Origin: Pararhodobacter zhoushanensis
GTDB lineage: Bacteria > Pseudomonadota > Alphaproteobacteria > Rhodobacterales > Rhodobacteraceae
Direction of reading: 5' to 3'
Length of the DNA stretch: 64,000 nucleotides
NCBI RefSeq assembly: GCF_025949695.1
Contig: NZ_JAPDFL010000001.1
Coordinates: forward strand, 457,001 to 521,000
This document shows positions 1 through 64,000 of this stretch, piece by piece; position 1 is the stretch's first letter; the number at the start of each line of letters is the position of its first letter. The notes beneath the pieces were generated by a model. It ran no database searches and was not told where the DNA came from. It was given only the letters and a program-made list of their open reading frames with translations. A program made the translations under genes and the position numbers.

Positions 1-861
1 TGCAGGCCGCGCGCGGCCGGTCTGCCCCATGCTCTGCGCCAGCTTTTCCAGCGCGGCGATACGGTTCTCGGTCGCCGGGTGGGTTGAGAACAGCTTGTCG
101 CGCGCATGGGCGTGCAGCGGATTAATGATGAACATATGCGCCGAAGCCGGGTTGCGCTCGGCCGTGTCATTGTCGATCCGCGCCGCGTAGGTCTGGATCT
201 TGCCCAGCGCGTCGGCCAGCCACAGCGGGTGCCCGCAGATCTCGGCGCCGATGCGATCCGCCTCGTACTCACGCGAGCGCGACACCGCCATCTGCACCAG
301 TCCTGCCGCCATCGGCGCGAGGATCATCATCGCGATCATCGCTATCGGGTTCGCTCGCCGGTCACCGCCGCGAAAGAACATCGCGAAATTGGCCAGCATG
401 GCGATGGCCCCGGCAAAGGTCGCCGTCACTGTCATGATCAGCGTGTCGTAATTCTTGATATGCGCCAGCTCATGCGCGACCACCGCCGCCACCTCATCGC
501 GTGACAGCCGCTGCATCAGCCCGGTCGACACCGCCACCGCCGCATTGTCCGGGTTGCGCCCGGTGGCAAAGGCGTTGGGCTGGTCGCTGTCGATCACATA
601 GACCGCCGGCGGCGGCAGATCGGCGTTGCGGGCCAGTTCCATGACGATCTGCTGCAGTTCGGGCGCGGTATAGGCATCGACGGGCCGAGCGTTGTGCATG
701 CGCAGCACCGCCTTGTCCGAGTTCCACCACGCATAAAGGTTCATCCCCGCCGCCACGACAAAGGCGATCAGCGCCCCCGCCGAGCCGCCGATCAGGTAGC
801 CCATGCCCAGAAACAGGGCGGTCATCGCCGCCATCAGGATCCCGGTCTTGACGTAGCCCAT
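1..861 (-). CDS. htpX: HtpX-family zinc metalloprotease (3' partial)
   Basis: M48B-family protease of the inner membrane; the family degrades misfolded membrane proteins. The gene starts with ATG at 861 and runs off the left edge in frame, so 287 codons are present and only the extreme C terminus can be missing (the family is about 290-300 residues). Hydrophobic helices occupy roughly residues 7-45. The zinc motif HELAH lies at residues 130-134 and the third ligand Glu is in SREYEAD near residue 199. More hydrophobic stretches lie at about 143-163 and 172-193. The catalytic residues are all present, so the call is firm. It is a single gene, 55 bp upstream of the adenosine kinase stop codon on the same strand. 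Confidence 0.95.
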
Positions 862-916
862 GGTTTTCTCCGTCGCTATGACGTCTGATATGGGGAGGCT
901 TGGGCCGCCTGCAAGA

Positions 917-1905
917 TCACACCAGCCCTTCGGCCTTGAACAGCGCCAGCACATCCGCGCGAGGGCGCGCGCCGATATGGCCGATCACCTCTGTAGCGGC
1001 GATGCAGCCCATACGCCCGCTGGTTTCCAGCGAATGACCGTTGACCAGCCCGAACAGGAACCCGGCGGCGAACTGGTCGCCCGCGCCCGTTGCGTCGACC
1101 GGCACCACGGTCTTGACCGGCGCGGTGACGCGGTGGCCGTTGTGCATCAGCACCACCGGCTCGCCCGAGCGGGTGCAGACCACAATCTCGCAATCGGCCT
1201 GCGCCTTGGCCAGCGCCTCGTCCAGATCGTTGACCTGATAGAGCGAGGTCCATTCCTGCTGGTTGCCGATCACGTAATCCATCTCATTGGCGACCAGACG
1301 GCGGAAGTCGGCGCGATGCCGGTCGACGCAGAACGGGTCCGACAGCGCGATGCCGACGCGCCCCCCGCCTTGCGGCAGGCGCGCGCGGCTTTCAGGAAGG
1401 CTTCCTTGCCCTTGTTCTTGTCAAAGAGATACCCCTCCAAGAACAGCACCTCGGTTTCGGCCATCACCGCCGGGTCGACGTCATCGGGACCAACTTCAGC
1501 CGAGATGCCCAGATAGGTGTTCATCGAGCGCTCGCCATCCGGCGTCACGAAGATCATCGAGCGCGAGGTCGGCAGCTCGCCGCCCGAAACCGGCGGGTTC
1601 ACAAAGGCGGTGCCGGTCCGTTCGGTATCCTGCGCAAAGAACCGCCCCAGCCCGTCATCGCGCACCCGCCCGATCAGCGCCGTCCGCAACCCCAGCGCGC
1701 CCGCCCCGGCGATGGTGTTGCACACCGACCCGCCAGAGGCCTCTTGCCGGTCCTTCATCGCGCCATAGAGCGTCTCGGCGCGTTCGCGTTCGATCAGCTG
1801 CATGATGCCCTTGCGGATGCCCATGTGGTCCAGAAAATGGTCGTTCACCGTGCTGATGACATCGACGATGGCGTTGCCGATACCGGCGACTTGGTACTTT
1901 TTCAC
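917..1905 (-). pseudogene. Adenosine kinase-like PfkB sugar kinase, frameshifted
   Basis: PfkB/ribokinase-family kinase resembling the alphaproteobacterial adenosine kinase (ATP-dependent phosphorylation of adenosine, purine salvage). The N-terminal half has the PfkB signature region GGSVCNTIAGAGALG. The C-terminal half, in another frame, has the catalytic-base motif DATGAGDQFAAGF. The reading frame breaks at a six-C run at 1361-1366 (G run on the coding strand); adding one G restores KAGGRVGIALSDPF. The span of 989 nt is one short of 330 codons, as expected for a one-base loss. The GTG start at 1905 overlaps the nth stop by 4 bp and has a GAGGAG ribosome binding site. It may be a sequencing error at a homopolymer, in which case the protein is about 329 residues and functional. 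Confidence 0.85.
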
Positions 1906-2546
1906 AGGGTTTTCTCCTCGAACGGGCAGAGGTCGCGGATCAGGCAGACCGGACAATTGGGTTTGCGCGCCTTGCAGACATAGCGGCCGTGCAGGATCAG
2001 CCAGTGATGCGCGTGATGTTGGAATTCGGCGGGGATGTTGTCTTCAATCGCGCGTTCGACGGTTTCGACATCCTTGCCGGGGCAGATGCCCGTCCGGTTG
2101 CCGATGCGGAAGATATGCGTGTCGACGGCCTGCGCCGGCACGCCCCACCACATGTTCAGCACCACATTCGCCGTCTTGCGACCGACGCCCGGCAGCGATT
2201 GCAGCGCCGCGCGGGATGAGGGCACTTCGCCGCCATACTGGTCAACCAGGATCTGGCTCAATATGATGACATTGCGGGCCTTGTTGCGGAACAGGCCGAT
2301 CGTCTTGATATGCTGGATCAGCCCCTCTTCGCCCAGCGCCAGCATCTTTTGCGGCGTGTCGGCAATCGGGAACAGCGCGCGCGTTGCCTTGTTCACCCCG
2401 ACATCCGTGGCCTGCGCCGACAGCGCGACGGCAACCAGCAGGGTAAAGGCGTTGGTATGCTCCAGCTCGCCTTTCGGCTCGGCCTCCTCGGCCTGAAAGC
2501 GCAGGAAGATCTCTTTGATCGTCAGGTAATCGAGTTGGGCGGCCAT
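1902..2546 (-). CDS. nth: Endonuclease III (DNA glycosylase/AP lyase)
   Basis: Base-excision repair enzyme that removes oxidised pyrimidines and cleaves the abasic site. The 214-residue protein has the helix-hairpin-helix LPGVGRKTANVVL with catalytic Lys124 and the catalytic Asp142 in VDTHIFR. A C-terminal 4Fe-4S loop is formed by Cys191, Cys198, Cys201 and Cys207 (C-x6-C-x2-C-x5-C). I chose ATG 2546 (MAAQLDY) because upstream in-frame starts add a low-complexity extension not typical of the family. The stop codon overlaps the GTG start of the kinase gene (GTGA), so the two are translationally coupled. Confidence 0.96.
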   Translation of the reverse strand: MAAQLDYLTIKEIFLRFQAEEAEPKGELEHTNAFTLLVAVALSAQATDVGVNKATRALFPIADTPQKMLALGEEGLIQHIKTIGLFRNKARNVIILSQILVDQYGGEVPSSRAALQSLPGVGRKTANVVLNMWWGVPAQAVDTHIFRIGNRTGICPGKDVETVERAIEDNIPAEFQHHAHHWLILHGRYVCKARKPNCPVCLIRDLCPFEEKTL

Positions 2547-2585
2547 AGGGGCTCTTTGTAACGGGACGCGCGCGAGGGGCAAGGC

Positions 2586-3803
2586 TCAGTCGTCACGGCG
2601 ACGGATCAGGCGACCAATCAGGAACGAGGTGCGCGGGGTATAGACATAGGGCGTGCGGGCCTCTGGCGCCGGGCGGGCCTGCATACGGAACAGGCCGAAC
2701 ACGATCAGCAGCACATGCGCCAGCGCGATGAACACGAACATCGAGGCCGGGCCAAAGCCGGAGATCAGCGCCGAGGCGATCACCGGGCTGGCGATGGCCC
2801 CCACCGCATACAGGAACATCTGCGCCGCGCTCAGCTCGACCCGCTCGTGTTGCTCGGCAAAGTCGTGGGCGTGGGCGGTCGAGATCGAATAGATCGGGAA
2901 GGTGGTGAAACCAAAGAACCCTGCAGCAAGGAAGATCGTCACGATATTTCCCTGCGCCCCCGCCACCATCGCGCCGCAGCCCAGGATCGAGCCGACCGAG
3001 ATCCAGATCAGCACCCGACGGCGGTCGAATTTGTCGGCGAGCCAACCGATTGGGAACTGCGCAAACGCCCCGCCCAATACATAGGCGCTGAGGAACAGCG
3101 CGATGCGGTTGGCCTCGAGCCCGACAGCGAGGCCATAGAGCGGGCCGACCATGCGGAATGCGGCCCCGGTGATACCGGATACCACCACGCCGACAGCGCC
3201 CAGCGGCGACTTGTCCCATGCGAGCTTGGGCCGCAGGCGAGGGGCCGGGCCGGGTGACGGGGCCTCGGAGGTGCTGAGCAGCAGGGGAAAAAGCGCGGCA
3301 CACATGAACAGCGCCAGCAGGTTATAGCTGACATAGGCCGCCGGGGTCAGAAAGGCGATCATCACCTGCGCGCCCAGATTGCCAGTCACATCCACCACGC
3401 GGTAGACGCCCATCGCCCGGCCCCGGGTCTGGTTGGTGACCTTGGACTGCAGCCACGCCTCGATGATCGTGTAGCACCCCGCGACGGCGAGCCCGGACGA
3501 CATGCGCATGATTGCCCAGGCCCAGGGATCGACCCACATCATATGCGCCAGAATGCCGATGGTCCCGGCAGCGGCAAAAGCGGCGAAGGCGCGCGAATGG
3601 CCGACGGTGCCCATCAGGCGCGGGGCCCACCAGCAACCGATGAAGAAGCCCAGAAAATGCGTGGAGCCCATCGCACCGATCTGCTCGGCGGTGAAGCCCA
3701 GCTCGGTCCCTGACAGCGCATCGAGCGGCACCACGCTGCCAAGACCCAGCTGCAACAGAAAAACCGAGGCGAAGAGCGCAGCGAAGGAGATCAGCAAACT
3801 CAT
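2586..3803 (-). CDS. MFS transporter
   Basis: Major facilitator superfamily permease of 405 residues with about 12 hydrophobic segments in two six-helix halves. The central loop (around residues 185-200) is Pro-rich and polar. The inter-helix motif WLADKFDRRRVLIWIS near residue 255 matches the MFS loop signature (G-x-L-a-D-r-x-g-r-r). The C terminus is basic (LIGRLIRRRDD). It resembles the YcaD/UMF-type drug and sugar permeases of Rhodobacterales, but the substrate cannot be read from sequence. ATG 3803 is preferred over the TTG two codons upstream. It sits 39 bp upstream of the nth start on the same strand and is divergent from the dehalogenase-like gene across a 97-bp gap. Confidence 0.85.
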   Translation of the reverse strand: MSLLISFAALFASVFLLQLGLGSVVPLDALSGTELGFTAEQIGAMGSTHFLGFFIGCWWAPRLMGTVGHSRAFAAFAAAGTIGILAHMMWVDPWAWAIMRMSSGLAVAGCYTIIEAWLQSKVTNQTRGRAMGVYRVVDVTGNLGAQVMIAFLTPAAYVSYNLLALFMCAALFPLLLSTSEAPSPGPAPRLRPKLAWDKSPLGAVGVVVSGITGAAFRMVGPLYGLAVGLEANRIALFLSAYVLGGAFAQFPIGWLADKFDRRRVLIWISVGSILGCGAMVAGAQGNIVTIFLAAGFFGFTTFPIYSISTAHAHDFAEQHERVELSAAQMFLYAVGAIASPVIASALISGFGPASMFVFIALAHVLLIVFGLFRMQARPAPEARTPYVYTPRTSFLIGRLIRRRDD

Positions 3804-3900
3804 GGGCAACCCGGCCTTGGTGTTCCCCCCACCTTTGCGCGAAGCACCGGCGACGTCCAGAGGCTTTGACTTGGCCCGAACCGCCGCCTAGCCTGCCGCC

Positions 3901-5088
3901 ATGACCAGCGCCCCCGCCAGCGGCCACAACCTGCCGCCCGACCCCCTGCTCGATGCCGCCGCCGGGATCGAGACGACGGCCGATTTCACGCGCTTTCGCC
4001 AGCGCGACGATGTGTTCACGCGGGCGTTCTGGGATGACACGGTGCGCTCCAAGCAGAGCGATGCGTTCTTTGCCAGCTACCGGATGGATGCCAATCCGCG
4101 CAAGGGTGAGGGGTTCCAGCAAAAGGACTTTGCCCTGCGCAATGCGGCGTGGCTGGTCAGTGACATCATTTCGAACCGCTCGGCCGGGGACGGCGTGCGC
4201 GAAGGATTTCAGGCCCCGATCCGCGCCGACACGCCGGTCGCGCCCGTGCAGGTGGCCATTGATGACCCGGCGCGGATGGCGACTGAGGTCAAGCGCATTG
4301 CCAGGTTCTTTGGCGCGGATCTGTGCGGCGTGACCGGGTTTGACGAGCGCTGGATCTATCAGACGCAGGTCGATACCCGCGATTTTTCCGAAAGCCCGGT
4401 CGAGATGCCGCCGGGCATGACCTCGGTCATCGTGCTGGGGCATCAGATGGATCAGCCCCTGGTGCAGACCTACCCGTCGGCGCTGGCCGGGGCGGCGACG
4501 GGGCGGGAATACAGCCACGAGGCTGCGATCGTGATGCAGGTCGCGGCCTATATCCGCAATCTGGGATACAACGCGGTTGCGTCGATGAACGACACCGGGC
4601 TGGTGATCCCCTTTGCGGTCAAGGCGGGGCTGGGCGAATACGCGCGCAATCAGCTGGTGATCACGCCGGAGTTTGGCCCAAGGCTGCGGTTTTCCAAGAT
4701 CTTCACCGACCTGCCGCTGTCGCATGACACGCCCAAACCGCTGGGCGTGAAGGCGGTCTGCGACATCTGCACCCGCTGCGCCGATGCCTGCCCGGTCAAG
4801 GCGCTGCCGTTCGGCGCACCGAGCGCCGAGACGCAGAACCGCTCGGCCATCAAGGGCGTGGTGAAATGGACCTCGGATGCGGAGAAATGCTTTGGCTATT
4901 GGGCCAAGCTGGCTTCGGATTGCGCGATCTGTCTGCGCGTCTGCCCGTTCAACCGCGACTTTTCCAAGCGGCGCAACCGGCTGTGGCTGAAACTGGCGCT
5001 GTCACCGCTGCGCCGGCTGGCGCTGTGGCTGGATGACCAGTCAGGGCGCGCGGCGCGGCTGAAACCGCGCGACTGGTGGGCGGGCTGA
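3901..5088 (+). CDS. Reductive dehalogenase-like (RdhA superfamily) corrinoid/Fe-S protein
   Basis: Protein of 395 residues related to RdhA/NpRdhA-type reductive dehalogenases and, more distantly, to epoxyqueuosine reductase QueG. The C-terminal ferredoxin domain has Cys287-x2-Cys290-x2-Cys293-x3-Cys297 and a second set at Cys330, Cys341-x2-Cys344-x3-Cys348, enough for two 4Fe-4S clusters. The preceding segment (AGLGEYARNQLVITPEFGP, about 242-260) is the RdhA-type corrinoid-domain signature. There is no twin-arginine signal peptide and no membrane partner (RdhB) nearby, so it should be cytoplasmic. Unlike the NpRdhA type it lacks a C-terminal flavin/ferredoxin reductase domain. Family membership is clear; activity on organohalides is only inferred, and a QueG-like or other reductase role is possible. 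Confidence 0.75.
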   Translation: MTSAPASGHNLPPDPLLDAAAGIETTADFTRFRQRDDVFTRAFWDDTVRSKQSDAFFASYRMDANPRKGEGFQQKDFALRNAAWLVSDIISNRSAGDGVREGFQAPIRADTPVAPVQVAIDDPARMATEVKRIARFFGADLCGVTGFDERWIYQTQVDTRDFSESPVEMPPGMTSVIVLGHQMDQPLVQTYPSALAGAATGREYSHEAAIVMQVAAYIRNLGYNAVASMNDTGLVIPFAVKAGLGEYARNQLVITPEFGPRLRFSKIFTDLPLSHDTPKPLGVKAVCDICTRCADACPVKALPFGAPSAETQNRSAIKGVVKWTSDAEKCFGYWAKLASDCAICLRVCPFNRDFSKRRNRLWLKLALSPLRRLALWLDDQSGRAARLKPRDWWAG

Positions 5089-5148
5089 AAGCGCAGGTTT
5101 CGGGTCGCCCGGATGGTGGCCGCTGCGTAGGGTGGGTGACGGGGAAAG

Positions 5149-5208
5149 GGGGGCCAGCCCCCTCGCCCGTTCCGGGCTCACCCCCGGGATATTTACGGAC
5201 AGATGATA
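5149..5208 (+). repeat. Rhodobacterales-type intergenic repeat, copy 1
   Basis: A short G-run/C-run hairpin (GGGGGC...GCCCCC, 5149-5162) is followed by a C-run and the core GGATATTTA-x-GGACAGATGAT ending near 5208. The same module recurs after fghA (60175-60240) and, inverted, at 60260-60290. It lies just downstream of the dehalogenase-like gene in the 136-bp gap before the Ada-like gene. The upstream part of the gap also has GTAGGGTGGGT near 5127. It is probably a mobile or transcription-related intergenic element; its function is unknown. Confidence 0.6.
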
Positions 5209-5224
5209 GGGGCGCGGGCGCATC

Positions 5225-6070
5225 ATGGTTAACGAGCGGGGATACCATTACGGCGTGATGGCACGGGCGATTGCCGAACTGGATCAGGCGGGCGGCGAGC
5301 GCGTGGCGCTGGAGGATCTGGCCGGGCGGTTGGGCATGAGTGCGGCGCATTTCCAGCGCTTGTTCACACAATGGGTCGGCGTGTCGCCCAAGCGGTATCA
5401 GCAATATCTGGCGCTGGGGCACGCGCGCTCGTTGCTGGCCGAGCGGTTCACCGTGCTGGAAGCGGCGCATGAGGCGGGGCTGTCCGGGCCGGGGCGGCTG
5501 CACGATCTGTTCCTGCGCTGGGAGGCGATGACGCCGGGCGAGTATGCAAAGGGCGGCGCGGGATTGGTGATTTCGTGGGGCTGGTTCGACAGCCCCTTTG
5601 GCCCGGCGCTGGTGATGGGGACCGAGAAGGGCCTGTGCGGGCTGGGCTTTGCCGCCGAAATGGGCGCGGCGGCGGCGTTTGCCGATCTGAGCGAACGGTG
5701 GCCGAAAGCGACGTTTGTCGAGGACGCGGCGCGGCTGAAGCCCTGGGTCGATGCGGCGTTCGGCGTCGCGGGGGGCGCGGATGAGGCACCGCTGTACCTG
5801 ATCGGCGCGCCGTTTCAGATCAAGGTCTGGGAGGCGCTGCTGACCATCCCCTCGGGCCATGTCACCTCGTATTCCGAGATCGCCCGCTCGATCGGCCAGC
5901 CGACCGCCAACCGCGCCGTTGGGGCAGCGGTCGGGCGCAACCCGATCAGCTGGCTGATTCCCTGCCACCGGGCGCTGGCGAAATCGGGGGCGCTGACGGG
6001 CTATCATTGGGGGCTGCCGGTGAAACGAGCGATGCTGGCGTGGGAAGCGGCGCGCGAGGATGCGGCCTGA
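5225..6070 (+). CDS. AraC-HTH/O6-methylguanine-DNA methyltransferase fusion (Ada-like, lacking the N-terminal Cys/Zn domain)
   Basis: Suicide DNA repair protein that transfers methyl groups from O6-methylguanine to its own cysteine. The 281 residues begin with an AraC-type helix-turn-helix (about 12-108, with LAGRLGMSAAHFQRLF). They continue with the methyltransferase domain, including the active-site motif IPCHRA at Cys247 and the arginine-finger region TANRAVGAAVGRNP. The N-terminal Cys-containing zinc domain of E. coli Ada, which senses phosphotriesters, is absent. Its regulatory role may therefore differ from classical Ada. It stands alone, preceded by an intergenic repeat. Confidence 0.9.
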   Translation: MVNERGYHYGVMARAIAELDQAGGERVALEDLAGRLGMSAAHFQRLFTQWVGVSPKRYQQYLALGHARSLLAERFTVLEAAHEAGLSGPGRLHDLFLRWEAMTPGEYAKGGAGLVISWGWFDSPFGPALVMGTEKGLCGLGFAAEMGAAAAFADLSERWPKATFVEDAARLKPWVDAAFGVAGGADEAPLYLIGAPFQIKVWEALLTIPSGHVTSYSEIARSIGQPTANRAVGAAVGRNPISWLIPCHRALAKSGALTGYHWGLPVKRAMLAWEAAREDAA

Positions 6071-6197
6071 CGCACCCGCATCGGTGGTAATCCGCCGATC
6101 AAGCCAACGTGACGGTGCGCTATGCGCGTGATACTGTTGAACTCTTCGGGCTTTGGATAGTTTACCAGCAAAGCGTATTCTCAAAGGAGATTTCCAA

Positions 6198-6830
6198 ATG
6201 ATGGCAACCAAGGCTTTTGCGGCCATGACCGCCCTGTCGCTGATCGCGGCCTGCACCACCAGCTCGGGTGACCCGTATCGCCAAGGCACCGGCGCGCTGA
6301 CCGGCGCGGCAGTCGGCGGCCTGCTGGGCGCAGCGACTGGCAACGGCAGCAGTGAGCGCGTGTTGATCGGCGCCGGTCTGGGCGCGATTGCCGGCGGCGT
6401 GATCGGCAACCATCTGGACCAGCAGGCTGCCGAACTGCGCGGCTCGCTGGGGTCGAACGTGGGCGTGGTCAACACCGGCAACGAGATCGTCGTGACCCTG
6501 CCGCAGGACATCCTGTTCGCCACCGACAGCGCCGCCGTGCGCCCGGATCTGCAATCGGATCTGCGCACCATCGCCGCCAACCTTCAGCGCTACCCCGGCA
6601 GCACGGTGATCGTCACCGGGCACACCGATTCGACCGGCTCGGCCAGCTATAACCAGACGCTGTCGCTGCGCCGCGCCGATGCGGTGGCGGGCGTGCTGAT
6701 TACCTCGGGTGTACCGGCCAGCCGCGTGCAGGGCCGTGGCGCCGGCATGACGCAACCGGTCGCGTCGAATGACTCGGCCGCAGGCCGGGCGCAGAACCGT
6801 CGCGTGGAAATCACCATCCGCCCGAACTGA
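6198..6830 (+). CDS. OmpA-family lipoprotein with glycine-zipper segment
   Basis: Outer-membrane lipoprotein of 210 residues. A signal peptide ends in the lipobox IAAC (Cys19). A glycine-zipper region (about 30-75, rich in GAxxGGxxG) follows, then an OmpA/MotB peptidoglycan-binding domain with the motif TGHTDSTGSASYNQ and NRRVEI near the end. It resembles the YiaD/YfiB type that tethers the outer membrane to peptidoglycan. The start at 6198 is supported by AAAGGAG eight bases upstream; earlier in-frame ATGs lack one. A strong terminator follows. Confidence 0.9.
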   Translation: MMATKAFAAMTALSLIAACTTSSGDPYRQGTGALTGAAVGGLLGAATGNGSSERVLIGAGLGAIAGGVIGNHLDQQAAELRGSLGSNVGVVNTGNEIVVTLPQDILFATDSAAVRPDLQSDLRTIAANLQRYPGSTVIVTGHTDSTGSASYNQTLSLRRADAVAGVLITSGVPASRVQGRGAGMTQPVASNDSAAGRAQNRRVEITIRPN

Positions 6831-6853
6831 GGCTGCTCAGGCTGACATCGTGA

Positions 6854-6885
6854 GGGGCTGGACCTGCGGGTCCGGCCCCTTCTTT
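6854..6885 (+). terminator. Rho-independent terminator after the OmpA-like gene
   Basis: An 11-bp stem (GGGGCTGGACC with GGTCCGGCCCC, one G-T pair) closes a TGCG loop and is followed by TTCTTT. It lies 23 bp after the lipoprotein stop. Confidence 0.85.
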
Positions 6886-6916
6886 ACGCGCGTTAGGCAT
6901 TGCCCGAGGGCGGCAG

Positions 6917-6935
6917 TGGTCATATCTTTTGACCA
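6917..6935. promoter_or_regulatory. Candidate autoregulatory operator of the GntR/FadR-type gene
   Basis: Interrupted palindrome TGGTC-N9-GACCA immediately upstream of the ribosome binding site of the GntR-family gene. FadR-subfamily regulators typically bind TGGTxxxACCA-like palindromes, so autoregulation is a reasonable inference. Confidence 0.5.
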
Positions 6936-6949
6936 ATCAGGGAGGGGCC

Positions 6950-7720
6950 ATGCCATTTCAACCGGTCCATCAGGAAAAACTGTCGCAAGGGGTGGTCCGC
7001 CAGATCGAGCTGTTGATCCTGCGCGGGCTGTTGCGCCCCGGCGAACGTCTGCCGTCCGAACGCGAGCTGGCCGAGCGGATGAGCGTCAGCCGCCCGTCAC
7101 TGCGCGAGGCGATTGCCAATTTGCAGGACCGTGGCCTGCTGATCAGCCGCGCCGGATCGGGCGTATTCGTGGCGGATATGCTGGGTTCGGCGTTTTCCGA
7201 ACCGCTGATCAAGCTGTTTGGCAGCCACGATGAGGCGGTCTTTGACTACGTCAGCTTTCGCCGCGACCTTGAGGGCATGGCCGCCGAGCGCGCGGCGCGC
7301 TTTGGCTCGGACACCGATCTGATGGTGATCGACACCGTCTATCAGAAGATGGAAGCCGCGCATCAGAAGCGCAATCCGACGGATGAGGCGGCGCTGGATG
7401 CCGAGTTCCATCTGGCAATCATCGAAGCCAGCCACAACATCATCATGCTGCACATGATGCGGGCCATGTTCGACTTGCTCAAGGAGGGTGTCTTCTATAA
7501 CCGCCAGCAGATGTATCGGCAGCACGCGACCCGCGAGCAATTGCTGGCGCAGCATCGGGCGATCAACGCGGCGATCCAGACGCGAGACCCTCTTGCCGCC
7601 CGCACCGCTGCCGAGAGCCATATGAATTACGTCGAAACAACGCTGAGCGATCTGCGCAAGGCGGATCGCAACGAAGATATCGCCCGGCTGAGGTATCAGC
7701 ACGAACTGGCGCGAGAGTAA
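6950..7720 (+). CDS. GntR-family transcriptional regulator (FadR/PdhR-like, FCD domain)
   Basis: Transcription factor of 256 residues. The N-terminal winged helix (about 10-78) contains PSERELAERMSVSRPSLREA and the wing RAGSGVFVAD. An all-helical FCD ligand-binding domain (about 95-235) follows, with metal/acid ligand candidates in DAEFHLAI and a later His in ESHMNYV. This architecture matches regulators of pyruvate, lactate or fatty-acid metabolism (PdhR, LldR, FadR). The ligand cannot be told from sequence. ATG 6950 follows GGGAGGGG; the upstream in-frame start at 6929 lacks a good site. A palindromic operator precedes it, and a small charged protein gene follows 11 bp later. Confidence 0.88.
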   Translation: MPFQPVHQEKLSQGVVRQIELLILRGLLRPGERLPSERELAERMSVSRPSLREAIANLQDRGLLISRAGSGVFVADMLGSAFSEPLIKLFGSHDEAVFDYVSFRRDLEGMAAERAARFGSDTDLMVIDTVYQKMEAAHQKRNPTDEAALDAEFHLAIIEASHNIIMLHMMRAMFDLLKEGVFYNRQQMYRQHATREQLLAQHRAINAAIQTRDPLAARTAAESHMNYVETTLSDLRKADRNEDIARLRYQHELARE

Positions 7721-7731
7721 GGAAAAGACCC

Positions 7732-7887
7732 ATGGTAGATTACGGCAAATCAGGCAACCCGCGGCGCAACAGCAAAGAGCCGCAGGACCGCACGTCCAAA
7801 TCGGGCAAGCCCAGCGGCACCCCCGACAAATCCGAACTGCTGGCCCGCATGAAGGCCGCTGCCGAGAAGAACAAGAAAGACGACTAA
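7732..7887 (+). CDS. Small highly charged hypothetical protein (51 aa)
   Basis: Short gene, ATG 7732 to TAA 7887, starting 11 bp after the GntR gene with AAGGAAAA upstream, so probably co-transcribed. The 51 residues are rich in Lys, Ser, Pro and Asp, with a disordered N-terminal two thirds and an amphipathic C-terminal stretch (SELLARMKAAAEKNKKDD). There are no Cys residues and no membrane segment. Function unknown. Coding is supported by the spacing and a clean start and stop, and it overlaps the 3' end of the convergent RES gene by 4 bp. Confidence 0.6.
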   Translation: MVDYGKSGNPRRNSKEPQDRTSKSGKPSGTPDKSELLARMKAAAEKNKKDD

Positions 7888-8576
7888 AGCGCGGTCACGC
7901 TGTAGTCAGGCGTCCCGGTCCAGCTGATTTCCCAACTGGCACCGGGCCGCACATTGCGGATCGCCGTCGGCTCGAACAGGACCAGACAGCGGCCTGTGGG
8001 GTGGCGCACGGACGGGTAGATCAGCCCCGCGTGCCCCTCGCGGCGGATATGCCCGGCCAGCGCCTGCCCTTCGGGGTAGCCCAGTGCCGGATCGGGGTTC
8101 AGCGCCGGGTGCTGTGGCTGATCGCCCAGATCGGGGAAGTCACCGATCACATCGGCAATCAGTTCGACATAGCGCGCGGTTTCGGTGAACACGCCGACAT
8201 AGCGCAGCTCTCGCGTCTTGTGCCATGCGACTTCGGCCACCGAGGTCAGCACGTCCCAGGCGCAGTACCACGCCCCCCGATCCCCGTCATTGAACCGGTT
8301 GCCGCCCGCGCGGGTATAGGCGAAAGCCGCGTTGATGTGGCTGTTGCCATAGACCGCCAGATCGTGCCGCCGCCGCTGCCACGCCAGTTCGCGCCGGTCG
8401 AGATGCAGGTTGCGCCCCCTCTCGGCGGTCAGCCGGGCCGAGGTCAGCCCTTCGATGTCAGCCAGAACAGCCAGCTCGTCATCGGTATCGACCAGCCCGC
8501 GCAAGGCAGGCGGTTTGTGGTAAGTGGCCGGGATCAACCGCACCAACCCGCGTTCAGACAAAGGCGTGATCTTCAC
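7884..8576 (-). CDS. RES-domain toxin (NAD+-degrading family)
   Basis: Toxin of a RES-Xre type II toxin-antitoxin system; characterised members deplete NAD+ by phosphorolysis or hydrolysis. The 230-residue protein carries the RES-fold core around residues 85-120 (NRFNDGDRGAWYCAWDVLTS followed by VAEVAWHKTR), which holds the conserved Arg, Tyr and Glu positions. It begins with GTG at 8576 and overlaps the antitoxin stop by 4 bp (GTGA), the usual antitoxin-first order. It is 230 aa, longer than minimal RES toxins, with an N-terminal extension of about 70 residues. Confidence 0.85.
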   Translation of the reverse strand: MKITPLSERGLVRLIPATYHKPPALRGLVDTDDELAVLADIEGLTSARLTAERGRNLHLDRRELAWQRRRHDLAVYGNSHINAAFAYTRAGGNRFNDGDRGAWYCAWDVLTSVAEVAWHKTRELRYVGVFTETARYVELIADVIGDFPDLGDQPQHPALNPDPALGYPEGQALAGHIRREGHAGLIYPSVRHPTGRCLVLFEPTAIRNVRPGASWEISWTGTPDYSVTAL

Positions 8577-8962
8577 ATGCCGCCCCTGAGCGCATCCAGA
8601 TAGGCGCGCACGCGCAGGAACTGCGGCAAGCCATCAGCGATCATCGTCTCAACCGGGCGCGCACCGTCGAACAGCGGGCCGCTGTTGGGCAAGCCGACCC
8701 AGCGGCGGGCCAGCGGTTCGTCGAAATAGAGCGCCAGTGCTTTGTAAATGCCGATCACCGCGCTGAGCCGCAGCAACTGATCATGCGTCAGATCACCGGC
8801 ATAGCCGGGCTTACGCGCGCGTTTCCACGTGCTTTCGGACATATCGGCCAGTGCCGCCGCCTGCGCCTGCGACAGACCCCAGTCCGCAATGATGCGGCCA
8901 AAGGCCTTGAGCGCCACGGCGGCGCGGCCGTCACTTGGATGCAGAGTGAGAGCGGCGTCCAT
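8573..8962 (-). CDS. Xre/MbcA/ParS-type antitoxin
   Basis: Antitoxin partner of the RES toxin, 129 residues. The N-terminal half has an Xre-like helix-turn-helix (about 20-65, LSQAQAAALADMSESTWKRA). The C-terminal half is the MbcA/ParS toxin-binding domain (LARRWVGLPNSGPLFDGARP). ATG 8962 is chosen because GGAGA lies just upstream; the in-frame extension to 9019 would run through the operator. It presumably represses its own promoter together with the toxin. Confidence 0.87.
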   Translation of the reverse strand: MDAALTLHPSDGRAAVALKAFGRIIADWGLSQAQAAALADMSESTWKRARKPGYAGDLTHDQLLRLSAVIGIYKALALYFDEPLARRWVGLPNSGPLFDGARPVETMIADGLPQFLRVRAYLDALRGGM

Positions 8963-8986
8963 GCTGTATCTCCTGTTATCCACAGG

Positions 8987-9022
8987 ATATGGACCATATG
9001 GCCCAAATGTAAAGTCCATATG
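8987..9022. promoter_or_regulatory. Candidate operator/promoter of the RES-Xre pair
   Basis: Upstream of the antitoxin lies the 13-bp palindrome ATATGGACCATAT (8987-8999). A repeat of CCATATG follows 22 bp on (8994-9000 and 9016-9022), about two helical turns. On the minus strand a TTTACA-like -35 element sits between the repeats, so binding would occlude the promoter. Confidence 0.6.
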
Positions 9023-9086
9023 ATCGGATCGGCCGCATTTTACCGATGAACTGGCTTGACGGATTTAACCCGTCGCAGTTTGATGT

Positions 9087-9114
9087 AAAAAAACCCCCGC
9101 CACAAGGACGGGGA
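9087..9114 (-). terminator. Rho-independent terminator after ccrM
   Basis: On the minus strand a CCCC-rich stem (CCCCGTC paired with GGCGGGG) closes a short loop and is followed by seven T residues. It is positioned just beyond the ccrM stop. Confidence 0.85.
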
Positions 9115-9167
9115 TCAAGTGGCGTCCCCGGCTTTGGGCCAAGGACGCTGGCGGTAAACTCTTGACG

Positions 9168-10372
<1,205 letters not shown>

Positions 10373-10391
10373 AGGCCCTTATTTAATGTTC

Positions 10392-11009
10392 TTAACACAA
10401 CATCTTGCGCACGGGGGCAAAGGAACGGCGATGATGTGGGGTTATCCCCAGGGCCGTTAGCGCCAACAGATGCGCCGGAGAGGGGTACCCCGCGTTCTTT
10501 TCCCAACCATATCCGGGGTTTGTCAGAGAAAGTTCACGCATAATCGCGTCGCGTTCGACCTTGGCAAGGATCGACGCCGCCGCAATCGACACCGAGCGTG
10601 CATCGCCCTTGATCACGGTGTCGGCGGGAATGACCAATCCCTCGGGCAGACGGTTGCCGTCGATCAGCGCGTGCTGCGCGGCAGGCTGCAGCGCCTCCAG
10701 CGCGCGGCGCATGGCGAGGTGGCTGGCGCGCAGGATGTTGAGGCTGTCGATCTCCTCGACGCTGGCATGGGCTACGGCATAGGCAAGTGCGCTGTCGCGG
10801 ATCTCGATGGCAAGCCGGTCGCGGGCACGCTCGGTCAGCTTCTTGGAATCGTTCAGGCCTTCGGGGATGCGCGCAGGGTCAAGGATCACCGCCGCAGCGG
10901 TCACAGGGCCCGCCAGAGGGCCGCGCCCCACTTCATCGACCCCTGCGACGCGCAGGGGGCTGAGAGCGGCTTCAAAGGCGAAATCGGGGGTGGTGCGTGG
11001 ATTGGTCAT
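10392..11009 (-). CDS. rnhB: Ribonuclease HII
   Basis: Removes ribonucleotides and RNA primers from DNA. The 205-residue protein has the type-2 RNase H signature [13 protein letters not shown] with the acidic pair Asp25-Glu26. Other signature parts are DSKKL, the third acid in ALIDGN, and [18 protein letters not shown]. The start at ATG 11009 gives the usual length; a GTG five codons upstream is an alternative. It lies upstream of ccrM on the same strand, separated by the GANTC-rich region; rnhB beside ccrM is a familiar alphaproteobacterial arrangement. Confidence 0.95.
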
Positions 11010-11086
11010 GGGCTGTTCAACCACGCCCCGCCGGACCGGGCAAGCCGGGCAACCTCAAGGGGCGAGCCCGGATGGGCCCGCCCCTT

Positions 11087-11104
11087 CCCCGGCACATGCC
11101 GGGG
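11087..11104. other. Perfect 8-bp hairpin in the rnhB upstream gap
   Basis: CCCCGGCA and TGCCGGGG flank a 2-base centre in the 223-bp gap between rnhB and the Cys-repeat gene. No T-run follows on either strand, so it is not a clear terminator. Nothing else recognisable is seen in the gap. Confidence 0.4.
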
Positions 11105-11232
11105 TCGTCCATGGATTGTGATAACGCCTCAAGTCGGGATCGTGAAAGCACTCGTCACGCAGGAACAGGTAAAGGGTTTGGTGTAAGTCAGAGTTTGGTC
11201 ATTGGCGTTTGGTCAATCCGGGACGAGATCTC

Positions 11233-11979
11233 TTAGCGTCCGCGGCGGAAACCCGCGTTTCGCAGACATTGGGCGTTGAAGATCCGGTCCCCGTCGGTCG
11301 AGGTGACGCGGCACTGGCCGGGCAGGTTGCGCACACCGGATTCGCGCAGGCAGCGACCCCAGTAGCCATCAATCCGGCGACCTCCCTGACGATAGGTCAT
11401 CTCACAATGGCCGGGCAGCCAGCTGGTGGGCGGTTCGGCGCGCGGCGGCGACATGTTGGGGGGACGACCATGCACCGGCGGGCGACCATAGGGCGGATGG
11501 TACTGCGGCGGGCTGAACTGCGGCGGGTAGCGGTCCGGCGGCGAATAGCCCCCCTGATCGCGGCCAAACCCGGCTTCGTACATGCATTCGGCGATATAGC
11601 CGGTGCGGGTGCGCCCATTGCCAACGCGGAACTCGTACTGGCAGCGATAGGGCAGGTTCTGGTATCCCGCCCGTTGCAGGCACCGGGCGTTATACGCGTC
11701 GATGTTGCGACGGTTGACGCGAATCGTCTCAAGGCACGCGCCGGGCAAGGCCCAGCGGCCCGCGTAGTGCGGCGTGCTGTTGTCGTCGATCGCGTGAACG
11801 ATGGCGCCAACCACCAGCGCCCCCGCCAGAAAACGCAGAATGTCGTCGGCATCAGCCTTGGCCGGCCGGGCGCCGGCGGTCATACCGCCCAGCACAAGTG
11901 CCGCGACGGCGACCACCAGTGTCAGCCGGCGCGGCAAGATGCCCACCCAGGCTGCCGTGGGGAAAGTTCGGTGTGTCAT
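11233..11979 (-). CDS. Secreted Cys-repeat protein of unknown function
   Basis: Unrecognised 248-residue exported protein. A basic N terminus and hydrophobic stretch (about 15-35) end in GARPAKA, a probable signal-peptide cleavage region. The mature part has two related modules, about 72-132 and 193-247, joined by a Pro/Tyr/Gly-rich linker. Each module has the pattern LPG-x-C ... ID-x-Y-x-x-RCL-x-x-x-G-x-x-NLP-x-x-C ... C-x-x-x-AGF, so eight Cys form two groups of four, likely disulfide-bonded. ATG 11979 has AAGG upstream; the longer frame upstream has no such site. It is divergent from the next gene. Confidence 0.7.
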   Translation of the reverse strand: MTHRTFPTAAWVGILPRRLTLVVAVAALVLGGMTAGARPAKADADDILRFLAGALVVGAIVHAIDDNSTPHYAGRWALPGACLETIRVNRRNIDAYNARCLQRAGYQNLPYRCQYEFRVGNGRTRTGYIAECMYEAGFGRDQGGYSPPDRYPPQFSPPQYHPPYGRPPVHGRPPNMSPPRAEPPTSWLPGHCEMTYRQGGRRIDGYWGRCLRESGVRNLPGQCRVTSTDGDRIFNAQCLRNAGFRRGR

Positions 11980-12203
11980 GATCCAACCTTTCAAGCAAAG
12001 ATCGTGGGACCGGCGCGGTCTTCTGCTGCTCGGTTCCGGTGTGGGGGAACGGTGTGCCCCAGCGCCCCTGACAGGCAATATCGGCAGGCCGTTATCGGAT
12101 AACCCCCCGGCGGAAACCCGGTTCCCACGGCGCGATATTGCATAGCAGGCAGCCTATCGGCATGTTCTAGCCTATGAGGAACTCTGACCCCACAGGAACA
12201 TCC

Positions 12204-12494
12204 ATGCGACTGAAGCACCTGATTCTTGCCGCCGGCGCGACGCTGGTGATGGCGCTGCCGGCTTCGGCCGCGTGCTATGCCGAGTACCGCGCACAACAAC
12301 AAAACCCCGTGCAACTCGCCTTTGGCGTGGCCGAGATCCGCGGCGGATCCTGCGACGCGCAAAGCGCCGCAACCTATCTTCGCGGCGCCCTTGCCCGGTC
12401 TGGCTGGACCTTGTCCAATATTGTGTCCACAGTGAGCAGCAACTCTGCACCAGGCAATTCCGGCTACACCAATGGACACTACCTCCGTTTCTGA
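12204..12494 (+). CDS. Small periplasmic hypothetical protein
   Basis: Unrecognised 96-residue protein with a clear signal peptide (about residues 1-22, MRLKHLILAAGATLV then ALPASA) and two Cys in the mature chain. ATG 12204 has AGGA nine bases upstream. Its last 23 nt overlap the start of the membrane-anchored winged-helix gene, so the two are almost certainly translationally coupled. By analogy with coupled periplasmic/membrane regulator pairs, it could be an accessory or sensor partner; this is inference only. The 224-bp divergent gap upstream (11980-12203) shows no recognisable element beyond the ribosome binding sites. Confidence 0.7.
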   Translation: MRLKHLILAAGATLVMALPASAACYAEYRAQQQNPVQLAFGVAEIRGGSCDAQSAATYLRGALARSGWTLSNIVSTVSSNSAPGNSGYTNGHYLRF

Positions 12495-13176
12495 CATCAG
12501 CCTGACGCGCATCGGGTCGCGCGCCATCGTACTGGGAATCGCGGCCATCGTCCTGATCCTGGCGCTGGCGGCGGTTCTGCTGTTCCTGAACCTGCCGGAC
12601 ACGAACGAGTTCAACGCGCGTGTGCTGCAGATCTTCAATGAGAACGCCGATCTGACCGGCAACGCCGAGTTGCGGCTGCTGGAGATTCTGGCGCAATCGG
12701 GCACCACCTTTGCCGAGGTGCTGGTCAGTTATCGCGGCGTGATCTTCGTGCTGATCCTGTTCGCCAGTCTGCTCCTGATCACTTCACTGGTGCTGGTGCT
12801 AGCCCTGATCGCGCTGAACCGCAAACTGGCGCAGGTGCAGAAGACCGGGATTCAGGTGTCGTCGCTGGTGATCAGCCGGGCCGAGCGCAAGGTTTATATC
12901 AACGATCTGGAATTCAACCTGACCGAGGCGGCCGTCGAGGCCATCGCCGTGCTGGCCGAGGCCCGCATGGACGGAGAGATGCTGACCGGCACGCAGCTGG
13001 AATCGGTGATTTCTGGCCGTCGCGAGTCTGACTGCGAGGAGGCCGCCGGTGCCACCCGCATCAAACGCCTGCGCGATTCACTGGGCAACCAGATGGTCAG
13101 CGAACTGCTGGTGCGCAACATCGCGCGGCAAGGCTATATGCTGGCGGTCGAGAAAGACGTCATCCGGATGATCTGA
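12472..13176 (+). CDS. Membrane-anchored OmpR-type winged-helix protein
   Basis: A 234-residue protein with two hydrophobic helices (about 17-40 and 88-113) separated by a roughly 45-residue loop predicted to face the periplasm. A C-terminal cytoplasmic domain (about 125-230) follows the OmpR/PhoB effector pattern: a beta-strand start (VISRAERKVYINDLEFNLTE), helices, then TRIKRLRDSLGN and the final wing NIARQGYMLAV. This is a topological inverse of ToxR/CadC, where the DNA-binding domain is N-terminal. There is no receiver domain. It could be a one-component membrane regulator; DNA binding is inferred from fold resemblance, not proven. Confidence 0.72.
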   Translation: MDTTSVSDISLTRIGSRAIVLGIAAIVLILALAAVLLFLNLPDTNEFNARVLQIFNENADLTGNAELRLLEILAQSGTTFAEVLVSYRGVIFVLILFASLLLITSLVLVLALIALNRKLAQVQKTGIQVSSLVISRAERKVYINDLEFNLTEAAVEAIAVLAEARMDGEMLTGTQLESVISGRRESDCEEAAGATRIKRLRDSLGNQMVSELLVRNIARQGYMLAVEKDVIRMI

Positions 13177-13825
13177 CCGCGCGGGGAACGGCAAGCGCCG
13201 CTCGCAACGTCTCCAGCGCCAGAGTCGAGGCGTCGAGCGTGAAGTGGTGGTTCTCGACGCCGATCAGAGACTCCACGCGCGTCAGCCCCTCAGGCGTCAA
13301 GGTCGCCTGCGGCTGCGCAATCAACTCGACCCCATGTCCAGCCCAGAACGCCGCCACCTCAGCCGCTGTCCGGGCAATATCGGCCACGTCTGCGCGGTTG
13401 GCATCCGTGGGCGCAAGGCGCGTGGTCAGCAAAATTCGCGCGGTACTGGTGCTGCGAATCGCCTGGGCGAAACGGTAAAGCCGCGTGGTCTGGCAAATCT
13501 CGGCCAGCGCGGCGGCGCGGAAACGGTCGCTCATCTCTTGCTTGAGCATGCCTGCGATGGCGCCGACCGGGTGATGAGCGCCGACCAGAATGAAGCAGTC
13601 GTAATCGGCGATCACCGCGTCAGCGCCCGTGTCGGACCGGTAATACGGGAAGCCAAGGAACGCCCCCCGCACGGAATCATGCGCGATAGCCTTCAGCCCG
13701 GCCTTGTCGCGAAAGCCGTTGGGAGCAACGAAAAAATCCCAAGCCGGCCGCCGGTCTTCTGGCAGCGCATCCAAAGCGCCAAGCAAGGACCCGGCGTGCG
13801 AATTCCCAATGACGCAGACCTTCAT
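13160..13825 (-). CDS. SGNH-like protein partnered with a GSCFA protein
   Basis: A 221-residue protein beginning KVCVIGNSHAGSLL, where GNSH resembles block I of SGNH/GDSL hydrolases (catalytic Ser). A late VENHHFTLD segment could supply the catalytic His. The middle is alpha/beta with no membrane segments or signal peptide, so it is probably cytoplasmic. It overlaps the GSCFA gene stop by 4 bp and its 3' end overlaps the convergent winged-helix gene by 17 bp. GSCFA/SGNH pairs are seen near glycan or capsule genes in other bacteria, but no such genes are here. The substrate is unknown. Confidence 0.6.
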   Translation of the reverse strand: MKVCVIGNSHAGSLLGALDALPEDRRPAWDFFVAPNGFRDKAGLKAIAHDSVRGAFLGFPYYRSDTGADAVIADYDCFILVGAHHPVGAIAGMLKQEMSDRFRAAALAEICQTTRLYRFAQAIRSTSTARILLTTRLAPTDANRADVADIARTAAEVAAFWAGHGVELIAQPQATLTPEGLTRVESLIGVENHHFTLDASTLALETLRAALAVPRAVRSSG

Positions 13826-14913
13826 CCGCGCGGACCAAAGGCGGCCAGCACCTCTTCCTCACACACGACATCGGCGTCGCGCCGTTTGGTCGCCCCTTCG
13901 GAAATCGCCGGGGCCTTGTCCTTGTCAGTCGGCGCGCGGCGTGACGCGGGCAGAGCGTCGGGGCCGAACTTGCGTTCGCGGGCGTCAAAGAAGCTGCGCA
14001 TGACGAAATCGACACCCACAGGGTTCACCGAACGTTGGTCAGGCTCAAAGAACATGCCCTTGAACGAGGGGGCGTTGATGATTTCGTAACTGGGGAAGTA
14101 GTCGACGAAATCGTGGCTGGCCGAGACCTCCCACGCGACCGAGCGCAGCAAGGATTTGCTTTGCATCGTGGCGACCAGCACATGCTCGCCACTGTTGGTG
14201 GCAACCAGCGGCACGGGCGACACTGTCAGCAACACCGTAAGCCGAGGGTTGTGGCGACGCATCAGCGCGATGGCTTGCTCCAGCGCCCCATGCACTTGGG
14301 CAAAGCGCTGGTTGACAAAGACATGCTGCGCGCCGTCGAAGCTGCCGCCTGCCGTGCCGGGGCACATGGGGTATTCGTAGCCGTCCTTGTGAAACCAGCT
14401 TTCCGTCAGCCCCAGCGTAAAGACAAAGACCTTGGCCTTGGTGACGCAGTCACGCAGCGCCGCCAGCGTCTGGTTGCGCAGATGTACCACGGTTTCGGGG
14501 CTGTCGAACCCGTCGGGTTCGATACGCGGGCGGAAGGGATCGACAAAGCGATCACCCTTTTGCCAGACTTCGGTGGGAACCTCAGCGTCGCCAAAGGCCC
14601 AGCGCAACCACTGCAGCAACAGCGAGGGCGTATAGATGTTGGCCGTGCGGGCGGAAAAGGTGCGATAACCGAAGCTCACCGCCAGCCCGTCGCTGATCGC
14701 AGCCGGGGCCGGTTCGGCGTCAAACCAGTTCATGTCGCGCTTGAGCAATGCCTTGGCGAAATGCTGGGCGAAGCAAGAGCCGAAGGTAACAATCGGCGCG
14801 CGACGGGGGATGCGGAACTTGGGATCCCACAATTCGGTAACGTCAAACGGCGAGCGGTTGGCAATTGCCTGTTTCCAGTAGCCTTTTTCGGGAACGCTTT
14901 TATACGGATTCAC
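13822..14913 (-). CDS. GSCFA-domain protein
   Basis: A 363-residue protein of the GSCFA family, named for the motif seen here as TFGSCFAQHFAKALL near residue 43. These are predicted SGNH-like hydrolases or transferases. Further conserved parts are VFTLGLTESW, then VLLTVSPVPLVAT and DYFPSYEI. The C-terminal 50 residues are polar and Lys/Asp-rich and probably disordered. I prefer the GTG at 14913 (NPYKSVPEKGYW) because AAGGGG lies upstream; an ATG at 14937 adds eight residues but has no site. It is translationally coupled to the following SGNH-like gene. Confidence 0.78.
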   Translation of the reverse strand: MNPYKSVPEKGYWKQAIANRSPFDVTELWDPKFRIPRRAPIVTFGSCFAQHFAKALLKRDMNWFDAEPAPAAISDGLAVSFGYRTFSARTANIYTPSLLLQWLRWAFGDAEVPTEVWQKGDRFVDPFRPRIEPDGFDSPETVVHLRNQTLAALRDCVTKAKVFVFTLGLTESWFHKDGYEYPMCPGTAGGSFDGAQHVFVNQRFAQVHGALEQAIALMRRHNPRLTVLLTVSPVPLVATNSGEHVLVATMQSKSLLRSVAWEVSASHDFVDYFPSYEIINAPSFKGMFFEPDQRSVNPVGVDFVMRSFFDARERKFGPDALPASRRAPTDKDKAPAISEGATKRRDADVVCEEEVLAAFGPRG

Positions 14914-14990
14914 TGTTCCGGCCCCTTTCGCCCACATGGATCGAGGCTAGACAGCCAACCAGAGGTCGTCAATGACTCACCCGTGGCACG

Positions 14991-15030
14991 CGCAACCCCA
15001 ACCCCCGGCAAGCGGCGGGTTGGGGTTGCG
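14991..15030. terminator. Long perfect hairpin between coaBC-like and GSCFA genes
   Basis: A 14-bp perfect stem (CGCAACCCCAACCC with GGGTTGGGGTTGCG) closes a 12-base loop 10 bp beyond the coaBC-like stop. There is no T-run, so termination is uncertain; it may act as an RNA 3'-end stabiliser. Confidence 0.45.
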
Positions 15031-15039
15031 GCAGGGGCG

Positions 15040-16308
15040 TTATTCGGCGGCTTTCATCATCGCCACGTTGCCGGTCAGCCCCTCGAGGTGGTCGGCAATC
15101 GCGTTGGCGATCGCGCGCTTGTTCTCGATAGGCGTCACACCATCGGCCCGCACCATCAGCGCGCGCTGGTCGGTGCCACGCGTGTCTTCGCCACGGGTGG
15201 CGACAACCAGACCGGCGCGGTCCAGACGTTGGCCAGCGACCCGGATCAGCTCTTCCTCGCTGACACCCTCAAGATACTTGAAAGCGACCGTGTGCATCCG
15301 GGGATCCGCGGCCATCGCCATGTCGATGACCTTCTCGGTCGGCTCCATTTCCAGCATATAGGTCGCCTGACCCGAGGCGATCTTGCCCTGAACCGCAACC
15401 TTGGGCCGGTAATCCGCCACGCCAGCCGAGAACACGCCCGCCCACATTCCCGCCTTGCACCGCGCCACAACCATGTCGCGGTATTCGTCGTAGGTGCGGG
15501 TGATGGTCATCGGGATCGGTGCGTTGGGTCGCCACGCACCATCGCCCAGAATCAGCTCGGCATCCGCGCCGCGCCAGATCAGTTCCTCGGCCACCTGCGC
15601 GCCCAGACGGCCGCGGAAGCGGTTGACGATGCGGCGCACGCCGTCGATGGGCACCGGGGTCGGACCAGCGGTAACCATGATCTTGCGGCGCCGCAGCGGC
15701 GAGGTGCTCAGCGCACGCCCCACGGCAATGCACAGCGTTTCGGTATCCGGCAGGTTATGCTTGCCGTAGGCGTCGCGCGGCGCGATCATCTTGACACCCT
15801 GCGCCGCCAGCCGCTGGGCGTTGTCGACCAGCTGGCTGTTGTGCATGGTGCCGTGCATCGTTGGCGCGATCAGCACCTGACAGCGCCCCTGCTCCATCCG
15901 GCCCAGCGCCGAGATCATCGTCGAGGTGACGACGGTGTCGCCGATCCCGTGCGCGATCTTGGCGATGGTGGAATGCGTCGCCGGGGCGACCAGATACGCG
16001 TCGAAGGGCGCGCCGTCGCTCAGATGCTCGGCCTTCCAGGTCAGCGCCGAGACAACCGGCCCCAGCGTCGCCCATTCCAGCGCATCCCGCGCGACGTAGC
16101 GCAAAGCGTCTTCGCTGGCGAAGGCAGTGACGCTGGCCCCGTGCCGCCGCAGCCCGCGGGCAATCTCGGGCGCTTTCATCGCAGCAATGCCCCCGGTGAC
16201 CAGAAGGGCGATGCGCCGCCCTTCCAGCCGGTCCGAGGCCCGCGGCACGTCATGATCGCCCATCGTCGAGGGCGTCGGCGCGCGGAAGTCCCAATCGTAA
16301 AGGCTCAT
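15040..16308 (-). CDS. Divergent CoaBC-like flavoprotein/ligase
   Basis: A 422-residue protein with the two-domain order of CoaBC: an HFCD flavoprotein domain (about 30-185) and a phosphopantothenate-cysteine-ligase-like domain (about 205-405). Visible motifs are VTGGIAAMKAPEI, VAPATHSTIAK, TAGPTPVPIDGVRRIVN and SAGVADYRPK with a following Lys. Key decarboxylase positions differ from canonical CoaC: the PxMN motif reads PTMHGTMHN, and the flap Cys expected in a GxxACGxxGxGR-like segment is not seen. The SSGxMG of CoaB reads FRGRLG. It is therefore probably a paralogue with another substrate rather than the coenzyme A enzyme. It overlaps the transglutaminase-like gene by 4 bp. Confidence 0.7.
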   Translation of the reverse strand: MSLYDWDFRAPTPSTMGDHDVPRASDRLEGRRIALLVTGGIAAMKAPEIARGLRRHGASVTAFASEDALRYVARDALEWATLGPVVSALTWKAEHLSDGAPFDAYLVAPATHSTIAKIAHGIGDTVVTSTMISALGRMEQGRCQVLIAPTMHGTMHNSQLVDNAQRLAAQGVKMIAPRDAYGKHNLPDTETLCIAVGRALSTSPLRRRKIMVTAGPTPVPIDGVRRIVNRFRGRLGAQVAEELIWRGADAELILGDGAWRPNAPIPMTITRTYDEYRDMVVARCKAGMWAGVFSAGVADYRPKVAVQGKIASGQATYMLEMEPTEKVIDMAMAADPRMHTVAFKYLEGVSEEELIRVAGQRLDRAGLVVATRGEDTRGTDQRALMVRADGVTPIENKRAIANAIADHLEGLTGNVAMMKAAE

Positions 16309-17403
16309 GCACGAACCTCGTTCTCGACAGCCGACTCAGCCGGGGTCGAAAGGCCGGCAGCCTCACGCGCCCAGCGCAACTGCGCGCCCCGCGCACGATC
16401 CATGCGGGTGTTCAGCGCCTCGAAATGGCGGGTCAGGAACCGGCTCTTCTTGCCCATCTCGGCGGTGATCGCGGGCACCACGGTGATGTCGAACAGGTCT
16501 GCATGCTGGATTTCCAGCGCGGGCATGTAGGGATGCCCCTCAGACAGCGTCGGCTCTTCGCGATGCGCCATCCACGGGAACATTTCCAGATAGATGCGGT
16601 AGCTGGCGACGTCATAGGACGAATCGGCCCCATGCCAGCGACCGCCCAGTTTCACCGCCGCGAAGTAGTGGCGCACGGTCGGGCGCTGCAGGGCCAGCCA
16701 GCCAGCGGGCATCAGCTTGCCCAGAACCGAGGTCGACATCGGCACTTCGGCGAACCCCGCTTCAAGACCGGCGGCGCGCATCAGCGCGACCTGCAGGTTG
16801 CTCTTGGTGGTACACATGCCAACGCGGCGCTCCAGCGTATCGGAGGCGCGCTCTTGCCAGGCGCCGAAACGGTACGGGAAGGAATGGACAAACTTCAGAA
16901 TCGCCTCGGCGGTGCTGGCGGGCGAAGCCCGGCGCAGGCGCGCGGCTTGCCGGCGAATCGCCGGGTGATCGTAATCGCACAGGGTTTCGGGGTCCGGCAG
17001 CGACTCGGGCGGGGTCGCGTTCGACTCGGCCACATCGGCAGCAATCAGCGCCTGCGTCAGCGCACGGCGCAGCGTGCGACCCTGCGGCGTGGCCCAGGCT
17101 GCGGACGAGGTGTCGGTAACCCAGACGCGCGCCGGCAGATCGACGGCCTGCAGGGTCTGGCCGGTGGGGCCAAAGTGATTCCCCGGACCAAACCAGTCGC
17201 GGGCCCCGGCCAGACGGCCATCCAGAATGATAAACAGCGGCGATTCACCGCGTTCATCCAGCACTTCGCCCGGTGCGAGGTGGCGAACCTCACCCATCAC
17301 AAAGACCTGAGTGTCCTTCGAGATCCAGATAGAGTCCCAGCGTTGAATCGCTGAAGAGTTCCAGCAATTCTGGGTTGAGTGCCTTTGCAGCTGTGCTCGA
17401 CAT
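16305..17403 (-). pseudogene. Transglutaminase-like protein with cNMP-binding-like N terminus, frameshifted
   Basis: About 365 residues when repaired. The N-terminal part (about 15-120) resembles a degenerate cyclic-nucleotide-binding domain (VRHLAPGEVLDERGE, then SPLFIILDGRLAG). The C-terminal half has a transglutaminase/protease-like core with Cys in RVGMCTTKSN, His in VRHYFAAVK and Asp in WHGADSSYD. The frame breaks at a CCC run at 17336-17338; removing one base joins MSSTAAKALNPELLELFSD to DSIWISKDTQVFVMGEV. The span of 1099 nt is one base too long. ATG 17403 has GGGGGACT upstream. It is coupled to the CoaBC-like gene. The frameshift may be an assembly error. Confidence 0.7.
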
Positions 17404-17771
17404 TTTTTGAGTCCCCCAATCGTGACTTTTGGCAGCAGTTGACGTCGACCCGCTCCGTAGCTGGCAGCATGCAGGAGTCGAACATTGGAAAAGTGTAACT
17501 CCGCAACTCGCCCACAAGAAGAGTTTTGTTTCATTCGAGACAACAAATTGCCACAAAGAAGCCAGAATCTCGGAATCCGTGGCAAGGAATCCTCGATTCA
17601 GCCCTTCTGCGATGCGGCGTAAGTTGCCGTCGCGTCCGCTTTTGGGAAGCCTTGGAAAAAAGGTTGAAATACCACCGGCTTGCGGCAATCCTTTACAAAA
17701 GCGCCCGGAGGGCACCGGCACTGGCGGCAAACGCTGGGTTAGGGTTGGGCGCTGGTCTGGGAGGACCTTCC
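17404..17771. promoter_or_regulatory. Divergent control region with a GANTC cluster
   Basis: A 368-bp AT-richer gap between the transglutaminase-like gene and livH. It has no convincing coding sequence. Four GANTC sites lie within 35 bp (17565-17569, 17573-17577, 17587-17591, 17595-17599), and further GAGTC sites lie near 17409 and 17475. An interrupted inverted repeat TTGCCAC...GTGGCAA spans roughly 17549-17585. The ribosome binding site GGGAGGA (17759-17765) belongs to livH. Methylation- or repressor-based control is plausible but unproven. Confidence 0.45.
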
Positions 17772-18647
17772 ATGGAAGTGATGCAACTGCTGTTGAGCGG
17801 TCTCGCGAACGGCTGCGTTTATGGCTTGGTGGCGCTGGGTTTCGTACTCATCTACAAGGCGACCGAAGCCGTGAATTTCGCCCAGGGCGACTTCATGATG
17901 CTCGGCGCATTTGTGATGATCGGCTTGGTCAATCCACAATATATGGGGATGAATTTCTGGTTGGCGGTACCAGTAGCGCTGCTGATCATGGCGGCGCTTG
18001 GGTATCTGCTTGATCTCACCATCCTGCGATTCATGTTCGGACAGAGCCAGACAGCGGTGGTGATCCTGACCATCGCGCTGGGCTTCGTGATCCGTTTCGT
18101 CGCCGGGGTGATCTGGGGCCACGAGCCGCAGAGCCTGCATTCGCCCCTCGCCTTGGGCGACGTGCGCGCCGGGGGAGTCGTGCTCAGTCTGGCGGATATT
18201 TCAGTGATCGTTGTGACGCTGCTGATGACGGTGCTGCTCTGGCAATTTTTCCAGCGGACGAAATTAGGGCTTGCCATGCAAGCTGCGTCGCAGAATCAGA
18301 TGGCTGCCTATTATATGGGCATTCCGGTAAAACGTGTGCAAGGCGCGGTCTGGGCACTGGCCGGAGTCGTCGCCTGCGTGGCGGGAATCCTCTACGCGTC
18401 GAAGGGGACGCTGGATATTTCGTCCGGCTTCATTGGAATCAAGGCCTTTGCCGCCGCCGTCATCGGGGGATTCGGCAGCCTTCCCGGTGCCTTGATGGGC
18501 GGTCTTATCGTCGGCCTGATCGAGCCTTTCGCCGCCCGCTACTTCCCCACCGGCTATTCGCAGATCGCTCCTTACGCGCTGCTCATCCTCGTCCTGGTGT
18601 TCCGCCCCAACGGGTTGTTCGCGCAGGTGCGCGTGAAAAAGGTCTGA
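17772..18647 (+). CDS. Branched-chain amino-acid-type ABC transporter permease (LivH-like)
   Basis: First gene of a HAAT-family ABC import operon. The 291-residue protein has about eight hydrophobic helices and starts with the LivH signature region (GLANGCVYGLVALGFVLIYK, TEAVNFAQGDFMM). The cytoplasmic coupling segment is near residue 175-195 (QFFQRTKLGLAMQAASQN). The typical C-terminal sequence LVLVFRPNGLFA is present. ATG 17772 follows GGGAGGA; longer in-frame starts upstream are noncoding leader. livM starts 5 bp later. The embedded acyl-CoA synthetase gene suggests the substrate is a carboxylic acid rather than leucine. Confidence 0.9.
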   Translation: MEVMQLLLSGLANGCVYGLVALGFVLIYKATEAVNFAQGDFMMLGAFVMIGLVNPQYMGMNFWLAVPVALLIMAALGYLLDLTILRFMFGQSQTAVVILTIALGFVIRFVAGVIWGHEPQSLHSPLALGDVRAGGVVLSLADISVIVVTLLMTVLLWQFFQRTKLGLAMQAASQNQMAAYYMGIPVKRVQGAVWALAGVVACVAGILYASKGTLDISSGFIGIKAFAAAVIGGFGSLPGALMGGLIVGLIEPFAARYFPTGYSQIAPYALLILVLVFRPNGLFAQVRVKKV

Positions 18648-18651
18648 CGCC

Positions 18652-19731
18652 ATGCGGTTTCACTTCAAGACAAGCTACGACCACGACATCCGCCTTTTCC
18701 CCGACCGCTGGACCCTGTCGGTCTATGGCGCACTGCTGGTGCTGATGCTGGTGCTGCCGTGGATCATCGATTCGTTTTATCTGGGCGAAGTCACCAACGT
18801 GCTGATCTGGGCCGTTGCCGGTCTGGGGCTGATGCTGCTGACCGGGCAGACCGGACAGGTCAGTCTGGGGCATTCGGCCTTCATGGCGCTGGGCTGCTAT
18901 TCCTGCGTGATCATGATGGAGAACGGCGTGCCCATCCTGCTGGCGCTGCCGCTGGCCGGGGTACTGACCGGGGTGATCGGCGCGATCATCGCCCTGCCCG
19001 CCCTGCGGCTGCACGGCGTCTATCTGGCGATCTTCACGCTGGCGCTGGCGATTCTGGCCGACGATGTGATCGTTATCCTATCGCCGTGGACCGGCGGCGT
19101 GAACGGCAAGTTCGCGCCCGAGATCTGGATCTTCGGCATCGAGATCAACCGCTGGGCCAACCCGGCCAGCTGGTATTTCCTCGCCCTTGGCACCGCCGTT
19201 GTCGTCACCCTGCTCTACCGCAACCTGCTGCGCGCACCCTTGGGCCGCGCCTTTGCCGCCGTGCGCGACTCGGAAATTTCGGCGCAGGCGATGGGTGTCG
19301 ATGTCGCCCGCACCAAGACGCTGGCCTTTGGCCTCAGCTGCGCCTTTGCGGGCTTGGGCGGGGCGCTGCTGGGCCTGTTCGCCGGGGCGTTCAACAACGA
19401 GACCTTCAACTTCCTGATCTCGATCCAGTTGTTGATGATGATCATCATCGGCGGGCTTGGCTTTATCCACGGCGCGTTTCTGGGCGCGATCGTCATCGCC
19501 TTCCTGCCGCAGTTCCTGTCGATCCTGACCGACAACCTCGGCTCGGCCTCGATCCCCGGGCTGGAAACCGGCGTGTTCGGCATGCTCTTGATCGCGTTTA
19601 TCCTGTTCGAGCCGATGGGCCTGTACGGTCGATGGCTGAAGATGCGCACCTGGCTGGAGCTGTTCCCCTTCGCCCGCCGCGACATGTTCCGCCGCCAGAA
19701 GACCTACCTCAAGACGGAGCGTCTGAGATGA
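18652..19731 (+). CDS. Branched-chain amino-acid-type ABC transporter permease (LivM-like)
   Basis: Second permease of the importer, 359 residues, with about nine or ten hydrophobic helices. Signature segments are MLLTGQTGQVSLGHSAFMAL and RTKTLAFGLSCAFAGLGGALL, plus the coupling region AFAAVRDSEISAQAMGVDV near residue 200. The cytoplasmic tail is basic. The start lies 5 bp after livH, and its stop overlaps the livG start (ATGA). It forms the membrane channel together with the LivH-like subunit. Confidence 0.9.
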   Translation: MRFHFKTSYDHDIRLFPDRWTLSVYGALLVLMLVLPWIIDSFYLGEVTNVLIWAVAGLGLMLLTGQTGQVSLGHSAFMALGCYSCVIMMENGVPILLALPLAGVLTGVIGAIIALPALRLHGVYLAIFTLALAILADDVIVILSPWTGGVNGKFAPEIWIFGIEINRWANPASWYFLALGTAVVVTLLYRNLLRAPLGRAFAAVRDSEISAQAMGVDVARTKTLAFGLSCAFAGLGGALLGLFAGAFNNETFNFLISIQLLMMIIIGGLGFIHGAFLGAIVIAFLPQFLSILTDNLGSASIPGLETGVFGMLLIAFILFEPMGLYGRWLKMRTWLELFPFARRDMFRRQKTYLKTERLR

Positions 19732-20528
19732 GCCTTTTGACACTGGAGAACGTGACGCTGAAATTCGGCGGCGTGACGGCGGTGAACAACCTGTCGATGT
19801 CGGTCAATGAGGGCGAGGTTTTCGCGCTGGTCGGGCCGAACGGCGCGGGGAAATCCACCGTGTTCAACATGATCTCGCGGTTCTACCGGCCGTTTAACGG
19901 CAAGATCACCTTTGACGGCCAGAACCTGCTGGACCGCCGCCCGAACGAGGTGGCGAGTCTGGGCATCGCGCGGACCTTCCAGAACATCGAACTGTTCGAT
20001 CACGCCACGGTCCTGCAGAACCTGCTGGTCGGTCGCCACCGCCACCGCAAGACCACGCTGGTGGAAGAGATCCTGTTCATGGGCCGCACCCGCTCGGAAG
20101 AGCGCAAGCACCGGCTGGCGGTCGAGGAGGTGATCGAGTTCCTCGATCTGCAGGCCTACCGCGACAAGATGATCATGGGCCTGCCCTACGGCGTGCGCAA
20201 AGTGGTCGAACTGGCGCGCGCGCTGGCCACCAAACCGCGGCTCTTGCTGCTGGACGAGCCGGCCTCGGGCCTGTCGGTCGAGGAAACGCAGGACATGCGC
20301 TGGTGGATCGACGACATCCGCCGGCAGATGGGCATCACCGTGGTGATGGTGGAGCATGACATGGGGCTGGTTTCCAAGGTCTGCGACCGGGTGCTGGCAC
20401 TGGCTGACGGTGCGAAACTGGCCGAGGGAACGCCAACCGAGGTGCAATCGCATCCAGCGGTGATCGAGGCTTACTTGGGCACCTCGGCCATCTCGAAAAC
20501 CGCGAATGCGAAAGGGGAGCGGGTATGA
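19728..20528 (+). CDS. ABC transporter ATPase (LivG-like)
   Basis: Cytoplasmic ATPase of 266 residues in the same importer. Walker A is GPNGAGKST near residue 37, the LivG-specific ARTFQNIELF follows the Q-loop, and Walker B is LLLLDEPASGLS. The signature motif is degenerate: where LSGGQ-type residues are expected the sequence reads LPYGVRKVVELARAL, as in many LivG proteins. The HD switch is VEHDMG. It overlaps both neighbours by 4 bp, so translation is coupled along the operon. Confidence 0.92.
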   Translation: MSLLTLENVTLKFGGVTAVNNLSMSVNEGEVFALVGPNGAGKSTVFNMISRFYRPFNGKITFDGQNLLDRRPNEVASLGIARTFQNIELFDHATVLQNLLVGRHRHRKTTLVEEILFMGRTRSEERKHRLAVEEVIEFLDLQAYRDKMIMGLPYGVRKVVELARALATKPRLLLLDEPASGLSVEETQDMRWWIDDIRRQMGITVVMVEHDMGLVSKVCDRVLALADGAKLAEGTPTEVQSHPAVIEAYLGTSAISKTANAKGERV

Positions 20529-21295
20529 GCGCGCTTCTTGAGGTGCGGAACCTCGAAACCTTTTACGGCCCGATCATGGCGATCCGGGGCGTCAGTCTTG
20601 AGGTGCACAAGGGTCAGGTCGTCGCCGTACTGGGCGCGAATGGCGCGGGCAAGACGACGCTGCTGAAAACCATCTCGGGCATCATGAACCCCGAAAAGGG
20701 CCAGATCCTGTTTGAGGGCGGCGAGATTCAGGGGCGCGAGCCGCATCACGTCGTGCGCCAGGGCATCGTGCAGGTGCCCGAGGGCCGCGAGGTCTTCCCG
20801 CTGCTCACGGTCGAGGAAAATCTGGCGCTGGGGGCCTATACCCGTAGCGACCGGACCGAGATCGCGCGCGACCGGGATCTGGTGTTCACCTACTTCCCCA
20901 TTCTGGCCGAACGCCGCAACCAGGAGGCCGGCACGCTGTCGGGCGGCCAGCAACAGATGCTGGCCATTGGGCGCGGGCTGATGGTCCGGCCCAAGATCAT
21001 GCTGCTGGATGAGCCGTCACTGGGCCTGTCGCCGCTGCTGACACAGGAAATCTTCACCATCCTGCGCAAGCTCAATCAGGATGAGGGCGTGACCATGATG
21101 CTGGTCGAGCAAAACGCCGCCGTGGCGCTGGATCTGGCCGATCAGGGCTATGTCATGGAGCTGGGCCGCATCGTCATGGCCGACACCGCCGACAAGCTGG
21201 CCGCGTCCGAGGATATCCAGAGCTTCTATCTGGGTCACGCGCACGAAGGACAACGCGGCGAGCGGCGCTGGAAAAAGAGGAAAACCTGGCGATGA
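20525..21295 (+). CDS. ABC transporter ATPase (LivF-like)
   Basis: Second ATPase of the importer, 256 residues. Walker A is GANGAGKTT, the LivF hallmark VQVPEGREVFPLLTVEENL follows, the signature motif is LSGGQQQM, and Walker B is IMLLDEPSLGLSP. The C terminus ends in a basic KKRKTWR tail that is longer than usual. The gene overlaps the acyl-CoA synthetase start by 4 bp, showing that the synthetase belongs to the operon. Confidence 0.92.
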   Translation: MSALLEVRNLETFYGPIMAIRGVSLEVHKGQVVAVLGANGAGKTTLLKTISGIMNPEKGQILFEGGEIQGREPHHVVRQGIVQVPEGREVFPLLTVEENLALGAYTRSDRTEIARDRDLVFTYFPILAERRNQEAGTLSGGQQQMLAIGRGLMVRPKIMLLDEPSLGLSPLLTQEIFTILRKLNQDEGVTMMLVEQNAAVALDLADQGYVMELGRIVMADTADKLAASEDIQSFYLGHAHEGQRGERRWKKRKTWR

Positions 21296-23157
21296 ACGCA
21301 CAGCCTGAAAAGGACCTCAAAGGCGTCCGCGTCAATGCCGAGCCGGGCATCAGCCCGATGCGCATCGACGGCCACACCACCATCCCCGCCCTGCTGCGCG
21401 CCCGCTGCCACGAGAACGGCGCGCTGACGGCGCACCGCGAAAAGGATCTCGGCATCTGGCAGGCCTATTCCTGGGACGACTACCTGACCAATGCGCAAGA
21501 CATCGCCACCGGCCTGCGCAGCCTTGGCCTGCAGCGCGGCGAGGTGATCTCGATTCTGGCTGAAGACAGCAAGGAATGGATGTATTGCGACATGGCCGCG
21601 CAATGCCTCGGCGCGGTCTCGTCCGGGGTCTATACGACCGATTCCGCCAGCCAGCTGGCCTATCTGGTCACGGACAGCCAGACGCGGTTCCTGTTTGTCG
21701 AGAATGAAGAGCAGCTCGACAAGTTCCTTGAAGTCGAAGCGCAGATGCCGTCGCTGATCAAGGTGATCATCTTTGACGGCGAGGGTTTGCACGACTTTCA
21801 CCACGACAAATGCATGCTCTTGTCCGATCTCTATGATCTGGGCCGCACCAACCGCGATGACGCCCTGTTCAACGCCACCATCGACGCGGTGAAGCCCGAT
21901 GATGTGGCGGTGCTGATCTATACTTCGGGCACCACCGGGCAGCCCAAGGGCGTGATGCTGACGCAGGAAAACATCATGGCGGCGATGGAGGCCAGCCTGT
22001 ACGGCCTGCCCTTCCAGAAGCACGCCGAGCAACTGTGCTTCCTGCCGCTGTGCCATATCCTTGAACGGGTGGTGTCGCTTTATACGCCGCTGGTGGTTTC
22101 CTCGACGGTGAATTTTGCCGAAAGCCCCGAGACGGTGTTCGACAATCTGCGCGAAATATCGCCGCATGGGTTCGTCGCCGTGCCGCGCGTCTGGGAAAAG
22201 ATCTATTCGCGCGTGCTGGTCATGGCGCAGGATTCCACCCTGCTGGGCCGCTGGGCGTTCAGCCGGGCGATCAAGGCCGGACAGGCCCGCGCCGCCTACC
22301 TGCTGGACGGGCGCGATGTGCCGGGCGGCGTGGCGCTGCGGTATCGGGTGTGGGACTTCCTTGTGCTGGCCAATTTGCGCCGCATGCTGGGCATGGACCG
22401 CATCACGCGCGGGCTGACCGGCGCTGCGCCGATCTCGCCGGAACTGCTGCGCTGGTATCACGCGATCGGCGTGCCGCTGTATGAGGGCTTCGGCATGTCC
22501 GAAACCGCCGGTGTCGGCACCATCAACCTGCCCGAGGCGAACAGGACCGGCTCGGTCGGGCGGCCAAACCCCGGGGTCGATGTGCGCATCGCCCCGGATG
22601 GCGAGATTCAGGTGAAGGGCCTGAACGTCTTCAAGGGTTACCTGAACAAGCCCGACAAAACCGCCGAAGCCTTTACCGAAGACGGCTGGCTGCGCACCGG
22701 CGATGTGGGGCGCATCGGCGACGGCTTCACCACGATCACCGGGCGGATGAAGGACATCATCATCACGGCGGGCGGCAAGAACATCACCCCCGCCGAGATC
22801 GAAAGCCGCCTGAAGTTCAGCCACTATATCAGCGACGCGGTGGTGATCGGCGACCGGCGCAAATATCTGACCTGCCTGATCATGATCGATCAGGAAAACG
22901 TCGAGAAATACGCGCAGGACCAGAAGGTGCCGTTCAGCGATTTCCGCAGCCTGTGCCGGGCCGAACCGGTTCTGGCGCTGATCCGGGCCGAGGTGGACGC
23001 GGTCAACAAGGAATTCGCGCGCGTCGAACAGATCAAGGATTTCCGCCTGATCGACGTGCTTCTGACCGCCGAAGATGAGGAGTTGACGGCGACCATGAAG
23101 CTGAAACGCGCGACCGTCGAGACACGGCACAAGCCGTTGATTGACGCGATGTACTAA
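21292..23157 (+). CDS. AMP-dependent acyl-CoA synthetase (long-chain/FadD15-like)
   Basis: ATP-dependent ligase of 621 residues that activates a carboxylic acid to its acyl-CoA through an acyl-adenylate. The AMP motif is YTSGTTGQPKGVML near residue 210, the A5 motif YEGFGMSETAG near 395, and the A7/A8 segment DGWLRTGDVG...GRMKDIIITAGGKNI near 460-500. The C-terminal catalytic Lys region contains ATMKLKRATV. It is translationally coupled to livF and lies just upstream of the binding-protein gene. This suggests vectorial uptake and activation of one substrate, for example a fatty or aryl carboxylic acid. The exact substrate is unknown. Confidence 0.9.
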   Translation: MNAQPEKDLKGVRVNAEPGISPMRIDGHTTIPALLRARCHENGALTAHREKDLGIWQAYSWDDYLTNAQDIATGLRSLGLQRGEVISILAEDSKEWMYCDMAAQCLGAVSSGVYTTDSASQLAYLVTDSQTRFLFVENEEQLDKFLEVEAQMPSLIKVIIFDGEGLHDFHHDKCMLLSDLYDLGRTNRDDALFNATIDAVKPDDVAVLIYTSGTTGQPKGVMLTQENIMAAMEASLYGLPFQKHAEQLCFLPLCHILERVVSLYTPLVVSSTVNFAESPETVFDNLREISPHGFVAVPRVWEKIYSRVLVMAQDSTLLGRWAFSRAIKAGQARAAYLLDGRDVPGGVALRYRVWDFLVLANLRRMLGMDRITRGLTGAAPISPELLRWYHAIGVPLYEGFGMSETAGVGTINLPEANRTGSVGRPNPGVDVRIAPDGEIQVKGLNVFKGYLNKPDKTAEAFTEDGWLRTGDVGRIGDGFTTITGRMKDIIITAGGKNITPAEIESRLKFSHYISDAVVIGDRRKYLTCLIMIDQENVEKYAQDQKVPFSDFRSLCRAEPVLALIRAEVDAVNKEFARVEQIKDFRLIDVLLTAEDEELTATMKLKRATVETRHKPLIDAMY

Positions 23158-23210
23158 GGAACCATGATTGAAACCGGGCCTGGGGAGGGCTCGATAAGGG
23201 AGGAACGATA

Positions 23211-24377
23211 ATGAAACAGACACTCACCCTTTTTGCCGCCGCACTGGCGGCCACGGTCGCATCGGGCGCCGTCGCGCAGACCCGTGGCGTGACTGACAGC
23301 GAAGTTCTGATTGGCGGCGTGCATGACCTGTCGGGCGTGTTCGCGGCCGTCTCGACCCCGGCGGTCAACGGCGCCAACATGTATTTCGACGAGATCAACG
23401 CCGCCGGTGGCGTGCATGGTCGTCAGATCCGCTATCTGGTCGAGGATCACGGCTATCAACTGCCCCGCGCCACGCAGGGGTACAACAAGCTGATCGAGCG
23501 CGACGGCATCTTTGCGATGCTGCTCAACCTCGGCACGCCGCACAACCTTGCGCATTACCCGCTGATGGAACGCCGCGGTGTGCCCAACATCGCGCCGCTG
23601 ACTGCCGCGCGCGCCGTTCTTCCCGAGCCGCCGCTGATGAACTTCACCTCGTTCTCCAGCTACTACGACCAGATTGCGGCGGGTATCGAGTATCTGCACG
23701 AGACCACCGGCGCGACCAATGTCTGCTCGATGTACCTGCCGACCGACTTCGGCGAGGAAATCGCGCTGGCTTCGCATGAAACGGCCGAACGTCTGGGTCT
23801 GACCTTTGTCGACGAGACGTCGCATCGCCCTGACGAGCAGGACTTCGTCGGTGCCGTCAGCCGTCTGCGCGCTGCGGGCTGCGAGATCATCACCCAGGCA
23901 CTGGGCGTCCGCGCCGGGATCACCGTTGTCGGCACCGCCAAGCAACTGGGCTGGACCGATGTTCACTTCCTGACCTCGTCGGCGGGCTTTCTTGAGCCGG
24001 TGGCGATGGTGCCGGGTGGCGTGACCGACGGGCTCTATGCCTCGTCCGGCTGGCAGGATCTGCGCGCCCGCGCAACTGAAGAAGAGCCCGCCGCCTTCAT
24101 CGCGGCCTATGAAGAGCGCTACAGCCAGCCCGCTTCGGGCTTTGCCATGCTGGGCTATACCGCTGCGCGTCAGGTCGTGATGGCGCTGGAAGCCGCCGGT
24201 CAGGATCTGACCACCGAGGGCTTCGTCGCCGCCATGGAAGCGCTGGACTATGACGACAACCTGCTGGGCACGCACATCAACTTTGGCGCGGACCATCAGG
24301 GGGCGAACGACATCTTCATCAGCCAGGTCGGGGGCGGTCTGTGGAACACCATGACCAGCATCCCGGGCGACATGTAA
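23211..24377 (+). CDS. ABC transporter substrate-binding protein (LivJ/type 1 periplasmic-binding fold)
   Basis: Periplasmic binding protein of 388 residues, last gene of the operon. The signal peptide covers about residues 1-23 (TVASGAVAQ cleavage region). The mature protein opens with the usual VTDSEVLIGGVHDLSGVFAA pattern of the HAAT family. GGAGGAACG precedes ATG 23211, a stronger site than the upstream genes have, fitting the need for excess binding protein. A terminator follows. The ligand is unknown; the linked acyl-CoA synthetase suggests a carboxylic acid. Confidence 0.9.
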   Translation: MKQTLTLFAAALAATVASGAVAQTRGVTDSEVLIGGVHDLSGVFAAVSTPAVNGANMYFDEINAAGGVHGRQIRYLVEDHGYQLPRATQGYNKLIERDGIFAMLLNLGTPHNLAHYPLMERRGVPNIAPLTAARAVLPEPPLMNFTSFSSYYDQIAAGIEYLHETTGATNVCSMYLPTDFGEEIALASHETAERLGLTFVDETSHRPDEQDFVGAVSRLRAAGCEIITQALGVRAGITVVGTAKQLGWTDVHFLTSSAGFLEPVAMVPGGVTDGLYASSGWQDLRARATEEEPAAFIAAYEERYSQPASGFAMLGYTAARQVVMALEAAGQDLTTEGFVAAMEALDYDDNLLGTHINFGADHQGANDIFISQVGGGLWNTMTSIPGDM

Positions 24378-24398
24378 GAAAACCGCTCTGAGCAAAGC

Positions 24399-24426
24399 AA
24401 AAGGGGCCGCGGTTGCGGCCCCTTTT
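24399..24426. terminator. Terminator after the liv-type operon
   Basis: AAAAGGGGCCGC and GCGGCCCCTTTT form a 12-bp stem around GGTT, with A- and T-runs at both ends. It could work in both directions; it lies 21 bp after the binding-protein stop. Confidence 0.88.
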
Positions 24427-24457
24427 CAGAATTGGAAAACGCTGCAACGTTCTTGTA

Positions 24458-24488
24458 CCGCATTGACCGCATTGTTTGCGCAATGCGG
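24458..24488. repeat. Direct and inverted CCGCATTG repeats
   Basis: CCGCATTG occurs at 24458-24465 and 24467-24474, and its reverse complement CAATGCGG at 24481-24488. The second and third copies form an 8-bp hairpin. It lies upstream of the small open frame at 24566 and looks like an operator or regulatory RNA element. Confidence 0.45.
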
Positions 24489-24565
24489 AGAAATACAAAT
24501 CAGGCTATAGTGACGAACCGAAACCGCTAGATGTGGCGGATGACCCCCATATCAAGGGATCGTCA

Positions 24566-24655
24566 ATGCTTGACTCATCTGAATTTCGATTCGATGCTTA
24601 CATGGACGTATCGAAGCAGATGCGCCGCCAAGGCTGGTACCCAAGGCGGCGCTAA
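24566..24655 (+). CDS. Possible 29-residue peptide upstream of the WYL gene
   Basis: ATG 24566 to TAA 24655, preceded by AAGGGA six bases upstream. The peptide begins LDSSEFRFDAYMDVSKQM and ends in a basic WYPRRR tail. It lies in a lower-GC patch 120 bp before the lone WYL gene. No homologue is recognised; it could be a leader peptide or chance. Confidence 0.3.
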   Translation: MLDSSEFRFDAYMDVSKQMRRQGWYPRRR

Positions 24656-24708
24656 CGTTTCGGTATCCGCAACCCTTTGGTCGGGCCGCAGCGGATAGCC
24701 TTCCACAC

Positions 24709-24726
24709 CTGAATCGTACGATTCAG
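24709..24726. promoter_or_regulatory. Perfect 18-bp palindrome upstream of the WYL gene
   Basis: CTGAATCG and CGATTCAG abut a TA centre, a full 18-bp palindrome 49 bp before the WYL start. Both arms contain a GANTC methylation site. It is a candidate operator. Confidence 0.5.
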
Positions 24727-24774
24727 AAACATGGCAAGTCAAGCGGTCCTTCGCATCCTGCGATGGAGTTTCGC

Positions 24775-25071
24775 ATGTTTGAATTGCTAAAGCGCGCAAT
24801 CGAAGAGCGCATATGTCTTGAGATTTACTATCCGCCCGGATACCGGACAGTTGAACCTCACGCCTTGGGCTACGGGTCTGACGGCCAAATACTGGCTCGT
24901 GTATACCAAACGAGCGGATCAAGCGCATCAGGTGAACCAACGCATTGGAAGCTGTTGCGTTTTGACCGAATGTCGAATGCGAGTGACACTGGAATTCAGT
25001 TCTCCGAACCGCGCATCGGCTACAAGCGCGGCGACAAGGCAATGAGCGGTGGAATCATCGCAGAACTGTGA
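24775..25071 (+). CDS. Lone WYL-domain-like small protein
   Basis: A 98-residue protein that looks like a WYL domain without its usual helix-turn-helix. An initial helix (FELLKRAIEERICLEI) is followed by YYPPGYRTVEPHALGYG, then a strand-rich part with LARVYQTSGSS and WKLLRFDRM. This matches the ligand-binding beta-sandwich arrangement of WYL regulators. GC and codon use are lower than the neighbours, suggesting transfer. The start at ATG 24775 follows GGAG; an ATG 12 bases earlier is possible. Lone WYL proteins are often defence- or regulation-associated, but no defence gene is adjacent here. Confidence 0.6.
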   Translation: MFELLKRAIEERICLEIYYPPGYRTVEPHALGYGSDGQILARVYQTSGSSASGEPTHWKLLRFDRMSNASDTGIQFSEPRIGYKRGDKAMSGGIIAEL

Positions 25072-25110
25072 GATTCTTCGAGATACTGAAAAATGAGTTC
25101 GCCGGAAGGC

Positions 25111-25141
25111 GTGAGGGGGCTTATTCGGCCCCCTCACTTTG

Positions 25142-25146
<5 letters not shown>
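25111..25146 (+). terminator. Hairpin terminator after the WYL gene
   Basis: GTGAGGGGG and CCCCCTCAC form a 9-bp stem (25111-25137) followed by TTTGTT. It lies between the convergent WYL and gltB genes and may serve both. Confidence 0.7.
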
Positions 25147-29676
<4,530 letters not shown>

Positions 29677-29680
<4 letters not shown>

Positions 29681-30138
29681 GCTAGGTCTTCCTCTTCCGA
29701 GATCCCGAATTTTGCCAGCGTTTCCTTGCGCGTATGGCGCGAATGGTCGCCTGTGTAGGCAAAGCTGTCGGGCTTGTGGTCGATGTAGATTTCGTTGGAA
29801 AGCGTCAGTCCGTTCGCGTCATCAAAGAGGCCGATCGGCATCTCCAGATTCTCGGCGTGCGGGCCGTCTGCTGTCACGTGATAGAACAGCGCCGAGCCGC
29901 ATGTTCGGCAATGCGCCCGCTCCGCCCAGTCCGAGCTTTGGAAGCGCGCGATCTGTGCGTCACCCTCCCACTGCACGTTCCGGCTGGGCACCGTGATGCC
30001 CAGCAGCGCAGAGCCCGTCCAGCGGCGGCACATCTCGCAATGGCAGGCGCCGAAGGCCAGCGTGGTCAGATCCGCCGTGAAGCGAACGCTTCCGCACAGG
30101 CACCCGCCCGTGCGAGAGCCGACCGCAGCCGCGCTCAT
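29677..30138 (-). CDS. GFA-family (CENP-V/GFA) zinc protein
   Basis: A 153-residue protein of the glutathione-dependent formaldehyde-activating enzyme-like family. The zinc-binding Cys pattern is visible: GGCLCGSVRF near residue 12, CHCEMCRRWTGS near 33, and CRTCGSALFY near 77. Members are small metalloproteins; a general role in glutathione-formaldehyde chemistry is disputed. It is inserted between gltD and gltB with ATGA overlaps on both sides, so it is co-translated with glutamate synthase. Why it sits there is unknown. Confidence 0.85.
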
Positions 30139-31571
30139 TCAGCCGCCACCGCCGCAGATTGGGCCAGCTCTGTCAGGATCGCGGCCGCTGCCTCGTTCCC
30201 GTCGCGGATCGCCCAGACAACCAGCGAGGCCCCGCGCACGATGTCGCCGACGGCATAGACGCCGGGCAGGCTGGTCGCGTGGGTGGTGTGATCGCAACGG
30301 ATCGTGCCCCAGCGGGTCACGGTCAGTTCGGGCACGCCCCACAGGGTCGGCAGCGCTTCGGGCTCGAAACCCAGCGCCTTGATCACCAGATCCGCGCCTT
30401 CGACATAATCCGCGCCCTCGATCAGTTCGGGCGAGCGGCGGCCCGAGGCATCCGGCGTGCCAAGGCGCATCTTCTGTACCACGACGCCGGTGACTTCGGT
30501 TTCACCCTCGAACCCGGCCGGAGCAGTCAGCCAGACGAACTCGACGCCTTCTTCCTCGGCGTTCTGCACTTCGCGCTGCGAGCCGGGCATGTTGTCGCGG
30601 TCACGCCGGTACAGCAGCTTGACCGATGTAGCGCCTTGCCGGATCGCTGTGCGCACGCAATCCATCGCGGTATCGCCGCCGCCGATGACGACGACGCGCT
30701 TGCCCTCGGCGTTCAGCGCGCCCGAGTCATACTCTTCAACGTCATCGCCAAAGCTTTTGCGGTTCGAGGCGGTCAGATAGTCCAGCGCCTTGACAATGCC
30801 GGGCAGCTCTGCGCCCCGCCCGTCCAGATCGCGCGACTTGTAGACGCCCGTGGCGATCAGCACTGCGTCATGCTTGCCCCGGATCGCGTCAAAGCTGATG
30901 TCGTCGCCCACGGTGCAGTTCAGCACGAACTGCACGCCTGCCGCTTCCAGCTGCTCGATCCGGCGCATGGCGACGGGTTTCTCCAGCTTGAAGCCGGGAA
31001 TGCCATAGGTCAGCAGCCCGCCCGCGCGGTCATACCGGTCATAGACAGTGACCTGAACGCCCGCGCGGCGCAGATTGTCCGCCGCCGCCAGACCGCCGGG
31101 GCCAGCCCCGATGATGGCGACCGACTGGTCACGCTCGACCGACGGCAGGCCCGGCTTGACCCAGCCGTTTTCCCAGGCGGTGTCGGTGATGTATTTCTCG
31201 ACCGCGCCGATGGTGACGGTGCCGTGGCCCGATTGCTCGATCACGCAATTGCCTTCGCACAGACGATCCTGCGGGCAGATGCGGCCGCAGATCTCGGGGA
31301 AGGTGTTGGTGGCCTGACTCATCTCATAGGCTTCTTGCAGACGGCCCGTCGCCGTCAGCATCAGCCAGTCAGGGATATTGTTGTGCAGCGGGCAGTGCGC
31401 CTGACAATACGGTACACCGCATTGGCTGCAACGCCCGGCTTGCTCGCCAGCCTTTTCGGCGGCAAACTCGCGGTAGATCTCGGCGAAGTCTTCGCGACGT
31501 TCGCCTGCCTCCCGCTTGGTCGGCATTTCTTTGGGCTTGGTCACGAACTGAAGCATATGCTGAGTGGCCAT
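30135..31571 (-). CDS. gltD: Glutamate synthase (NADPH) small subunit
   Basis: The 478-residue NADPH-oxidising partner of GltB. The N-terminal region holds the 4Fe-4S cysteines (CSQCGVPYCQAHCPLHNN, then CPQDRLCEGNC). A FAD-binding motif (AIIGAGPGGLAAADNLRRAG) and an NADPH-binding motif (VVIGGGDTAMDCVRTAIRQG) follow. The C-terminal YAVGDIVRGASLVVWAI closes the FAD site. It is the first gene of the gltD-GFA-gltB operon. The 214-bp gap to uppP (31572-31785) holds divergent promoters, of which I could not define a confident -10/-35 pair. Confidence 0.97.
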   Translation of the reverse strand: MATQHMLQFVTKPKEMPTKREAGERREDFAEIYREFAAEKAGEQAGRCSQCGVPYCQAHCPLHNNIPDWLMLTATGRLQEAYEMSQATNTFPEICGRICPQDRLCEGNCVIEQSGHGTVTIGAVEKYITDTAWENGWVKPGLPSVERDQSVAIIGAGPGGLAAADNLRRAGVQVTVYDRYDRAGGLLTYGIPGFKLEKPVAMRRIEQLEAAGVQFVLNCTVGDDISFDAIRGKHDAVLIATGVYKSRDLDGRGAELPGIVKALDYLTASNRKSFGDDVEEYDSGALNAEGKRVVVIGGGDTAMDCVRTAIRQGATSVKLLYRRDRDNMPGSQREVQNAEEEGVEFVWLTAPAGFEGETEVTGVVVQKMRLGTPDASGRRSPELIEGADYVEGADLVIKALGFEPEALPTLWGVPELTVTRWGTIRCDHTTHATSLPGVYAVGDIVRGASLVVWAIRDGNEAAAAILTELAQSAAVAAE

Positions 31572-31785
31572 GGCAGGGTCTCCCGGAATGTCGCGCAGGA
31601 ATACTCTGAACCGCGCCGCAATAAAAGTCAGTAAGCGTTACCTATATCCACCTTTTTTCGGGGCAAGCCCGGGATGAAGGCTGTAATTCTCCATAAATAG
31701 GTCAGCATGTAATCCCTATCTTTTGACCCTTCCTCCGTGGGCAAAAGGGGATAAGGTGCGGAAAACCCCAGCCGGAACGCTCAAA

Positions 31786-32589
31786 ATGTCGCTAATGCAC
31801 ATCTTTATTCTCGCGTTAATTCAAGGGATTACCGAGTTTCTTCCCATCTCTTCGTCTGCGCATTTGATCCTGTTTCCGCAGCTTACCGGCGTCGCCGATC
31901 AGGGTGTCGCCATCGACGTCTCCGTCCACGTGGGCACCCTGCTTGCCGTCATGATCTACTTTCGCAGCGATGTGATGATGGTGATTCGGGGCTTGCCAGA
32001 CCTCGCGCGCGGTCGACTTGATTCGCCCGGCGCGCGGATGGCGTTCCTGTTGGCCGTCGCGACGGTGCCGGTGATCGTGCTGGGGCTGGTTCTCAAGCTG
32101 ACCGGCCTTGTTGACGCGATGCGCTCGGTTGCGCTGATCGGCTGGACGATGCTGATTTTCGGTGTCGTGCTCTATGCCGCCGACAAACTGGGCACCGAGG
32201 CCCGCCGCGCCGAGGGCTGGACCCTGCGCGACGCCATCATTCTGGGGCTGTGGCAGGCGATCGCGCTGATCCCCGGCACCTCGCGCTCGGGCGCAACGAT
32301 CACCGGCGCGCGGTTTCTGGGGTTCGAGCGTCACGATGCGGCGCGGCTGTCGATGCTGATGTCGATCCCGACGATCATCGCCTCAGGCGCGATCACGGCG
32401 CTGGATCTGGTGGAAACCGCCAATGCGCAAGCGGCGATCGACGGCGCGATCGGCGCGGCGATCTCGTTCGTCGCCGCGCTGTTTGCACTCAAGGTGATGA
32501 TGCGCTTTCTGGCTGCCGTCAGCTTCACGCCCTATGTAATCTACCGGGTCGTGCTGGGCATGGCTCTGCTGTGGGTCGCGTATTCCTGA
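31786..32589 (+). CDS. uppP: Undecaprenyl-diphosphate phosphatase (UppP/BacA)
   Basis: Membrane phosphatase of 267 residues that recycles the peptidoglycan lipid carrier. The two conserved regions are QGITEFLPISSSAHL near residue 13 and IPGTSRSGATITGARF near 163, with several hydrophobic helices. I start at ATG 31786 (MSLMHIF); the frame remains open 63 bases further upstream without a better start site. It converges with the NDUFA9-like gene. Confidence 0.95.
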   Translation: MSLMHIFILALIQGITEFLPISSSAHLILFPQLTGVADQGVAIDVSVHVGTLLAVMIYFRSDVMMVIRGLPDLARGRLDSPGARMAFLLAVATVPVIVLGLVLKLTGLVDAMRSVALIGWTMLIFGVVLYAADKLGTEARRAEGWTLRDAIILGLWQAIALIPGTSRSGATITGARFLGFERHDAARLSMLMSIPTIIASGAITALDLVETANAQAAIDGAIGAAISFVAALFALKVMMRFLAAVSFTPYVIYRVVLGMALLWVAYS

Positions 32590-32592
32590 CCG

Positions 32593-33582
32593 TCAGCCCT
32601 GCGAGCGCAGGCCCTTCGCAGATTCCTTGATCAACTCATACTGACCAGCCGGGCGGAAGCGCCACAGGTAGGTCGGCAGGATCAGGTCCATCGGCGCCGG
32701 GTCGATCCCGAGATCGGCCAACCCCTTGGCACCCTCGGCCACCACGTTGTCGTGGCTCAGGTTGCGCAACTGGTCGACGGTCAGCACGGTATTGGTGAAC
32801 AGACCCGCCGTCAGGAACTGCGCCAGCCCCAGACCGCGCGCGGTCAGACCAGCCATCCAGCGCGGCATGTTCAGGATCACGCGGTTGCGGCGGATCTCGG
32901 TCAGCATCGTCGTCATCAGCGCGCGGAAGGTGGCGACGTCAGGGCCACCCAGCTCGTACACGCCCGGCGCAGCCTGACCCATCGCAGCCTTCGCTGCAGC
33001 CTGGGCCACGTCGTCGACATAGACCGGCTGGAATTTGCTAGCGCCGCCGGCAATCGGCAGGATCGGCGAGAAGCGGGTCATCGCGGCGAAGCGGTTGAAG
33101 AACGCGTCCTCGGGCCCGAAGATGATCGAGGGGCGCAGGATCACCGCATTCGGGAAGGCTTCAAGCACAGCAGCCTCACCCTGTGCCTTGGTGCGGGCGT
33201 ATTCGCTGTCGGATTGCGCGTTGGCGCCGATTGCCGACAGATGCACCAGCGCGGACACCCCCGACTCAGCCGCGACGCGGGCCACCATGCCAGCACCGTC
33301 AGCCTGAACGGCCTTGAAGCTGTTCTTCTTGCTCTGCGTCAGAAGACCGGCGCAGTTCACCACAGCGTCCGCGCCCGCCATCACGGCGCGGACCGAAGCC
33401 TCGTCGCGGATGTTGCACAAGATCGGCTCGACCTGACCCACCGTGCCATAGGTGCGGACATAGAGCCGCTCGTTCGGGCGCCGCGTCGCAACGCGAACGC
33501 GCCACCCGGCCTGTGCCATGCGCCGCGCTATATAGCGCCCGACAAAGCCAGAACCGCCCAGGATCGTGACCAGTTTCGTCAT
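32593..33582 (-). CDS. NDUFA9-like NAD(P)-binding protein
   Basis: An atypical short-chain/extended SDR of 329 residues resembling the complex I accessory subunit NDUFA9 of mitochondria and alphaproteobacteria. The Rossmann motif TILGGSGFVGRYIARRM is near residue 5. YARTKAQGEAAV aligns with the Y-x-x-x-K position and is followed by AVILRPSIIFGPEDAFFNRF. ATG 33582 is used since the upstream extension is short and lacks a site. It is separate from the complex I operon, as in many Rhodobacterales. Confidence 0.88.
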   Translation of the reverse strand: MTKLVTILGGSGFVGRYIARRMAQAGWRVRVATRRPNERLYVRTYGTVGQVEPILCNIRDEASVRAVMAGADAVVNCAGLLTQSKKNSFKAVQADGAGMVARVAAESGVSALVHLSAIGANAQSDSEYARTKAQGEAAVLEAFPNAVILRPSIIFGPEDAFFNRFAAMTRFSPILPIAGGASKFQPVYVDDVAQAAAKAAMGQAAPGVYELGGPDVATFRALMTTMLTEIRRNRVILNMPRWMAGLTARGLGLAQFLTAGLFTNTVLTVDQLRNLSHDNVVAEGAKGLADLGIDPAPMDLILPTYLWRFRPAGQYELIKESAKGLRSQG

Positions 33583-33730
33583 TTTGACCTCCGCGCCAAG
33601 CATCGCTTTGTCTTGCTCAATACCCCTGACCCCTTGTCACGACAAGACTAAAGCAAGGTTAGCACCCGGGTCGTGCTGCAGCGCGGCGAAAGATTTTTCT
33701 CGTCGCCGCGCGATTTTTCATCGGGGGCCG

Positions 33731-33759
33731 TTGACAGTGGATTGGGCTACGGATAATCC
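33731..33759 (+). promoter_or_regulatory. Sigma-70-type promoter of tRNA-Leu
   Basis: TTGACA at 33731-33736, a 17-bp spacer and TAATCC at 33754-33759, ending 16 bp before the tRNA 5' end. The -35 matches consensus exactly. Confidence 0.75.
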
Positions 33760-33775
33760 ACCGCTCACGCAACCG

Positions 33776-33862
33776 GCCCAGGTGGCGGAATTGGTAGACG
33801 CGCTAGCTTCAGGTGCTAGTTTCCGTAAGGAAGTGGAGGTTCGAGTCCTCTCCTGGGCACCA
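33776..33862 (+). tRNA. tRNA-Leu (anticodon CAG)
   Basis: An 87-base class II tRNA including encoded CCA. Acceptor arms GCCCAGG and CCTGGGC pair, the anticodon loop TTCAGGT reads CAG, a long variable arm follows (TTCCGTAAGGAA), and the T loop is TTCGAGT. It decodes the frequent CTG codon. A consensus promoter and a terminator flank it, so it is a single-gene unit. Confidence 0.97.
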
Positions 33863-33873
33863 TTGCTTCAAGT

Positions 33874-33916
33874 AAAAGCCGCGTAGCTCGAATGAGTTAC
33901 GCGGCTTTTCTCTTTT
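33874..33916 (+). terminator. Terminator after tRNA-Leu
   Basis: AAAAGCCGCGTAGCTC pairs with GAGTTACGCGGCTTTT around a GAAT loop, followed by CTCTTTT. It lies 12 bp after the tRNA CCA. Confidence 0.9.
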
Positions 33917-33980
33917 CTGATCCCCCCATACTCAAAACCTCGGCTTTCCGGCATCCCGCGCGGGTCCCGGCGCATTTTTG

Positions 33981-34036
33981 TTGACGTGCCGCCAGCTCGA
34001 CTGTCAATATATGAATAACATGATCATATATGAACA
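33981..34036 (+). promoter_or_regulatory. Promoter and operator of the FAD monooxygenase gene
   Basis: TTGACG (33981-33986) and CAATAT (34005-34010) with an 18-bp spacer form a candidate promoter. Directly after it, 34011-34036 contains ATGAATA and ATGAACA 19 bp apart around CATG. This 26-bp stretch matches 20 of 26 bases of the one at 36118-36143, before the catabolic operon. It is a likely IclR-regulator site. Confidence 0.6.
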
Positions 34037-34053
34037 AATCTCGCGGGGAATCC

Positions 34054-35175
34054 ATGCTTAAGATTGCAGTGTGCGGCGGCGGTGTCGGCGGTCTGTGTGC
34101 CAGCATTGCGCTGCACAAAATGGGCCATCAGGTCACGGTGTTTGAACAAGCACAGCAGTTCGCCCGCGTCGGCGCCGACATCAACCTGACCCCGAACGCC
34201 GTGCACGCGCTGGACCGGCTGGGCGCCAGCGAGGAGCTGCGGGTGAACGCCGCCCGCCCGACGCATCGCATCAGCCGGATCTGGGACACGGGCGCAGAAA
34301 CGTCGCGCATGCCCCTGAGCGAAGCCGCCGAGACCCGCTATGGTGGGCCGTCGCTGACCGTGCACCGCGCCGATCTGCTGAAGGCGCTTGAGGTGTTGCT
34401 GCCTGAAGGCGCGCTGCGGTTCGGGGCCAAGGTTGCCGAGGTCGGGCAGGACGCCGACGGCGCGTGGCTGGTGCTGGCTGACGGCACCACGCACCGCGCG
34501 GATGTGGTGATCGGGGCCGATGGCATCCATTCCCCCGTGCGCACCGCCGTCTTTGGCGCTGATTCGCCGCAGTTCACCGGGCTGGTGTCATGGCGCGCGG
34601 TTTTCCCGCGCGAACGTGGCGGTGATCTGCCGAACCTCGATGCGTTCACCAAATGGTGGGGGCCGACCAGCGACCTGCAGATCGTCACCTTCCCGCTGAC
34701 CCGCGGTGAAGAGATCTTTGTCTTTGCCACCCACCGTCAGGACGACTGGGCGGAAGAGGGCTGGACCCTGCCCGGCGACATCGACGAACTGCGCGCCCAT
34801 TACGCCGATTTCCACCCCGAGGCCCGCGCGCTGCTGGCGGCCTGCGACAGCGCCACGCGCTCGGCCCTGCATGTGCGCGAACCGATGGCGCACTGGTCGC
34901 AGGGCCACATCACCCTGCTGGGCGACGCGGCGCACCCGATGGTGCCGTTCATGGCGCAAGGGGCCTGCATGGCGATCGAGGATGCGGTGGTGCTGGCGCG
35001 CGCGCTGGACGGCGTCGATGCGGCCGGTGTGCCCGCCGCACTGACCCGGTATGAAGAGGCGCGCATCCCGCGCACCTCGGAAATCCAGCGCTCGTCTCTG
35101 GCGAATGAGTGGCTCAAGACTCAGGGCAATGCCGACTGGGTCTATGGCTATCAGGCGTGGACCGCCCCGCTTTAA
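34054..35175 (+). CDS. FAD-dependent aromatic-ring monooxygenase (NicC/salicylate hydroxylase-like)
   Basis: Group A flavoprotein hydroxylase of 373 residues. The FAD dinucleotide motif is AVCGGGVGGLCASIALHKMG at the N terminus, the DG motif is DVVIGADGIHSPVR near residue 158, and the GD motif is LLGDAAHPMVPFMAQGACM near residue 288. The KWWG and WVYGYQ segments recall 6-hydroxynicotinate 3-monooxygenase (NicC) and related decarboxylating hydroxylases. ATG 34054 has GGGGAA upstream; an earlier in-frame ATG lies inside the operator. It meets the IclR gene tail to tail (4-bp overlap). The substrate is probably the aromatic or heteroaromatic acid handled by the neighbouring operon. Confidence 0.85.
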   Translation: MLKIAVCGGGVGGLCASIALHKMGHQVTVFEQAQQFARVGADINLTPNAVHALDRLGASEELRVNAARPTHRISRIWDTGAETSRMPLSEAAETRYGGPSLTVHRADLLKALEVLLPEGALRFGAKVAEVGQDADGAWLVLADGTTHRADVVIGADGIHSPVRTAVFGADSPQFTGLVSWRAVFPRERGGDLPNLDAFTKWWGPTSDLQIVTFPLTRGEEIFVFATHRQDDWAEEGWTLPGDIDELRAHYADFHPEARALLAACDSATRSALHVREPMAHWSQGHITLLGDAAHPMVPFMAQGACMAIEDAVVLARALDGVDAAGVPAALTRYEEARIPRTSEIQRSSLANEWLKTQGNADWVYGYQAWTAPL

Positions 35176-35972
35176 GGCTGTTCGGTGAACCCCAGCGCCG
35201 CCGAGATTTCGGCGGCGGCTGCCTTGACCGCCTCTTCGATGCGCAGGGCCAGTGGCGTGTCGGGGGTGAACTGCGTCTCTGGCCCCGTCACGTTGATCGA
35301 CGCCACGGTACGCCCCTGATGATCGAACACCGGCGCGGCGCAGGATCCGATCCCGCGCTCGAAATTGCCCGAACTCCACGCCACCCCACGCGCCCGGTCG
35401 GCAGTAATCTGGGCGGTCAACGCTTCCAGCGAGCTTGCGGTCTTTTCGGTGAAGGTTTTCAGCGCGTCACCGACATAGAGCCGCTCGATATCGCCCTCGG
35501 GCAGCCAGCCCAGCAGCACGCGGCCGATGGTGGTGGCATGCGCAGGCAGGCGCGAGCCTTCACGGACATTGCTGATCAGGTGCGAGTTGGGTGTTTCGCG
35601 CAGCAGGTAGATCACCTCGGTCCCGTCCAGAATGCCCAGATGCGAGGACAGCTCGAGCTGTGCCACCAGCCGCGACATCACCGGACGCGCCACCTTGAGC
35701 ACGTCGCGCGATTTGAGCGCATCGGCGGCCAGCGCGATCATGCCGGGGCCCAGTTGCCAGCTCAGCCCGTCATCCATCGACTCGATCATCCGTTCGGCTT
35801 CGAGCGTGTGCAAAAGGCGGATCAGCGTCGTGCGGTTGATGCCCAGTGCGCGCGAGGTGGCGCTGGCATTGTTGCACCGGCCCCCCGCCGCGATATGGCG
35901 CAGCAACGTAAAGGCCCTGTGAACCGGCGGCACAGAATAGTTGGTGCCGTCGCCGTCGTTCTCTTCCGTCAC
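35172..35972 (-). CDS. IclR-family transcriptional regulator
   Basis: A 266-residue regulator with an N-terminal winged helix (about 18-75, ATSRALGINRTTLIRLLHTL) and a C-terminal effector domain (about 90-255). The latter carries the IclR signature around RGVAWSSGNFERGIGSCAAPVFDHQG. IclR proteins commonly control aromatic catabolism in response to a pathway acid. It is divergent from the operon starting at 36190 and convergent with the monooxygenase gene. The shared 26-bp sites in front of both targets are its likely operators. Confidence 0.9.
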   Translation of the reverse strand: MTEENDGDGTNYSVPPVHRAFTLLRHIAAGGRCNNASATSRALGINRTTLIRLLHTLEAERMIESMDDGLSWQLGPGMIALAADALKSRDVLKVARPVMSRLVAQLELSSHLGILDGTEVIYLLRETPNSHLISNVREGSRLPAHATTIGRVLLGWLPEGDIERLYVGDALKTFTEKTASSLEALTAQITADRARGVAWSSGNFERGIGSCAAPVFDHQGRTVASINVTGPETQFTPDTPLALRIEEAVKAAAAEISAALGFTEQP

Positions 35973-36090
35973 GTCATGCCCCCCAAAGCTGCCTGCTCAA
36001 TAGCGGTGCCTTCGGTCTGCCGCAATTCTCGCCCCGCTGCTCAGGAACCGCGCACTGCGTGTTCCGCCAGTGGCTGCACGAAAATTCTGC

Positions 36091-36143
36091 TTGACCGAAT
36101 CCCTCGTTGCTCCAATAATGAACAGCATGTTATAATATGAACA
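36091..36143 (+). promoter_or_regulatory. Promoter and operator of the catabolic operon
   Basis: TTGACC (36091-36096), a 17-bp spacer and AATAAT (36114-36119) form a good sigma-70-type promoter. The 26-bp site 36118-36143 overlaps the -10 and start point and holds two ATGAACA direct repeats 19 bp apart. The same arrangement stands before the monooxygenase gene. Confidence 0.65.
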
Positions 36144-36189
36144 GTTGTGCAAGCCTGATCTGCTCGACACGCACCAAAGGAGCCACCCC

Positions 36190-36492
36190 ATGGACGCCTT
36201 CAAAGACCGCCTCTCGCAGCGTGCCCGCGATACGAGCCGTCCGGCGCTGGCCCACCAATCGCTGGGCCGCCCGCTGACCGATGCCGAGACCGCACTGTCG
36301 CAGGCGCTGATGGCGATCATGGGCGAGCGGGTGCATGACTTCGCCGAGGTCGCCAAGGAACTGGCCGCCCGTGGCGTGACCGCGCCGATCTCGGGGCGCA
36401 CCGATTGGGATCTGGCGCTGCTGACAGACGAGCTGACGGCACTGAACAAGGATCTCGACACCGCCTACGCGGAGGCCGGTTATGGCGCTTGA
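36190..36492 (+). CDS. Small protein at the head of the catabolic operon
   Basis: A 100-residue soluble, mainly helical protein (DAFKDRLSQRARDTS at the start, then AETALSQALMAIMGE and FAEVAKELAARGVTAP). The middle resembles the short recombinase-like helix-turn-helix proteins seen beside Rieske oxygenase genes; I am not certain of this. No Cys, metal motif or membrane segment is seen. ATG 36190 has AAAGGAG upstream. It overlaps the ABC ATPase gene by 11 bp, so it is translated as part of the operon. A regulatory or accessory role is possible. Confidence 0.6.
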   Translation: MDAFKDRLSQRARDTSRPALAHQSLGRPLTDAETALSQALMAIMGERVHDFAEVAKELAARGVTAPISGRTDWDLALLTDELTALNKDLDTAYAEAGYGA

Positions 36493-37252
36493 GTTCAAAG
36501 GCGTCTCGAAAAGCTTCAACCTGGACACGGGTCAGGAGCTGACGGCGGTTCGCGACATCAATTTCAAGGTCGAAAAGGGCGAGTTCGTCTCGGTCGTCGG
36601 CCCTTCGGGCTGCGGCAAATCGACGATCCTGAGCATGACGGCAGGGCTGTACCAGCCGACCACCGGCGAGGTCCGGGTTTCAGGCGAACTGGTCACCAAG
36701 CCGAACCCGCATGTCGGCTTCATGCTGCAAAAAGACCTGCTGCTGCCGTGGCGCACGATCATCAAGAACGTCGAATTCGGGCTGGAATCGCGCGGCGTTC
36801 CCCGCGCCCAGCGCCGCGAACGCGCCATGGCGGAACTGGAGCGCTGCCATCTGGCGGGCTTCGAGAACCACTACCCCTATCAGCTGTCCGGTGGCATGCG
36901 CCAACGCGCGGCCCTGGCCCGCACGCTGGCGATTGATCCCGACATCATCCTGCTGGACGAGCCGTTCTCGGCACTGGATGCACAGACCAAGCTGCTGATC
37001 CAGAACTCGTTCGCCGAGACGATCATGGAAGCGGGCATCACCACGCTGCTGATCACCCATGATCTGAGCGAAGCGGTGATCATGTCGGACCGCGTTCTGG
37101 TGCTGTCCGAGCGCCCCGGCACGGTGATGTGCGAAATGCCCATCGACCTGCCCGACCGCGCGCATCCGCTCAAGCGCCGTCAGCTGCCCGAAGTCCACCA
37201 GCACGCCGCCGAAATCTTCACCTTGCTGCGCCTCGACCAGCGCGCGGCCTGA
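36482..37252 (+). CDS. ABC transporter ATPase (SsuB/TauB/NrtD type)
   Basis: ATPase of 256 residues for the nitrate/sulfonate/taurine-type importer. Walker A is GPSGCGKST near residue 40, signature LSGGMRQRAAL near 138, Walker B LLDEPFSALD near 157, and switch His in LLITHDLSEA. It starts inside the end of the preceding gene. With the binding protein and permease that follow, it forms a complete importer for a small organic acid. In catabolic clusters such importers often take up phthalate-, pyrimidine- or sulfonate-like compounds. Confidence 0.93.
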   Translation: MALEFKGVSKSFNLDTGQELTAVRDINFKVEKGEFVSVVGPSGCGKSTILSMTAGLYQPTTGEVRVSGELVTKPNPHVGFMLQKDLLLPWRTIIKNVEFGLESRGVPRAQRRERAMAELERCHLAGFENHYPYQLSGGMRQRAALARTLAIDPDIILLDEPFSALDAQTKLLIQNSFAETIMEAGITTLLITHDLSEAVIMSDRVLVLSERPGTVMCEMPIDLPDRAHPLKRRQLPEVHQHAAEIFTLLRLDQRAA

Positions 37253-37290
37253 TCCACGACGACCATAATAAAACCAACGGGAGTATCTCT

Positions 37291-38268
37291 ATGAAGACGC
37301 GCATTCTGGGCCTTGCCGCCGCTGCCGGCCTTGCCTTTTCCAGCCTCTCGGCCATGGCGCAAACGCCGCTGACCTATCTGTTCCCGGCCCCTGACTTCCT
37401 GCCCGCCTTCGCCCCGTTCCAGCTGGCATTGGGCAAAGGGTATTACGCCGAAGCCGGTCTGGACGTGACCTTCCGCATCGGTCAGGGCGGCGCTGACGTG
37501 GCGACGCAGGTTGCTGTCGGCAACGCCCAGCTGGGCGGCGGCATGGGCGATACCGCGCTGATCGTGCGCGCCAACGGGCTGGAAGTCCGCGGCGTGGCGC
37601 TGCTGGGTGGTCAGGGCATCACCCAGATCGCATGGCGCAATGACCGCGACATCAACGGGATCGCCGATCTGGAAGGCCGCTCGATTGGCGTCATCGGCTT
37701 TCAGGACACCACCTTCTACAACCTGCTGGCTGTGCTCGCCTCGGAAGAGATCGGCCGTTCGGACGTCGATATTCAGGCGCTTGGACCGGGCGGCATCATC
37801 CAGAACATGATCGGCGGCTCGATTGACGCGATGTCGGGCGTGCCCGAATGGATCGTCGCTGTTGAAGACGCAGGCGTGCCGCTGACCGTGACCCCCGCGC
37901 GCGATTACTTCGCCTCGCAGGCACAGGCGATCATTGCCTCGGACGCCTATATCGCTGAAAACCCCGAAGCCGTGCGCGGGTTCGTTCAGGCGACGCTGCG
38001 CGCCATCGACGACATCATCGCTGACCCGGCACAGGCCGCGCAGGACTATGTCGGCTTCCTGCCGCGCCACGCTGAAAACGTCGCCCAGATCGAGCGGATC
38101 ATGCGGATGTATGTCTCCAACGTCTATGCGCAGGATGGCGACCGTCCGATCGGTGCGTTTGACCCCGCACAGCTGCAAACCGCCGAAGACTTCTATGTCG
38201 CCAACGAACTGGTGAACGACGTCGTGCCGGTTGAAGACGCCTACACCAACGACTTCGTCACCGAATAA
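37291..38268 (+). CDS. ABC transporter substrate-binding protein (NMT1/SsuA type)
   Basis: Periplasmic binding protein of 325 residues with a signal peptide (about 1-23, ending SAMAQ). The mature part shows the NMT1/THI5-SsuA pattern: QLALGKGYYAEAGLDVTF, then VGNAQLGGGMGDTAL and LEGRSIGVIGFQDTTFYNLL. CGGGAG precedes ATG 37291. It follows the ATPase by 38 bp. Ligand unknown; presumably the compound degraded by the cluster. Confidence 0.9.
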   Translation: MKTRILGLAAAAGLAFSSLSAMAQTPLTYLFPAPDFLPAFAPFQLALGKGYYAEAGLDVTFRIGQGGADVATQVAVGNAQLGGGMGDTALIVRANGLEVRGVALLGGQGITQIAWRNDRDINGIADLEGRSIGVIGFQDTTFYNLLAVLASEEIGRSDVDIQALGPGGIIQNMIGGSIDAMSGVPEWIVAVEDAGVPLTVTPARDYFASQAQAIIASDAYIAENPEAVRGFVQATLRAIDDIIADPAQAAQDYVGFLPRHAENVAQIERIMRMYVSNVYAQDGDRPIGAFDPAQLQTAEDFYVANELVNDVVPVEDAYTNDFVTE

Positions 38269-38367
38269 CCGCCGCCTGACACTCTCAACCCTTCCGGTCG
38301 CTGCACCGTCACCCCTTTGGGGCGGCGACCGGAGCCTTCTTGCCCAGCCACAAGGACCAGACCTCTC

Positions 38368-39135
38368 ATGAGCCTTGCCAAAAGCCATACCTTAGCCGGG
38401 ATCGTGATTCTGGGCGTTGTCCTGCTGATCTGGCAATTCCTGCCGCCCGCGATGGATGTGCCCAAATTCATCATCCCCACGCCGATGGACATGCTCAAGG
38501 AACTGGGCCGGATGTACCGGCGCGAGGATCTGATCACCAACACCCTGTCCACCGCGCTGTATACCACGCTGGGCTTTGCCATCGGCTCGGCGCTGGGGGC
38601 CATCATCGGCTACCTGCTGGGCATGTCCGAATTCTGGGAGCGCGTGCTCTCGCCCTATATCCTGGCACTGCAGATCGCGCCGAAAGTCGCCTTCGCCCCG
38701 CTGTTCATCATGTGGTTCGGCTATAACGCCACGCCCAAGCTGCTGGTCACCGTGCTGATCGTCTTCTTCCCGGTGCTGGTGAACGTGCTGGCCGCGATGA
38801 AGACCGTCGACCGCGACATGGTGAACCTTGCCCGCGCCTATTCGCTCAGCCGCTGGGAGATTTTCCTGAAGGTCGAATTCCCCTCGACCCTGCCCAACCT
38901 GATGGCCGGTCTGCGCATCGCCTCGACGCTGGCCGTGATCGGCGTGACCGTGGGCGAGCTGGTCGGCGGCAACACCGGACTTGGGTTCCTGATCAGCTAC
39001 GGCGGCGGGCAGGCGAATGCCGCGATGGTGTTCAATGCCATCGTGCTGCTGACGCTCATCGGCATCGTGCTCTATTCGGTGCTCGCCTGGGCTGAGAAGC
39101 GCCTGCTCCATTACATCCCGAAAAAAGAACACTGA
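38368..39135 (+). CDS. ABC transporter permease (SsuC/TauC type)
   Basis: Inner-membrane permease of 255 residues with six hydrophobic segments. The EAA-loop region is visible as NLARAYSLSRWEIFLKVEFP followed by STLPNLMAGLRIA near residues 155-187. AAGGA precedes ATG 38368. It completes the importer. The genes on either side are spaced by about 50-100 bp, so the operon is looser here than further downstream. Confidence 0.92.
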   Translation: MSLAKSHTLAGIVILGVVLLIWQFLPPAMDVPKFIIPTPMDMLKELGRMYRREDLITNTLSTALYTTLGFAIGSALGAIIGYLLGMSEFWERVLSPYILALQIAPKVAFAPLFIMWFGYNATPKLLVTVLIVFFPVLVNVLAAMKTVDRDMVNLARAYSLSRWEIFLKVEFPSTLPNLMAGLRIASTLAVIGVTVGELVGGNTGLGFLISYGGGQANAAMVFNAIVLLTLIGIVLYSVLAWAEKRLLHYIPKKEH

Positions 39136-39186
39136 CCCGCGGCCAGCCACAACGCCCGCCGCATTCCCCAACCGCAGGAGACCTCC

Positions 39187-39756
39187 ATGAGCACCGCTCC
39201 GATGAAATTTCCCTCGATCGAACCCGATGACGTGGTCATCCCCGAGGGCAAGACGCTGGACAGCTGGATCGAAAGCCGCGTCGCGCGCTATGCGTCGCGC
39301 ACGCTGGACTGGGACGCGCTGAAGTTTCAGGCCGATTTCGACCCCAAATACCGCCGCGCGCAGATGCGCTATGTCGGCACCGGCGCGACCGGCGTGTCCG
39401 ATGATGAGAACGTCGTGCCGGCCGGGCATTTCACCTTCTCGACGATGGTTCTGCCCGCTGGCTGCGAAGGCCCGCTGCACATCCACCGCGACGCCGAGGA
39501 AATCTTCTTTGTCCTCAAGGGCCACTCGATCCGCCTGTTCATCGAACACAAGGGCGAGATGGTCGAAACCGTCCTGACCGAGCGTGACCTCTTGTCGGTG
39601 CCGCCGGGCGTCTACCGCGGTCTGCGCAACGAGGGTATCGAAGAGGCCCTGCTCTGCGTGATGATCGGCAACCCCAAGCCGGTGACCCCGACCTATCCGC
39701 CCGAGCACCCGGTCTCCAAGATCCCCCGGCCCAAGGGCTCCAAAGCCGCCGGCTGA
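39187..39756 (+). CDS. Cupin-domain protein
   Basis: A 189-residue single-cupin protein. The metal-site motif is GPLHIHRDAEEIFFVLKG near residues 97-114, with the second half around LSVPPGVYRGLRNEG near 138. No signal peptide. It could be a ring-modifying dioxygenase, isomerase or ligand-binding protein; the family does not fix the reaction. CAGGAG precedes the start. A perfect 13-bp palindrome separates it from the Rieske gene. Confidence 0.85.
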   Translation: MSTAPMKFPSIEPDDVVIPEGKTLDSWIESRVARYASRTLDWDALKFQADFDPKYRRAQMRYVGTGATGVSDDENVVPAGHFTFSTMVLPAGCEGPLHIHRDAEEIFFVLKGHSIRLFIEHKGEMVETVLTERDLLSVPPGVYRGLRNEGIEEALLCVMIGNPKPVTPTYPPEHPVSKIPRPKGSKAAG

Positions 39757-39763
39757 ACCGCCT

Positions 39764-39790
39764 GTAAGGTGGGGTTAAACCCCACCTTAC
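39764..39790. repeat. Perfect intercistronic palindrome between cupin and Rieske genes
   Basis: GTAAGGTGGGGTT and AACCCCACCTTAC form a 13-bp perfect stem with a 1-base centre and no T-run. It resembles GTAGGGTGGG-type repeats in Rhodobacterales. It may tune expression inside the operon. Confidence 0.6.
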
Positions 39791-39820
39791 GCCCCCGCAA
39801 GATTACCGAGGTTTGATCCC

Positions 39821-40867
39821 ATGACCGCTCCTGCCATCGACAAGAAAGCCCTGATCGAGGATCGCGTGAACACTGGCCTGCTGGGCCAATGGTATCCCGT
39901 CGCCAAATCGGTCGAGATCAAGACGACCAAGCCCTACGGTACCAAACTGCTGGGCCAGAAGCTGGTCCTGTGGCGCAAGGCGGACGGGTCAATCGCTTGT
40001 GTCGAGGATTTCTGCCCGCACCGGGGCGCGCCGCTGTCGTATGGCGAGATCCACGAGGGCAACATCGGCTGCCGCTATCACGGCGTTGTCGTCAACGGTG
40101 ACGGTGTCGTCGTCCGCGTTCCCGCCATGCCCGAATGCGCGATGGAGGGCCGCAAGGCGCTGAAGAACTTCCACGTCACCGAGCATTCGGATGCCGTTTT
40201 CGTCTACATCCCCAGCCTGACCCAGCCCGAGCCGCCTGAACTGGTGATGCCGCCGGAACTGATGGGCGGTGCCTGGACCGGGTTCCTCTGTACCAGCGTG
40301 TGGGAAACCAACTACCGCTACGCGCTCGACAACCTCGCCGACCCGATGCACGGCTGCTACCTGCATTCCGAAAGCTTCACCCTGGCCTTTGGCTCCAAGC
40401 AAGACCTGATGAAGCTCGACAAGACCGACAACGGTTTCCACGTCACCCGCGTGGGACAGGTCGGCGACAATTTCGACTGGGCGGAATTCGCCGTCTTCCC
40501 CGGCAACATGTACTGTTTCCTCGACATCCCCTACCCGCCCGCTGCTGGCCCCGGTGGCAACATGCGCATCGTCGGCTTCACCACCCCGGTGGATGAGACG
40601 ACCTGCAAGGTGTTCTTCTGGCGTCTGCGCAAGGTCGAAGGGCTGGCGCGCGAGGCGTGGCGCTTCCTCTACCGCACCAAGCTGGAGGCGAACCACTGGC
40701 ATGTGCTGGAACAGGATCGCGTCATGCTGGAAGGCATGCCCGACGACGCCCGCAAGCGCGAGATGCTCTACCAGCACGATCTCGGTGTGTCGCGTATCCG
40801 TCAGGTTCTGACCCGCGCGGCCAAAGAGCAGATCGAGGCTGAACTGAAGCAGGTGGCCGCAGAATGA
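39821..40867 (+). CDS. Rieske non-heme iron oxygenase, catalytic subunit
   Basis: A 348-residue aromatic-ring oxygenase or demethylase component. The Rieske 2Fe-2S ligands are Cys65-x-His67 (FCPHRGAPL) and Cys84-x2-His87 (CRYHGVV). The mononuclear iron region ALDNLADPMHGCYLHSE has His177 and His182 with the bridging Asp174. Length and motifs resemble phthalate 4,5-dioxygenase- and vanillate demethylase-type single-component oxygenases. No separate small subunit or reductase/ferredoxin of the usual kinds is present; the FprA-like reductase and flavodoxin downstream may supply electrons. Coupled (ATGA) to the next gene. Confidence 0.92.
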   Translation: MTAPAIDKKALIEDRVNTGLLGQWYPVAKSVEIKTTKPYGTKLLGQKLVLWRKADGSIACVEDFCPHRGAPLSYGEIHEGNIGCRYHGVVVNGDGVVVRVPAMPECAMEGRKALKNFHVTEHSDAVFVYIPSLTQPEPPELVMPPELMGGAWTGFLCTSVWETNYRYALDNLADPMHGCYLHSESFTLAFGSKQDLMKLDKTDNGFHVTRVGQVGDNFDWAEFAVFPGNMYCFLDIPYPPAAGPGGNMRIVGFTTPVDETTCKVFFWRLRKVEGLAREAWRFLYRTKLEANHWHVLEQDRVMLEGMPDDARKREMLYQHDLGVSRIRQVLTRAAKEQIEAELKQVAAE

Positions 40868-41604
40868 TGCTGTCCGGTCGCACCATCCTGATCACCGGCG
40901 CGGCGCGCGGTCTGGGCCGGGCGCTGGCGCAGGGCTGCGCGGCCGAGGGCGCGCGGCTGGTGCTGGCGGATATCGACGCCGAGGGCGTCGCCGCCGCTGC
41001 CGCCGAACTGGGCGCACGCGCCGTGACGGTGGATCTGGGCGATCCGGCCAGCATCTCGGCGCTGTCCGAGGATATCGCCGCGACCGAGGGCGAGTTGCAC
41101 GGGCTGGTCAACAACGGCGCGGTGGCGACCAATGTCGGCGGCATGGCGTTTGAGGATATCGAGCTGGAGCTGTGGGACCGCGTGCAGCGCGTCAATGTGC
41201 GCGGCACGTGGCTGATGACCCGCGCCTGTTCGGCAATGCTGCGCGCCTCAGGGTCGGGCCGGGTGGTCAACGTGGCCTCCGACACCGCCCTGTGGGGTGC
41301 GCCGCGTCTGCTGGCCTATACGGCCTCAAAAGGCGCGGTGATGGCAATGACCCGCTCGCTGGCACGCGAGATGGGGCCGGACCGCGTGGGCGTGACCTGC
41401 ATCGCGCCCGGCATCCTGACCACCGAGAGCACCGAATACGTCCCCGCCGCGCGCCATTCGCTGTATCAGGATGGCCGCGCCGTTCCCGGCCCGCAATCGG
41501 CGGCCGAAGTGACGGGCACCGTCGCCTTCCTGCTGTCCGAGGCCGCCCTGACGCTGACCGGACAAGTGATGCCGGTCAACAACGGCTACGTGTTCGTCAC
41601 ATGA
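40864..41604 (+). CDS. Short-chain dehydrogenase/reductase
   Basis: NAD(P)-dependent SDR of 246 residues with a complete active site: TGAARGLGRA cofactor motif, NNGA near residue 83, catalytic Ser139 and Tyr152-x3-Lys156 (AYTASKGAV). It could oxidise a dihydrodiol or alcohol made by the Rieske enzyme; this is inferred from position. Its first codons overlap the Rieske stop and its stop overlaps the hydrolase start, both ATGA. Confidence 0.9.
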   Translation: MMLSGRTILITGAARGLGRALAQGCAAEGARLVLADIDAEGVAAAAAELGARAVTVDLGDPASISALSEDIAATEGELHGLVNNGAVATNVGGMAFEDIELELWDRVQRVNVRGTWLMTRACSAMLRASGSGRVVNVASDTALWGAPRLLAYTASKGAVMAMTRSLAREMGPDRVGVTCIAPGILTTESTEYVPAARHSLYQDGRAVPGPQSAAEVTGTVAFLLSEAALTLTGQVMPVNNGYVFVT

Positions 41605-42410
41605 GCGTGCGGGACCATATCACCGCCGGGATCGGCTGGCGCGAGCATCAAGGCGATGGCCCGGTGCTGGTGGCGCTGCATGGCATCGGCTCCGAAGCGC
41701 GCGCTTTTGACGGGGTGGCCGCCGCGCTGCCCGGCTGGCGCGTGATCGCCTGGGAAGCGCCGGGTTATGGTCCCTCAACCCCGCTGGCGATGGATTGGCC
41801 CGTTGCTGCCGATTACGCGACCGCGCTGGCCGGGTTTCTGGACGCTCTGTCCCTGACCCAAGTCCACCTCGTCGGCCATTCCCTCGGCACCCTGATCGGT
41901 GCCGCCTTCGCCCGCGCCCACCCGCAGCGGGTCAGCACGCTGACGCTGGCCTCCTGCGCGCAAGGTGGCGGTGCCCAACCCGGCACCCTGCCCGCCAAAC
42001 AAGCTGCGCGGCTGGATGACCTCGCCGCCCTTGGCGCGCCCGAGTTCGCCCGCACCCGCGCGCCCCGGCTGATCTTTCAGCCCGACCAGAACCCCGCGCT
42101 GGTCACTGCTGTCTATGACGGCATGAGCAAGATCCAGCTGCCCGGCTATGCCCAAGCCGTGCGCATGCTCGCCAGCGGCGACCTTGCCGCCGACTGCGCC
42201 GCGCTGACCGCTCCGACCGCCGTTATCGTGGGCGCCGAAGACATCGTGACCCCGCCCGCCCAATCGCAGACCGCCCATGCCGCCTTGCCTGCCGCCCAAC
42301 GGGGCGCGCTGACGCTGATCCCCGGCGCGGGCCATGCCCTGCACCAACAAGCCCCCGCCGCGCTGGCAGCCGCCCTGCGCGCGCAGGTACACCAAGGAGT
42401 GACCCCATGA
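41601..42410 (+). CDS. Alpha/beta hydrolase
   Basis: A 269-residue hydrolase with oxyanion-region motif VALHGIGSEARAF, nucleophile elbow LVGHSLGTLIG (Ser near residue 95), an acid in VGAEDIVTPP and His in PGAGHALHQQ. Its size and its position just before an extradiol dioxygenase suggest a C-C hydrolase of a meta-cleavage route, or an enol-lactone/ester hydrolase. Coupled by ATGA to both neighbours. Confidence 0.88.
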   Translation: MSVRDHITAGIGWREHQGDGPVLVALHGIGSEARAFDGVAAALPGWRVIAWEAPGYGPSTPLAMDWPVAADYATALAGFLDALSLTQVHLVGHSLGTLIGAAFARAHPQRVSTLTLASCAQGGGAQPGTLPAKQAARLDDLAALGAPEFARTRAPRLIFQPDQNPALVTAVYDGMSKIQLPGYAQAVRMLASGDLAADCAALTAPTAVIVGAEDIVTPPAQSQTAHAALPAAQRGALTLIPGAGHALHQQAPAALAAALRAQVHQGVTP

Positions 42411-43321
42411 CCCAGGAAATCCGAGTAGGCGCGCTGCGTGGCCTCGTCATGCGCGCACCGGGCATCACCGCGACCAAGGATTTTTACGTGCAGAACTGGG
42501 GCCTTACGCTGGCCCATGAGGAACCTGGCGCGGTCTATTTCCGTGGCACCAGCGCCGAGCCGATCCTCTATGGCCTCAAGGACGGCCCGGTCTACGGCAT
42601 CGAATACATCCACTTCGCCATGGCCGACCGCGCCACCACCGACGCGCTTTATGCCCAACTGGTTGCGCAGGGTGAGGCCGTCGTGGGCGAACCCGCCGAG
42701 TTCGACGATTTCGCCGGCGGCTATGGGTTCGAGGTTCTGGACCCCGACAACCGCCGCCTGCGCCTGCGCACCGATACCGTCACACTGCCGCCGCAGGATC
42801 AATGGGCCCGCCCGCGCAAGGTCAGCCATGTGGTGCTGAACACCGCCAACATGGCGGATGTGCAGGACTGGTACTGCCGCGTGCTGGGCTTCCGCGTGTC
42901 AGATTACAGCGCCGATCAGATGGTGTTCATGCGCAGCGCCACGGATCACCATTCCATCGCGCTGGTGCAGGGGCATTACCCGTCGGTCAACCACGTGGCC
43001 TTCGAGCTGCCGACGATCAATGAATTCATGCGCTCCATCGGGCGGATGAAGGAGAAAGGCCTGATGGCCACCTGGGGGCCGGGCCGCCACGGGCCGGGGG
43101 ATAACCCGTTTGCCTATTACGTCTCGCCCACCGGCTTTGTGATCGAGTTCACCGCCGAGGTGCAGCAGATCGACGAGGCCACGCATGAGGCGCAGGTCTG
43201 GCCGCGCGATGTGCCCGAGAAGATGGACCAATGGATGACCGCCGGAGCCCCCACCGCCGCCCAGCGCGCGGTGATGCAGGGCCGCCCGGATCCGGGTTTC
43301 CCCGAGCTGAGGAAGAAATAA
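42407..43321 (+). CDS. Type I extradiol ring-cleavage dioxygenase (two-domain VOC protein)
   Basis: Two VOC/glyoxalase modules in 304 residues, like 2,3-dihydroxybiphenyl- and catechol-type dioxygenases. In the second module the iron ligands fit His141, His196 and Glu247. Active-site residues fit His182 (DHHSIAL), His228 (GRHGPGD) and Tyr238 (FAYYVSPTGF), the same set as in BphC. This strongly supports real ring cleavage rather than a passive VOC fold. The ring substrate is unknown. It is followed after 1 bp by an SDR gene. Confidence 0.9.
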   Translation: MTQEIRVGALRGLVMRAPGITATKDFYVQNWGLTLAHEEPGAVYFRGTSAEPILYGLKDGPVYGIEYIHFAMADRATTDALYAQLVAQGEAVVGEPAEFDDFAGGYGFEVLDPDNRRLRLRTDTVTLPPQDQWARPRKVSHVVLNTANMADVQDWYCRVLGFRVSDYSADQMVFMRSATDHHSIALVQGHYPSVNHVAFELPTINEFMRSIGRMKEKGLMATWGPGRHGPGDNPFAYYVSPTGFVIEFTAEVQQIDEATHEAQVWPRDVPEKMDQWMTAGAPTAAQRAVMQGRPDPGFPELRKK

Positions 43322-43322
43322 G

Positions 43323-44111
43323 ATGACCAAACCGTTTGAAGGACAGGTTGCCGTCGTCACCGGCGGTTCCTCAGGGATCGGGCTGGCCACGGTGCGGCTG
43401 CTGCTGGAACAGGGCGCGAAAGTGGCGTTCTGTGCGCGCGGCGAGGGGCGTCTGGCCGATGTCGCCGCCGTGCTGGAACGCGATTTCGGCGCGGACCGCA
43501 TCCTGTGGCAGGCGTTTTCGGTGCTGGATGCCGACGCGGTCAACGCCTTTGCGGCGGCGGTTCAGGCCAGATTCGGCACCTGCGATCTGTTGGTGAACAA
43601 CGCCGGTCAAGGCCGGGTCAGCACGTTCGAGACCACCTCGGATGACCACTGGCGCGCGGAATATGACCTCAAGCTGTTCAGCCAGATCAACCCGACCCGC
43701 GCCTTTCTGCCGATGCTCAAGGCGTCGAACGGGGCCATCGTCGCGGTCAACTCGCTGCTCGCTTACCAGCCTGAGAAACACATGGTCTGCACGGCGTCCG
43801 CCCGCGCCGGGGTGCAGAGCCTGCTGAAATCGCTGAGCATCGAATTCGCCCCGCATGTGCGCGTCAACTCGGTGCTGATCGGGCTGATCGGCTCGGGCCA
43901 ATGGACCCGCCGCTTTGCCGAGCGCCCCGACCAATCCGTCAGCCGCGAGGTCTGGTACGCCGATCTCGCGCGCAACAAGGGCATCCCCTTGGGCCGCCTG
44001 GGCGACGCCAGCGAAGCCGCTGCCGCCATCGCTTTCCTCGGCTCTCGGGCCGCCAGTTATATCACCGGGGCCCAGCTTGAAGTCTCGGGCGGCCTGTCGC
44101 GCCATATTTGA
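43323..44111 (+). CDS. Atypical SDR lacking the catalytic Tyr/Lys
   Basis: A 262-residue SDR with an intact cofactor motif (VTGGSSGIGLATV), NNAG near residue 92 and Ser144 (AVNSLLA). At the catalytic Y-x3-K position the sequence reads Thr157-A-S-A-Arg161 (CTASARAGV). The Rossmann fold is intact but the usual proton-relay Tyr is absent. Related atypical SDRs with a similar SARAG-type motif exist in aromatic clusters. It may use another residue, or act as a dehydratase, tautomerase or non-redox enzyme. Confidence 0.85.
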   Translation: MTKPFEGQVAVVTGGSSGIGLATVRLLLEQGAKVAFCARGEGRLADVAAVLERDFGADRILWQAFSVLDADAVNAFAAAVQARFGTCDLLVNNAGQGRVSTFETTSDDHWRAEYDLKLFSQINPTRAFLPMLKASNGAIVAVNSLLAYQPEKHMVCTASARAGVQSLLKSLSIEFAPHVRVNSVLIGLIGSGQWTRRFAERPDQSVSREVWYADLARNKGIPLGRLGDASEAAAAIAFLGSRAASYITGAQLEVSGGLSRHI

Positions 44112-44129
44112 GTACCAAGGATCATGGAC

Positions 44130-45803
44130 ATGAAACTCGAACCCATTGCCCAGACGGAAACCGTTGGCGACTTCATCGCGCGCTATCTGGCCGAGATTGG
44201 CGTGACCACGATGTTCGGCGTGATCTCGATTCACAACATGCCAATTCTGGACGCGGTCGCGCGGCAGGGCGTCATCCGCTTTGTGCCAGCGCGCGGTGAG
44301 TCCGGTGCGATGAGCATGGCCGACGCCTGGGCGCGGGTGTCGGGCGAGATGGGCGTGGTGATCACCTCGACCGGGACCGCTGCGGGCAACGCCGCTGGTG
44401 CGCAGGTTGAGGCGCTGACGGCAGGCACGCCGCTGTTGCACATCACCGCGACCGTCGATCTGGGCTTTGCCGACCGCGACCGCGCGCCGATCCATGACGT
44501 GCCGCGCCAGCCCGATATGCTCAAAGGGATCTCCAAGGCCTATTACCGCCTGTGGAGCGCGGATTCCGCCATCGGCACCCTGACCGCTGCGGTTTCGGCG
44601 GCGATCAGCGCGCCCACCGGCCCGGTGACGCTGGAAATCCCGGTCGATGTGCAGCGCGCCAAGGCCGCCGGGGCCACCCGCATCTTCAAGCCGCAGCCGC
44701 AGCGCCCCCAAGCCAGCGACGACGCCGTGGCCGCACTGGCCGCCCTGCTGATCGAGGCCAAGCGCCCGATCCTGTGGCTGGGCGGCGGCGCCTGTCACGC
44801 CAGCGCCGAGGCGACCGAACTGGTGCGCCGGGGCTGCGCCGTGGTCACCTCGACCAACGGGCGCGCCACGGTATCCGAGCAGAACCCGGCCAATCTGGGT
44901 GCTTTCAACATGACGCCCGAAGCGCAGGCGCTCTATGCCTCGTCCGATCTGATGATCGTCGTCGGCTCGCGCCTGCGCGGCAATGAGACGCTGAATAACG
45001 CGATGCGCTTGCCGCGCCCGCTGGCGCAGATCGACGCCGAGGCATCACAAGGCGGTCGCAACTACCCGGTCGAGCTGTTCGTCCACGGCGATTCCGCCGA
45101 CACGCTGCGCCGCCTGCTGGCGCTGCTGCCTGAGAAACTGGACGTCGATCCGCAACTGGGCTTTGACGTCGCCACCGCCCGCGCCACGGCTGAGGGCCGC
45201 CTGCGCGCGCAGATGGGGCCGTATCAGGTGGTCGCGGACGCGCTGCTGGAACGTGTCGCACCGGGTCGTCATGCGTGGGTGCGCGACGTGACGATTTCGA
45301 ACTCGACCTTCGGCAACCGCTACGTCGGCTTTGCCGAACCGCGCCACGGCGTTCACGCGCTGGGTGGCGGCATCGGTCAGGGCGTGGCGATGGGCGTCGG
45401 GGCCGCGCTGGCCAGCGATGGGCCCAAGGCGATCACGCTTCTGGGCGACGGCGGCACGCAGCTGGGCATCGCCGAGATGATCACCGCCGTGCAGGAAAAC
45501 GCGCCGGTGGTGTTCTTGCTGATGAACGATCAGGCGTATGGCGTGATCAAGAACATCCAGGACGCGCAATACGACAGCCGCTATCACTATTCGGCGCTGC
45601 AAACGCCTGATTTCAAAGCGCATTGCGCCTCGATCAACCTGCCGCATACGCTCGTCTCCGATGTAAACGACTTCGCTGCCGCACTGGATGCCGCCCTTGC
45701 TGCCCCCGGCCCGCGCCTGATCGAGGTGGACATGATCGCGATTGGCCCGTTTGGCGAGACTTTCTCAGGCCCGCCCGCAGGCGCTGCCGGTAACAAGGTC
45801 TGA
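44130..45803 (+). CDS. Thiamine-diphosphate-dependent enzyme (acetolactate synthase/benzoylformate decarboxylase family)
   Basis: A 557-residue ThDP enzyme. The activating Glu is in PARGESGAMSMADAWAR near residue 55. The C-terminal ThDP/Mg motif is LLGDGGTQLGIAEM...LLMNDQAYG (G-D-G to N). The central domain is GG-rich (LWLGGGACHA). It probably decarboxylates a 2-oxo acid from ring cleavage, or joins two carbonyl units; the downstream aldehyde dehydrogenase would fit a decarboxylase. AAGG is nine bases before ATG 44130; an ATG two codons earlier is too close to it. Confidence 0.85.
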   Translation: MKLEPIAQTETVGDFIARYLAEIGVTTMFGVISIHNMPILDAVARQGVIRFVPARGESGAMSMADAWARVSGEMGVVITSTGTAAGNAAGAQVEALTAGTPLLHITATVDLGFADRDRAPIHDVPRQPDMLKGISKAYYRLWSADSAIGTLTAAVSAAISAPTGPVTLEIPVDVQRAKAAGATRIFKPQPQRPQASDDAVAALAALLIEAKRPILWLGGGACHASAEATELVRRGCAVVTSTNGRATVSEQNPANLGAFNMTPEAQALYASSDLMIVVGSRLRGNETLNNAMRLPRPLAQIDAEASQGGRNYPVELFVHGDSADTLRRLLALLPEKLDVDPQLGFDVATARATAEGRLRAQMGPYQVVADALLERVAPGRHAWVRDVTISNSTFGNRYVGFAEPRHGVHALGGGIGQGVAMGVGAALASDGPKAITLLGDGGTQLGIAEMITAVQENAPVVFLLMNDQAYGVIKNIQDAQYDSRYHYSALQTPDFKAHCASINLPHTLVSDVNDFAAALDAALAAPGPRLIEVDMIAIGPFGETFSGPPAGAAGNKV

Positions 45804-45807
45804 GCGC

Positions 45808-46599
45808 ATGCATCTGGGTCTGATCGGATACGGCAACATCACCCGCGCGCTGCTGGACGTGCTGGCGCGTGAGGGGGCGATGCCCGCGCGCCTCACCGTC
45901 CTGCTGCGCCCCGCACAGGCTGAAGCAGCGCGCGCGGCGGGGGTTGAGGTGGTCACCGACACCGACGCCCTGCTGGCCGCGTGCCCCGATCTGATCGTCG
46001 AATGCGCCGGGCATTCGGCAGTGGCGGGGACTGTGGTGCCGGCGCTCAAGGCCGGGATCGAGTGCGTTGTCGTGTCGATTGGCGCGCTGGCGGATGCCGA
46101 TCTGCACGACACGGTGCGTGCGGCGGCCAAGACCGGGCACACGCGCATCGTGCTGCCTGCCGGCGCGATTGGCGGGGTGGATCTGTTGGCGGCGCTGAAA
46201 CCCTCGGGGATCAGTTCGGTCGTCTATACCTCGCGCAAGCCGCCGCTGGCGTGGAAGGGCACGCCCGCCGAGGCGTTGCTTGATCTGCCCGCGCTGACTG
46301 AACCGGCGACCTTCTTCACCGGCACCGCGCGCGAGGCGGCGCTGCGCTACCCCAAGAACGCCAATGTCGCCGCCACGCTGGCGCTGGCGGGTCTGGGGTT
46401 TGAAGCGACGCAGGTGCAGATGGTGGCCGACCCCACGGTAGGCCAGAACATCCACGAATACCGCGTCACCTCAGGGGCGGCGGATTACGCGATACGGATC
46501 GAGGGCAAGCCCTCGCCCGACAACCCCAAGACCTCGCTCGCCACGGTGTATTCGGTGGCGCGCGAGGTGATGAACCGGCTGAACGAGGTGGCGATATGA
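45808..46599 (+). CDS. Aspartate dehydrogenase-like oxidoreductase (NadX family)
   Basis: A 263-residue NAD(P) enzyme with a Rossmann N terminus (LGLIGYGNITRALLDVL). The family motifs PAGAIGGVDLLAAL, RYPKNANVAATLALAG and ADPTVGQNIHEY are all seen. Characterised homologues convert L-aspartate to iminoaspartate, or act as related dehydrogenases. Here it is in a catabolic operon, not beside nadA/nadC, so the physiological substrate may be an amino or imino acid from ring breakdown. It overlaps the aldehyde dehydrogenase gene by 4 bp. Confidence 0.85.
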   Translation: MHLGLIGYGNITRALLDVLAREGAMPARLTVLLRPAQAEAARAAGVEVVTDTDALLAACPDLIVECAGHSAVAGTVVPALKAGIECVVVSIGALADADLHDTVRAAAKTGHTRIVLPAGAIGGVDLLAALKPSGISSVVYTSRKPPLAWKGTPAEALLDLPALTEPATFFTGTAREAALRYPKNANVAATLALAGLGFEATQVQMVADPTVGQNIHEYRVTSGAADYAIRIEGKPSPDNPKTSLATVYSVAREVMNRLNEVAI

Positions 46600-48086
46600 C
46601 CCATGATTTGCCCGACGGGCGGCTGTTTATCGGCGGCGAATGGGAAACCGGCACCGGGGCCGAGATCACCTCGATCTTTCCCGCCGATGGTTCGGTCAAC
46701 CGCGTGCTCAAAGGGGCCAGCCGTGCGGATGGTGAGCGGGCGATTGCGCGGGCGCTCAAGGCGCAGGCGGACCCGGCGTGGCGCGGCCTGAAACCGCATG
46801 AGCGCGCGCGGTATCTGCACCGGATCGCTGACGGCATTGACGCCAATGCCCAGCGCATCGCGTTCATCCAGACCCGCGATACCGGCAAGACCCTGCGCGA
46901 AACCTCGGCGCTGGTGGCCAGCGCGGCGGCGACGTTCCGCTACATGGCGGCAGCGTTAGAGACGCTTGACGACAGCCTGACCAGCCCGCGCGGCGATTAC
47001 CTGACGATGTCGGTGCATGAACCGCTGGGTCTGGTCGCCGCGATCACGCCGTGGAATTCGCCCATCGCGTCGGATGCGCAAAAGGTCGCCCCGGCGCTGG
47101 CTGCGGGCAATGCGGTGCTGCTGAAACCCGCCAGCTGGTCGCCGCTGGTGTCGCTGGAACTGGCGCGGATTGTCGAGGAGGCGGGCCTGCCCAAGGGCCT
47201 GTTCTCGGTCCTGCCCGGCGCGGGGCGTGAGATCGGCAATCTGCTGGTCGAACATCCCGCGATCGCCAAGGTCAGCTTCACCGGCGGCACCTCGACCGGC
47301 CGCACCCTGGCCCGGCAGGCCGCTGAAAAGCTGATGCCGGTGTCGCTGGAGCTGGGCGGCAAATCGCCCACCATCGTTTTTGCGGATGCCGATCAGGAGC
47401 TGGCCGTGGCCGGGATCCTGTTCGGGGTGTTCTCGTCTTCGGGCCAGAGCTGTATCGCGGGCTCACGCCTGTTCGTGCAGCGGGCGATCTATGACCAGTT
47501 CGTCACCCGGCTGGTCGCCGCGACCAAGGCGCTGGTCGTTGGCGATCCGCTGGACCCGGCGACTCAGGTCGCGCCGTTGGTGCATCCTGACCACCGCTCT
47601 GCCGTCGCTGCGCATGTCGCGCAGGCGGTGGCAGACGGGGCGACGGTGCTCTGCGGCGGCTTTGCGCCCGAGGGCGGGATTTACGATGCGGGCAGCTACT
47701 ACATGCCCACGATCCTGTCCAATGTGACCAACACCGACCGCATCTGCCGCGAGGAAGTGTTCGGCCCCGTGCTGGTCGTCCTGCCCTTTGACGAGGAGGC
47801 GGACGTGATCGCACAGGGCAATGACAATGATTATGGGCTTGCCTGCGGCCTCTGGACGCGCGATTTCCCCCGCGCGTACCGCGTCGCGCGGGCGATCACC
47901 ACGGGGACGGTCTGGATCAACACCTACAAGCAATTCTCGATCTCGACGCCCTTTGGCGGGGAAAAGGATGCTGGAATGGGGCGCGAAAAGGGACGCGAGG
48001 GGATCCGCGCCTATATGGCGCAAAAGTCGCTGTATGTGGATTTGACGGGCCGCCCGCACCCCTGGGCACGCCTGCAGGAGGGCTGA
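46596..48086 (+). CDS. Aldehyde dehydrogenase
   Basis: NAD(P)-dependent aldehyde dehydrogenase of 496 residues. The cofactor site has PWNSPI and LLKPASWSPL, the general-base Glu is in SLELGGKSPTI, and the nucleophile Cys is in SSSGQSCIAGSR. The C-terminal PFGGEKDAGMGREKG is also typical. It could oxidise the semialdehyde or aldehyde left by the ThDP enzyme or by ring cleavage. The reductase gene follows 1 bp after the stop. Confidence 0.93.
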   Translation: MTHDLPDGRLFIGGEWETGTGAEITSIFPADGSVNRVLKGASRADGERAIARALKAQADPAWRGLKPHERARYLHRIADGIDANAQRIAFIQTRDTGKTLRETSALVASAAATFRYMAAALETLDDSLTSPRGDYLTMSVHEPLGLVAAITPWNSPIASDAQKVAPALAAGNAVLLKPASWSPLVSLELARIVEEAGLPKGLFSVLPGAGREIGNLLVEHPAIAKVSFTGGTSTGRTLARQAAEKLMPVSLELGGKSPTIVFADADQELAVAGILFGVFSSSGQSCIAGSRLFVQRAIYDQFVTRLVAATKALVVGDPLDPATQVAPLVHPDHRSAVAAHVAQAVADGATVLCGGFAPEGGIYDAGSYYMPTILSNVTNTDRICREEVFGPVLVVLPFDEEADVIAQGNDNDYGLACGLWTRDFPRAYRVARAITTGTVWINTYKQFSISTPFGGEKDAGMGREKGREGIRAYMAQKSLYVDLTGRPHPWARLQEG

Positions 48087-48087
48087 G

Positions 48088-49278
48088 ATGGTGTCGATTG
48101 CAATCCTTGGGACCGGCCCGTCGGGCTGCTTTACCGCGCAGGCGCTGGTCAAGGCGCTGCCCGACGCGCGCATCGACATGATCGACGCGCTGCCGGTTCC
48201 CTATGGGTTGATCCGCTACGGCGTGGCGGCGGACCATCAGGGCACCAAGGCAGTGATCCGCCAGTTCGAGCGGCTGTTCGAACGCAGCGATGTGCGGTTT
48301 TTCGGCAATGTCAGGGTCGGATCCGACATCGCGCTGGATGACCTGACCGGGATGTATGACGCCGTGGTCATGGCTTTTGGCCTGCGCACGGACCGCAGCC
48401 TTGGCATTCCGGGTGAGGGGCTGGCCGGGGTCTATGGCTCGGGTCAGGTGACCGGCGCGTGGAACGATATGCCGGGCGTGGCGCCTGCGCAGATCGGCAA
48501 GCGGGTGGTGGTGATCGGCAACGGCAATGTCGCCGTCGATCTGATCCGCGTGCTGGCCAAGGGGCCCGAGGAATTCCACGGTTCCGACCTGTCGCAGGCC
48601 CATACGCAGGCGCTGATGGCGGCGGGGGTTGAGCGGATCGACGTTGTGGGCCGCTCGCCCGCTGATCAGGCCAAGTTCGACCCGGTGATGCTGCGCGAAC
48701 TGGGGCGGCTGACGCAGGCCCGCATCTCGGTTCAGGGTGCCCAGGGTGAGGGCAAGCTGATCGAGGCGCTGCAAGGCATCGACGGCCACGCGCCCGAGGG
48801 TGCGACGCGCGAAATCGCCTTTCACTTCGGCTGGACGCCTGAGGCGCTGGAGGGCACCGCGCACGTCACCGCCGCACGCTTCAAGCGCGCAGCCGAGCAC
48901 CTTACCCTGCCCTGCGATACCGTGCTCACCGCCATCGGTTTCACCGGCGACACGCCCGCCACCGACGACGCGGGCGCGGTCAGCCCCGGCCTTTACGCGA
49001 CCGGCTGGTATCGCCGGGGTCCGCGCGGCACGATCCCCGAAAACCGCGCCGATGCGCAACAGGTTGCCGCGCGCATCGTTGCTGACCTCGCCGGGACCGC
49101 AAGCACCAAAGCGGGCCGCGATGCGCTGACCGCGCGCATCCCGCAAGCCGTGACCTATGCGCAATGGCAGGCCATCGACGCCGCCGAGCGCGCCGCCTGC
49201 CCCGCCGACCGCTGCCGCCAAAAGCTGACCACCACCGAACAGATGCTGGCGACCGCGCGCCAGACAGGAGACCTCTGA
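48088..49278 (+). CDS. FprA/adrenodoxin-reductase-like ferredoxin(flavodoxin)-NADP+ reductase
   Basis: A 396-residue FAD enzyme. The FAD motif AILGTGPSGCFTAQALVKA is N-terminal, PVPYGLIRYGVAADHQGTK is the adrenodoxin-reductase signature, and VVVIGNGNVAVDLIRVLAK is the NADP site. The C-terminal ATGWYRRGPRGTIPENRAD closes the fold, and about 70 residues follow it. With the next gene's flavodoxin it forms an NADPH to flavodoxin to Rieske-oxygenase chain, in place of the usual oxygenase reductase. Its stop overlaps the flavodoxin ATG by 1 bp. Confidence 0.9.
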   Translation: MVSIAILGTGPSGCFTAQALVKALPDARIDMIDALPVPYGLIRYGVAADHQGTKAVIRQFERLFERSDVRFFGNVRVGSDIALDDLTGMYDAVVMAFGLRTDRSLGIPGEGLAGVYGSGQVTGAWNDMPGVAPAQIGKRVVVIGNGNVAVDLIRVLAKGPEEFHGSDLSQAHTQALMAAGVERIDVVGRSPADQAKFDPVMLRELGRLTQARISVQGAQGEGKLIEALQGIDGHAPEGATREIAFHFGWTPEALEGTAHVTAARFKRAAEHLTLPCDTVLTAIGFTGDTPATDDAGAVSPGLYATGWYRRGPRGTIPENRADAQQVAARIVADLAGTASTKAGRDALTARIPQAVTYAQWQAIDAAERAACPADRCRQKLTTTEQMLATARQTGDL

Positions 49279-49724
49279 TGCAGATCGCCCTTCTCTACGG
49301 CACCGAAACCGGCAATGCTGAAATGCTGGCCGAAGACATCGCCGCGCACCTGTCGGACCACGACGCCAGCGTGACCAACCTGTCCGACTTCCACCCCGCC
49401 GATTTCGACACGGACACGTTCTATATTGTCGTCTGCTCGACCTATGGCGACGGCGAACTGCCCGCCTCGGCCCAGCCCTTTGCCGCGAAGATGGAGGCGC
49501 AGAAGCCCTCGCTGGACGGTATCCGCTTTGCCGTCTTTGGCATGGGTGACAGCGAATACCCCGAAACCTTCAACTTCGGCGGCAAGCGGATGGAAGAGCT
49601 GCTGGCCGGTGCCGGGGCCGAACTGGTCGGCGAGCGCGTGACGCATAATGCCTCGGGCGATGACATGGCCGATGATCTGGCGCTGCCTTGGGTTGACGAC
49701 ATCATCGCCATGGCGGACGCGTGA
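49278..49724 (+). CDS. Flavodoxin-like FMN protein (MioC family)
   Basis: A 148-residue flavodoxin. The FMN phosphate loop YGTETGNAEML is at residues 7-17. The 50s/90s loops are visible as CSTYGDGELPASA and VFGMGDSEYPETFNFGGKRM. It is acidic overall. AGGAG lies upstream. Its position after an FprA-like reductase, in an operon with a Rieske oxygenase lacking its own ferredoxin partner, points to it being the electron carrier. TGATG overlaps link it to both neighbours. Confidence 0.9.
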   Translation: MQIALLYGTETGNAEMLAEDIAAHLSDHDASVTNLSDFHPADFDTDTFYIVVCSTYGDGELPASAQPFAAKMEAQKPSLDGIRFAVFGMGDSEYPETFNFGGKRMEELLAGAGAELVGERVTHNASGDDMADDLALPWVDDIIAMADA

Positions 49725-50320
49725 TGCAGGCCGCGCAGGTCCGCGACGCGCTGCAACGCCCGTGGAAACACGGCGAGGCGCTGGAGCTGGCAGGGCTGAC
49801 CCTGACCGAGCCGCTGGATCTGCGCGGGCTGACGCTGTGCGGCGTCGATTTCACCGGCGCGCGGTTCGAGAGCGGCGTACTGGCCGCAGGCGCGGTGTTC
49901 GAGGGGTTGAGCTGGTTCACCGGCGCGTCCTTTGCCAGCGCCGATTTCTCGGGCGCGCTGTTCACCAATGACGCGCGCTTTGACCGGGTGCGGATCGACG
50001 GCCCTGCCCGCTTCGATCACGCCGAGTTCCGCGGCACCGCCGGGTTCCGCGCTGCCCGCTTCACCCAAAGCGCCGACCTGTCCGCCGCGATCTGCTACGG
50101 CAATGCCGATCTGGCCGAGGCGCGGTTTGACGGCCCGACCACGCTGGTCGGAACCGAATTTCTGGGCGGGCTCTGGGCGCAAGACACACTTCTGCCCGCC
50201 GACGCTGACCTGTCAGGCACCGAGGTGCATGGCCGTCTCTGGCTGCGCGGCGCACGGATCGGCAATGCCAAACTGTCCGACCGCGCCTTTGGCATGGCGT
50301 TCGGCTACACGTTTTACTGA
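49724..50320 (+). CDS. Pentapeptide-repeat protein
   Basis: A 198-residue protein made largely of pentapeptide-like units A(D/N)LXX or equivalents (VDFTGARFESG, ASFASADFSGALF, FDHAEFRGT), which form a right-handed quadrilateral beta-helix. No signal peptide. It is the last gene coupled to the operon by a TGATG overlap. Function unknown; some relatives are DNA mimics or scaffolds. Confidence 0.8.
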   Translation: MQAAQVRDALQRPWKHGEALELAGLTLTEPLDLRGLTLCGVDFTGARFESGVLAAGAVFEGLSWFTGASFASADFSGALFTNDARFDRVRIDGPARFDHAEFRGTAGFRAARFTQSADLSAAICYGNADLAEARFDGPTTLVGTEFLGGLWAQDTLLPADADLSGTEVHGRLWLRGARIGNAKLSDRAFGMAFGYTFY

Positions 50321-50427
50321 AGGAAAACGGCCCCCGGCACGCAGCGTTTCACGGGTTAGGCTCTGTTCAACAGGGCCTTGGCCCGGTATTGGAGCCTCAA
50401 CCGCACGCGACAAAGCCCGAGGACACC

Positions 50428-51039
50428 ATGGCCATTACCCTCTACCAGAACGATCTGCCCGATGGTCTGGATCTTGGCCCGGTGGTGGCCATCGACTGCG
50501 AAACAATGGGCCTGATCCCGCACCGTGACCGGCTGTGTCTGGTGCAGCTGTCGGGTGGCGACGGGAACGCCTGTCTGGTGCAGATCAGTCAGGATCAGAC
50601 CGAAGCGCCGAACCTGACAAAGCTGCTGGCCGATCCGCAGGTGATCAAACTCTTCCACTATGGTCGCTTCGACATCGCAGTGATGTACCACCGCTTCGGC
50701 GTTCTGGCCGCGCCCGTCTGGTGCACCAAGATCGCCTCGAAACTGGTGCGCACCTATACCGACCGGCACGGGCTGAAGAACCTGCTGACGGAACTGCTGA
50801 ACGTCGACATCTCGAAACTGCAGCAGTCCAGCGACTGGGGCGCGGAAAAGATCACCCCGGCGCAGCGCGATTATGCCGCGTCGGATGTGCTGTACCTGCA
50901 CAAGCTGAAAGCCGGGCTTGAGGTCATGCTGGAACGCGAAGGCCGCACCGAGGTCGCGCAGGCGTGCTTCGATTTCCTGCCGCACCGCGCCAAGCTGGAC
51001 TTGATGGGCTGGCCCGACATGGACATCTTCTCGCACTGA
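50428..51039 (+). CDS. Ribonuclease D-like 3'-5' exonuclease
   Basis: A 203-residue DEDDy exonuclease, the short alphaproteobacterial form without the HRDC domains. Exo I is VAIDCETMGL, Exo II is HYGRFDIAVMY, Exo III is YAASDVLYL, giving the DEDD acids and Tyr. ATG 50428 has GAGGA upstream. lptC begins 1 bp after its stop, a conserved arrangement. Confidence 0.9.
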   Translation: MAITLYQNDLPDGLDLGPVVAIDCETMGLIPHRDRLCLVQLSGGDGNACLVQISQDQTEAPNLTKLLADPQVIKLFHYGRFDIAVMYHRFGVLAAPVWCTKIASKLVRTYTDRHGLKNLLTELLNVDISKLQQSSDWGAEKITPAQRDYAASDVLYLHKLKAGLEVMLEREGRTEVAQACFDFLPHRAKLDLMGWPDMDIFSH

Positions 51040-51040
51040 C

Positions 51041-51664
51041 ATGACGATTGCCGAGCACAGCATGGGCCGACCGGGACACAGCAGGGTGGTGGGCATCCTG
51101 AAGGTGGTTTTGCCGCTGACCGCGCTGATCCTGTTGTCGCTGGTGTTCATGCTGGCGCGGACGATTGACCCGACCGCTGCCATCTCGAACGCCGAGATCG
51201 ACGTCGAGGACCGCGCCCGCGATCCGCGCCTGTCGGGTGCGCATTTCGCCGGCGTCACCGACGATGGCGCGGCGCTGACCATCATCACGCAGACCGCCCG
51301 CTCGGACCCCAACGCCACAATGCGGCTTGAGGTCACCGGGCTGCACCTGCAGCTTGAGGGACGCGAGGGCGAGACGCTGACGGCCAGCGCCACCAACGGC
51401 ACCATCGACCGCGGACGCGGCACCTTTGACATGACCGGCGGGCTGGAACTGACCGCGACGCCCGGCTACGATCTGACGGCACAAAGCATGGTCGGACTGC
51501 TGGATTCCACCCGTGTCACCATTCCCGGCCCGGTCAGCGGCACCGCTCCGGCAGGCGAGATTACCGCCGGTTCCATGGAGATGCGGGTCGATTCCGGGGA
51601 TGGTGCGGGTTATCTGCTTGTTTTCGGGGGCGGTGTGCGGTTGAACTATCAGCCTGACAATTGA
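51041..51664 (+). CDS. lptC: LPS export protein LptC
   Basis: A 207-residue single-pass inner-membrane protein of the LPS export bridge. The membrane helix lies at about residues 17-40 (VVLPLTALILLSLVFML), followed by a periplasmic beta-jellyroll with SGAHFAGVTDDG, then a repetitive strand region (LEGREGETLTASATNGTIDR). It is the first of the lptCAB genes. It passes LPS from LptBFG to LptA. Confidence 0.88.
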   Translation: MTIAEHSMGRPGHSRVVGILKVVLPLTALILLSLVFMLARTIDPTAAISNAEIDVEDRARDPRLSGAHFAGVTDDGAALTIITQTARSDPNATMRLEVTGLHLQLEGREGETLTASATNGTIDRGRGTFDMTGGLELTATPGYDLTAQSMVGLLDSTRVTIPGPVSGTAPAGEITAGSMEMRVDSGDGAGYLLVFGGGVRLNYQPDN

Positions 51665-51674
51665 GGACTCTCAA

Positions 51675-52172
51675 ATGCCGCGTCTCTTGCTCCGCCTGAT
51701 CACCGTGTTGCTGTTCGCCGCCTCTCCGGTGCTGGCGCAGCAGGGGGTGCAGATCAGCTTTGGTCAGTCCCTGCAACTGGAAGGGACCGCGCTGGAAGTG
51801 ACGGCAGACGATCTCAGCGTCGACCAGACGACCGGTGCTACCGAATTCACCGGCAATGTCGTGGCCGAACAGGGCGATCTGCACATCTCGGCTCAATCGC
51901 TGCGGCTGGTCTATACTCAAGGCACACAGACCGGCAGCCAGCGGATCGCGCGGCTGGTGGCGTCCGGCGGGGTGACGATGGCCACACCGACCGAAGCGTT
52001 GGAAGCCCGGGAAGCGGTCTATGACATGGATGCGCAAACGCTGGAAATGACCGGCAGCGTGATGCTGGTGCAGGGCGCCAACATGCTGTCGGGCGAACGC
52101 TTTGTTGCCGATCTGCGCTCGGGCTCGGGTCGCATGATGGGCCGTGTGCGCACCATCATCCGGATGGAATGA
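51675..52172 (+). CDS. lptA: LPS transport periplasmic protein LptA
   Basis: A 165-residue OstA-family protein with a signal peptide (about 1-21, ending in VLAQ). The mature part has the typical LEVTADDLSVDQTTGATEFT and EREAVYD-like strands (EAREAVYDMDAQTLEMTG, VMLVQGANMLSGERFVADL). It spans the periplasm, carrying LPS to LptD. It is 10 bp after lptC and 6 bp before lptB. Confidence 0.92.
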   Translation: MPRLLLRLITVLLFAASPVLAQQGVQISFGQSLQLEGTALEVTADDLSVDQTTGATEFTGNVVAEQGDLHISAQSLRLVYTQGTQTGSQRIARLVASGGVTMATPTEALEAREAVYDMDAQTLEMTGSVMLVQGANMLSGERFVADLRSGSGRMMGRVRTIIRME

Positions 52173-52178
52173 CACCTT

Positions 52179-52919
52179 ATGAGTTCTGCCGAACCGCTGG
52201 CCGACGGCCTGCGCATCCAGGGGCTGCGCAAAAGTTACAAGCGTCGCCCGATCCTCAAGGGCATTGATCTCGACCTGCGCCGCGGCGAGGTTGTCGCGCT
52301 GCTGGGGCCGAACGGCTCGGGCAAGGCGACGTGCTTTTACTGCGTCGCCGGGCTGGTCCCGGCGGACGGCGGGCGCGTCAGCATCGACGGTATCGACGTG
52401 ACCGGCTGGCCGATGTACCGCCGCGCACGCATGGGCATCGGCTACCTGCCGCAAGAGATGTCGATCTTTCGCGGATTGTCGGTCGAAGACAACATCAAGG
52501 CCATTCTGGAAATCGCCGAGCCTGATCGCGGCACGCGTGAGGCCCGGCTGGAAGAACTGCTGTCCGAATTCCACATCGAAGGCCTGCGCAAATCCCCCGC
52601 GCTGGCCCTGTCGGGTGGCGAACGGCGGCGGGCCGAGATCGCGCGCTGTCTGGCCTCGAACCCGGCCTTCGTGCTGCTCGATGAACCGTTTGCGGGCGTT
52701 GACCCCATTGCCGTGGGCGACATCCGCGCGCTGGTCGGCGATCTGACCGCACGGGGTATCGGCGTGCTGATCACCGATCACAACGTGCGCGAAACGCTTG
52801 AGATCGTGGACAGGGCCTATATCCTTCACGACGGGACCGTGCTGATGACCGGCACGCCCGAAGAGGTGGTGGCCAATGAAGACGTGCGCCGCGTCTATCT
52901 GGGTGACAGCTTCCGCTAA
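52179..52919 (+). CDS. lptB: LPS export ABC ATPase LptB (P-loop Thr replaced by Ala)
   Basis: A 246-residue ATPase that powers LptBFG. The signature [14 protein letters not shown], Walker [14 protein letters not shown] and switch [10 protein letters not shown] are normal. The P-loop reads [12 protein letters not shown], with Ala50 (codon GCG at 52326-52328) where LptB has Thr (ACG in most homologues). That Thr side chain normally coordinates Mg-ATP. A single G for A would explain it. Because lptB is essential in most Gram-negatives and the next genes carry frameshifts, a sequence error is likely, but it might be a real variant. Confidence 0.93.
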
Positions 52920-52937
52920 TTTCCGGGGGCAAAACCC

Positions 52938-54353
52938 GTGGGCATGAGCCCGCGGCTTGAGCTGCGTCTTGAGCAGCGCCTCGCCCTGACGCCCGAGCTG
53001 CGCACCCGGCTGGCCATCCTGCGCATGTCGCCGTCCGAACTGGCCGACGAACTGGCGCGCGAAGCCGGGCGCAATCCCTTCCTGCTGGTCGAAAGCCGTA
53101 GCGCCGGGCAGGCGGTGACCTTGTCGGTCGAAGACCGCCAGACCGCCCACGCCGCCCCCTTTCAGGACGACCTGCGCCGCCAGATCGGGCGCATGGTGCT
53201 GCCAGAGCGTATCGCTGCCATGGCGCTTTTGCTGATCTCGGAGCTGGGGCCGGACGGGTTGCTGGACACCGACCTTGCCACGCTGGCCGAGGAATACGCG
53301 CTGGACGAGGACGAACTGGCCGAGGCCCTCACCGCGCTGCAACGCTGCGAGCCTGCCGGTATCGGGGCGCGCACGGTGGGTGAGGCGCTGGCGCTGCAAC
53401 TGATCGACAAGGGGTTGAGCACCGATCAGGCAGCGGCGACGGTCGGGCAGCTGGCCGCCTTTGCCCGTCAGGACTGGAAAAGCATCGCCACCGCCCTGGG
53501 CCTGTCGCAAAGCGAGGCGCGGGACCGCGCCGACCTGTTGCGCAGTCTCACCGCGCATCCGATCCACGACGATGGCCGGGACGCGGCAACGATCCTGTCG
53601 CCCGACCTGAAACTGCTGCGCAAAGCGGGCGAGATCAGCGTTGTGCCGGTTGATTCGAATCGCCCGGTGGCGACGCTGGATCACGCCATGGTTCGCAAGG
53701 CCGAGACCGAAAACTTCGCACCCGAGCTGCTGGCCCGAGCCCGCGCGATGCTGGCGGCGCTGGAGCAGCGCGGCAAGACGCTGGCCCGGATCGGCACATG
53801 GCTGGCGCAAACGCAGGCGGGGTTCTTTGATCACGGACCGCTGGCGATGGTTCCCGCCACACAACAGGATCTGGCCGCCGAACTGGGCCTGCATCCGTCA
53901 ACGGTCAGCCGGGCCCTTGCTGGCAAGGCGATTGACGTGGACGGAAGGCTCTGGCCGCTGAGCATTTTCTTCTCGGCCACGCTGCAAAGCGCTGGCGGCC
54001 CGGTGTCAGCCCGCGCGGTGCAACGTCAGATCGCCGAGCTGATCGCCGCCGAGCCCGCGGGCAGGCCGCTGTCGGACGACGCGATCACTAGAATGTTGCA
54101 TGATCGAGGCGTTGACATCGCCCGTAGAACTGTCGCCAAATACAGACAAGGCCTGCGAATTCCCCGTCCTCGACGCGGCGCAGACTGGCCGCTTCAAAAC
54201 GCGGGGGATGAGTACGCAACGACAGGCCGAGCTGGCGGAAACGCCCGGTGCCGTGTTGGCTCAGGGGTGTCCGTCGTAAGAAGGAGAGGCCCATGCGGTA
54301 CCAGATCAGTGGAAAACAGATCGATGTTGGCGAGGCGCTCCAGTCGCATGTGA
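52938..54353 (+). CDS. rpoN: RNA polymerase sigma-54 factor, frameshifted near the C terminus
   Basis: Sigma-54 for nitrogen and other enhancer-dependent promoters. The N-terminal region I matches (LEQRLALTPELRTRLAILRM), and the DNA-binding RpoN box reads ARRTVAKYR. After RIP the frame is lost: a missing base at the CCCC at 54162-54165 turns the expected SSSTRRRLAASKRGG end (stop at 54209-54211) into about 50 unrelated residues running to 54353, into the hpf gene. The intended product is about 424 residues. GTG 52938 has a better-spaced GGGG than the ATG two codons on. A sequencing error is the simplest explanation. Confidence 0.93.
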   Translation: MGMSPRLELRLEQRLALTPELRTRLAILRMSPSELADELAREAGRNPFLLVESRSAGQAVTLSVEDRQTAHAAPFQDDLRRQIGRMVLPERIAAMALLLISELGPDGLLDTDLATLAEEYALDEDELAEALTALQRCEPAGIGARTVGEALALQLIDKGLSTDQAAATVGQLAAFARQDWKSIATALGLSQSEARDRADLLRSLTAHPIHDDGRDAATILSPDLKLLRKAGEISVVPVDSNRPVATLDHAMVRKAETENFAPELLARARAMLAALEQRGKTLARIGTWLAQTQAGFFDHGPLAMVPATQQDLAAELGLHPSTVSRALAGKAIDVDGRLWPLSIFFSATLQSAGGPVSARAVQRQIAELIAAEPAGRPLSDDAITRMLHDRGVDIARRTVAKYRQGLRIPRPRRGADWPLQNAGDEYATTGRAGGNARCRVGSGVSVVRRRGPCGTRSVENRSMLARRSSRM

Positions 54354-54860
54354 AAAGCGAACTGGGCAACGTGATGGAGAAATACTCCCAGCGGCCGACC
54401 GACGCGAATATCGTGTTTTCCCGTGAAGGCCACACCCATGTCTGCAGAATCAACCGTGCACTTGTCGACCGGTCTCACGGCTCAGGCCAAGGGTCAGGCC
54501 AACGACATCTACGCTGCCTTTGATGCCTGTTGCGAGCGCATGGACAAGCAGTTGCGCCGTTACAAGCGGCGTCTGAAGGACCACCACCGCGATCGGGTTG
54601 CCCCTGTTGAATTCGGTGAGGGTTCCTCGTATATCCTCGCTTCTGACGAAGGGTCGGATGCGGATGAGCCCGATACACTGCAACCCATGATCATCGCCGA
54701 GATGGAAGCGCGTATTCCGTCGATCTCGGCCGGTGAAGCGGTGATGCAGATGGAGCTTGCCCATTCACCAGTTCTGGTGTTCCGCAACGAGCGTCACGGG
54801 GGGATCAATGTGGTCTACCGGCGCGAAGATGGGAATGTCGGCTGGATTGACCCGCAATAA
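54293..54860 (+). pseudogene. hpf: Long-form hibernation-promoting factor, frameshifted
   Basis: HPF/RaiA ribosome-hibernation factor, about 188 residues when repaired. The N-terminal domain starts MRYQISGKQIDVGEALQ and runs to REGHTHVC. The rest (ESTVHLSTGL, then LRRYKRRLKDHH and the C-terminal dimerisation domain ending REDGNVGWIDPQ) is in the next frame. One extra base, probably the A at 54446, breaks it; the span of 568 nt is one too long. AAGGAG precedes ATG 54293. Position after rpoN is the conserved one. Probably an error in the sequence. Confidence 0.9.
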
Positions 54861-54929
54861 TTCGGTTCGGCCCCCTGCGCAGCGCGCGCGGGGGCCAGAC
54901 CTATCGGATAGACGGAGCAGGAGCACTGC

Positions 54930-55395
54930 ATGGAATTGGCTGATCTGTTGACGCCCGGGGCAATCCGGGTCTGCAACGCTGTGAAAAGCAAGAAACGCCT
55001 GTTCCAGGATCTCGCTGAAATCGCTGCGGCCGCCCACGGGATCGACGAGATCGATCGCTATCGACGCGTTGCAGGAACGCGAAAGCCTTGGACCGACCGG
55101 GGTTGGCCATGGTGTCGCCCTGCCCCACGCCCGCATCGACAGCATCGAACGCGTGCGCGGGATCTTCATCCGTCTGGACCGCCCGCTTGACTATGGCTCG
55201 GTCGACCGCGCGCCCGTCGATCTGGTGTTTGCGCTGTTCGCGCCCCGCGATGCCGGGGTTGAGCATCTGAAAGCGCTGGCGCTGGTCTCGCGCACGCTGC
55301 GCGACCCTTCGGTCTGCGCCAAGCTGCGCGCCAACGAAGACCCCGACAAACTGTTCGCCATCCTGACCGAGACCGCCGACAGCAAGGCCGCCTGA
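54930..55395 (+). pseudogene. ptsN: PTS IIA-Ntr protein PtsN, frameshifted
   Basis: Nitrogen-related PTS phosphoacceptor, about 154 residues when repaired. The N-terminal part is ELADLLTPGAIRV to AAAAHGIDEI; the second, in the next frame, contains QERESLGPTGVGHGVALPHA with the phosphorylated His. One extra base near 55053 causes the shift (span 466 nt, one too many); removing it gives DEIIAIDALQERE, the normal length. It is the third disrupted gene in a row after rpoN and hpf. In the usual order it closes the rpoN operon. Confidence 0.9.
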
Positions 55396-55398
55396 GGC

Positions 55399-56049
55399 CT
55401 AGAACGGCGCGGTTGACCGAAAGGTCATCTGCGCCCCCGTGCGCGGGTGGCGCAGCCGCAGCTCTTCGGCATGCAGCATCAGGCGCGGGTAGTTTAGCGC
55501 CGCGCCCGTCGCATAGAGCGGATCGCCCAGAATAGGGTGCCCCATCGCCAGCATATGAACGCGCAACTGGTGGCTGCGCCCGGTCAGCGGCTTCAACGCC
55601 ATGCGCGTGGTGTCACCGTCATGGCGCAGCACGCGCCAGTCCGTCTGCGACGGCCGCCCGTTCACCGGATCGACCATCTGGCGCGGCCGGTTGGGCCAGT
55701 CCACACCCAGCGGCAGATCGACCTGGCCTTTTTGCTCTTCCGGGTGCCCTTGCACGCGGGCGATATACCGCTTCTGCGTCTTGCGCTCTTCGAACTGCCG
55801 GCCCAGATGCGCCTGCGCCTGTTGCGTCAACGCAAAGATGATCACACCCGAGGTGTCCAGATCCAGCCGATGCACGAGCAGCACTTCGGGATACTCTTCC
55901 CGCAGGCGCGCGATCAGGCAATCCGCCCGATCCTCACCCCGACCGGGGACAGACAGCAGACCAGAGTCCTTATCCGCCACCAGCAGATCGTCATCCAGAT
56001 GCAGGATACGCGGGGCTCCCGGCGGCGGGGCATAGATGAATTCGCTCAT
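55399..56049 (-). CDS. RluA-family rRNA/tRNA pseudouridine synthase
   Basis: A 216-residue pseudouridine synthase, with no S4 domain and so of the short RluA type. The catalytic Asp is in VHRLDLDTSGVIIFA near residue 62, and the second motif is LKPLTGRSHQLRVHM near 155. It is convergent with the ptsN gene. Which uridine is modified cannot be told. Confidence 0.9.
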   Translation of the reverse strand: MSEFIYAPPPGAPRILHLDDDLLVADKDSGLLSVPGRGEDRADCLIARLREEYPEVLLVHRLDLDTSGVIIFALTQQAQAHLGRQFEERKTQKRYIARVQGHPEEQKGQVDLPLGVDWPNRPRQMVDPVNGRPSQTDWRVLRHDGDTTRMALKPLTGRSHQLRVHMLAMGHPILGDPLYATGAALNYPRLMLHAEELRLRHPRTGAQMTFRSTAPF

Positions 56050-56163
56050 ACCCTTGCGGATAGACCTGTGCGCAGGGTCAGTCCAGCGGAACTGCTGGGG
56101 ACAGCCCTTTCCAATCCACTCACCCGGTCAGCAGCTTTCCGGGACACGCGCCTATGGTCGCGT

Positions 56164-56520
56164 TCAGGATCGGCCCAGATCGTCCAGATACAGACGCACC
56201 GCGTCTTGTACATGGCGGAAACGATCGCCGCCCAGATGCTTGCCGCCATACCAGCGCGTGACCACGATGATATGGTCGCGCAGCCCTTCGCGCTCGAGCA
56301 TGCGCACGATCACCATGCCCGCGCCGGCCTCGCCGTCGTCGTTCTTCAGCGGTGCGTCGGCGGTCAGCAAGGCCCAGGAGTGATGCGTCGCCTTGGCGAA
56401 TTTCTTTTTGCGGCACAATTCCTTGATGAACGCCTTCGCCTCATCCTCACAGGTGCACGGACCGCCCGACACCGCATATTTCGACCCGCGGTCGCTGATG
56501 ACATTCTCAAGGATGCGCAT
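56164..56520 (-). CDS. YigZ/IMPACT-family protein
   Basis: A 118-residue protein of the UPF0029/IMPACT N-terminal fold. Characteristic segments are SKYAVSGGPCTCEDEAKAF, then KATHHSWALL, NDDGEAGAGM and VTRWYGGKHLGGDRF. The C-terminal domain of YigZ is missing, so it is a short form. Function unknown; some relatives bind ribosomes or nucleic acids. Confidence 0.85.
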   Translation of the reverse strand: MRILENVISDRGSKYAVSGGPCTCEDEAKAFIKELCRKKKFAKATHHSWALLTADAPLKNDDGEAGAGMVIVRMLEREGLRDHIIVVTRWYGGKHLGGDRFRHVQDAVRLYLDDLGRS

Positions 56521-56594
56521 GGTTCAGGCTTAGGCTGCTGCACCAACAGGGGCAAGCCTGAGGGCGGTCATGGCCAAAAGACACGCCGCGGCGA

Positions 56595-56933
56595 TCAGTC
56601 CAGCGTGCGGATGAGTTTGCGTTCCAGCGGGGCCAGAACGCTGCGCAGGGTGCTGCCGCGTTTCAGCACCTGTCCGTCGGCACCGATCAGCGCATAGAGC
56701 TGCTGGCGCTGGCGCAGGGCCGGAATCTTTTCGACGCGGTAGAGCGGGTTTTCGGCGGCACGCCGAAAGATGCAGAACACAGCCCGGTCGCGCAGCGCCG
56801 AAATGCCGTAATCGCGCCACTCACCGGCAGCGACGAACCGACCATAGACCGAGAGGATCTGACCCAGCTCGAACCGATCGTAGCTCACCTGCTCGGTGTA
56901 AGACGGCGCAGCGCCGAAATTTTGCACATTCAT
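56595..56933 (-). CDS. DUF2794 protein
   Basis: A 112-residue protein of the alphaproteobacterial DUF2794 family. Recognised stretches are GRFVAAGEWRDYGISALRD, then AVFCIFRRAAENPLYR and ending LERKLIRTLD. It is soluble and uncharacterised. ATG 56933 is used because the family begins MNVQ-; the upstream in-frame start at 56969 adds noncoding sequence. Confidence 0.9.
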   Translation of the reverse strand: MNVQNFGAAPSYTEQVSYDRFELGQILSVYGRFVAAGEWRDYGISALRDRAVFCIFRRAAENPLYRVEKIPALRQRQQLYALIGADGQVLKRGSTLRSVLAPLERKLIRTLD

Positions 56934-57131
56934 GGGAAAAATCGTGTCTCTCGCCCGTCGAGAAATCAAGCCTTACACCGGAGATGCGGCAAAATTTTCG
57001 GACTTCTCACCGTCTTTGCCCCGTTCTGCCCGCGAATCGCCATGATCCTGCTCGATACCTCACGCCATCGCATGAATGTACCGGGCCTCGTTGGGCCCCC
57101 ACCCGACGGGAACAAACCCCGGCAAAGCGAA

Positions 57132-57168
57132 GGACCGGGTGCTGCAAGGCACCCGGTCCGGCTTTATT
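57132..57168. terminator. Hairpin after the I78-type lipoprotein gene
   Basis: GGACCGGGTGC and GCACCCGGTCC form an 11-bp stem around TGCAAG. The minus strand continues TTCGCTTTG and the plus strand GGCTTTATT; it may act on both. Nothing else is seen between 56934 and 57180. Confidence 0.65.
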
Positions 57169-57180
57169 GCGGCTGACAGT

Positions 57181-57567
57181 TTATCCGCAGCTAAGCGACA
57201 CCACGCGCCGACGCGTTTCGCGATCAACCGTCACGTTCAGGCGTTGTGGGTTGTGGTCCATCGTCACCGGGTCGCCCTGACCGATAACCCGCACCGGTCC
57301 GGGGGCCGGGAAAGGTTGCGGCGCGACGCTGCCGACAAAGTGCTGCAAACTGTTCGCGCCACAGGTATCCGACGGGTCGGTGCTGATCGGCGCGACCGGC
57401 GGTGTGACGCGCGGCGGCTCGGCCATGGGCGGCGACAGGGGCGGCACGTCAGGCACAACCGGCTCCATCGGAGGGGCGGGCCGGTAATACGGGCCCGATG
57501 ACAGTGGCGGCATCGGCTCGCATGCTGCAAGCAATGCAATGCCGGCAAGGGCTAGGATGGGTCTCAT
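57181..57567 (-). CDS. I78-family peptidase-inhibitor-like lipoprotein
   Basis: A 128-residue lipoprotein. The lipobox is ALLAAC (Cys16), a Pro-rich linker occupies about 17-65, and a C-terminal domain of about 60 residues looks like the I78 peptidase inhibitor fold (DTCGANSLQHFVGS ... DHNPQRLNVTVD ... SLSCG). AGGAGG precedes the start. It could block serine proteases in the periplasm. Confidence 0.8.
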   Translation of the reverse strand: MRPILALAGIALLAACEPMPPLSSGPYYRPAPPMEPVVPDVPPLSPPMAEPPRVTPPVAPISTDPSDTCGANSLQHFVGSVAPQPFPAPGPVRVIGQGDPVTMDHNPQRLNVTVDRETRRRVVSLSCG

Positions 57568-57652
57568 AAACGGACATTCCTCCTGGGTAGGTGGGCAGCG
57601 CCAGACGGCGCCACCACTGGACAGGCTCTAATCAAACCAATAGATCGCGAGA

Positions 57653-58129
57653 ATGGCCCAGAAAAAGCACGATCCCAACAGCAAAGTGATCGCCGAGAAC
57701 CGGCGTGCCCGCTTCGATTACTTCATCGAGAACGATCTCGAATGCGGAATCGTTCTGTACGGGTCCGAAGTGAAATCGCTGCGCCAGGGCGGTGCCAACA
57801 TCGCCGAAAGCTATGCAACGGTGGAAAACGGCGAGTTGTGGCTGATCAACTCGGCCATCGCCCCCTACCTGCAGGCAAAGACCTGGGGCCATGAAGAACG
57901 CCGCAAACGCAAGCTGCTGGTCAGCCGCAAAGAGCTGTCCCGTCTGTGGGCGGCAACCGCGAAAGACGGCATGACGCTGGTGCCGATGGTCATGTACTTC
58001 AATGACAAGGGCCGCGTGAAGATCAAGATCGGCGTCGGCAAGGGCAAGAAGCTGACCGACAAACGCGAGACCTCGGCCAAGCGCGACTGGGACCGCCAGA
58101 AGCGCCGGTTGCTCAAAGAGCACGGCTGA
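57653..58129 (+). CDS. smpB: SsrA-binding protein SmpB
   Basis: A 158-residue tmRNA partner that rescues stalled ribosomes. The family pattern is clear: [37 protein letters not shown], then the basic C-terminal tail [22 protein letters not shown] (C-terminal helix). No ssrA gene is seen in the window. It follows the divergent lipoprotein gene after about 85 bp. Confidence 0.97.
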
Positions 58130-58204
58130 CACTTCGGGTTACCGATTGCATCCAGACTGCCCGCCGGGCAAATTGGCGCAAACGTTCTGACCTGGAGCTT
58201 ACCG

Positions 58205-59313
<1,109 letters not shown>

Positions 59314-59314
<1 letters not shown>

Positions 59315-60147
59315 TGGAACGCATCAACCGCTGGCGCTCTCACGGCGGCTGGCAGGAAGTCTGGCGCCATGACAGCGCCGAGACCGGCACACCGATGGAG
59401 TTCTCGATCTTCCTGCCCGATGGCGACGGGCCGATGCCGGTGCTCTGGTTCCTGTCGGGGCTGACCTGCTCCTGGGCGAATGTCACCGAAAAGGGCGAGT
59501 TCCGCGCGGCCTGCGCCGAGCACGGGGTGATCCTGATCGCCCCCGACACCTCGCCGCGCGGCGACGGCGTGCCGGATGATCCCGAGGGCGCCTATGACTT
59601 CGGTCTGGGTGCCGGGTTCTATGTCGACGCGACAGAGCAGCCCTGGGCCACGAACTACCGCATGCGCAGCTATATCGAGACGGAACTGCCCGCGCTGGTA
59701 GCCGCGCATTTCCCGGTCGACATGGCAAGGCAAGGGATCACCGGGCACTCGATGGGCGGGCATGGCGCGCTGACCATCGGGTTGCGCACCCCGGAACGCT
59801 TCCGCTCGGTCAGCGCCATCGCTCCGATCTGTGCACCCAGCGACTGCCCTTGGGGGCGCAAGGCGCTGGGGCAATACCTTGGGCCAGATCGTGCGGCCTG
59901 GGCAGACTACGACGCCTGCCGCCTGATCGACGCGGGCGCCCGGCTGCCGGCGCTGAAGGTGGATCAGGGCGCGGCGGACGGGTTTCTGGAGACCCAGTTG
60001 ATGCCCGAGCGGCTGAAGGCTGCCTGCGACGCTGCGAGCCAACCGCTGGAACTGACGATGCATGAGGGGTACGATCACTCGTACTACTTCATCTCCAGCG
60101 TCCTGCCCGCCCAGATCGCCTGGCACGCGCAGTACCTGAACAGCTGA
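59314..60147 (+). CDS. fghA: S-formylglutathione hydrolase
   Basis: Hydrolyses S-formylglutathione to formate and glutathione, the second step after the ADH. The 277-residue alpha/beta hydrolase has the nucleophile motif GHSMGGHGALT, FLSGLTCSWANVTEKGE with the family Cys, and the late His in GYDHSYYF. It is translationally coupled to the ADH gene. An intergenic repeat follows. Confidence 0.95.
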
Positions 60148-60174
60148 GGATTCGCGCCCTGGCGACACGGGTCA

Positions 60175-60240
60175 GGGGGCCTTGCCCCCCTCTTCGGCTG
60201 ACGCCGAATTCACCCCCCAGGATATTTAAGGACAGATGAT
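60175..60240 (+). repeat. Rhodobacterales-type intergenic repeat, copy 2
   Basis: A GGGGGC-CTT-GCCCCC hairpin (60175-60189), a second hairpin TTCGGC-TGAC-GCCGAA (60193-60208), then C-run, GGATATTTA and GGACAGATGAT (to 60240). It is 28 bp after fghA, matching the position of copy 1 after the dehalogenase-like gene. Confidence 0.65.
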
Positions 60241-60259
60241 AAGGTTCCGTTAACCATGC

Positions 60260-60290
60260 GTCATTTTCTGTCTCTAAATATCCACGGGGG
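60260..60290 (-). repeat. Rhodobacterales-type intergenic repeat, copy 3 (inverted)
   Basis: Minus-strand CCCCC-GT-GGATATTTA-GAGACAGA, the same core as copies 1 and 2, facing copy 2. It lies downstream of the HD gene, so both converging genes carry the module at their 3' side. The adjoining sequence to 60361 has G- and C-runs and another hairpin. Confidence 0.55.
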
Positions 60291-60361
60291 TTTCCAAAGG
60301 GGGCGCGTGCGCCTCCTTTGGCGGGGGAGCGCGAGGGGCGAGGAGCCCCTCGCTTTGCCCG

Positions 60362-60961
60362 TCACGCTTGCGCATCGATTTCGGCCAGAAGCTGTGCGTG
60401 CCGCGCGATATAGTCAGCGCGCACCTCGCGCGGGGGACGTGGCGTGATGGTGATACCGGCGATCTCAGGCGTGGGGCGGCCAAAAAAGCGGTCGGCTTCG
60501 GTTCGGGTGAAGCCCGCGATCTGTGTGGCCTCCAGCCAGGCGCTGAGCGTATCGGCCTTTTTGATCAGCGTTTTCACGGATTTGGGCAGGATCGCCGGCA
60601 AGCCAAATCGCAAGTGGATCGCAGCGGTCAGCCGCGTGTCCAAGGCGCCATAGCTGGGCCCGACGGCCGCTTTGACCGGCGAGATCATATCGCCGATAAC
60701 GTACTCCGGCGCGTCATGCAGCAAGGCCGCCAGGCGCCAGCGCAGCTTGAAGCGGGGGTCCAGCCGACCGGCAAGTGTTTCCACCAGCAGCGAGTGTTCG
60801 GCCACGGAATAGGGCCAGTCACCCGTCGTCTGCCCGTTCCATCGCGCGACAAAGGCCAGGCCATGCGCGATATCTTCCAGCTCGATATCCATCGGTGTGG
60901 GGTCGAGCAGATCCAGCCTGCGCCCCGAGAGCATCCGTTGCCAGGCCCGTGGCTGTTTCAT
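60362..60961 (-). CDS. HD-domain hydrolase (YfbR-like)
   Basis: A 199-residue HD-superfamily phosphohydrolase. Metal-binding His/Asp motifs are VAEHSLLVETL near residue 53 and ALLHDAPEYVIGDMISP near 80, with a late Asp in KADTLSAWLEA. It resembles 5'-deoxynucleotidase YfbR-type proteins; the substrate is a guess. It ends 73 bp from the inverted intergenic repeat. Confidence 0.85.
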   Translation of the reverse strand: MKQPRAWQRMLSGRRLDLLDPTPMDIELEDIAHGLAFVARWNGQTTGDWPYSVAEHSLLVETLAGRLDPRFKLRWRLAALLHDAPEYVIGDMISPVKAAVGPSYGALDTRLTAAIHLRFGLPAILPKSVKTLIKKADTLSAWLEATQIAGFTRTEADRFFGRPTPEIAGITITPRPPREVRADYIARHAQLLAEIDAQA

Positions 60962-61024
60962 CGCTATCCCCGTCTGTGGTGCCAGTTCGCAGATAGCGAA
61001 TGCTGCCCAAGGGGTAAAGGCGAC

Positions 61025-61639
61025 TCACGCCGTCATCCAACCGGGAACCAGAACAGCGATGGCGAGTGCCACAAGCAGGCCGATCACCGCAATCCACAGG
61101 CCGGTGCGTGAGTGCCGGGCGGGCGGAGCGCGGTGCACGACGGGTGCATGTTTGGCTGCCTCGAATGCGATGGCGAGGGGGTCGTCATCTTCGTCGGCTT
61201 CATCAGTCCAGGCTTCGGCGGACAGGATCGAGGGCGGTTTACGCCCTTTGGGCACGTCAGCGGCGCTTTCCCCATCCGCGCGTATGGTGGCTGCATAGGC
61301 CACCCGAACCGCCGGTTCCGTGCCCACCCCTTCGACCGAGGCCATCAGTCCGTCAATGTCGATGCGTCGCACCCGCCCGTCGGGGCTGCGATCCACGGCG
61401 CTGTGTGTTTCTGCAGGGGCCGGTGTTGCAGCGCCATCAGGAGGCGGCACGTCGTCCGCCATGGTGGCAGCCGCTTTGCGGCGCGCGCTGCGCAGGCAGG
61501 GCCAGCGCCCCGTCAAGGCAGGGCGACGCGCCGGTGGGCGCGGCACAGGGTTGAGATTGCGCAAGATGCCCACCCGCGTCTGACGGTCCTGCCGCGATAA
61601 CCGTGCGGGCGCGGGTTGATCAAGGTCAGGCGGATGCAT
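61025..61639 (-). CDS. Hypothetical C-terminally anchored membrane protein
   Basis: An unrecognised protein of about 204 residues. The first 175 are polar and low in structure, rich in Pro, Ala, Arg and acidic residues, including an acidic stretch DEADEDDDPLAIAFEAAKH. One hydrophobic helix at the C terminus (WIAVIGLLVALAIAVLVPGW) would anchor it with the bulk in the cytoplasm. I start at ATG 61639; a GTG three codons upstream with AAGGGG is an alternative. Confidence 0.55.
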   Translation of the reverse strand: MHPPDLDQPAPARLSRQDRQTRVGILRNLNPVPRPPARRPALTGRWPCLRSARRKAAATMADDVPPPDGAATPAPAETHSAVDRSPDGRVRRIDIDGLMASVEGVGTEPAVRVAYAATIRADGESAADVPKGRKPPSILSAEAWTDEADEDDDPLAIAFEAAKHAPVVHRAPPARHSRTGLWIAVIGLLVALAIAVLVPGWMTA

Positions 61640-61718
61640 GCTGGCCACGTCCAACACCCCTTGCCGGTCAAAACGGTTGTTCTGCCGCCGATCCTGCCGA
61701 GAACTTCTTAACAATTCG

Positions 61719-61752
61719 CAAAAGAAAACGGCCGGACCCAAGGTCCGGCCGC
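61719..61752 (-). terminator. Rho-independent terminator after secB
   Basis: CGGCCGGACC and GGTCCGGCCG form a 10-bp stem, followed on the minus strand by TTTTCTTTT. Lies just beyond the secB stop. Confidence 0.9.
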
Positions 61753-61775
61753 CAAATCCGTTGGGCAACAGCCGA

Positions 61776-62312
61776 TCAGGACGCCAGCGGCGCGCCCGGC
61801 TGTCCAGCCTGGCCTTGCTGACGTTGCAGCTGCTGGCGGTACATGCCCATGAAATCGATCATGTCCAGGTTCAGCGGCGGGAAGCCGCCATCGCGGGTGG
61901 CGTCGGAGATGATACGGCGCGCGAAGGGGAACACGATGCGCGGGCACTCGATCAGCAGGAACGGGTGCAGCTGGTCGGCGGGCAGCCCGTCGATCAGGAA
62001 GATGCCGCCGTATTCCAGCTCGATCAGATACAGGGTCTGACCGGTTTCCTTGTTCTTCGACTCGACCTTGTACTTCGAGATCACCTCGTAATGCCCGTCA
62101 GTCTCACGCTTTTTGGCGTCGAGGCTGACCTGCACCTGAATGTCGGGCTGGCCCGGAGGCAGCACGCCATTGCCGCGCACGATCACGTTCTCGAACGACA
62201 GGTCGCGCACGAATTGCGCCAGAACCTGAAACTTCACCTGCGGTTGGGCCCCGTTTTGGGCGCCGTTCGGCGCAGCCGGTTGCGGCGCGGCGCCGTTGCC
62301 ATTCTCGGCCAT
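61776..62312 (-). CDS. secB: Protein-export chaperone SecB
   Basis: A 178-residue SecB, longer than the E. coli form because of Gly/Ala/Pro/Gln-rich ends (APQPAAPNGAQNGAQPQ at the start, QQLQRQQGQAGQPGAPLAS at the end). The conserved core includes LSFENVIVRG, QVQVSLDAKK, LYLIELEYGGIF and FPFARRIISDATRDGGFPPL. It passes unfolded precursors to SecA. Confidence 0.96.
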   Translation of the reverse strand: MAENGNGAAPQPAAPNGAQNGAQPQVKFQVLAQFVRDLSFENVIVRGNGVLPPGQPDIQVQVSLDAKKRETDGHYEVISKYKVESKNKETGQTLYLIELEYGGIFLIDGLPADQLHPFLLIECPRIVFPFARRIISDATRDGGFPPLNLDMIDFMGMYRQQLQRQQGQAGQPGAPLAS

Positions 62313-62380
62313 GAAACTCTCCTGTTTTCGCTAGGTCTTGTGTTGGTTGCGACGGGTTCTAGCAGGTGAAACCCTGCGCC

Positions 62381-62836
62381 TCAATGGCGCTGGTCGTCGA
62401 TCCGGCGATCAGGGTCCAGCGGGTCGCGGCCCGGCTCGCGCACGGTAAACTCGCCCTCGACCACGTCATCGGTGCGGTACACATGCGCCGTCGACACGGT
62501 TGCCTTGGCCCCGATCGCCCGCACCACGGCGCGTTGCAGGGCCGGGATCAGCAGGGCAAGCCCCAGAACATCGGTCAGAAAGCCCGGCAGGATCAGCAAC
62601 AACCCGGCAAAGGCGCGAAACGCCCCCTGCGCCAGAAACGTGCCCGGCTCTATCCGCAGGCCGCCCTGCATCATCGCCACCGCGCGGGCCTGTTGACCGC
62701 GCAGGATGGACGCGCCCAGCAGTGCGGACAACAAGATGAGCGCAAGTGTCGCACCGACCCCGATCTGACCGCCGATGGCAATGAAAAGCGCGATTTCGAT
62801 CAACGGCAGAGCGATGAACAGCAGCAAGATGGGCAC
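62381..62836 (-). CDS. fxsA: FxsA-family membrane protein
   Basis: A 151-residue inner-membrane protein with hydrophobic helices in the N-terminal half (VPILLLFIALPLIEIALFI, then LALILLSALLG) and LLLILPGFLTDVLGLALLIP near residue 80. The polar C terminus is short. FxsA relieves F-plasmid exclusion of phage T7 in E. coli; its native role is unclear. GTG 62836 with AAAGGG is chosen. secB-fxsA opposite tim44 is the standard order. Confidence 0.9.
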   Translation of the reverse strand: MPILLLFIALPLIEIALFIAIGGQIGVGATLALILLSALLGASILRGQQARAVAMMQGGLRIEPGTFLAQGAFRAFAGLLLILPGFLTDVLGLALLIPALQRAVVRAIGAKATVSTAHVYRTDDVVEGEFTVREPGRDPLDPDRRIDDQRH

Positions 62837-62938
62837 GAGGCGATTTCCCTTTCGGCGTGATGGTGGACTTAGGCGACAACGCACCCTACATAAGCAACAC
62901 TCGTTTGAAACCAAGGCTGCCGTCTGCCCGAGGACATT

Positions 62939-63604
62939 ATGGATTCCGCTGTGATACAACTTCTGGTTCTCGCTGGCATTGCGATTTTCCTCATTGTGAA
63001 GCTACGCAATGTGCTGGGCACGCGCGACGGGCATGAACGCCCGGCAGCGCCGATCCCGGGCGCGGCGACGCCTGCGCGTCAACGTGCTGGCTTTGAGGTC
63101 ATCGAAGGCGGCGAAGATCACGATATCACCGACCACGCTCCTGCGGGTTCGGAGACCGCTGTCGCGCTGGCGGCGATGAAACGGATCGAGCCTGACTTTA
63201 ACGTGACCGAGTTTCTGGGCGGGGCACGCGGGGCCTATGAGATGATCCTCATGGGGTTCGAGCGGGGCTCGATGGACGATCTGGTGCCGTTCCTGTCCCG
63301 TGACGTGTTCGAAAGCTTCGACGAGGTTGTGCAGCTGCGCGAACGCGAGGGTCTGCAGGTCGAGGCGACCTTTGTCGGCGTGCGCGAGATTGCGCTGTCG
63401 AGCGCAAGGTTCAACGCTGACACGCGCGAAGCCGAAGTGAGCGTGCGCTTTATCGGTGAGCTGACCAGCGTGGTCCGCGACCGTGAGGGCAAGATCGTTG
63501 AAGGCGACGCGAACACCGTGAAGCAGGAACGCGACACCTGGACCTTTGCCCGCGTCATGGGTTCGGACAACCCGAACTGGCGGCTTGTCGCCACCGACGA
63601 CTGA
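62939..63604 (+). CDS. Tim44/TimA-like protein
   Basis: A 221-residue protein with an N-terminal membrane helix (about 5-20, QLLVLAGIAIFLIV), a disordered linker, and a C-terminal Tim44-like domain (about 85-218, FLGGARGAYEMILMGFERGS then LVPFLSRDVFESFDE, ending NPNWRLVATDD). It is an ancestor-type homologue of the mitochondrial import component. GAGGA precedes ATG. It is divergent from fxsA. Confidence 0.9.
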   Translation: MDSAVIQLLVLAGIAIFLIVKLRNVLGTRDGHERPAAPIPGAATPARQRAGFEVIEGGEDHDITDHAPAGSETAVALAAMKRIEPDFNVTEFLGGARGAYEMILMGFERGSMDDLVPFLSRDVFESFDEVVQLREREGLQVEATFVGVREIALSSARFNADTREAEVSVRFIGELTSVVRDREGKIVEGDANTVKQERDTWTFARVMGSDNPNWRLVATDD

Positions 63605-63625
63605 TCCCGACAGCGAGGCCCGCGC

Positions 63626-64000
63626 ATGGCTCGCCGCCGCCTGACAGACGACGAGCGTGCGCTGTGGCAGCGCGTGGCGCGTAGCGCGCGTCAGATGCGA
63701 CCGGAACCTGCGCCCGAGACGCGCGCAGGCCCGGTTCCTGACGCAAAGCCCGCCTTCCCCGAACCGGCCCGCCCGGTCGGGGCCAGCCGCCCGCTGCCCA
63801 TGCCGCAGGTGATCAAACGCCCCGGCATCAGCACCCCGACCCCCACCATCAAACTGGACCTTGCCGAAACCGTCAGCGAAAGGCTGGCGCGCGAGCCTGT
63901 GCGCATGGACCGCAACCTGCACCGCACCATGACGCGCGGCAAGATGGAGCCCGAGGCGCGCATCGACCTGCACGGCATGACCGTGACGCAGGCGCATGGC
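63626..64000 (+). CDS. Smr-domain protein (3' partial)
   Basis: Start of a protein with a charged, Pro-rich N terminus (LTDDERALWQRVARSARQ) and, near the right edge, RIDLHGMTVTQAHG, the opening of an Smr (small MutS-related) endonuclease domain. It runs off the window after 125 codons. It follows the tim44-like gene by 21 bp. Confidence 0.85.
   Translation, partial: MARRRLTDDERALWQRVARSARQMRPEPAPETRAGPVPDAKPAFPEPARPVGASRPLPMPQVIKRPGISTPTPTIKLDLAETVSERLAREPVRMDRNLHRTMTRGKMEPEARIDLHGMTVTQAHG

Follow-up and report, generated by a model that had tools for sequence, protein, structure and literature searches.

Kynurenate and xanthurenate are biologically active, nitrogen-containing waste products of tryptophan. 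The aerobic kynurenate ('quinoline') pathway of pseudomonads was reportedly worked out by Hayaishi and co-workers from 1961 onward, and is said to comprise dihydroxylation, a dihydrodiol dehydrogenase, extradiol cleavage at the 8,8a position, reduction, decarboxylation of a 2-oxo acid and oxidation of an aldehyde. To our knowledge, kynurenate 7,8-hydroxylase, the dihydrodiol dehydrogenase and the 8,8a-dioxygenase are orphan EC entries. A search of the open-access literature returned no gene assignment for this route; subscription papers were outside that search, and a published assignment may exist. 7,8-Dihydroxykynurenate and 5-(3'-carboxy-3'-oxopropyl)-4,6-dihydroxypicolinate are named compounds, and pseudomonads convert kynurenate to glutamate, alanine and organic acids (a review citing Horibata 1961). 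The locus described here would match the pathway in its enzyme classes and their order; unlike the pathway, which is known as biochemistry, it carries an FprA-like reductase and flavodoxin as candidate Rieske partners, together with a flavin monooxygenase (FMO) as a further possible entry.

The window, a stretch of 64,000 nt from Pararhodobacter zhoushanensis (GCF_025949695.1, contig NZ_JAPDFL010000001.1, 457,001 to 521,000, forward strand), contains the locus of 18 genes at 34054 to 50320 (16 kb; all coordinates are positions within the window). Re-reading of the open reading frames gave the gene order and strands of the preliminary description, and Pfam supports each of its 18 family assignments; NCBIfam gave no match for the HTH_62, cupin and pentapeptide proteins. 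Start sites of the NadX, HTH_62, ABC permease and flavodoxin genes were corrected to those in Table 1, after which the NadX gene no longer overlaps the ThDP gene. The tight packing reported from the Rieske gene onward holds, with 6 of the 10 junctions as far as the pentapeptide gene overlapping and the remaining four being gaps of 1, 12, 4 and 1 bp. Natural borders are formed by a tRNA-Leu gene on the left and by rnd, starting at 50428, on the right; since these two are neighbours, 33 bp apart, in two congeners, the locus between them behaves as an insert, judged by sequence. No direct repeats involving the tRNA were found that would mark an att site. All 18 genes recur at 94–100% identity in a further P. 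zhoushanensis locus (L001), which, like the 13 further loci with FprA, flavodoxin and the window-type Rieske gene, speaks against a chance arrangement.

Table 1. Features of the locus and its left border, with positions in the window
Feature	Position	Strand	Basis
tRNA-Leu (CAG), left insert border	33776..33862	+	ARAGORN; rnd neighbour in two congeners
FAD monooxygenase (FMO); proposed xanthurenate (8-hydroxykynurenate) 7-hydroxylase	34054..35175	+	FAD_binding_3
IclR-family regulator	35172..35972	-	IclR_C E 4.9e-40
Sigma70-like promoter and inverted repeat, proposed IclR operator	36091..36144	+	Conserved island; function inferred
Small HTH_62 (recombinase-like HTH) protein	36190..36492	+	PF20552
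ABC importer ATPase	36482..37252	+	ABC_tran, taurine/nitrate-like
NMT1/THI5-type substrate-binding protein	37291..38268	+	NMT1 E 1.6e-36
ABC importer permease	38368..39135	+	BPD_transp_1; start re-read from ORF
Cupin; proposed role in pyridine-ring opening	39187..39756	+	Cupin_2
Rieske oxygenase alpha subunit (VanA_C type); proposed kynurenate 7,8-dioxygenase	39821..40867	+	Rieske and VanA_C
SDR1, canonical S-Y-K; proposed 7,8-dihydrodiol dehydrogenase	40864..41604	+	Pfam, NCBIfam
Alpha/beta hydrolase; putative role in ring or C-C hydrolysis	41601..42410	+	Abhydrolase_1
Type I extradiol dioxygenase; proposed 7,8-dihydroxykynurenate 8,8a-dioxygenase	42407..43321	+	Glyoxalase
SDR2 (PRK07062); proposed enone (C=C) reductase	43323..44111	+	NF005468 383 bits, cut-off 266
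ThDP enzyme (PRK07064); proposed 2-oxo acid decarboxylase	44124..45803	+	NF005470 753 bits, cut-off 495
Aspartate dehydrogenase homologue (NadX); proposed on iminosuccinate/aspartate half	45808..46599	+	NF009827 260 bits, cut-off 226
Aldehyde dehydrogenase (ALDH)	46596..48086	+	Aldedh E 6e-160
FprA-like reductase; proposed first member of Rieske electron chain	48088..49278	+	FprA 1lqt E 5.5e-54
Flavodoxin; proposed electron carrier to Rieske oxygenase	49278..49724	+	Flavodoxin_1
Pentapeptide-repeat protein of FprA/flavodoxin module	49721..50320	+	Pentapeptide_3

The locus is no one-off. A comparison of 93 loci, with core counts taken from the 75 of at least 19 kb, recovered a core that recurs from Rhodobacterales to Burkholderiales and also on a Vibrio plasmid. 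This core consists of SDR2 (74 of 75 loci), the alpha/beta hydrolase (73), the extradiol enzyme (70), ALDH (69), a cupin (68; single in 58, a bicupin in 10), NadX (67) and the ThDP enzyme, whose gene adjoins that of SDR2 in 72 of 74 loci and is accompanied by it in 79 of the best 80 genome loci. The locus had been called unrecognised, which does not hold for its sequences, as SDR2 and the ThDP enzyme are members, above cut-off, of the PRK07062 and PRK07064 protein clusters; these are names without a function, and the function of the locus does seem to be unassigned. Likewise, the reading as a catabolic locus with its own importer and redox chain stands, whereas the "one pathway" is better described as a core with swapped modules than as a fixed set. 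A fixed pathway with a single entry was ruled out, as entry and redox modules vary between loci.

This modular make-up makes a more precise proposal possible. We consider it about an even chance (roughly 0.5) that the locus is a horizontally moved, modular operon for the uptake and full aerobic breakdown of quinoline-2-carboxylic acids, with kynurenate and xanthurenate as the likeliest substrates. Sequence shows directly which genes and families are present, that the core is conserved, that modules are swapped and that the locus is inserted; the substrate is suggested by chemistry and gene content only. With slightly less than even probability, the locus is the missing gene set for aerobic kynurenate and xanthurenate degradation, in which two interchangeable entries would meet at 7,8-dihydroxykynurenate and a Mo hydroxylase would optionally extend the range to quinaldate and 8-hydroxyquinaldate; in the window type, an FprA-type reductase and a stand-alone flavodoxin would drive the Rieske oxygenase. 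The ABC system would import the quinoline acid, and the Rieske oxygenase, with electrons from FprA and flavodoxin, would convert kynurenate to the 7,8-dihydrodiol, which SDR1 would oxidize to 7,8-dihydroxykynurenate; from xanthurenate, FMO would lead to this diol as well. Cleavage of the benzene ring at 8,8a by the extradiol enzyme would then yield 4,6-dihydroxypicolinate with a 3-carboxy-3-oxopropenyl chain, of which SDR2 would reduce the C=C bond, the ThDP enzyme remove CO2 and ALDH form the 2-carboxyethyl acid. The cupin and the alpha/beta hydrolase may open the pyridine ring, and the nitrogen-bearing C4 half, at the iminosuccinate level, could be handled by NadX to give an aspartate-level product. 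The cupin and hydrolase roles are the weakest steps of the proposal. If correct, it would provide sequences for the 7,8-hydroxylase, dihydrodiol dehydrogenase and 8,8a-dioxygenase of a pathway that work on extracts revealed in the 1960s, and soil, marine and host-associated bacteria could be scored for kynurenate and xanthurenate removal.

For the Rieske entry, alignment showed conservation of C65, H67, C84, H87, H177 and H182, and S139, Y152 and K156 of SDR1 were found in 70 of 70 sequences; both proteins are encoded together in the window and in 62 of 75 loci. The VanA_C domain is shared with VanA/VanB and class III Rieske systems. Unlike VanAB, no Fer2 domain (VanB-type reductase) was found in the 18 window proteins and no VanB match in L001. 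VanB-type reductases (45 loci) and a ferredoxin with its ferredoxin reductase (2 loci) were confined to loci with the other Rieske subtype and were not seen in any of the 17 window-type loci, while FprA (best solved relative 1lqt), flavodoxin and the window-type Rieske occur together in 13 further loci. Among loci of at least 19 kb, the pentapeptide gene is present in 12 of 13 with FprA and 0 of 61 without. A search of the open-access literature for flavodoxin-fed Rieske systems found none; a Rieske oxygenase served by FprA and flavodoxin would be a biochemical novelty in its own right.

Either Rieske or FMO was present in 74 of 75 loci. FMO was found in 10 of 11 loci without a Rieske match (the exception, L019, has a lone ThDP gene) versus 25 of 64 with one; the Fisher p of 5e-4, calculated with L011 and L019 left out, ignores kinship. 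On the tree, replacement of Rieske by FMO gave only two independent pairs, with which the test cannot reach significance, and it was not significant once kinship was counted. In L011, which has FMO, the Rieske gene probably lies just past the locus edge, as in L010.

Downstream, the complete His/His/Glu and His/His/Tyr set reported for the extradiol enzyme was borne out, with H141, H196 and E247 and H182, H228 and Y237 each at least 93% conserved in an alignment of 79 alpha- and beta-type sequences, that of the window included; we take their roles, metal ligands or catalytic, to be those in BphC/HPCD. Its best solved relative is 3b59 (E 1.5e-50). SDR2 had been described as Tyr-less and departs further still, as its YxxxK position reads TxxxR (T157 in all but one of 86 sequences and R161 in all 86, with YxxxK absent throughout). 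Next to the canonical S-Y-K of SDR1, this fits reduction of C=C rather than of a carbonyl. The enzyme classes of the putative enone reductase, 2-oxo acid decarboxylase and ALDH are present and close together, and the core comprises the enzyme types that a dihydroxylated bicyclic N-aromatic acid would require for its further breakdown. The cupin retains H98, H100 and E104 in 70 of 70 sequences, with Y143-R144 in place of the second-motif His in all 70; its model was uninformative (mean pLDDT 69.8; best fold match QueD, TM 0.40).

A non-nitrogen aromatic, such as a plant phenolic or fused ring, could instead be degraded by a variant meta route of extradiol cleavage, C-C hydrolysis, reduction, ThDP decarboxylation and 2-oxo acid oxidation, with NadX recruited for another reduction. 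The hydrolase (GHSLG nucleophile motif, D214 and H245 conserved) lies beside the extradiol gene, as in the classical meta-cleavage pair, and is distantly related to PcaD and BphD-type hydrolases; the core is also widespread in Burkholderiales. Unlike in classical meta-cleavage loci, the 2-hydroxypentadienoate hydratase and aldolase families are absent from the 18 proteins. NadX, with NAD_binding_3 and Asp_DH_C domains and TM1643/AspDH relatives, scores above the curated cut-off for aspartate dehydrogenase, and its place in the core points to a nitrogen-bearing C4-dicarboxylate. A non-nitrogen substrate is considered rather unlikely. The earlier suggestion of an aromatic or N-heteroaromatic acid is supported, the latter being the probable class, and family searches gave no match to the nic, vanillate or classical meta-cleavage sets.

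A pathway of the same kind for a different N-heteroaromatic acid, such as a monocyclic hydroxypyridine carboxylate, with FMO, cupin and alpha/beta hydrolase forming a nic-like lower route, we regard as unlikely. The best solved relatives of FMO are NicC (5eow, E 4.4e-76, aligned over residues 3–369) and tropone 2-monooxygenase, and the hydrolase and dioxygenase-like cupin recall the NicX/NicD logic. However, two NicC histidines are replaced by N44 and F299, both conserved across the FMO group, and 39 of 64 Rieske loci gave no FMO match, so that FMO is hardly an obligatory lower step. Unlike in the nic cluster, the NicX, NicF and NicE families, compared by protein type, are absent from the 18 window proteins (Pfam, NCBIfam), and a monocyclic substrate would not account for an enone reductase, ThDP decarboxylase and ALDH following an extradiol enzyme. 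A three-subunit Mo hydroxylase, whose relatives include quinoline 2-oxidoreductase and nicotinate dehydrogenase, adjoins two distant clusters, one with Rieske entry (L086) and one with FMO entry (L026); this counts in favour of quinoline acids and would also suit a monocyclic substrate. An aspartate-conjugated aromatic acid, from which the hydrolase would free aspartate for oxidation by NadX while the remaining enzymes break down the aromatic portion, would account for NadX being a core enzyme, but is very improbable given that a dedicated amidase family is absent from the 18 proteins, the hydrolase is esterase- and enol-lactonase-like and the Mo hydroxylase would be unexplained.

Several observations count against kynurenate. 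Of the 93 loci, only two have the Mo hydroxylase next to them, and among solved structures 4-hydroxybenzoyl-CoA reductase is its closest relative. Tryptophan 2,3-dioxygenase and kynureninase were found in 0 of 93 cluster loci, with the same queries matching 20 of 20 and 18 of 20 control loci, respectively, and the dioxygenase was present in only 16 of 29 searched cluster-bearing genomes. In the host genome it adjoins kynureninase, an arrangement for the anthranilate route, far from the cluster. P. aeruginosa PAO1 presumably carries part of the core. A P. aeruginosa kynU mutant is reported to accumulate kynurenate, which would argue against the kynurenate reading if the PAO1 cluster is complete; a locus-tag literature search for the PAO1 neighbourhood gave no papers.

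The importer's binding protein was modelled with a pLDDT of 90.9, and its top fold matches are thiamin-, formylaminopyrimidine- and PLP-binding proteins. This predicted closeness was counted in favour of a quinoline acid; the list also contains nitrate binders and, lower down, binders of taurine, sulfonate, PQQ and bicarbonate, and those of taurine, sulfonate, nitrate and bicarbonate count against kynurenate. The IclR regulator, which would control the main operon, is nearest to PcaR/PcaU/PobR in NCBIfam, at a score below cut-off, and the HTH_62 gene is often found alongside the Rieske gene by co-occurrence count. The putative promoter (TTGACC, 18 bp, ATAATG) and an inverted repeat around GAACA-n-CATGTT, proposed as the IclR operator, form a conserved island, the remaining IclR/HTH_62 intergenic DNA having diverged in L002, L003 and L024. 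In L001, this intergenic DNA is nearly identical to that of the window throughout.

The 18 genes of the cluster (window 34054-50320) are bounded by a tRNA-Leu(CAG) gene and rnd, and the gene families assigned to them in the preliminary description were borne out, with some starts slightly corrected. Along the run that starts with the Rieske gene and closes with the pentapeptide gene, 6 of the 10 gene junctions are overlaps and the others are gaps of 1–12 bp. In the IclR/HTH_62 gap a GAACA-n-CATGTT repeat accompanies a sigma70-like promoter; both are preserved in L001, from P. zhoushanensis, and in L002, L003 and L024, the last three with diverged flanking DNA, and the remaining 170 of the 174 loci searched gave no match to the repeat.

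The comparison covered 93 loci: the best 80 of the 153 ThDP-gene relatives that a one-genome-per-species scan turned up, 6 plasmid loci and another 7 from the family. The locus proved to be real and conserved, and it is both mobile and modular. The single pathway set first described thus stood only in part: the cluster recurs in other genomes, but its entry and redox modules vary among the 93 loci. Residue counts, to which the window's sequence and many close relatives contribute, were 70 of 70 for the Ser-Tyr-Lys of SDR1 (proposed dihydrodiol dehydrogenase) and 86 of 86 for the Ser of SDR2 (proposed enone reductase), where Thr replaces Tyr in 85 of 86, as the description of a Tyr-less SDR had it, and Arg replaces Lys in all 86; in the cupin, H98, H100 and E104 are retained and the second-motif His is replaced by Y-R in 70 of 70. 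The His/His/Glu and His/His/Tyr set reported for the extradiol enzyme is conserved in both beta-type and window-type forms.

Features of the window cluster and compared loci (L-numbers); fractions are of the 75 loci that are 19 kb or longer, counted with identity cut-offs and a single query per gene, and a gene not found may be divergent or lie beyond the examined flank
Feature	Coordinates	Loci
tRNA-Leu/rnd junction	window 33776-33862 and 50428	filled here; empty in L150, L151
HTH_62 "recombinase-like" protein	window 36190-36492; L085:8710-9039; L086:12462-12773	
FprA + flavodoxin + pentapeptide	window 48088-50320	L001, L002, L009, L021, L024, L081-L083, L138-L140, L142, L143
FprA + flavodoxin, no pentapeptide match		L017
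Rieske + SDR1 entry		62/75 (FMO too in 25)
FMO-only entry		9/75
Rieske without SDR1		2/75
SDR1 + FMO, Rieske gene probably just beyond locus edge		L011
Neither Rieske, SDR1 nor FMO		L019
SDR2		74/75
Alpha/beta hydrolase		73/75
Extradiol enzyme		70/75 (47 beta-type, 23 window-type)
Aldehyde dehydrogenase		69/75
Cupin		68/75 (58 single, 10 bicupin)
NadX		67/75
Bicupin (~315 aa) replacing 189-aa cupin	L082:4285-5232	10/75; also L009, L017, L018, L023, L040, L081, L083, L138, L143
Shortened second cluster: ferredoxin, HTH_62, Rieske, ThDP, VOC enzyme, three-subunit Mo hydroxylase	L086:12146-20593	Caballeronia plasmid pNK84

The most fitting role for the FAD monooxygenase (FMO) is that of an alternative entry enzyme: 39 of the 64 Rieske loci gave no match to it, and 10 of the 11 loci lacking a Rieske match have it, although this association is kinship-limited. 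HTH_62, present in 43 of 64 Rieske-bearing loci versus 2 of 10 without a Rieske match, is perhaps a Rieske-associated accessory protein and not a recombinase. L019 has a solitary ThDP gene (67% identity) beside an IclR gene, and no other core gene was found there.

Redox partners were counted across all 93 loci. With the window-type Rieske subtype (at least 57% identity; 17 loci), FprA and flavodoxin occur in 14, L003 has FprA where its contig ends, L005 and L144 are truncated, and no VanB-type or ferredoxin partner was found. The other subtype (58 loci) is accompanied by a VanB-type reductase in 45 and by ferredoxin plus ferredoxin reductase in 2; no partner was found in 11, and FprA or flavodoxin in none. 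Because of this co-occurrence, FprA and flavodoxin look like the electron supply of the window-type Rieske enzyme. Among the loci of 19 kb or more, the pentapeptide protein occurs in 12 of the 13 with FprA and has no match in the other 61; it is probably part of this supply too. Flavodoxin-fed Rieske chemistry, if true, would be unusual.

A classical meta route was rejected, since it needs a hydratase and an aldolase, and here the enzymes after the extradiol step are an SDR of non-ketoreductase type, a ThDP enzyme and an aldehyde dehydrogenase. In the kynurenate route, 8,8a-cleavage of 7,8-dihydroxykynurenate leaves an oxopropenyl chain, which is reduced and decarboxylated before oxidation gives 5-(2-carboxyethyl)-4,6-dihydroxypicolinate; the enzyme types of the cluster would suit these steps in this order. 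The extradiol enzyme would perform the 8,8a-cleavage, with chain reduction, decarboxylation and aldehyde oxidation after it. If the picolinate were hydrolysed between C4 and C5 and at its amide, the products would be glutarate and iminosuccinate, the latter a plausible natural substrate for NadX. FMO would hydroxylate xanthurenate beside its 8-OH to give the same diol, 7,8-dihydroxykynurenate. A Mo hydroxylase lies beside two clusters, L086 with a Rieske entry and L026 with an FMO entry; the two large subunits are 57% identical, and the enzyme could widen the range to quinaldate and 8-hydroxyquinaldate. Published support found for the kynurenate route was limited to two of its intermediates being named compounds and to a 2024 review, citing Horibata et al. 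(1961), in which pseudomonads convert kynurenate into glutamate, alanine and organic acids.

Several observations weigh against kynurenate and xanthurenate as substrates. Tryptophan dioxygenase and kynureninase were found in none of the 93 loci; tryptophan dioxygenase was found in 16 of 29 searched cluster-bearing genomes, apparently on the cluster's contig in 2 of 9 cases examined (~126 kb and 1.67 Mb away), and the host's dioxygenase-kynureninase pair lies away from the cluster. The kinship-limited FMO/Rieske statistic and just two Mo-hydroxylase neighbours among 93 loci weigh the same way. P. aeruginosa PAO1 presumably carries a similar core. Kynurenate is reported to accumulate in a P. aeruginosa kynU mutant, a difficulty if the PAO1 cluster is complete. 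Judged from gene content, catabolism of an N-heteroaromatic acid is likely, and kynurenate/xanthurenate is the best specific substrate proposal (probability about 0.5).

The cluster is a patchy, moving trait, as judged from an occupied junction, family-wide sampling and plasmid copies. In two congeners the NDUFA9-like gene, tRNA-Leu and rnd are consecutive, with tRNA and rnd 33 bp apart; in the window this spot holds 16.5 kb, including the entire cluster. In the remaining congener loci rnd is present and tRNA-Leu was not found within the ≤1.5 kb examined 5' of it; the junction is therefore variable. L002 and L024, with the nearest cluster genes after L001, carry the cluster, and rnd was not found in the stretch examined. 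No direct attachment repeat was found, nor an integrase among the 18 cluster proteins. The ThDP family exceeded the cut-off in 8 of 198 genomes sampled from the family, the window's own counted, and the cluster or portions of it are plasmid-borne in Paracoccus, Nitratireductor, Pseudosulfitobacter, Vibrio nigripulchritudo and Caballeronia. On a quick ThDP tree (no mixture model, long-branch warnings), minimum changes were 5 for Rieske and 10 for FMO; with rows lacking a call omitted, redox partner needed 4 and cupin type 3. In L081-L083, the bicupin adjoins an additional IclR gene.
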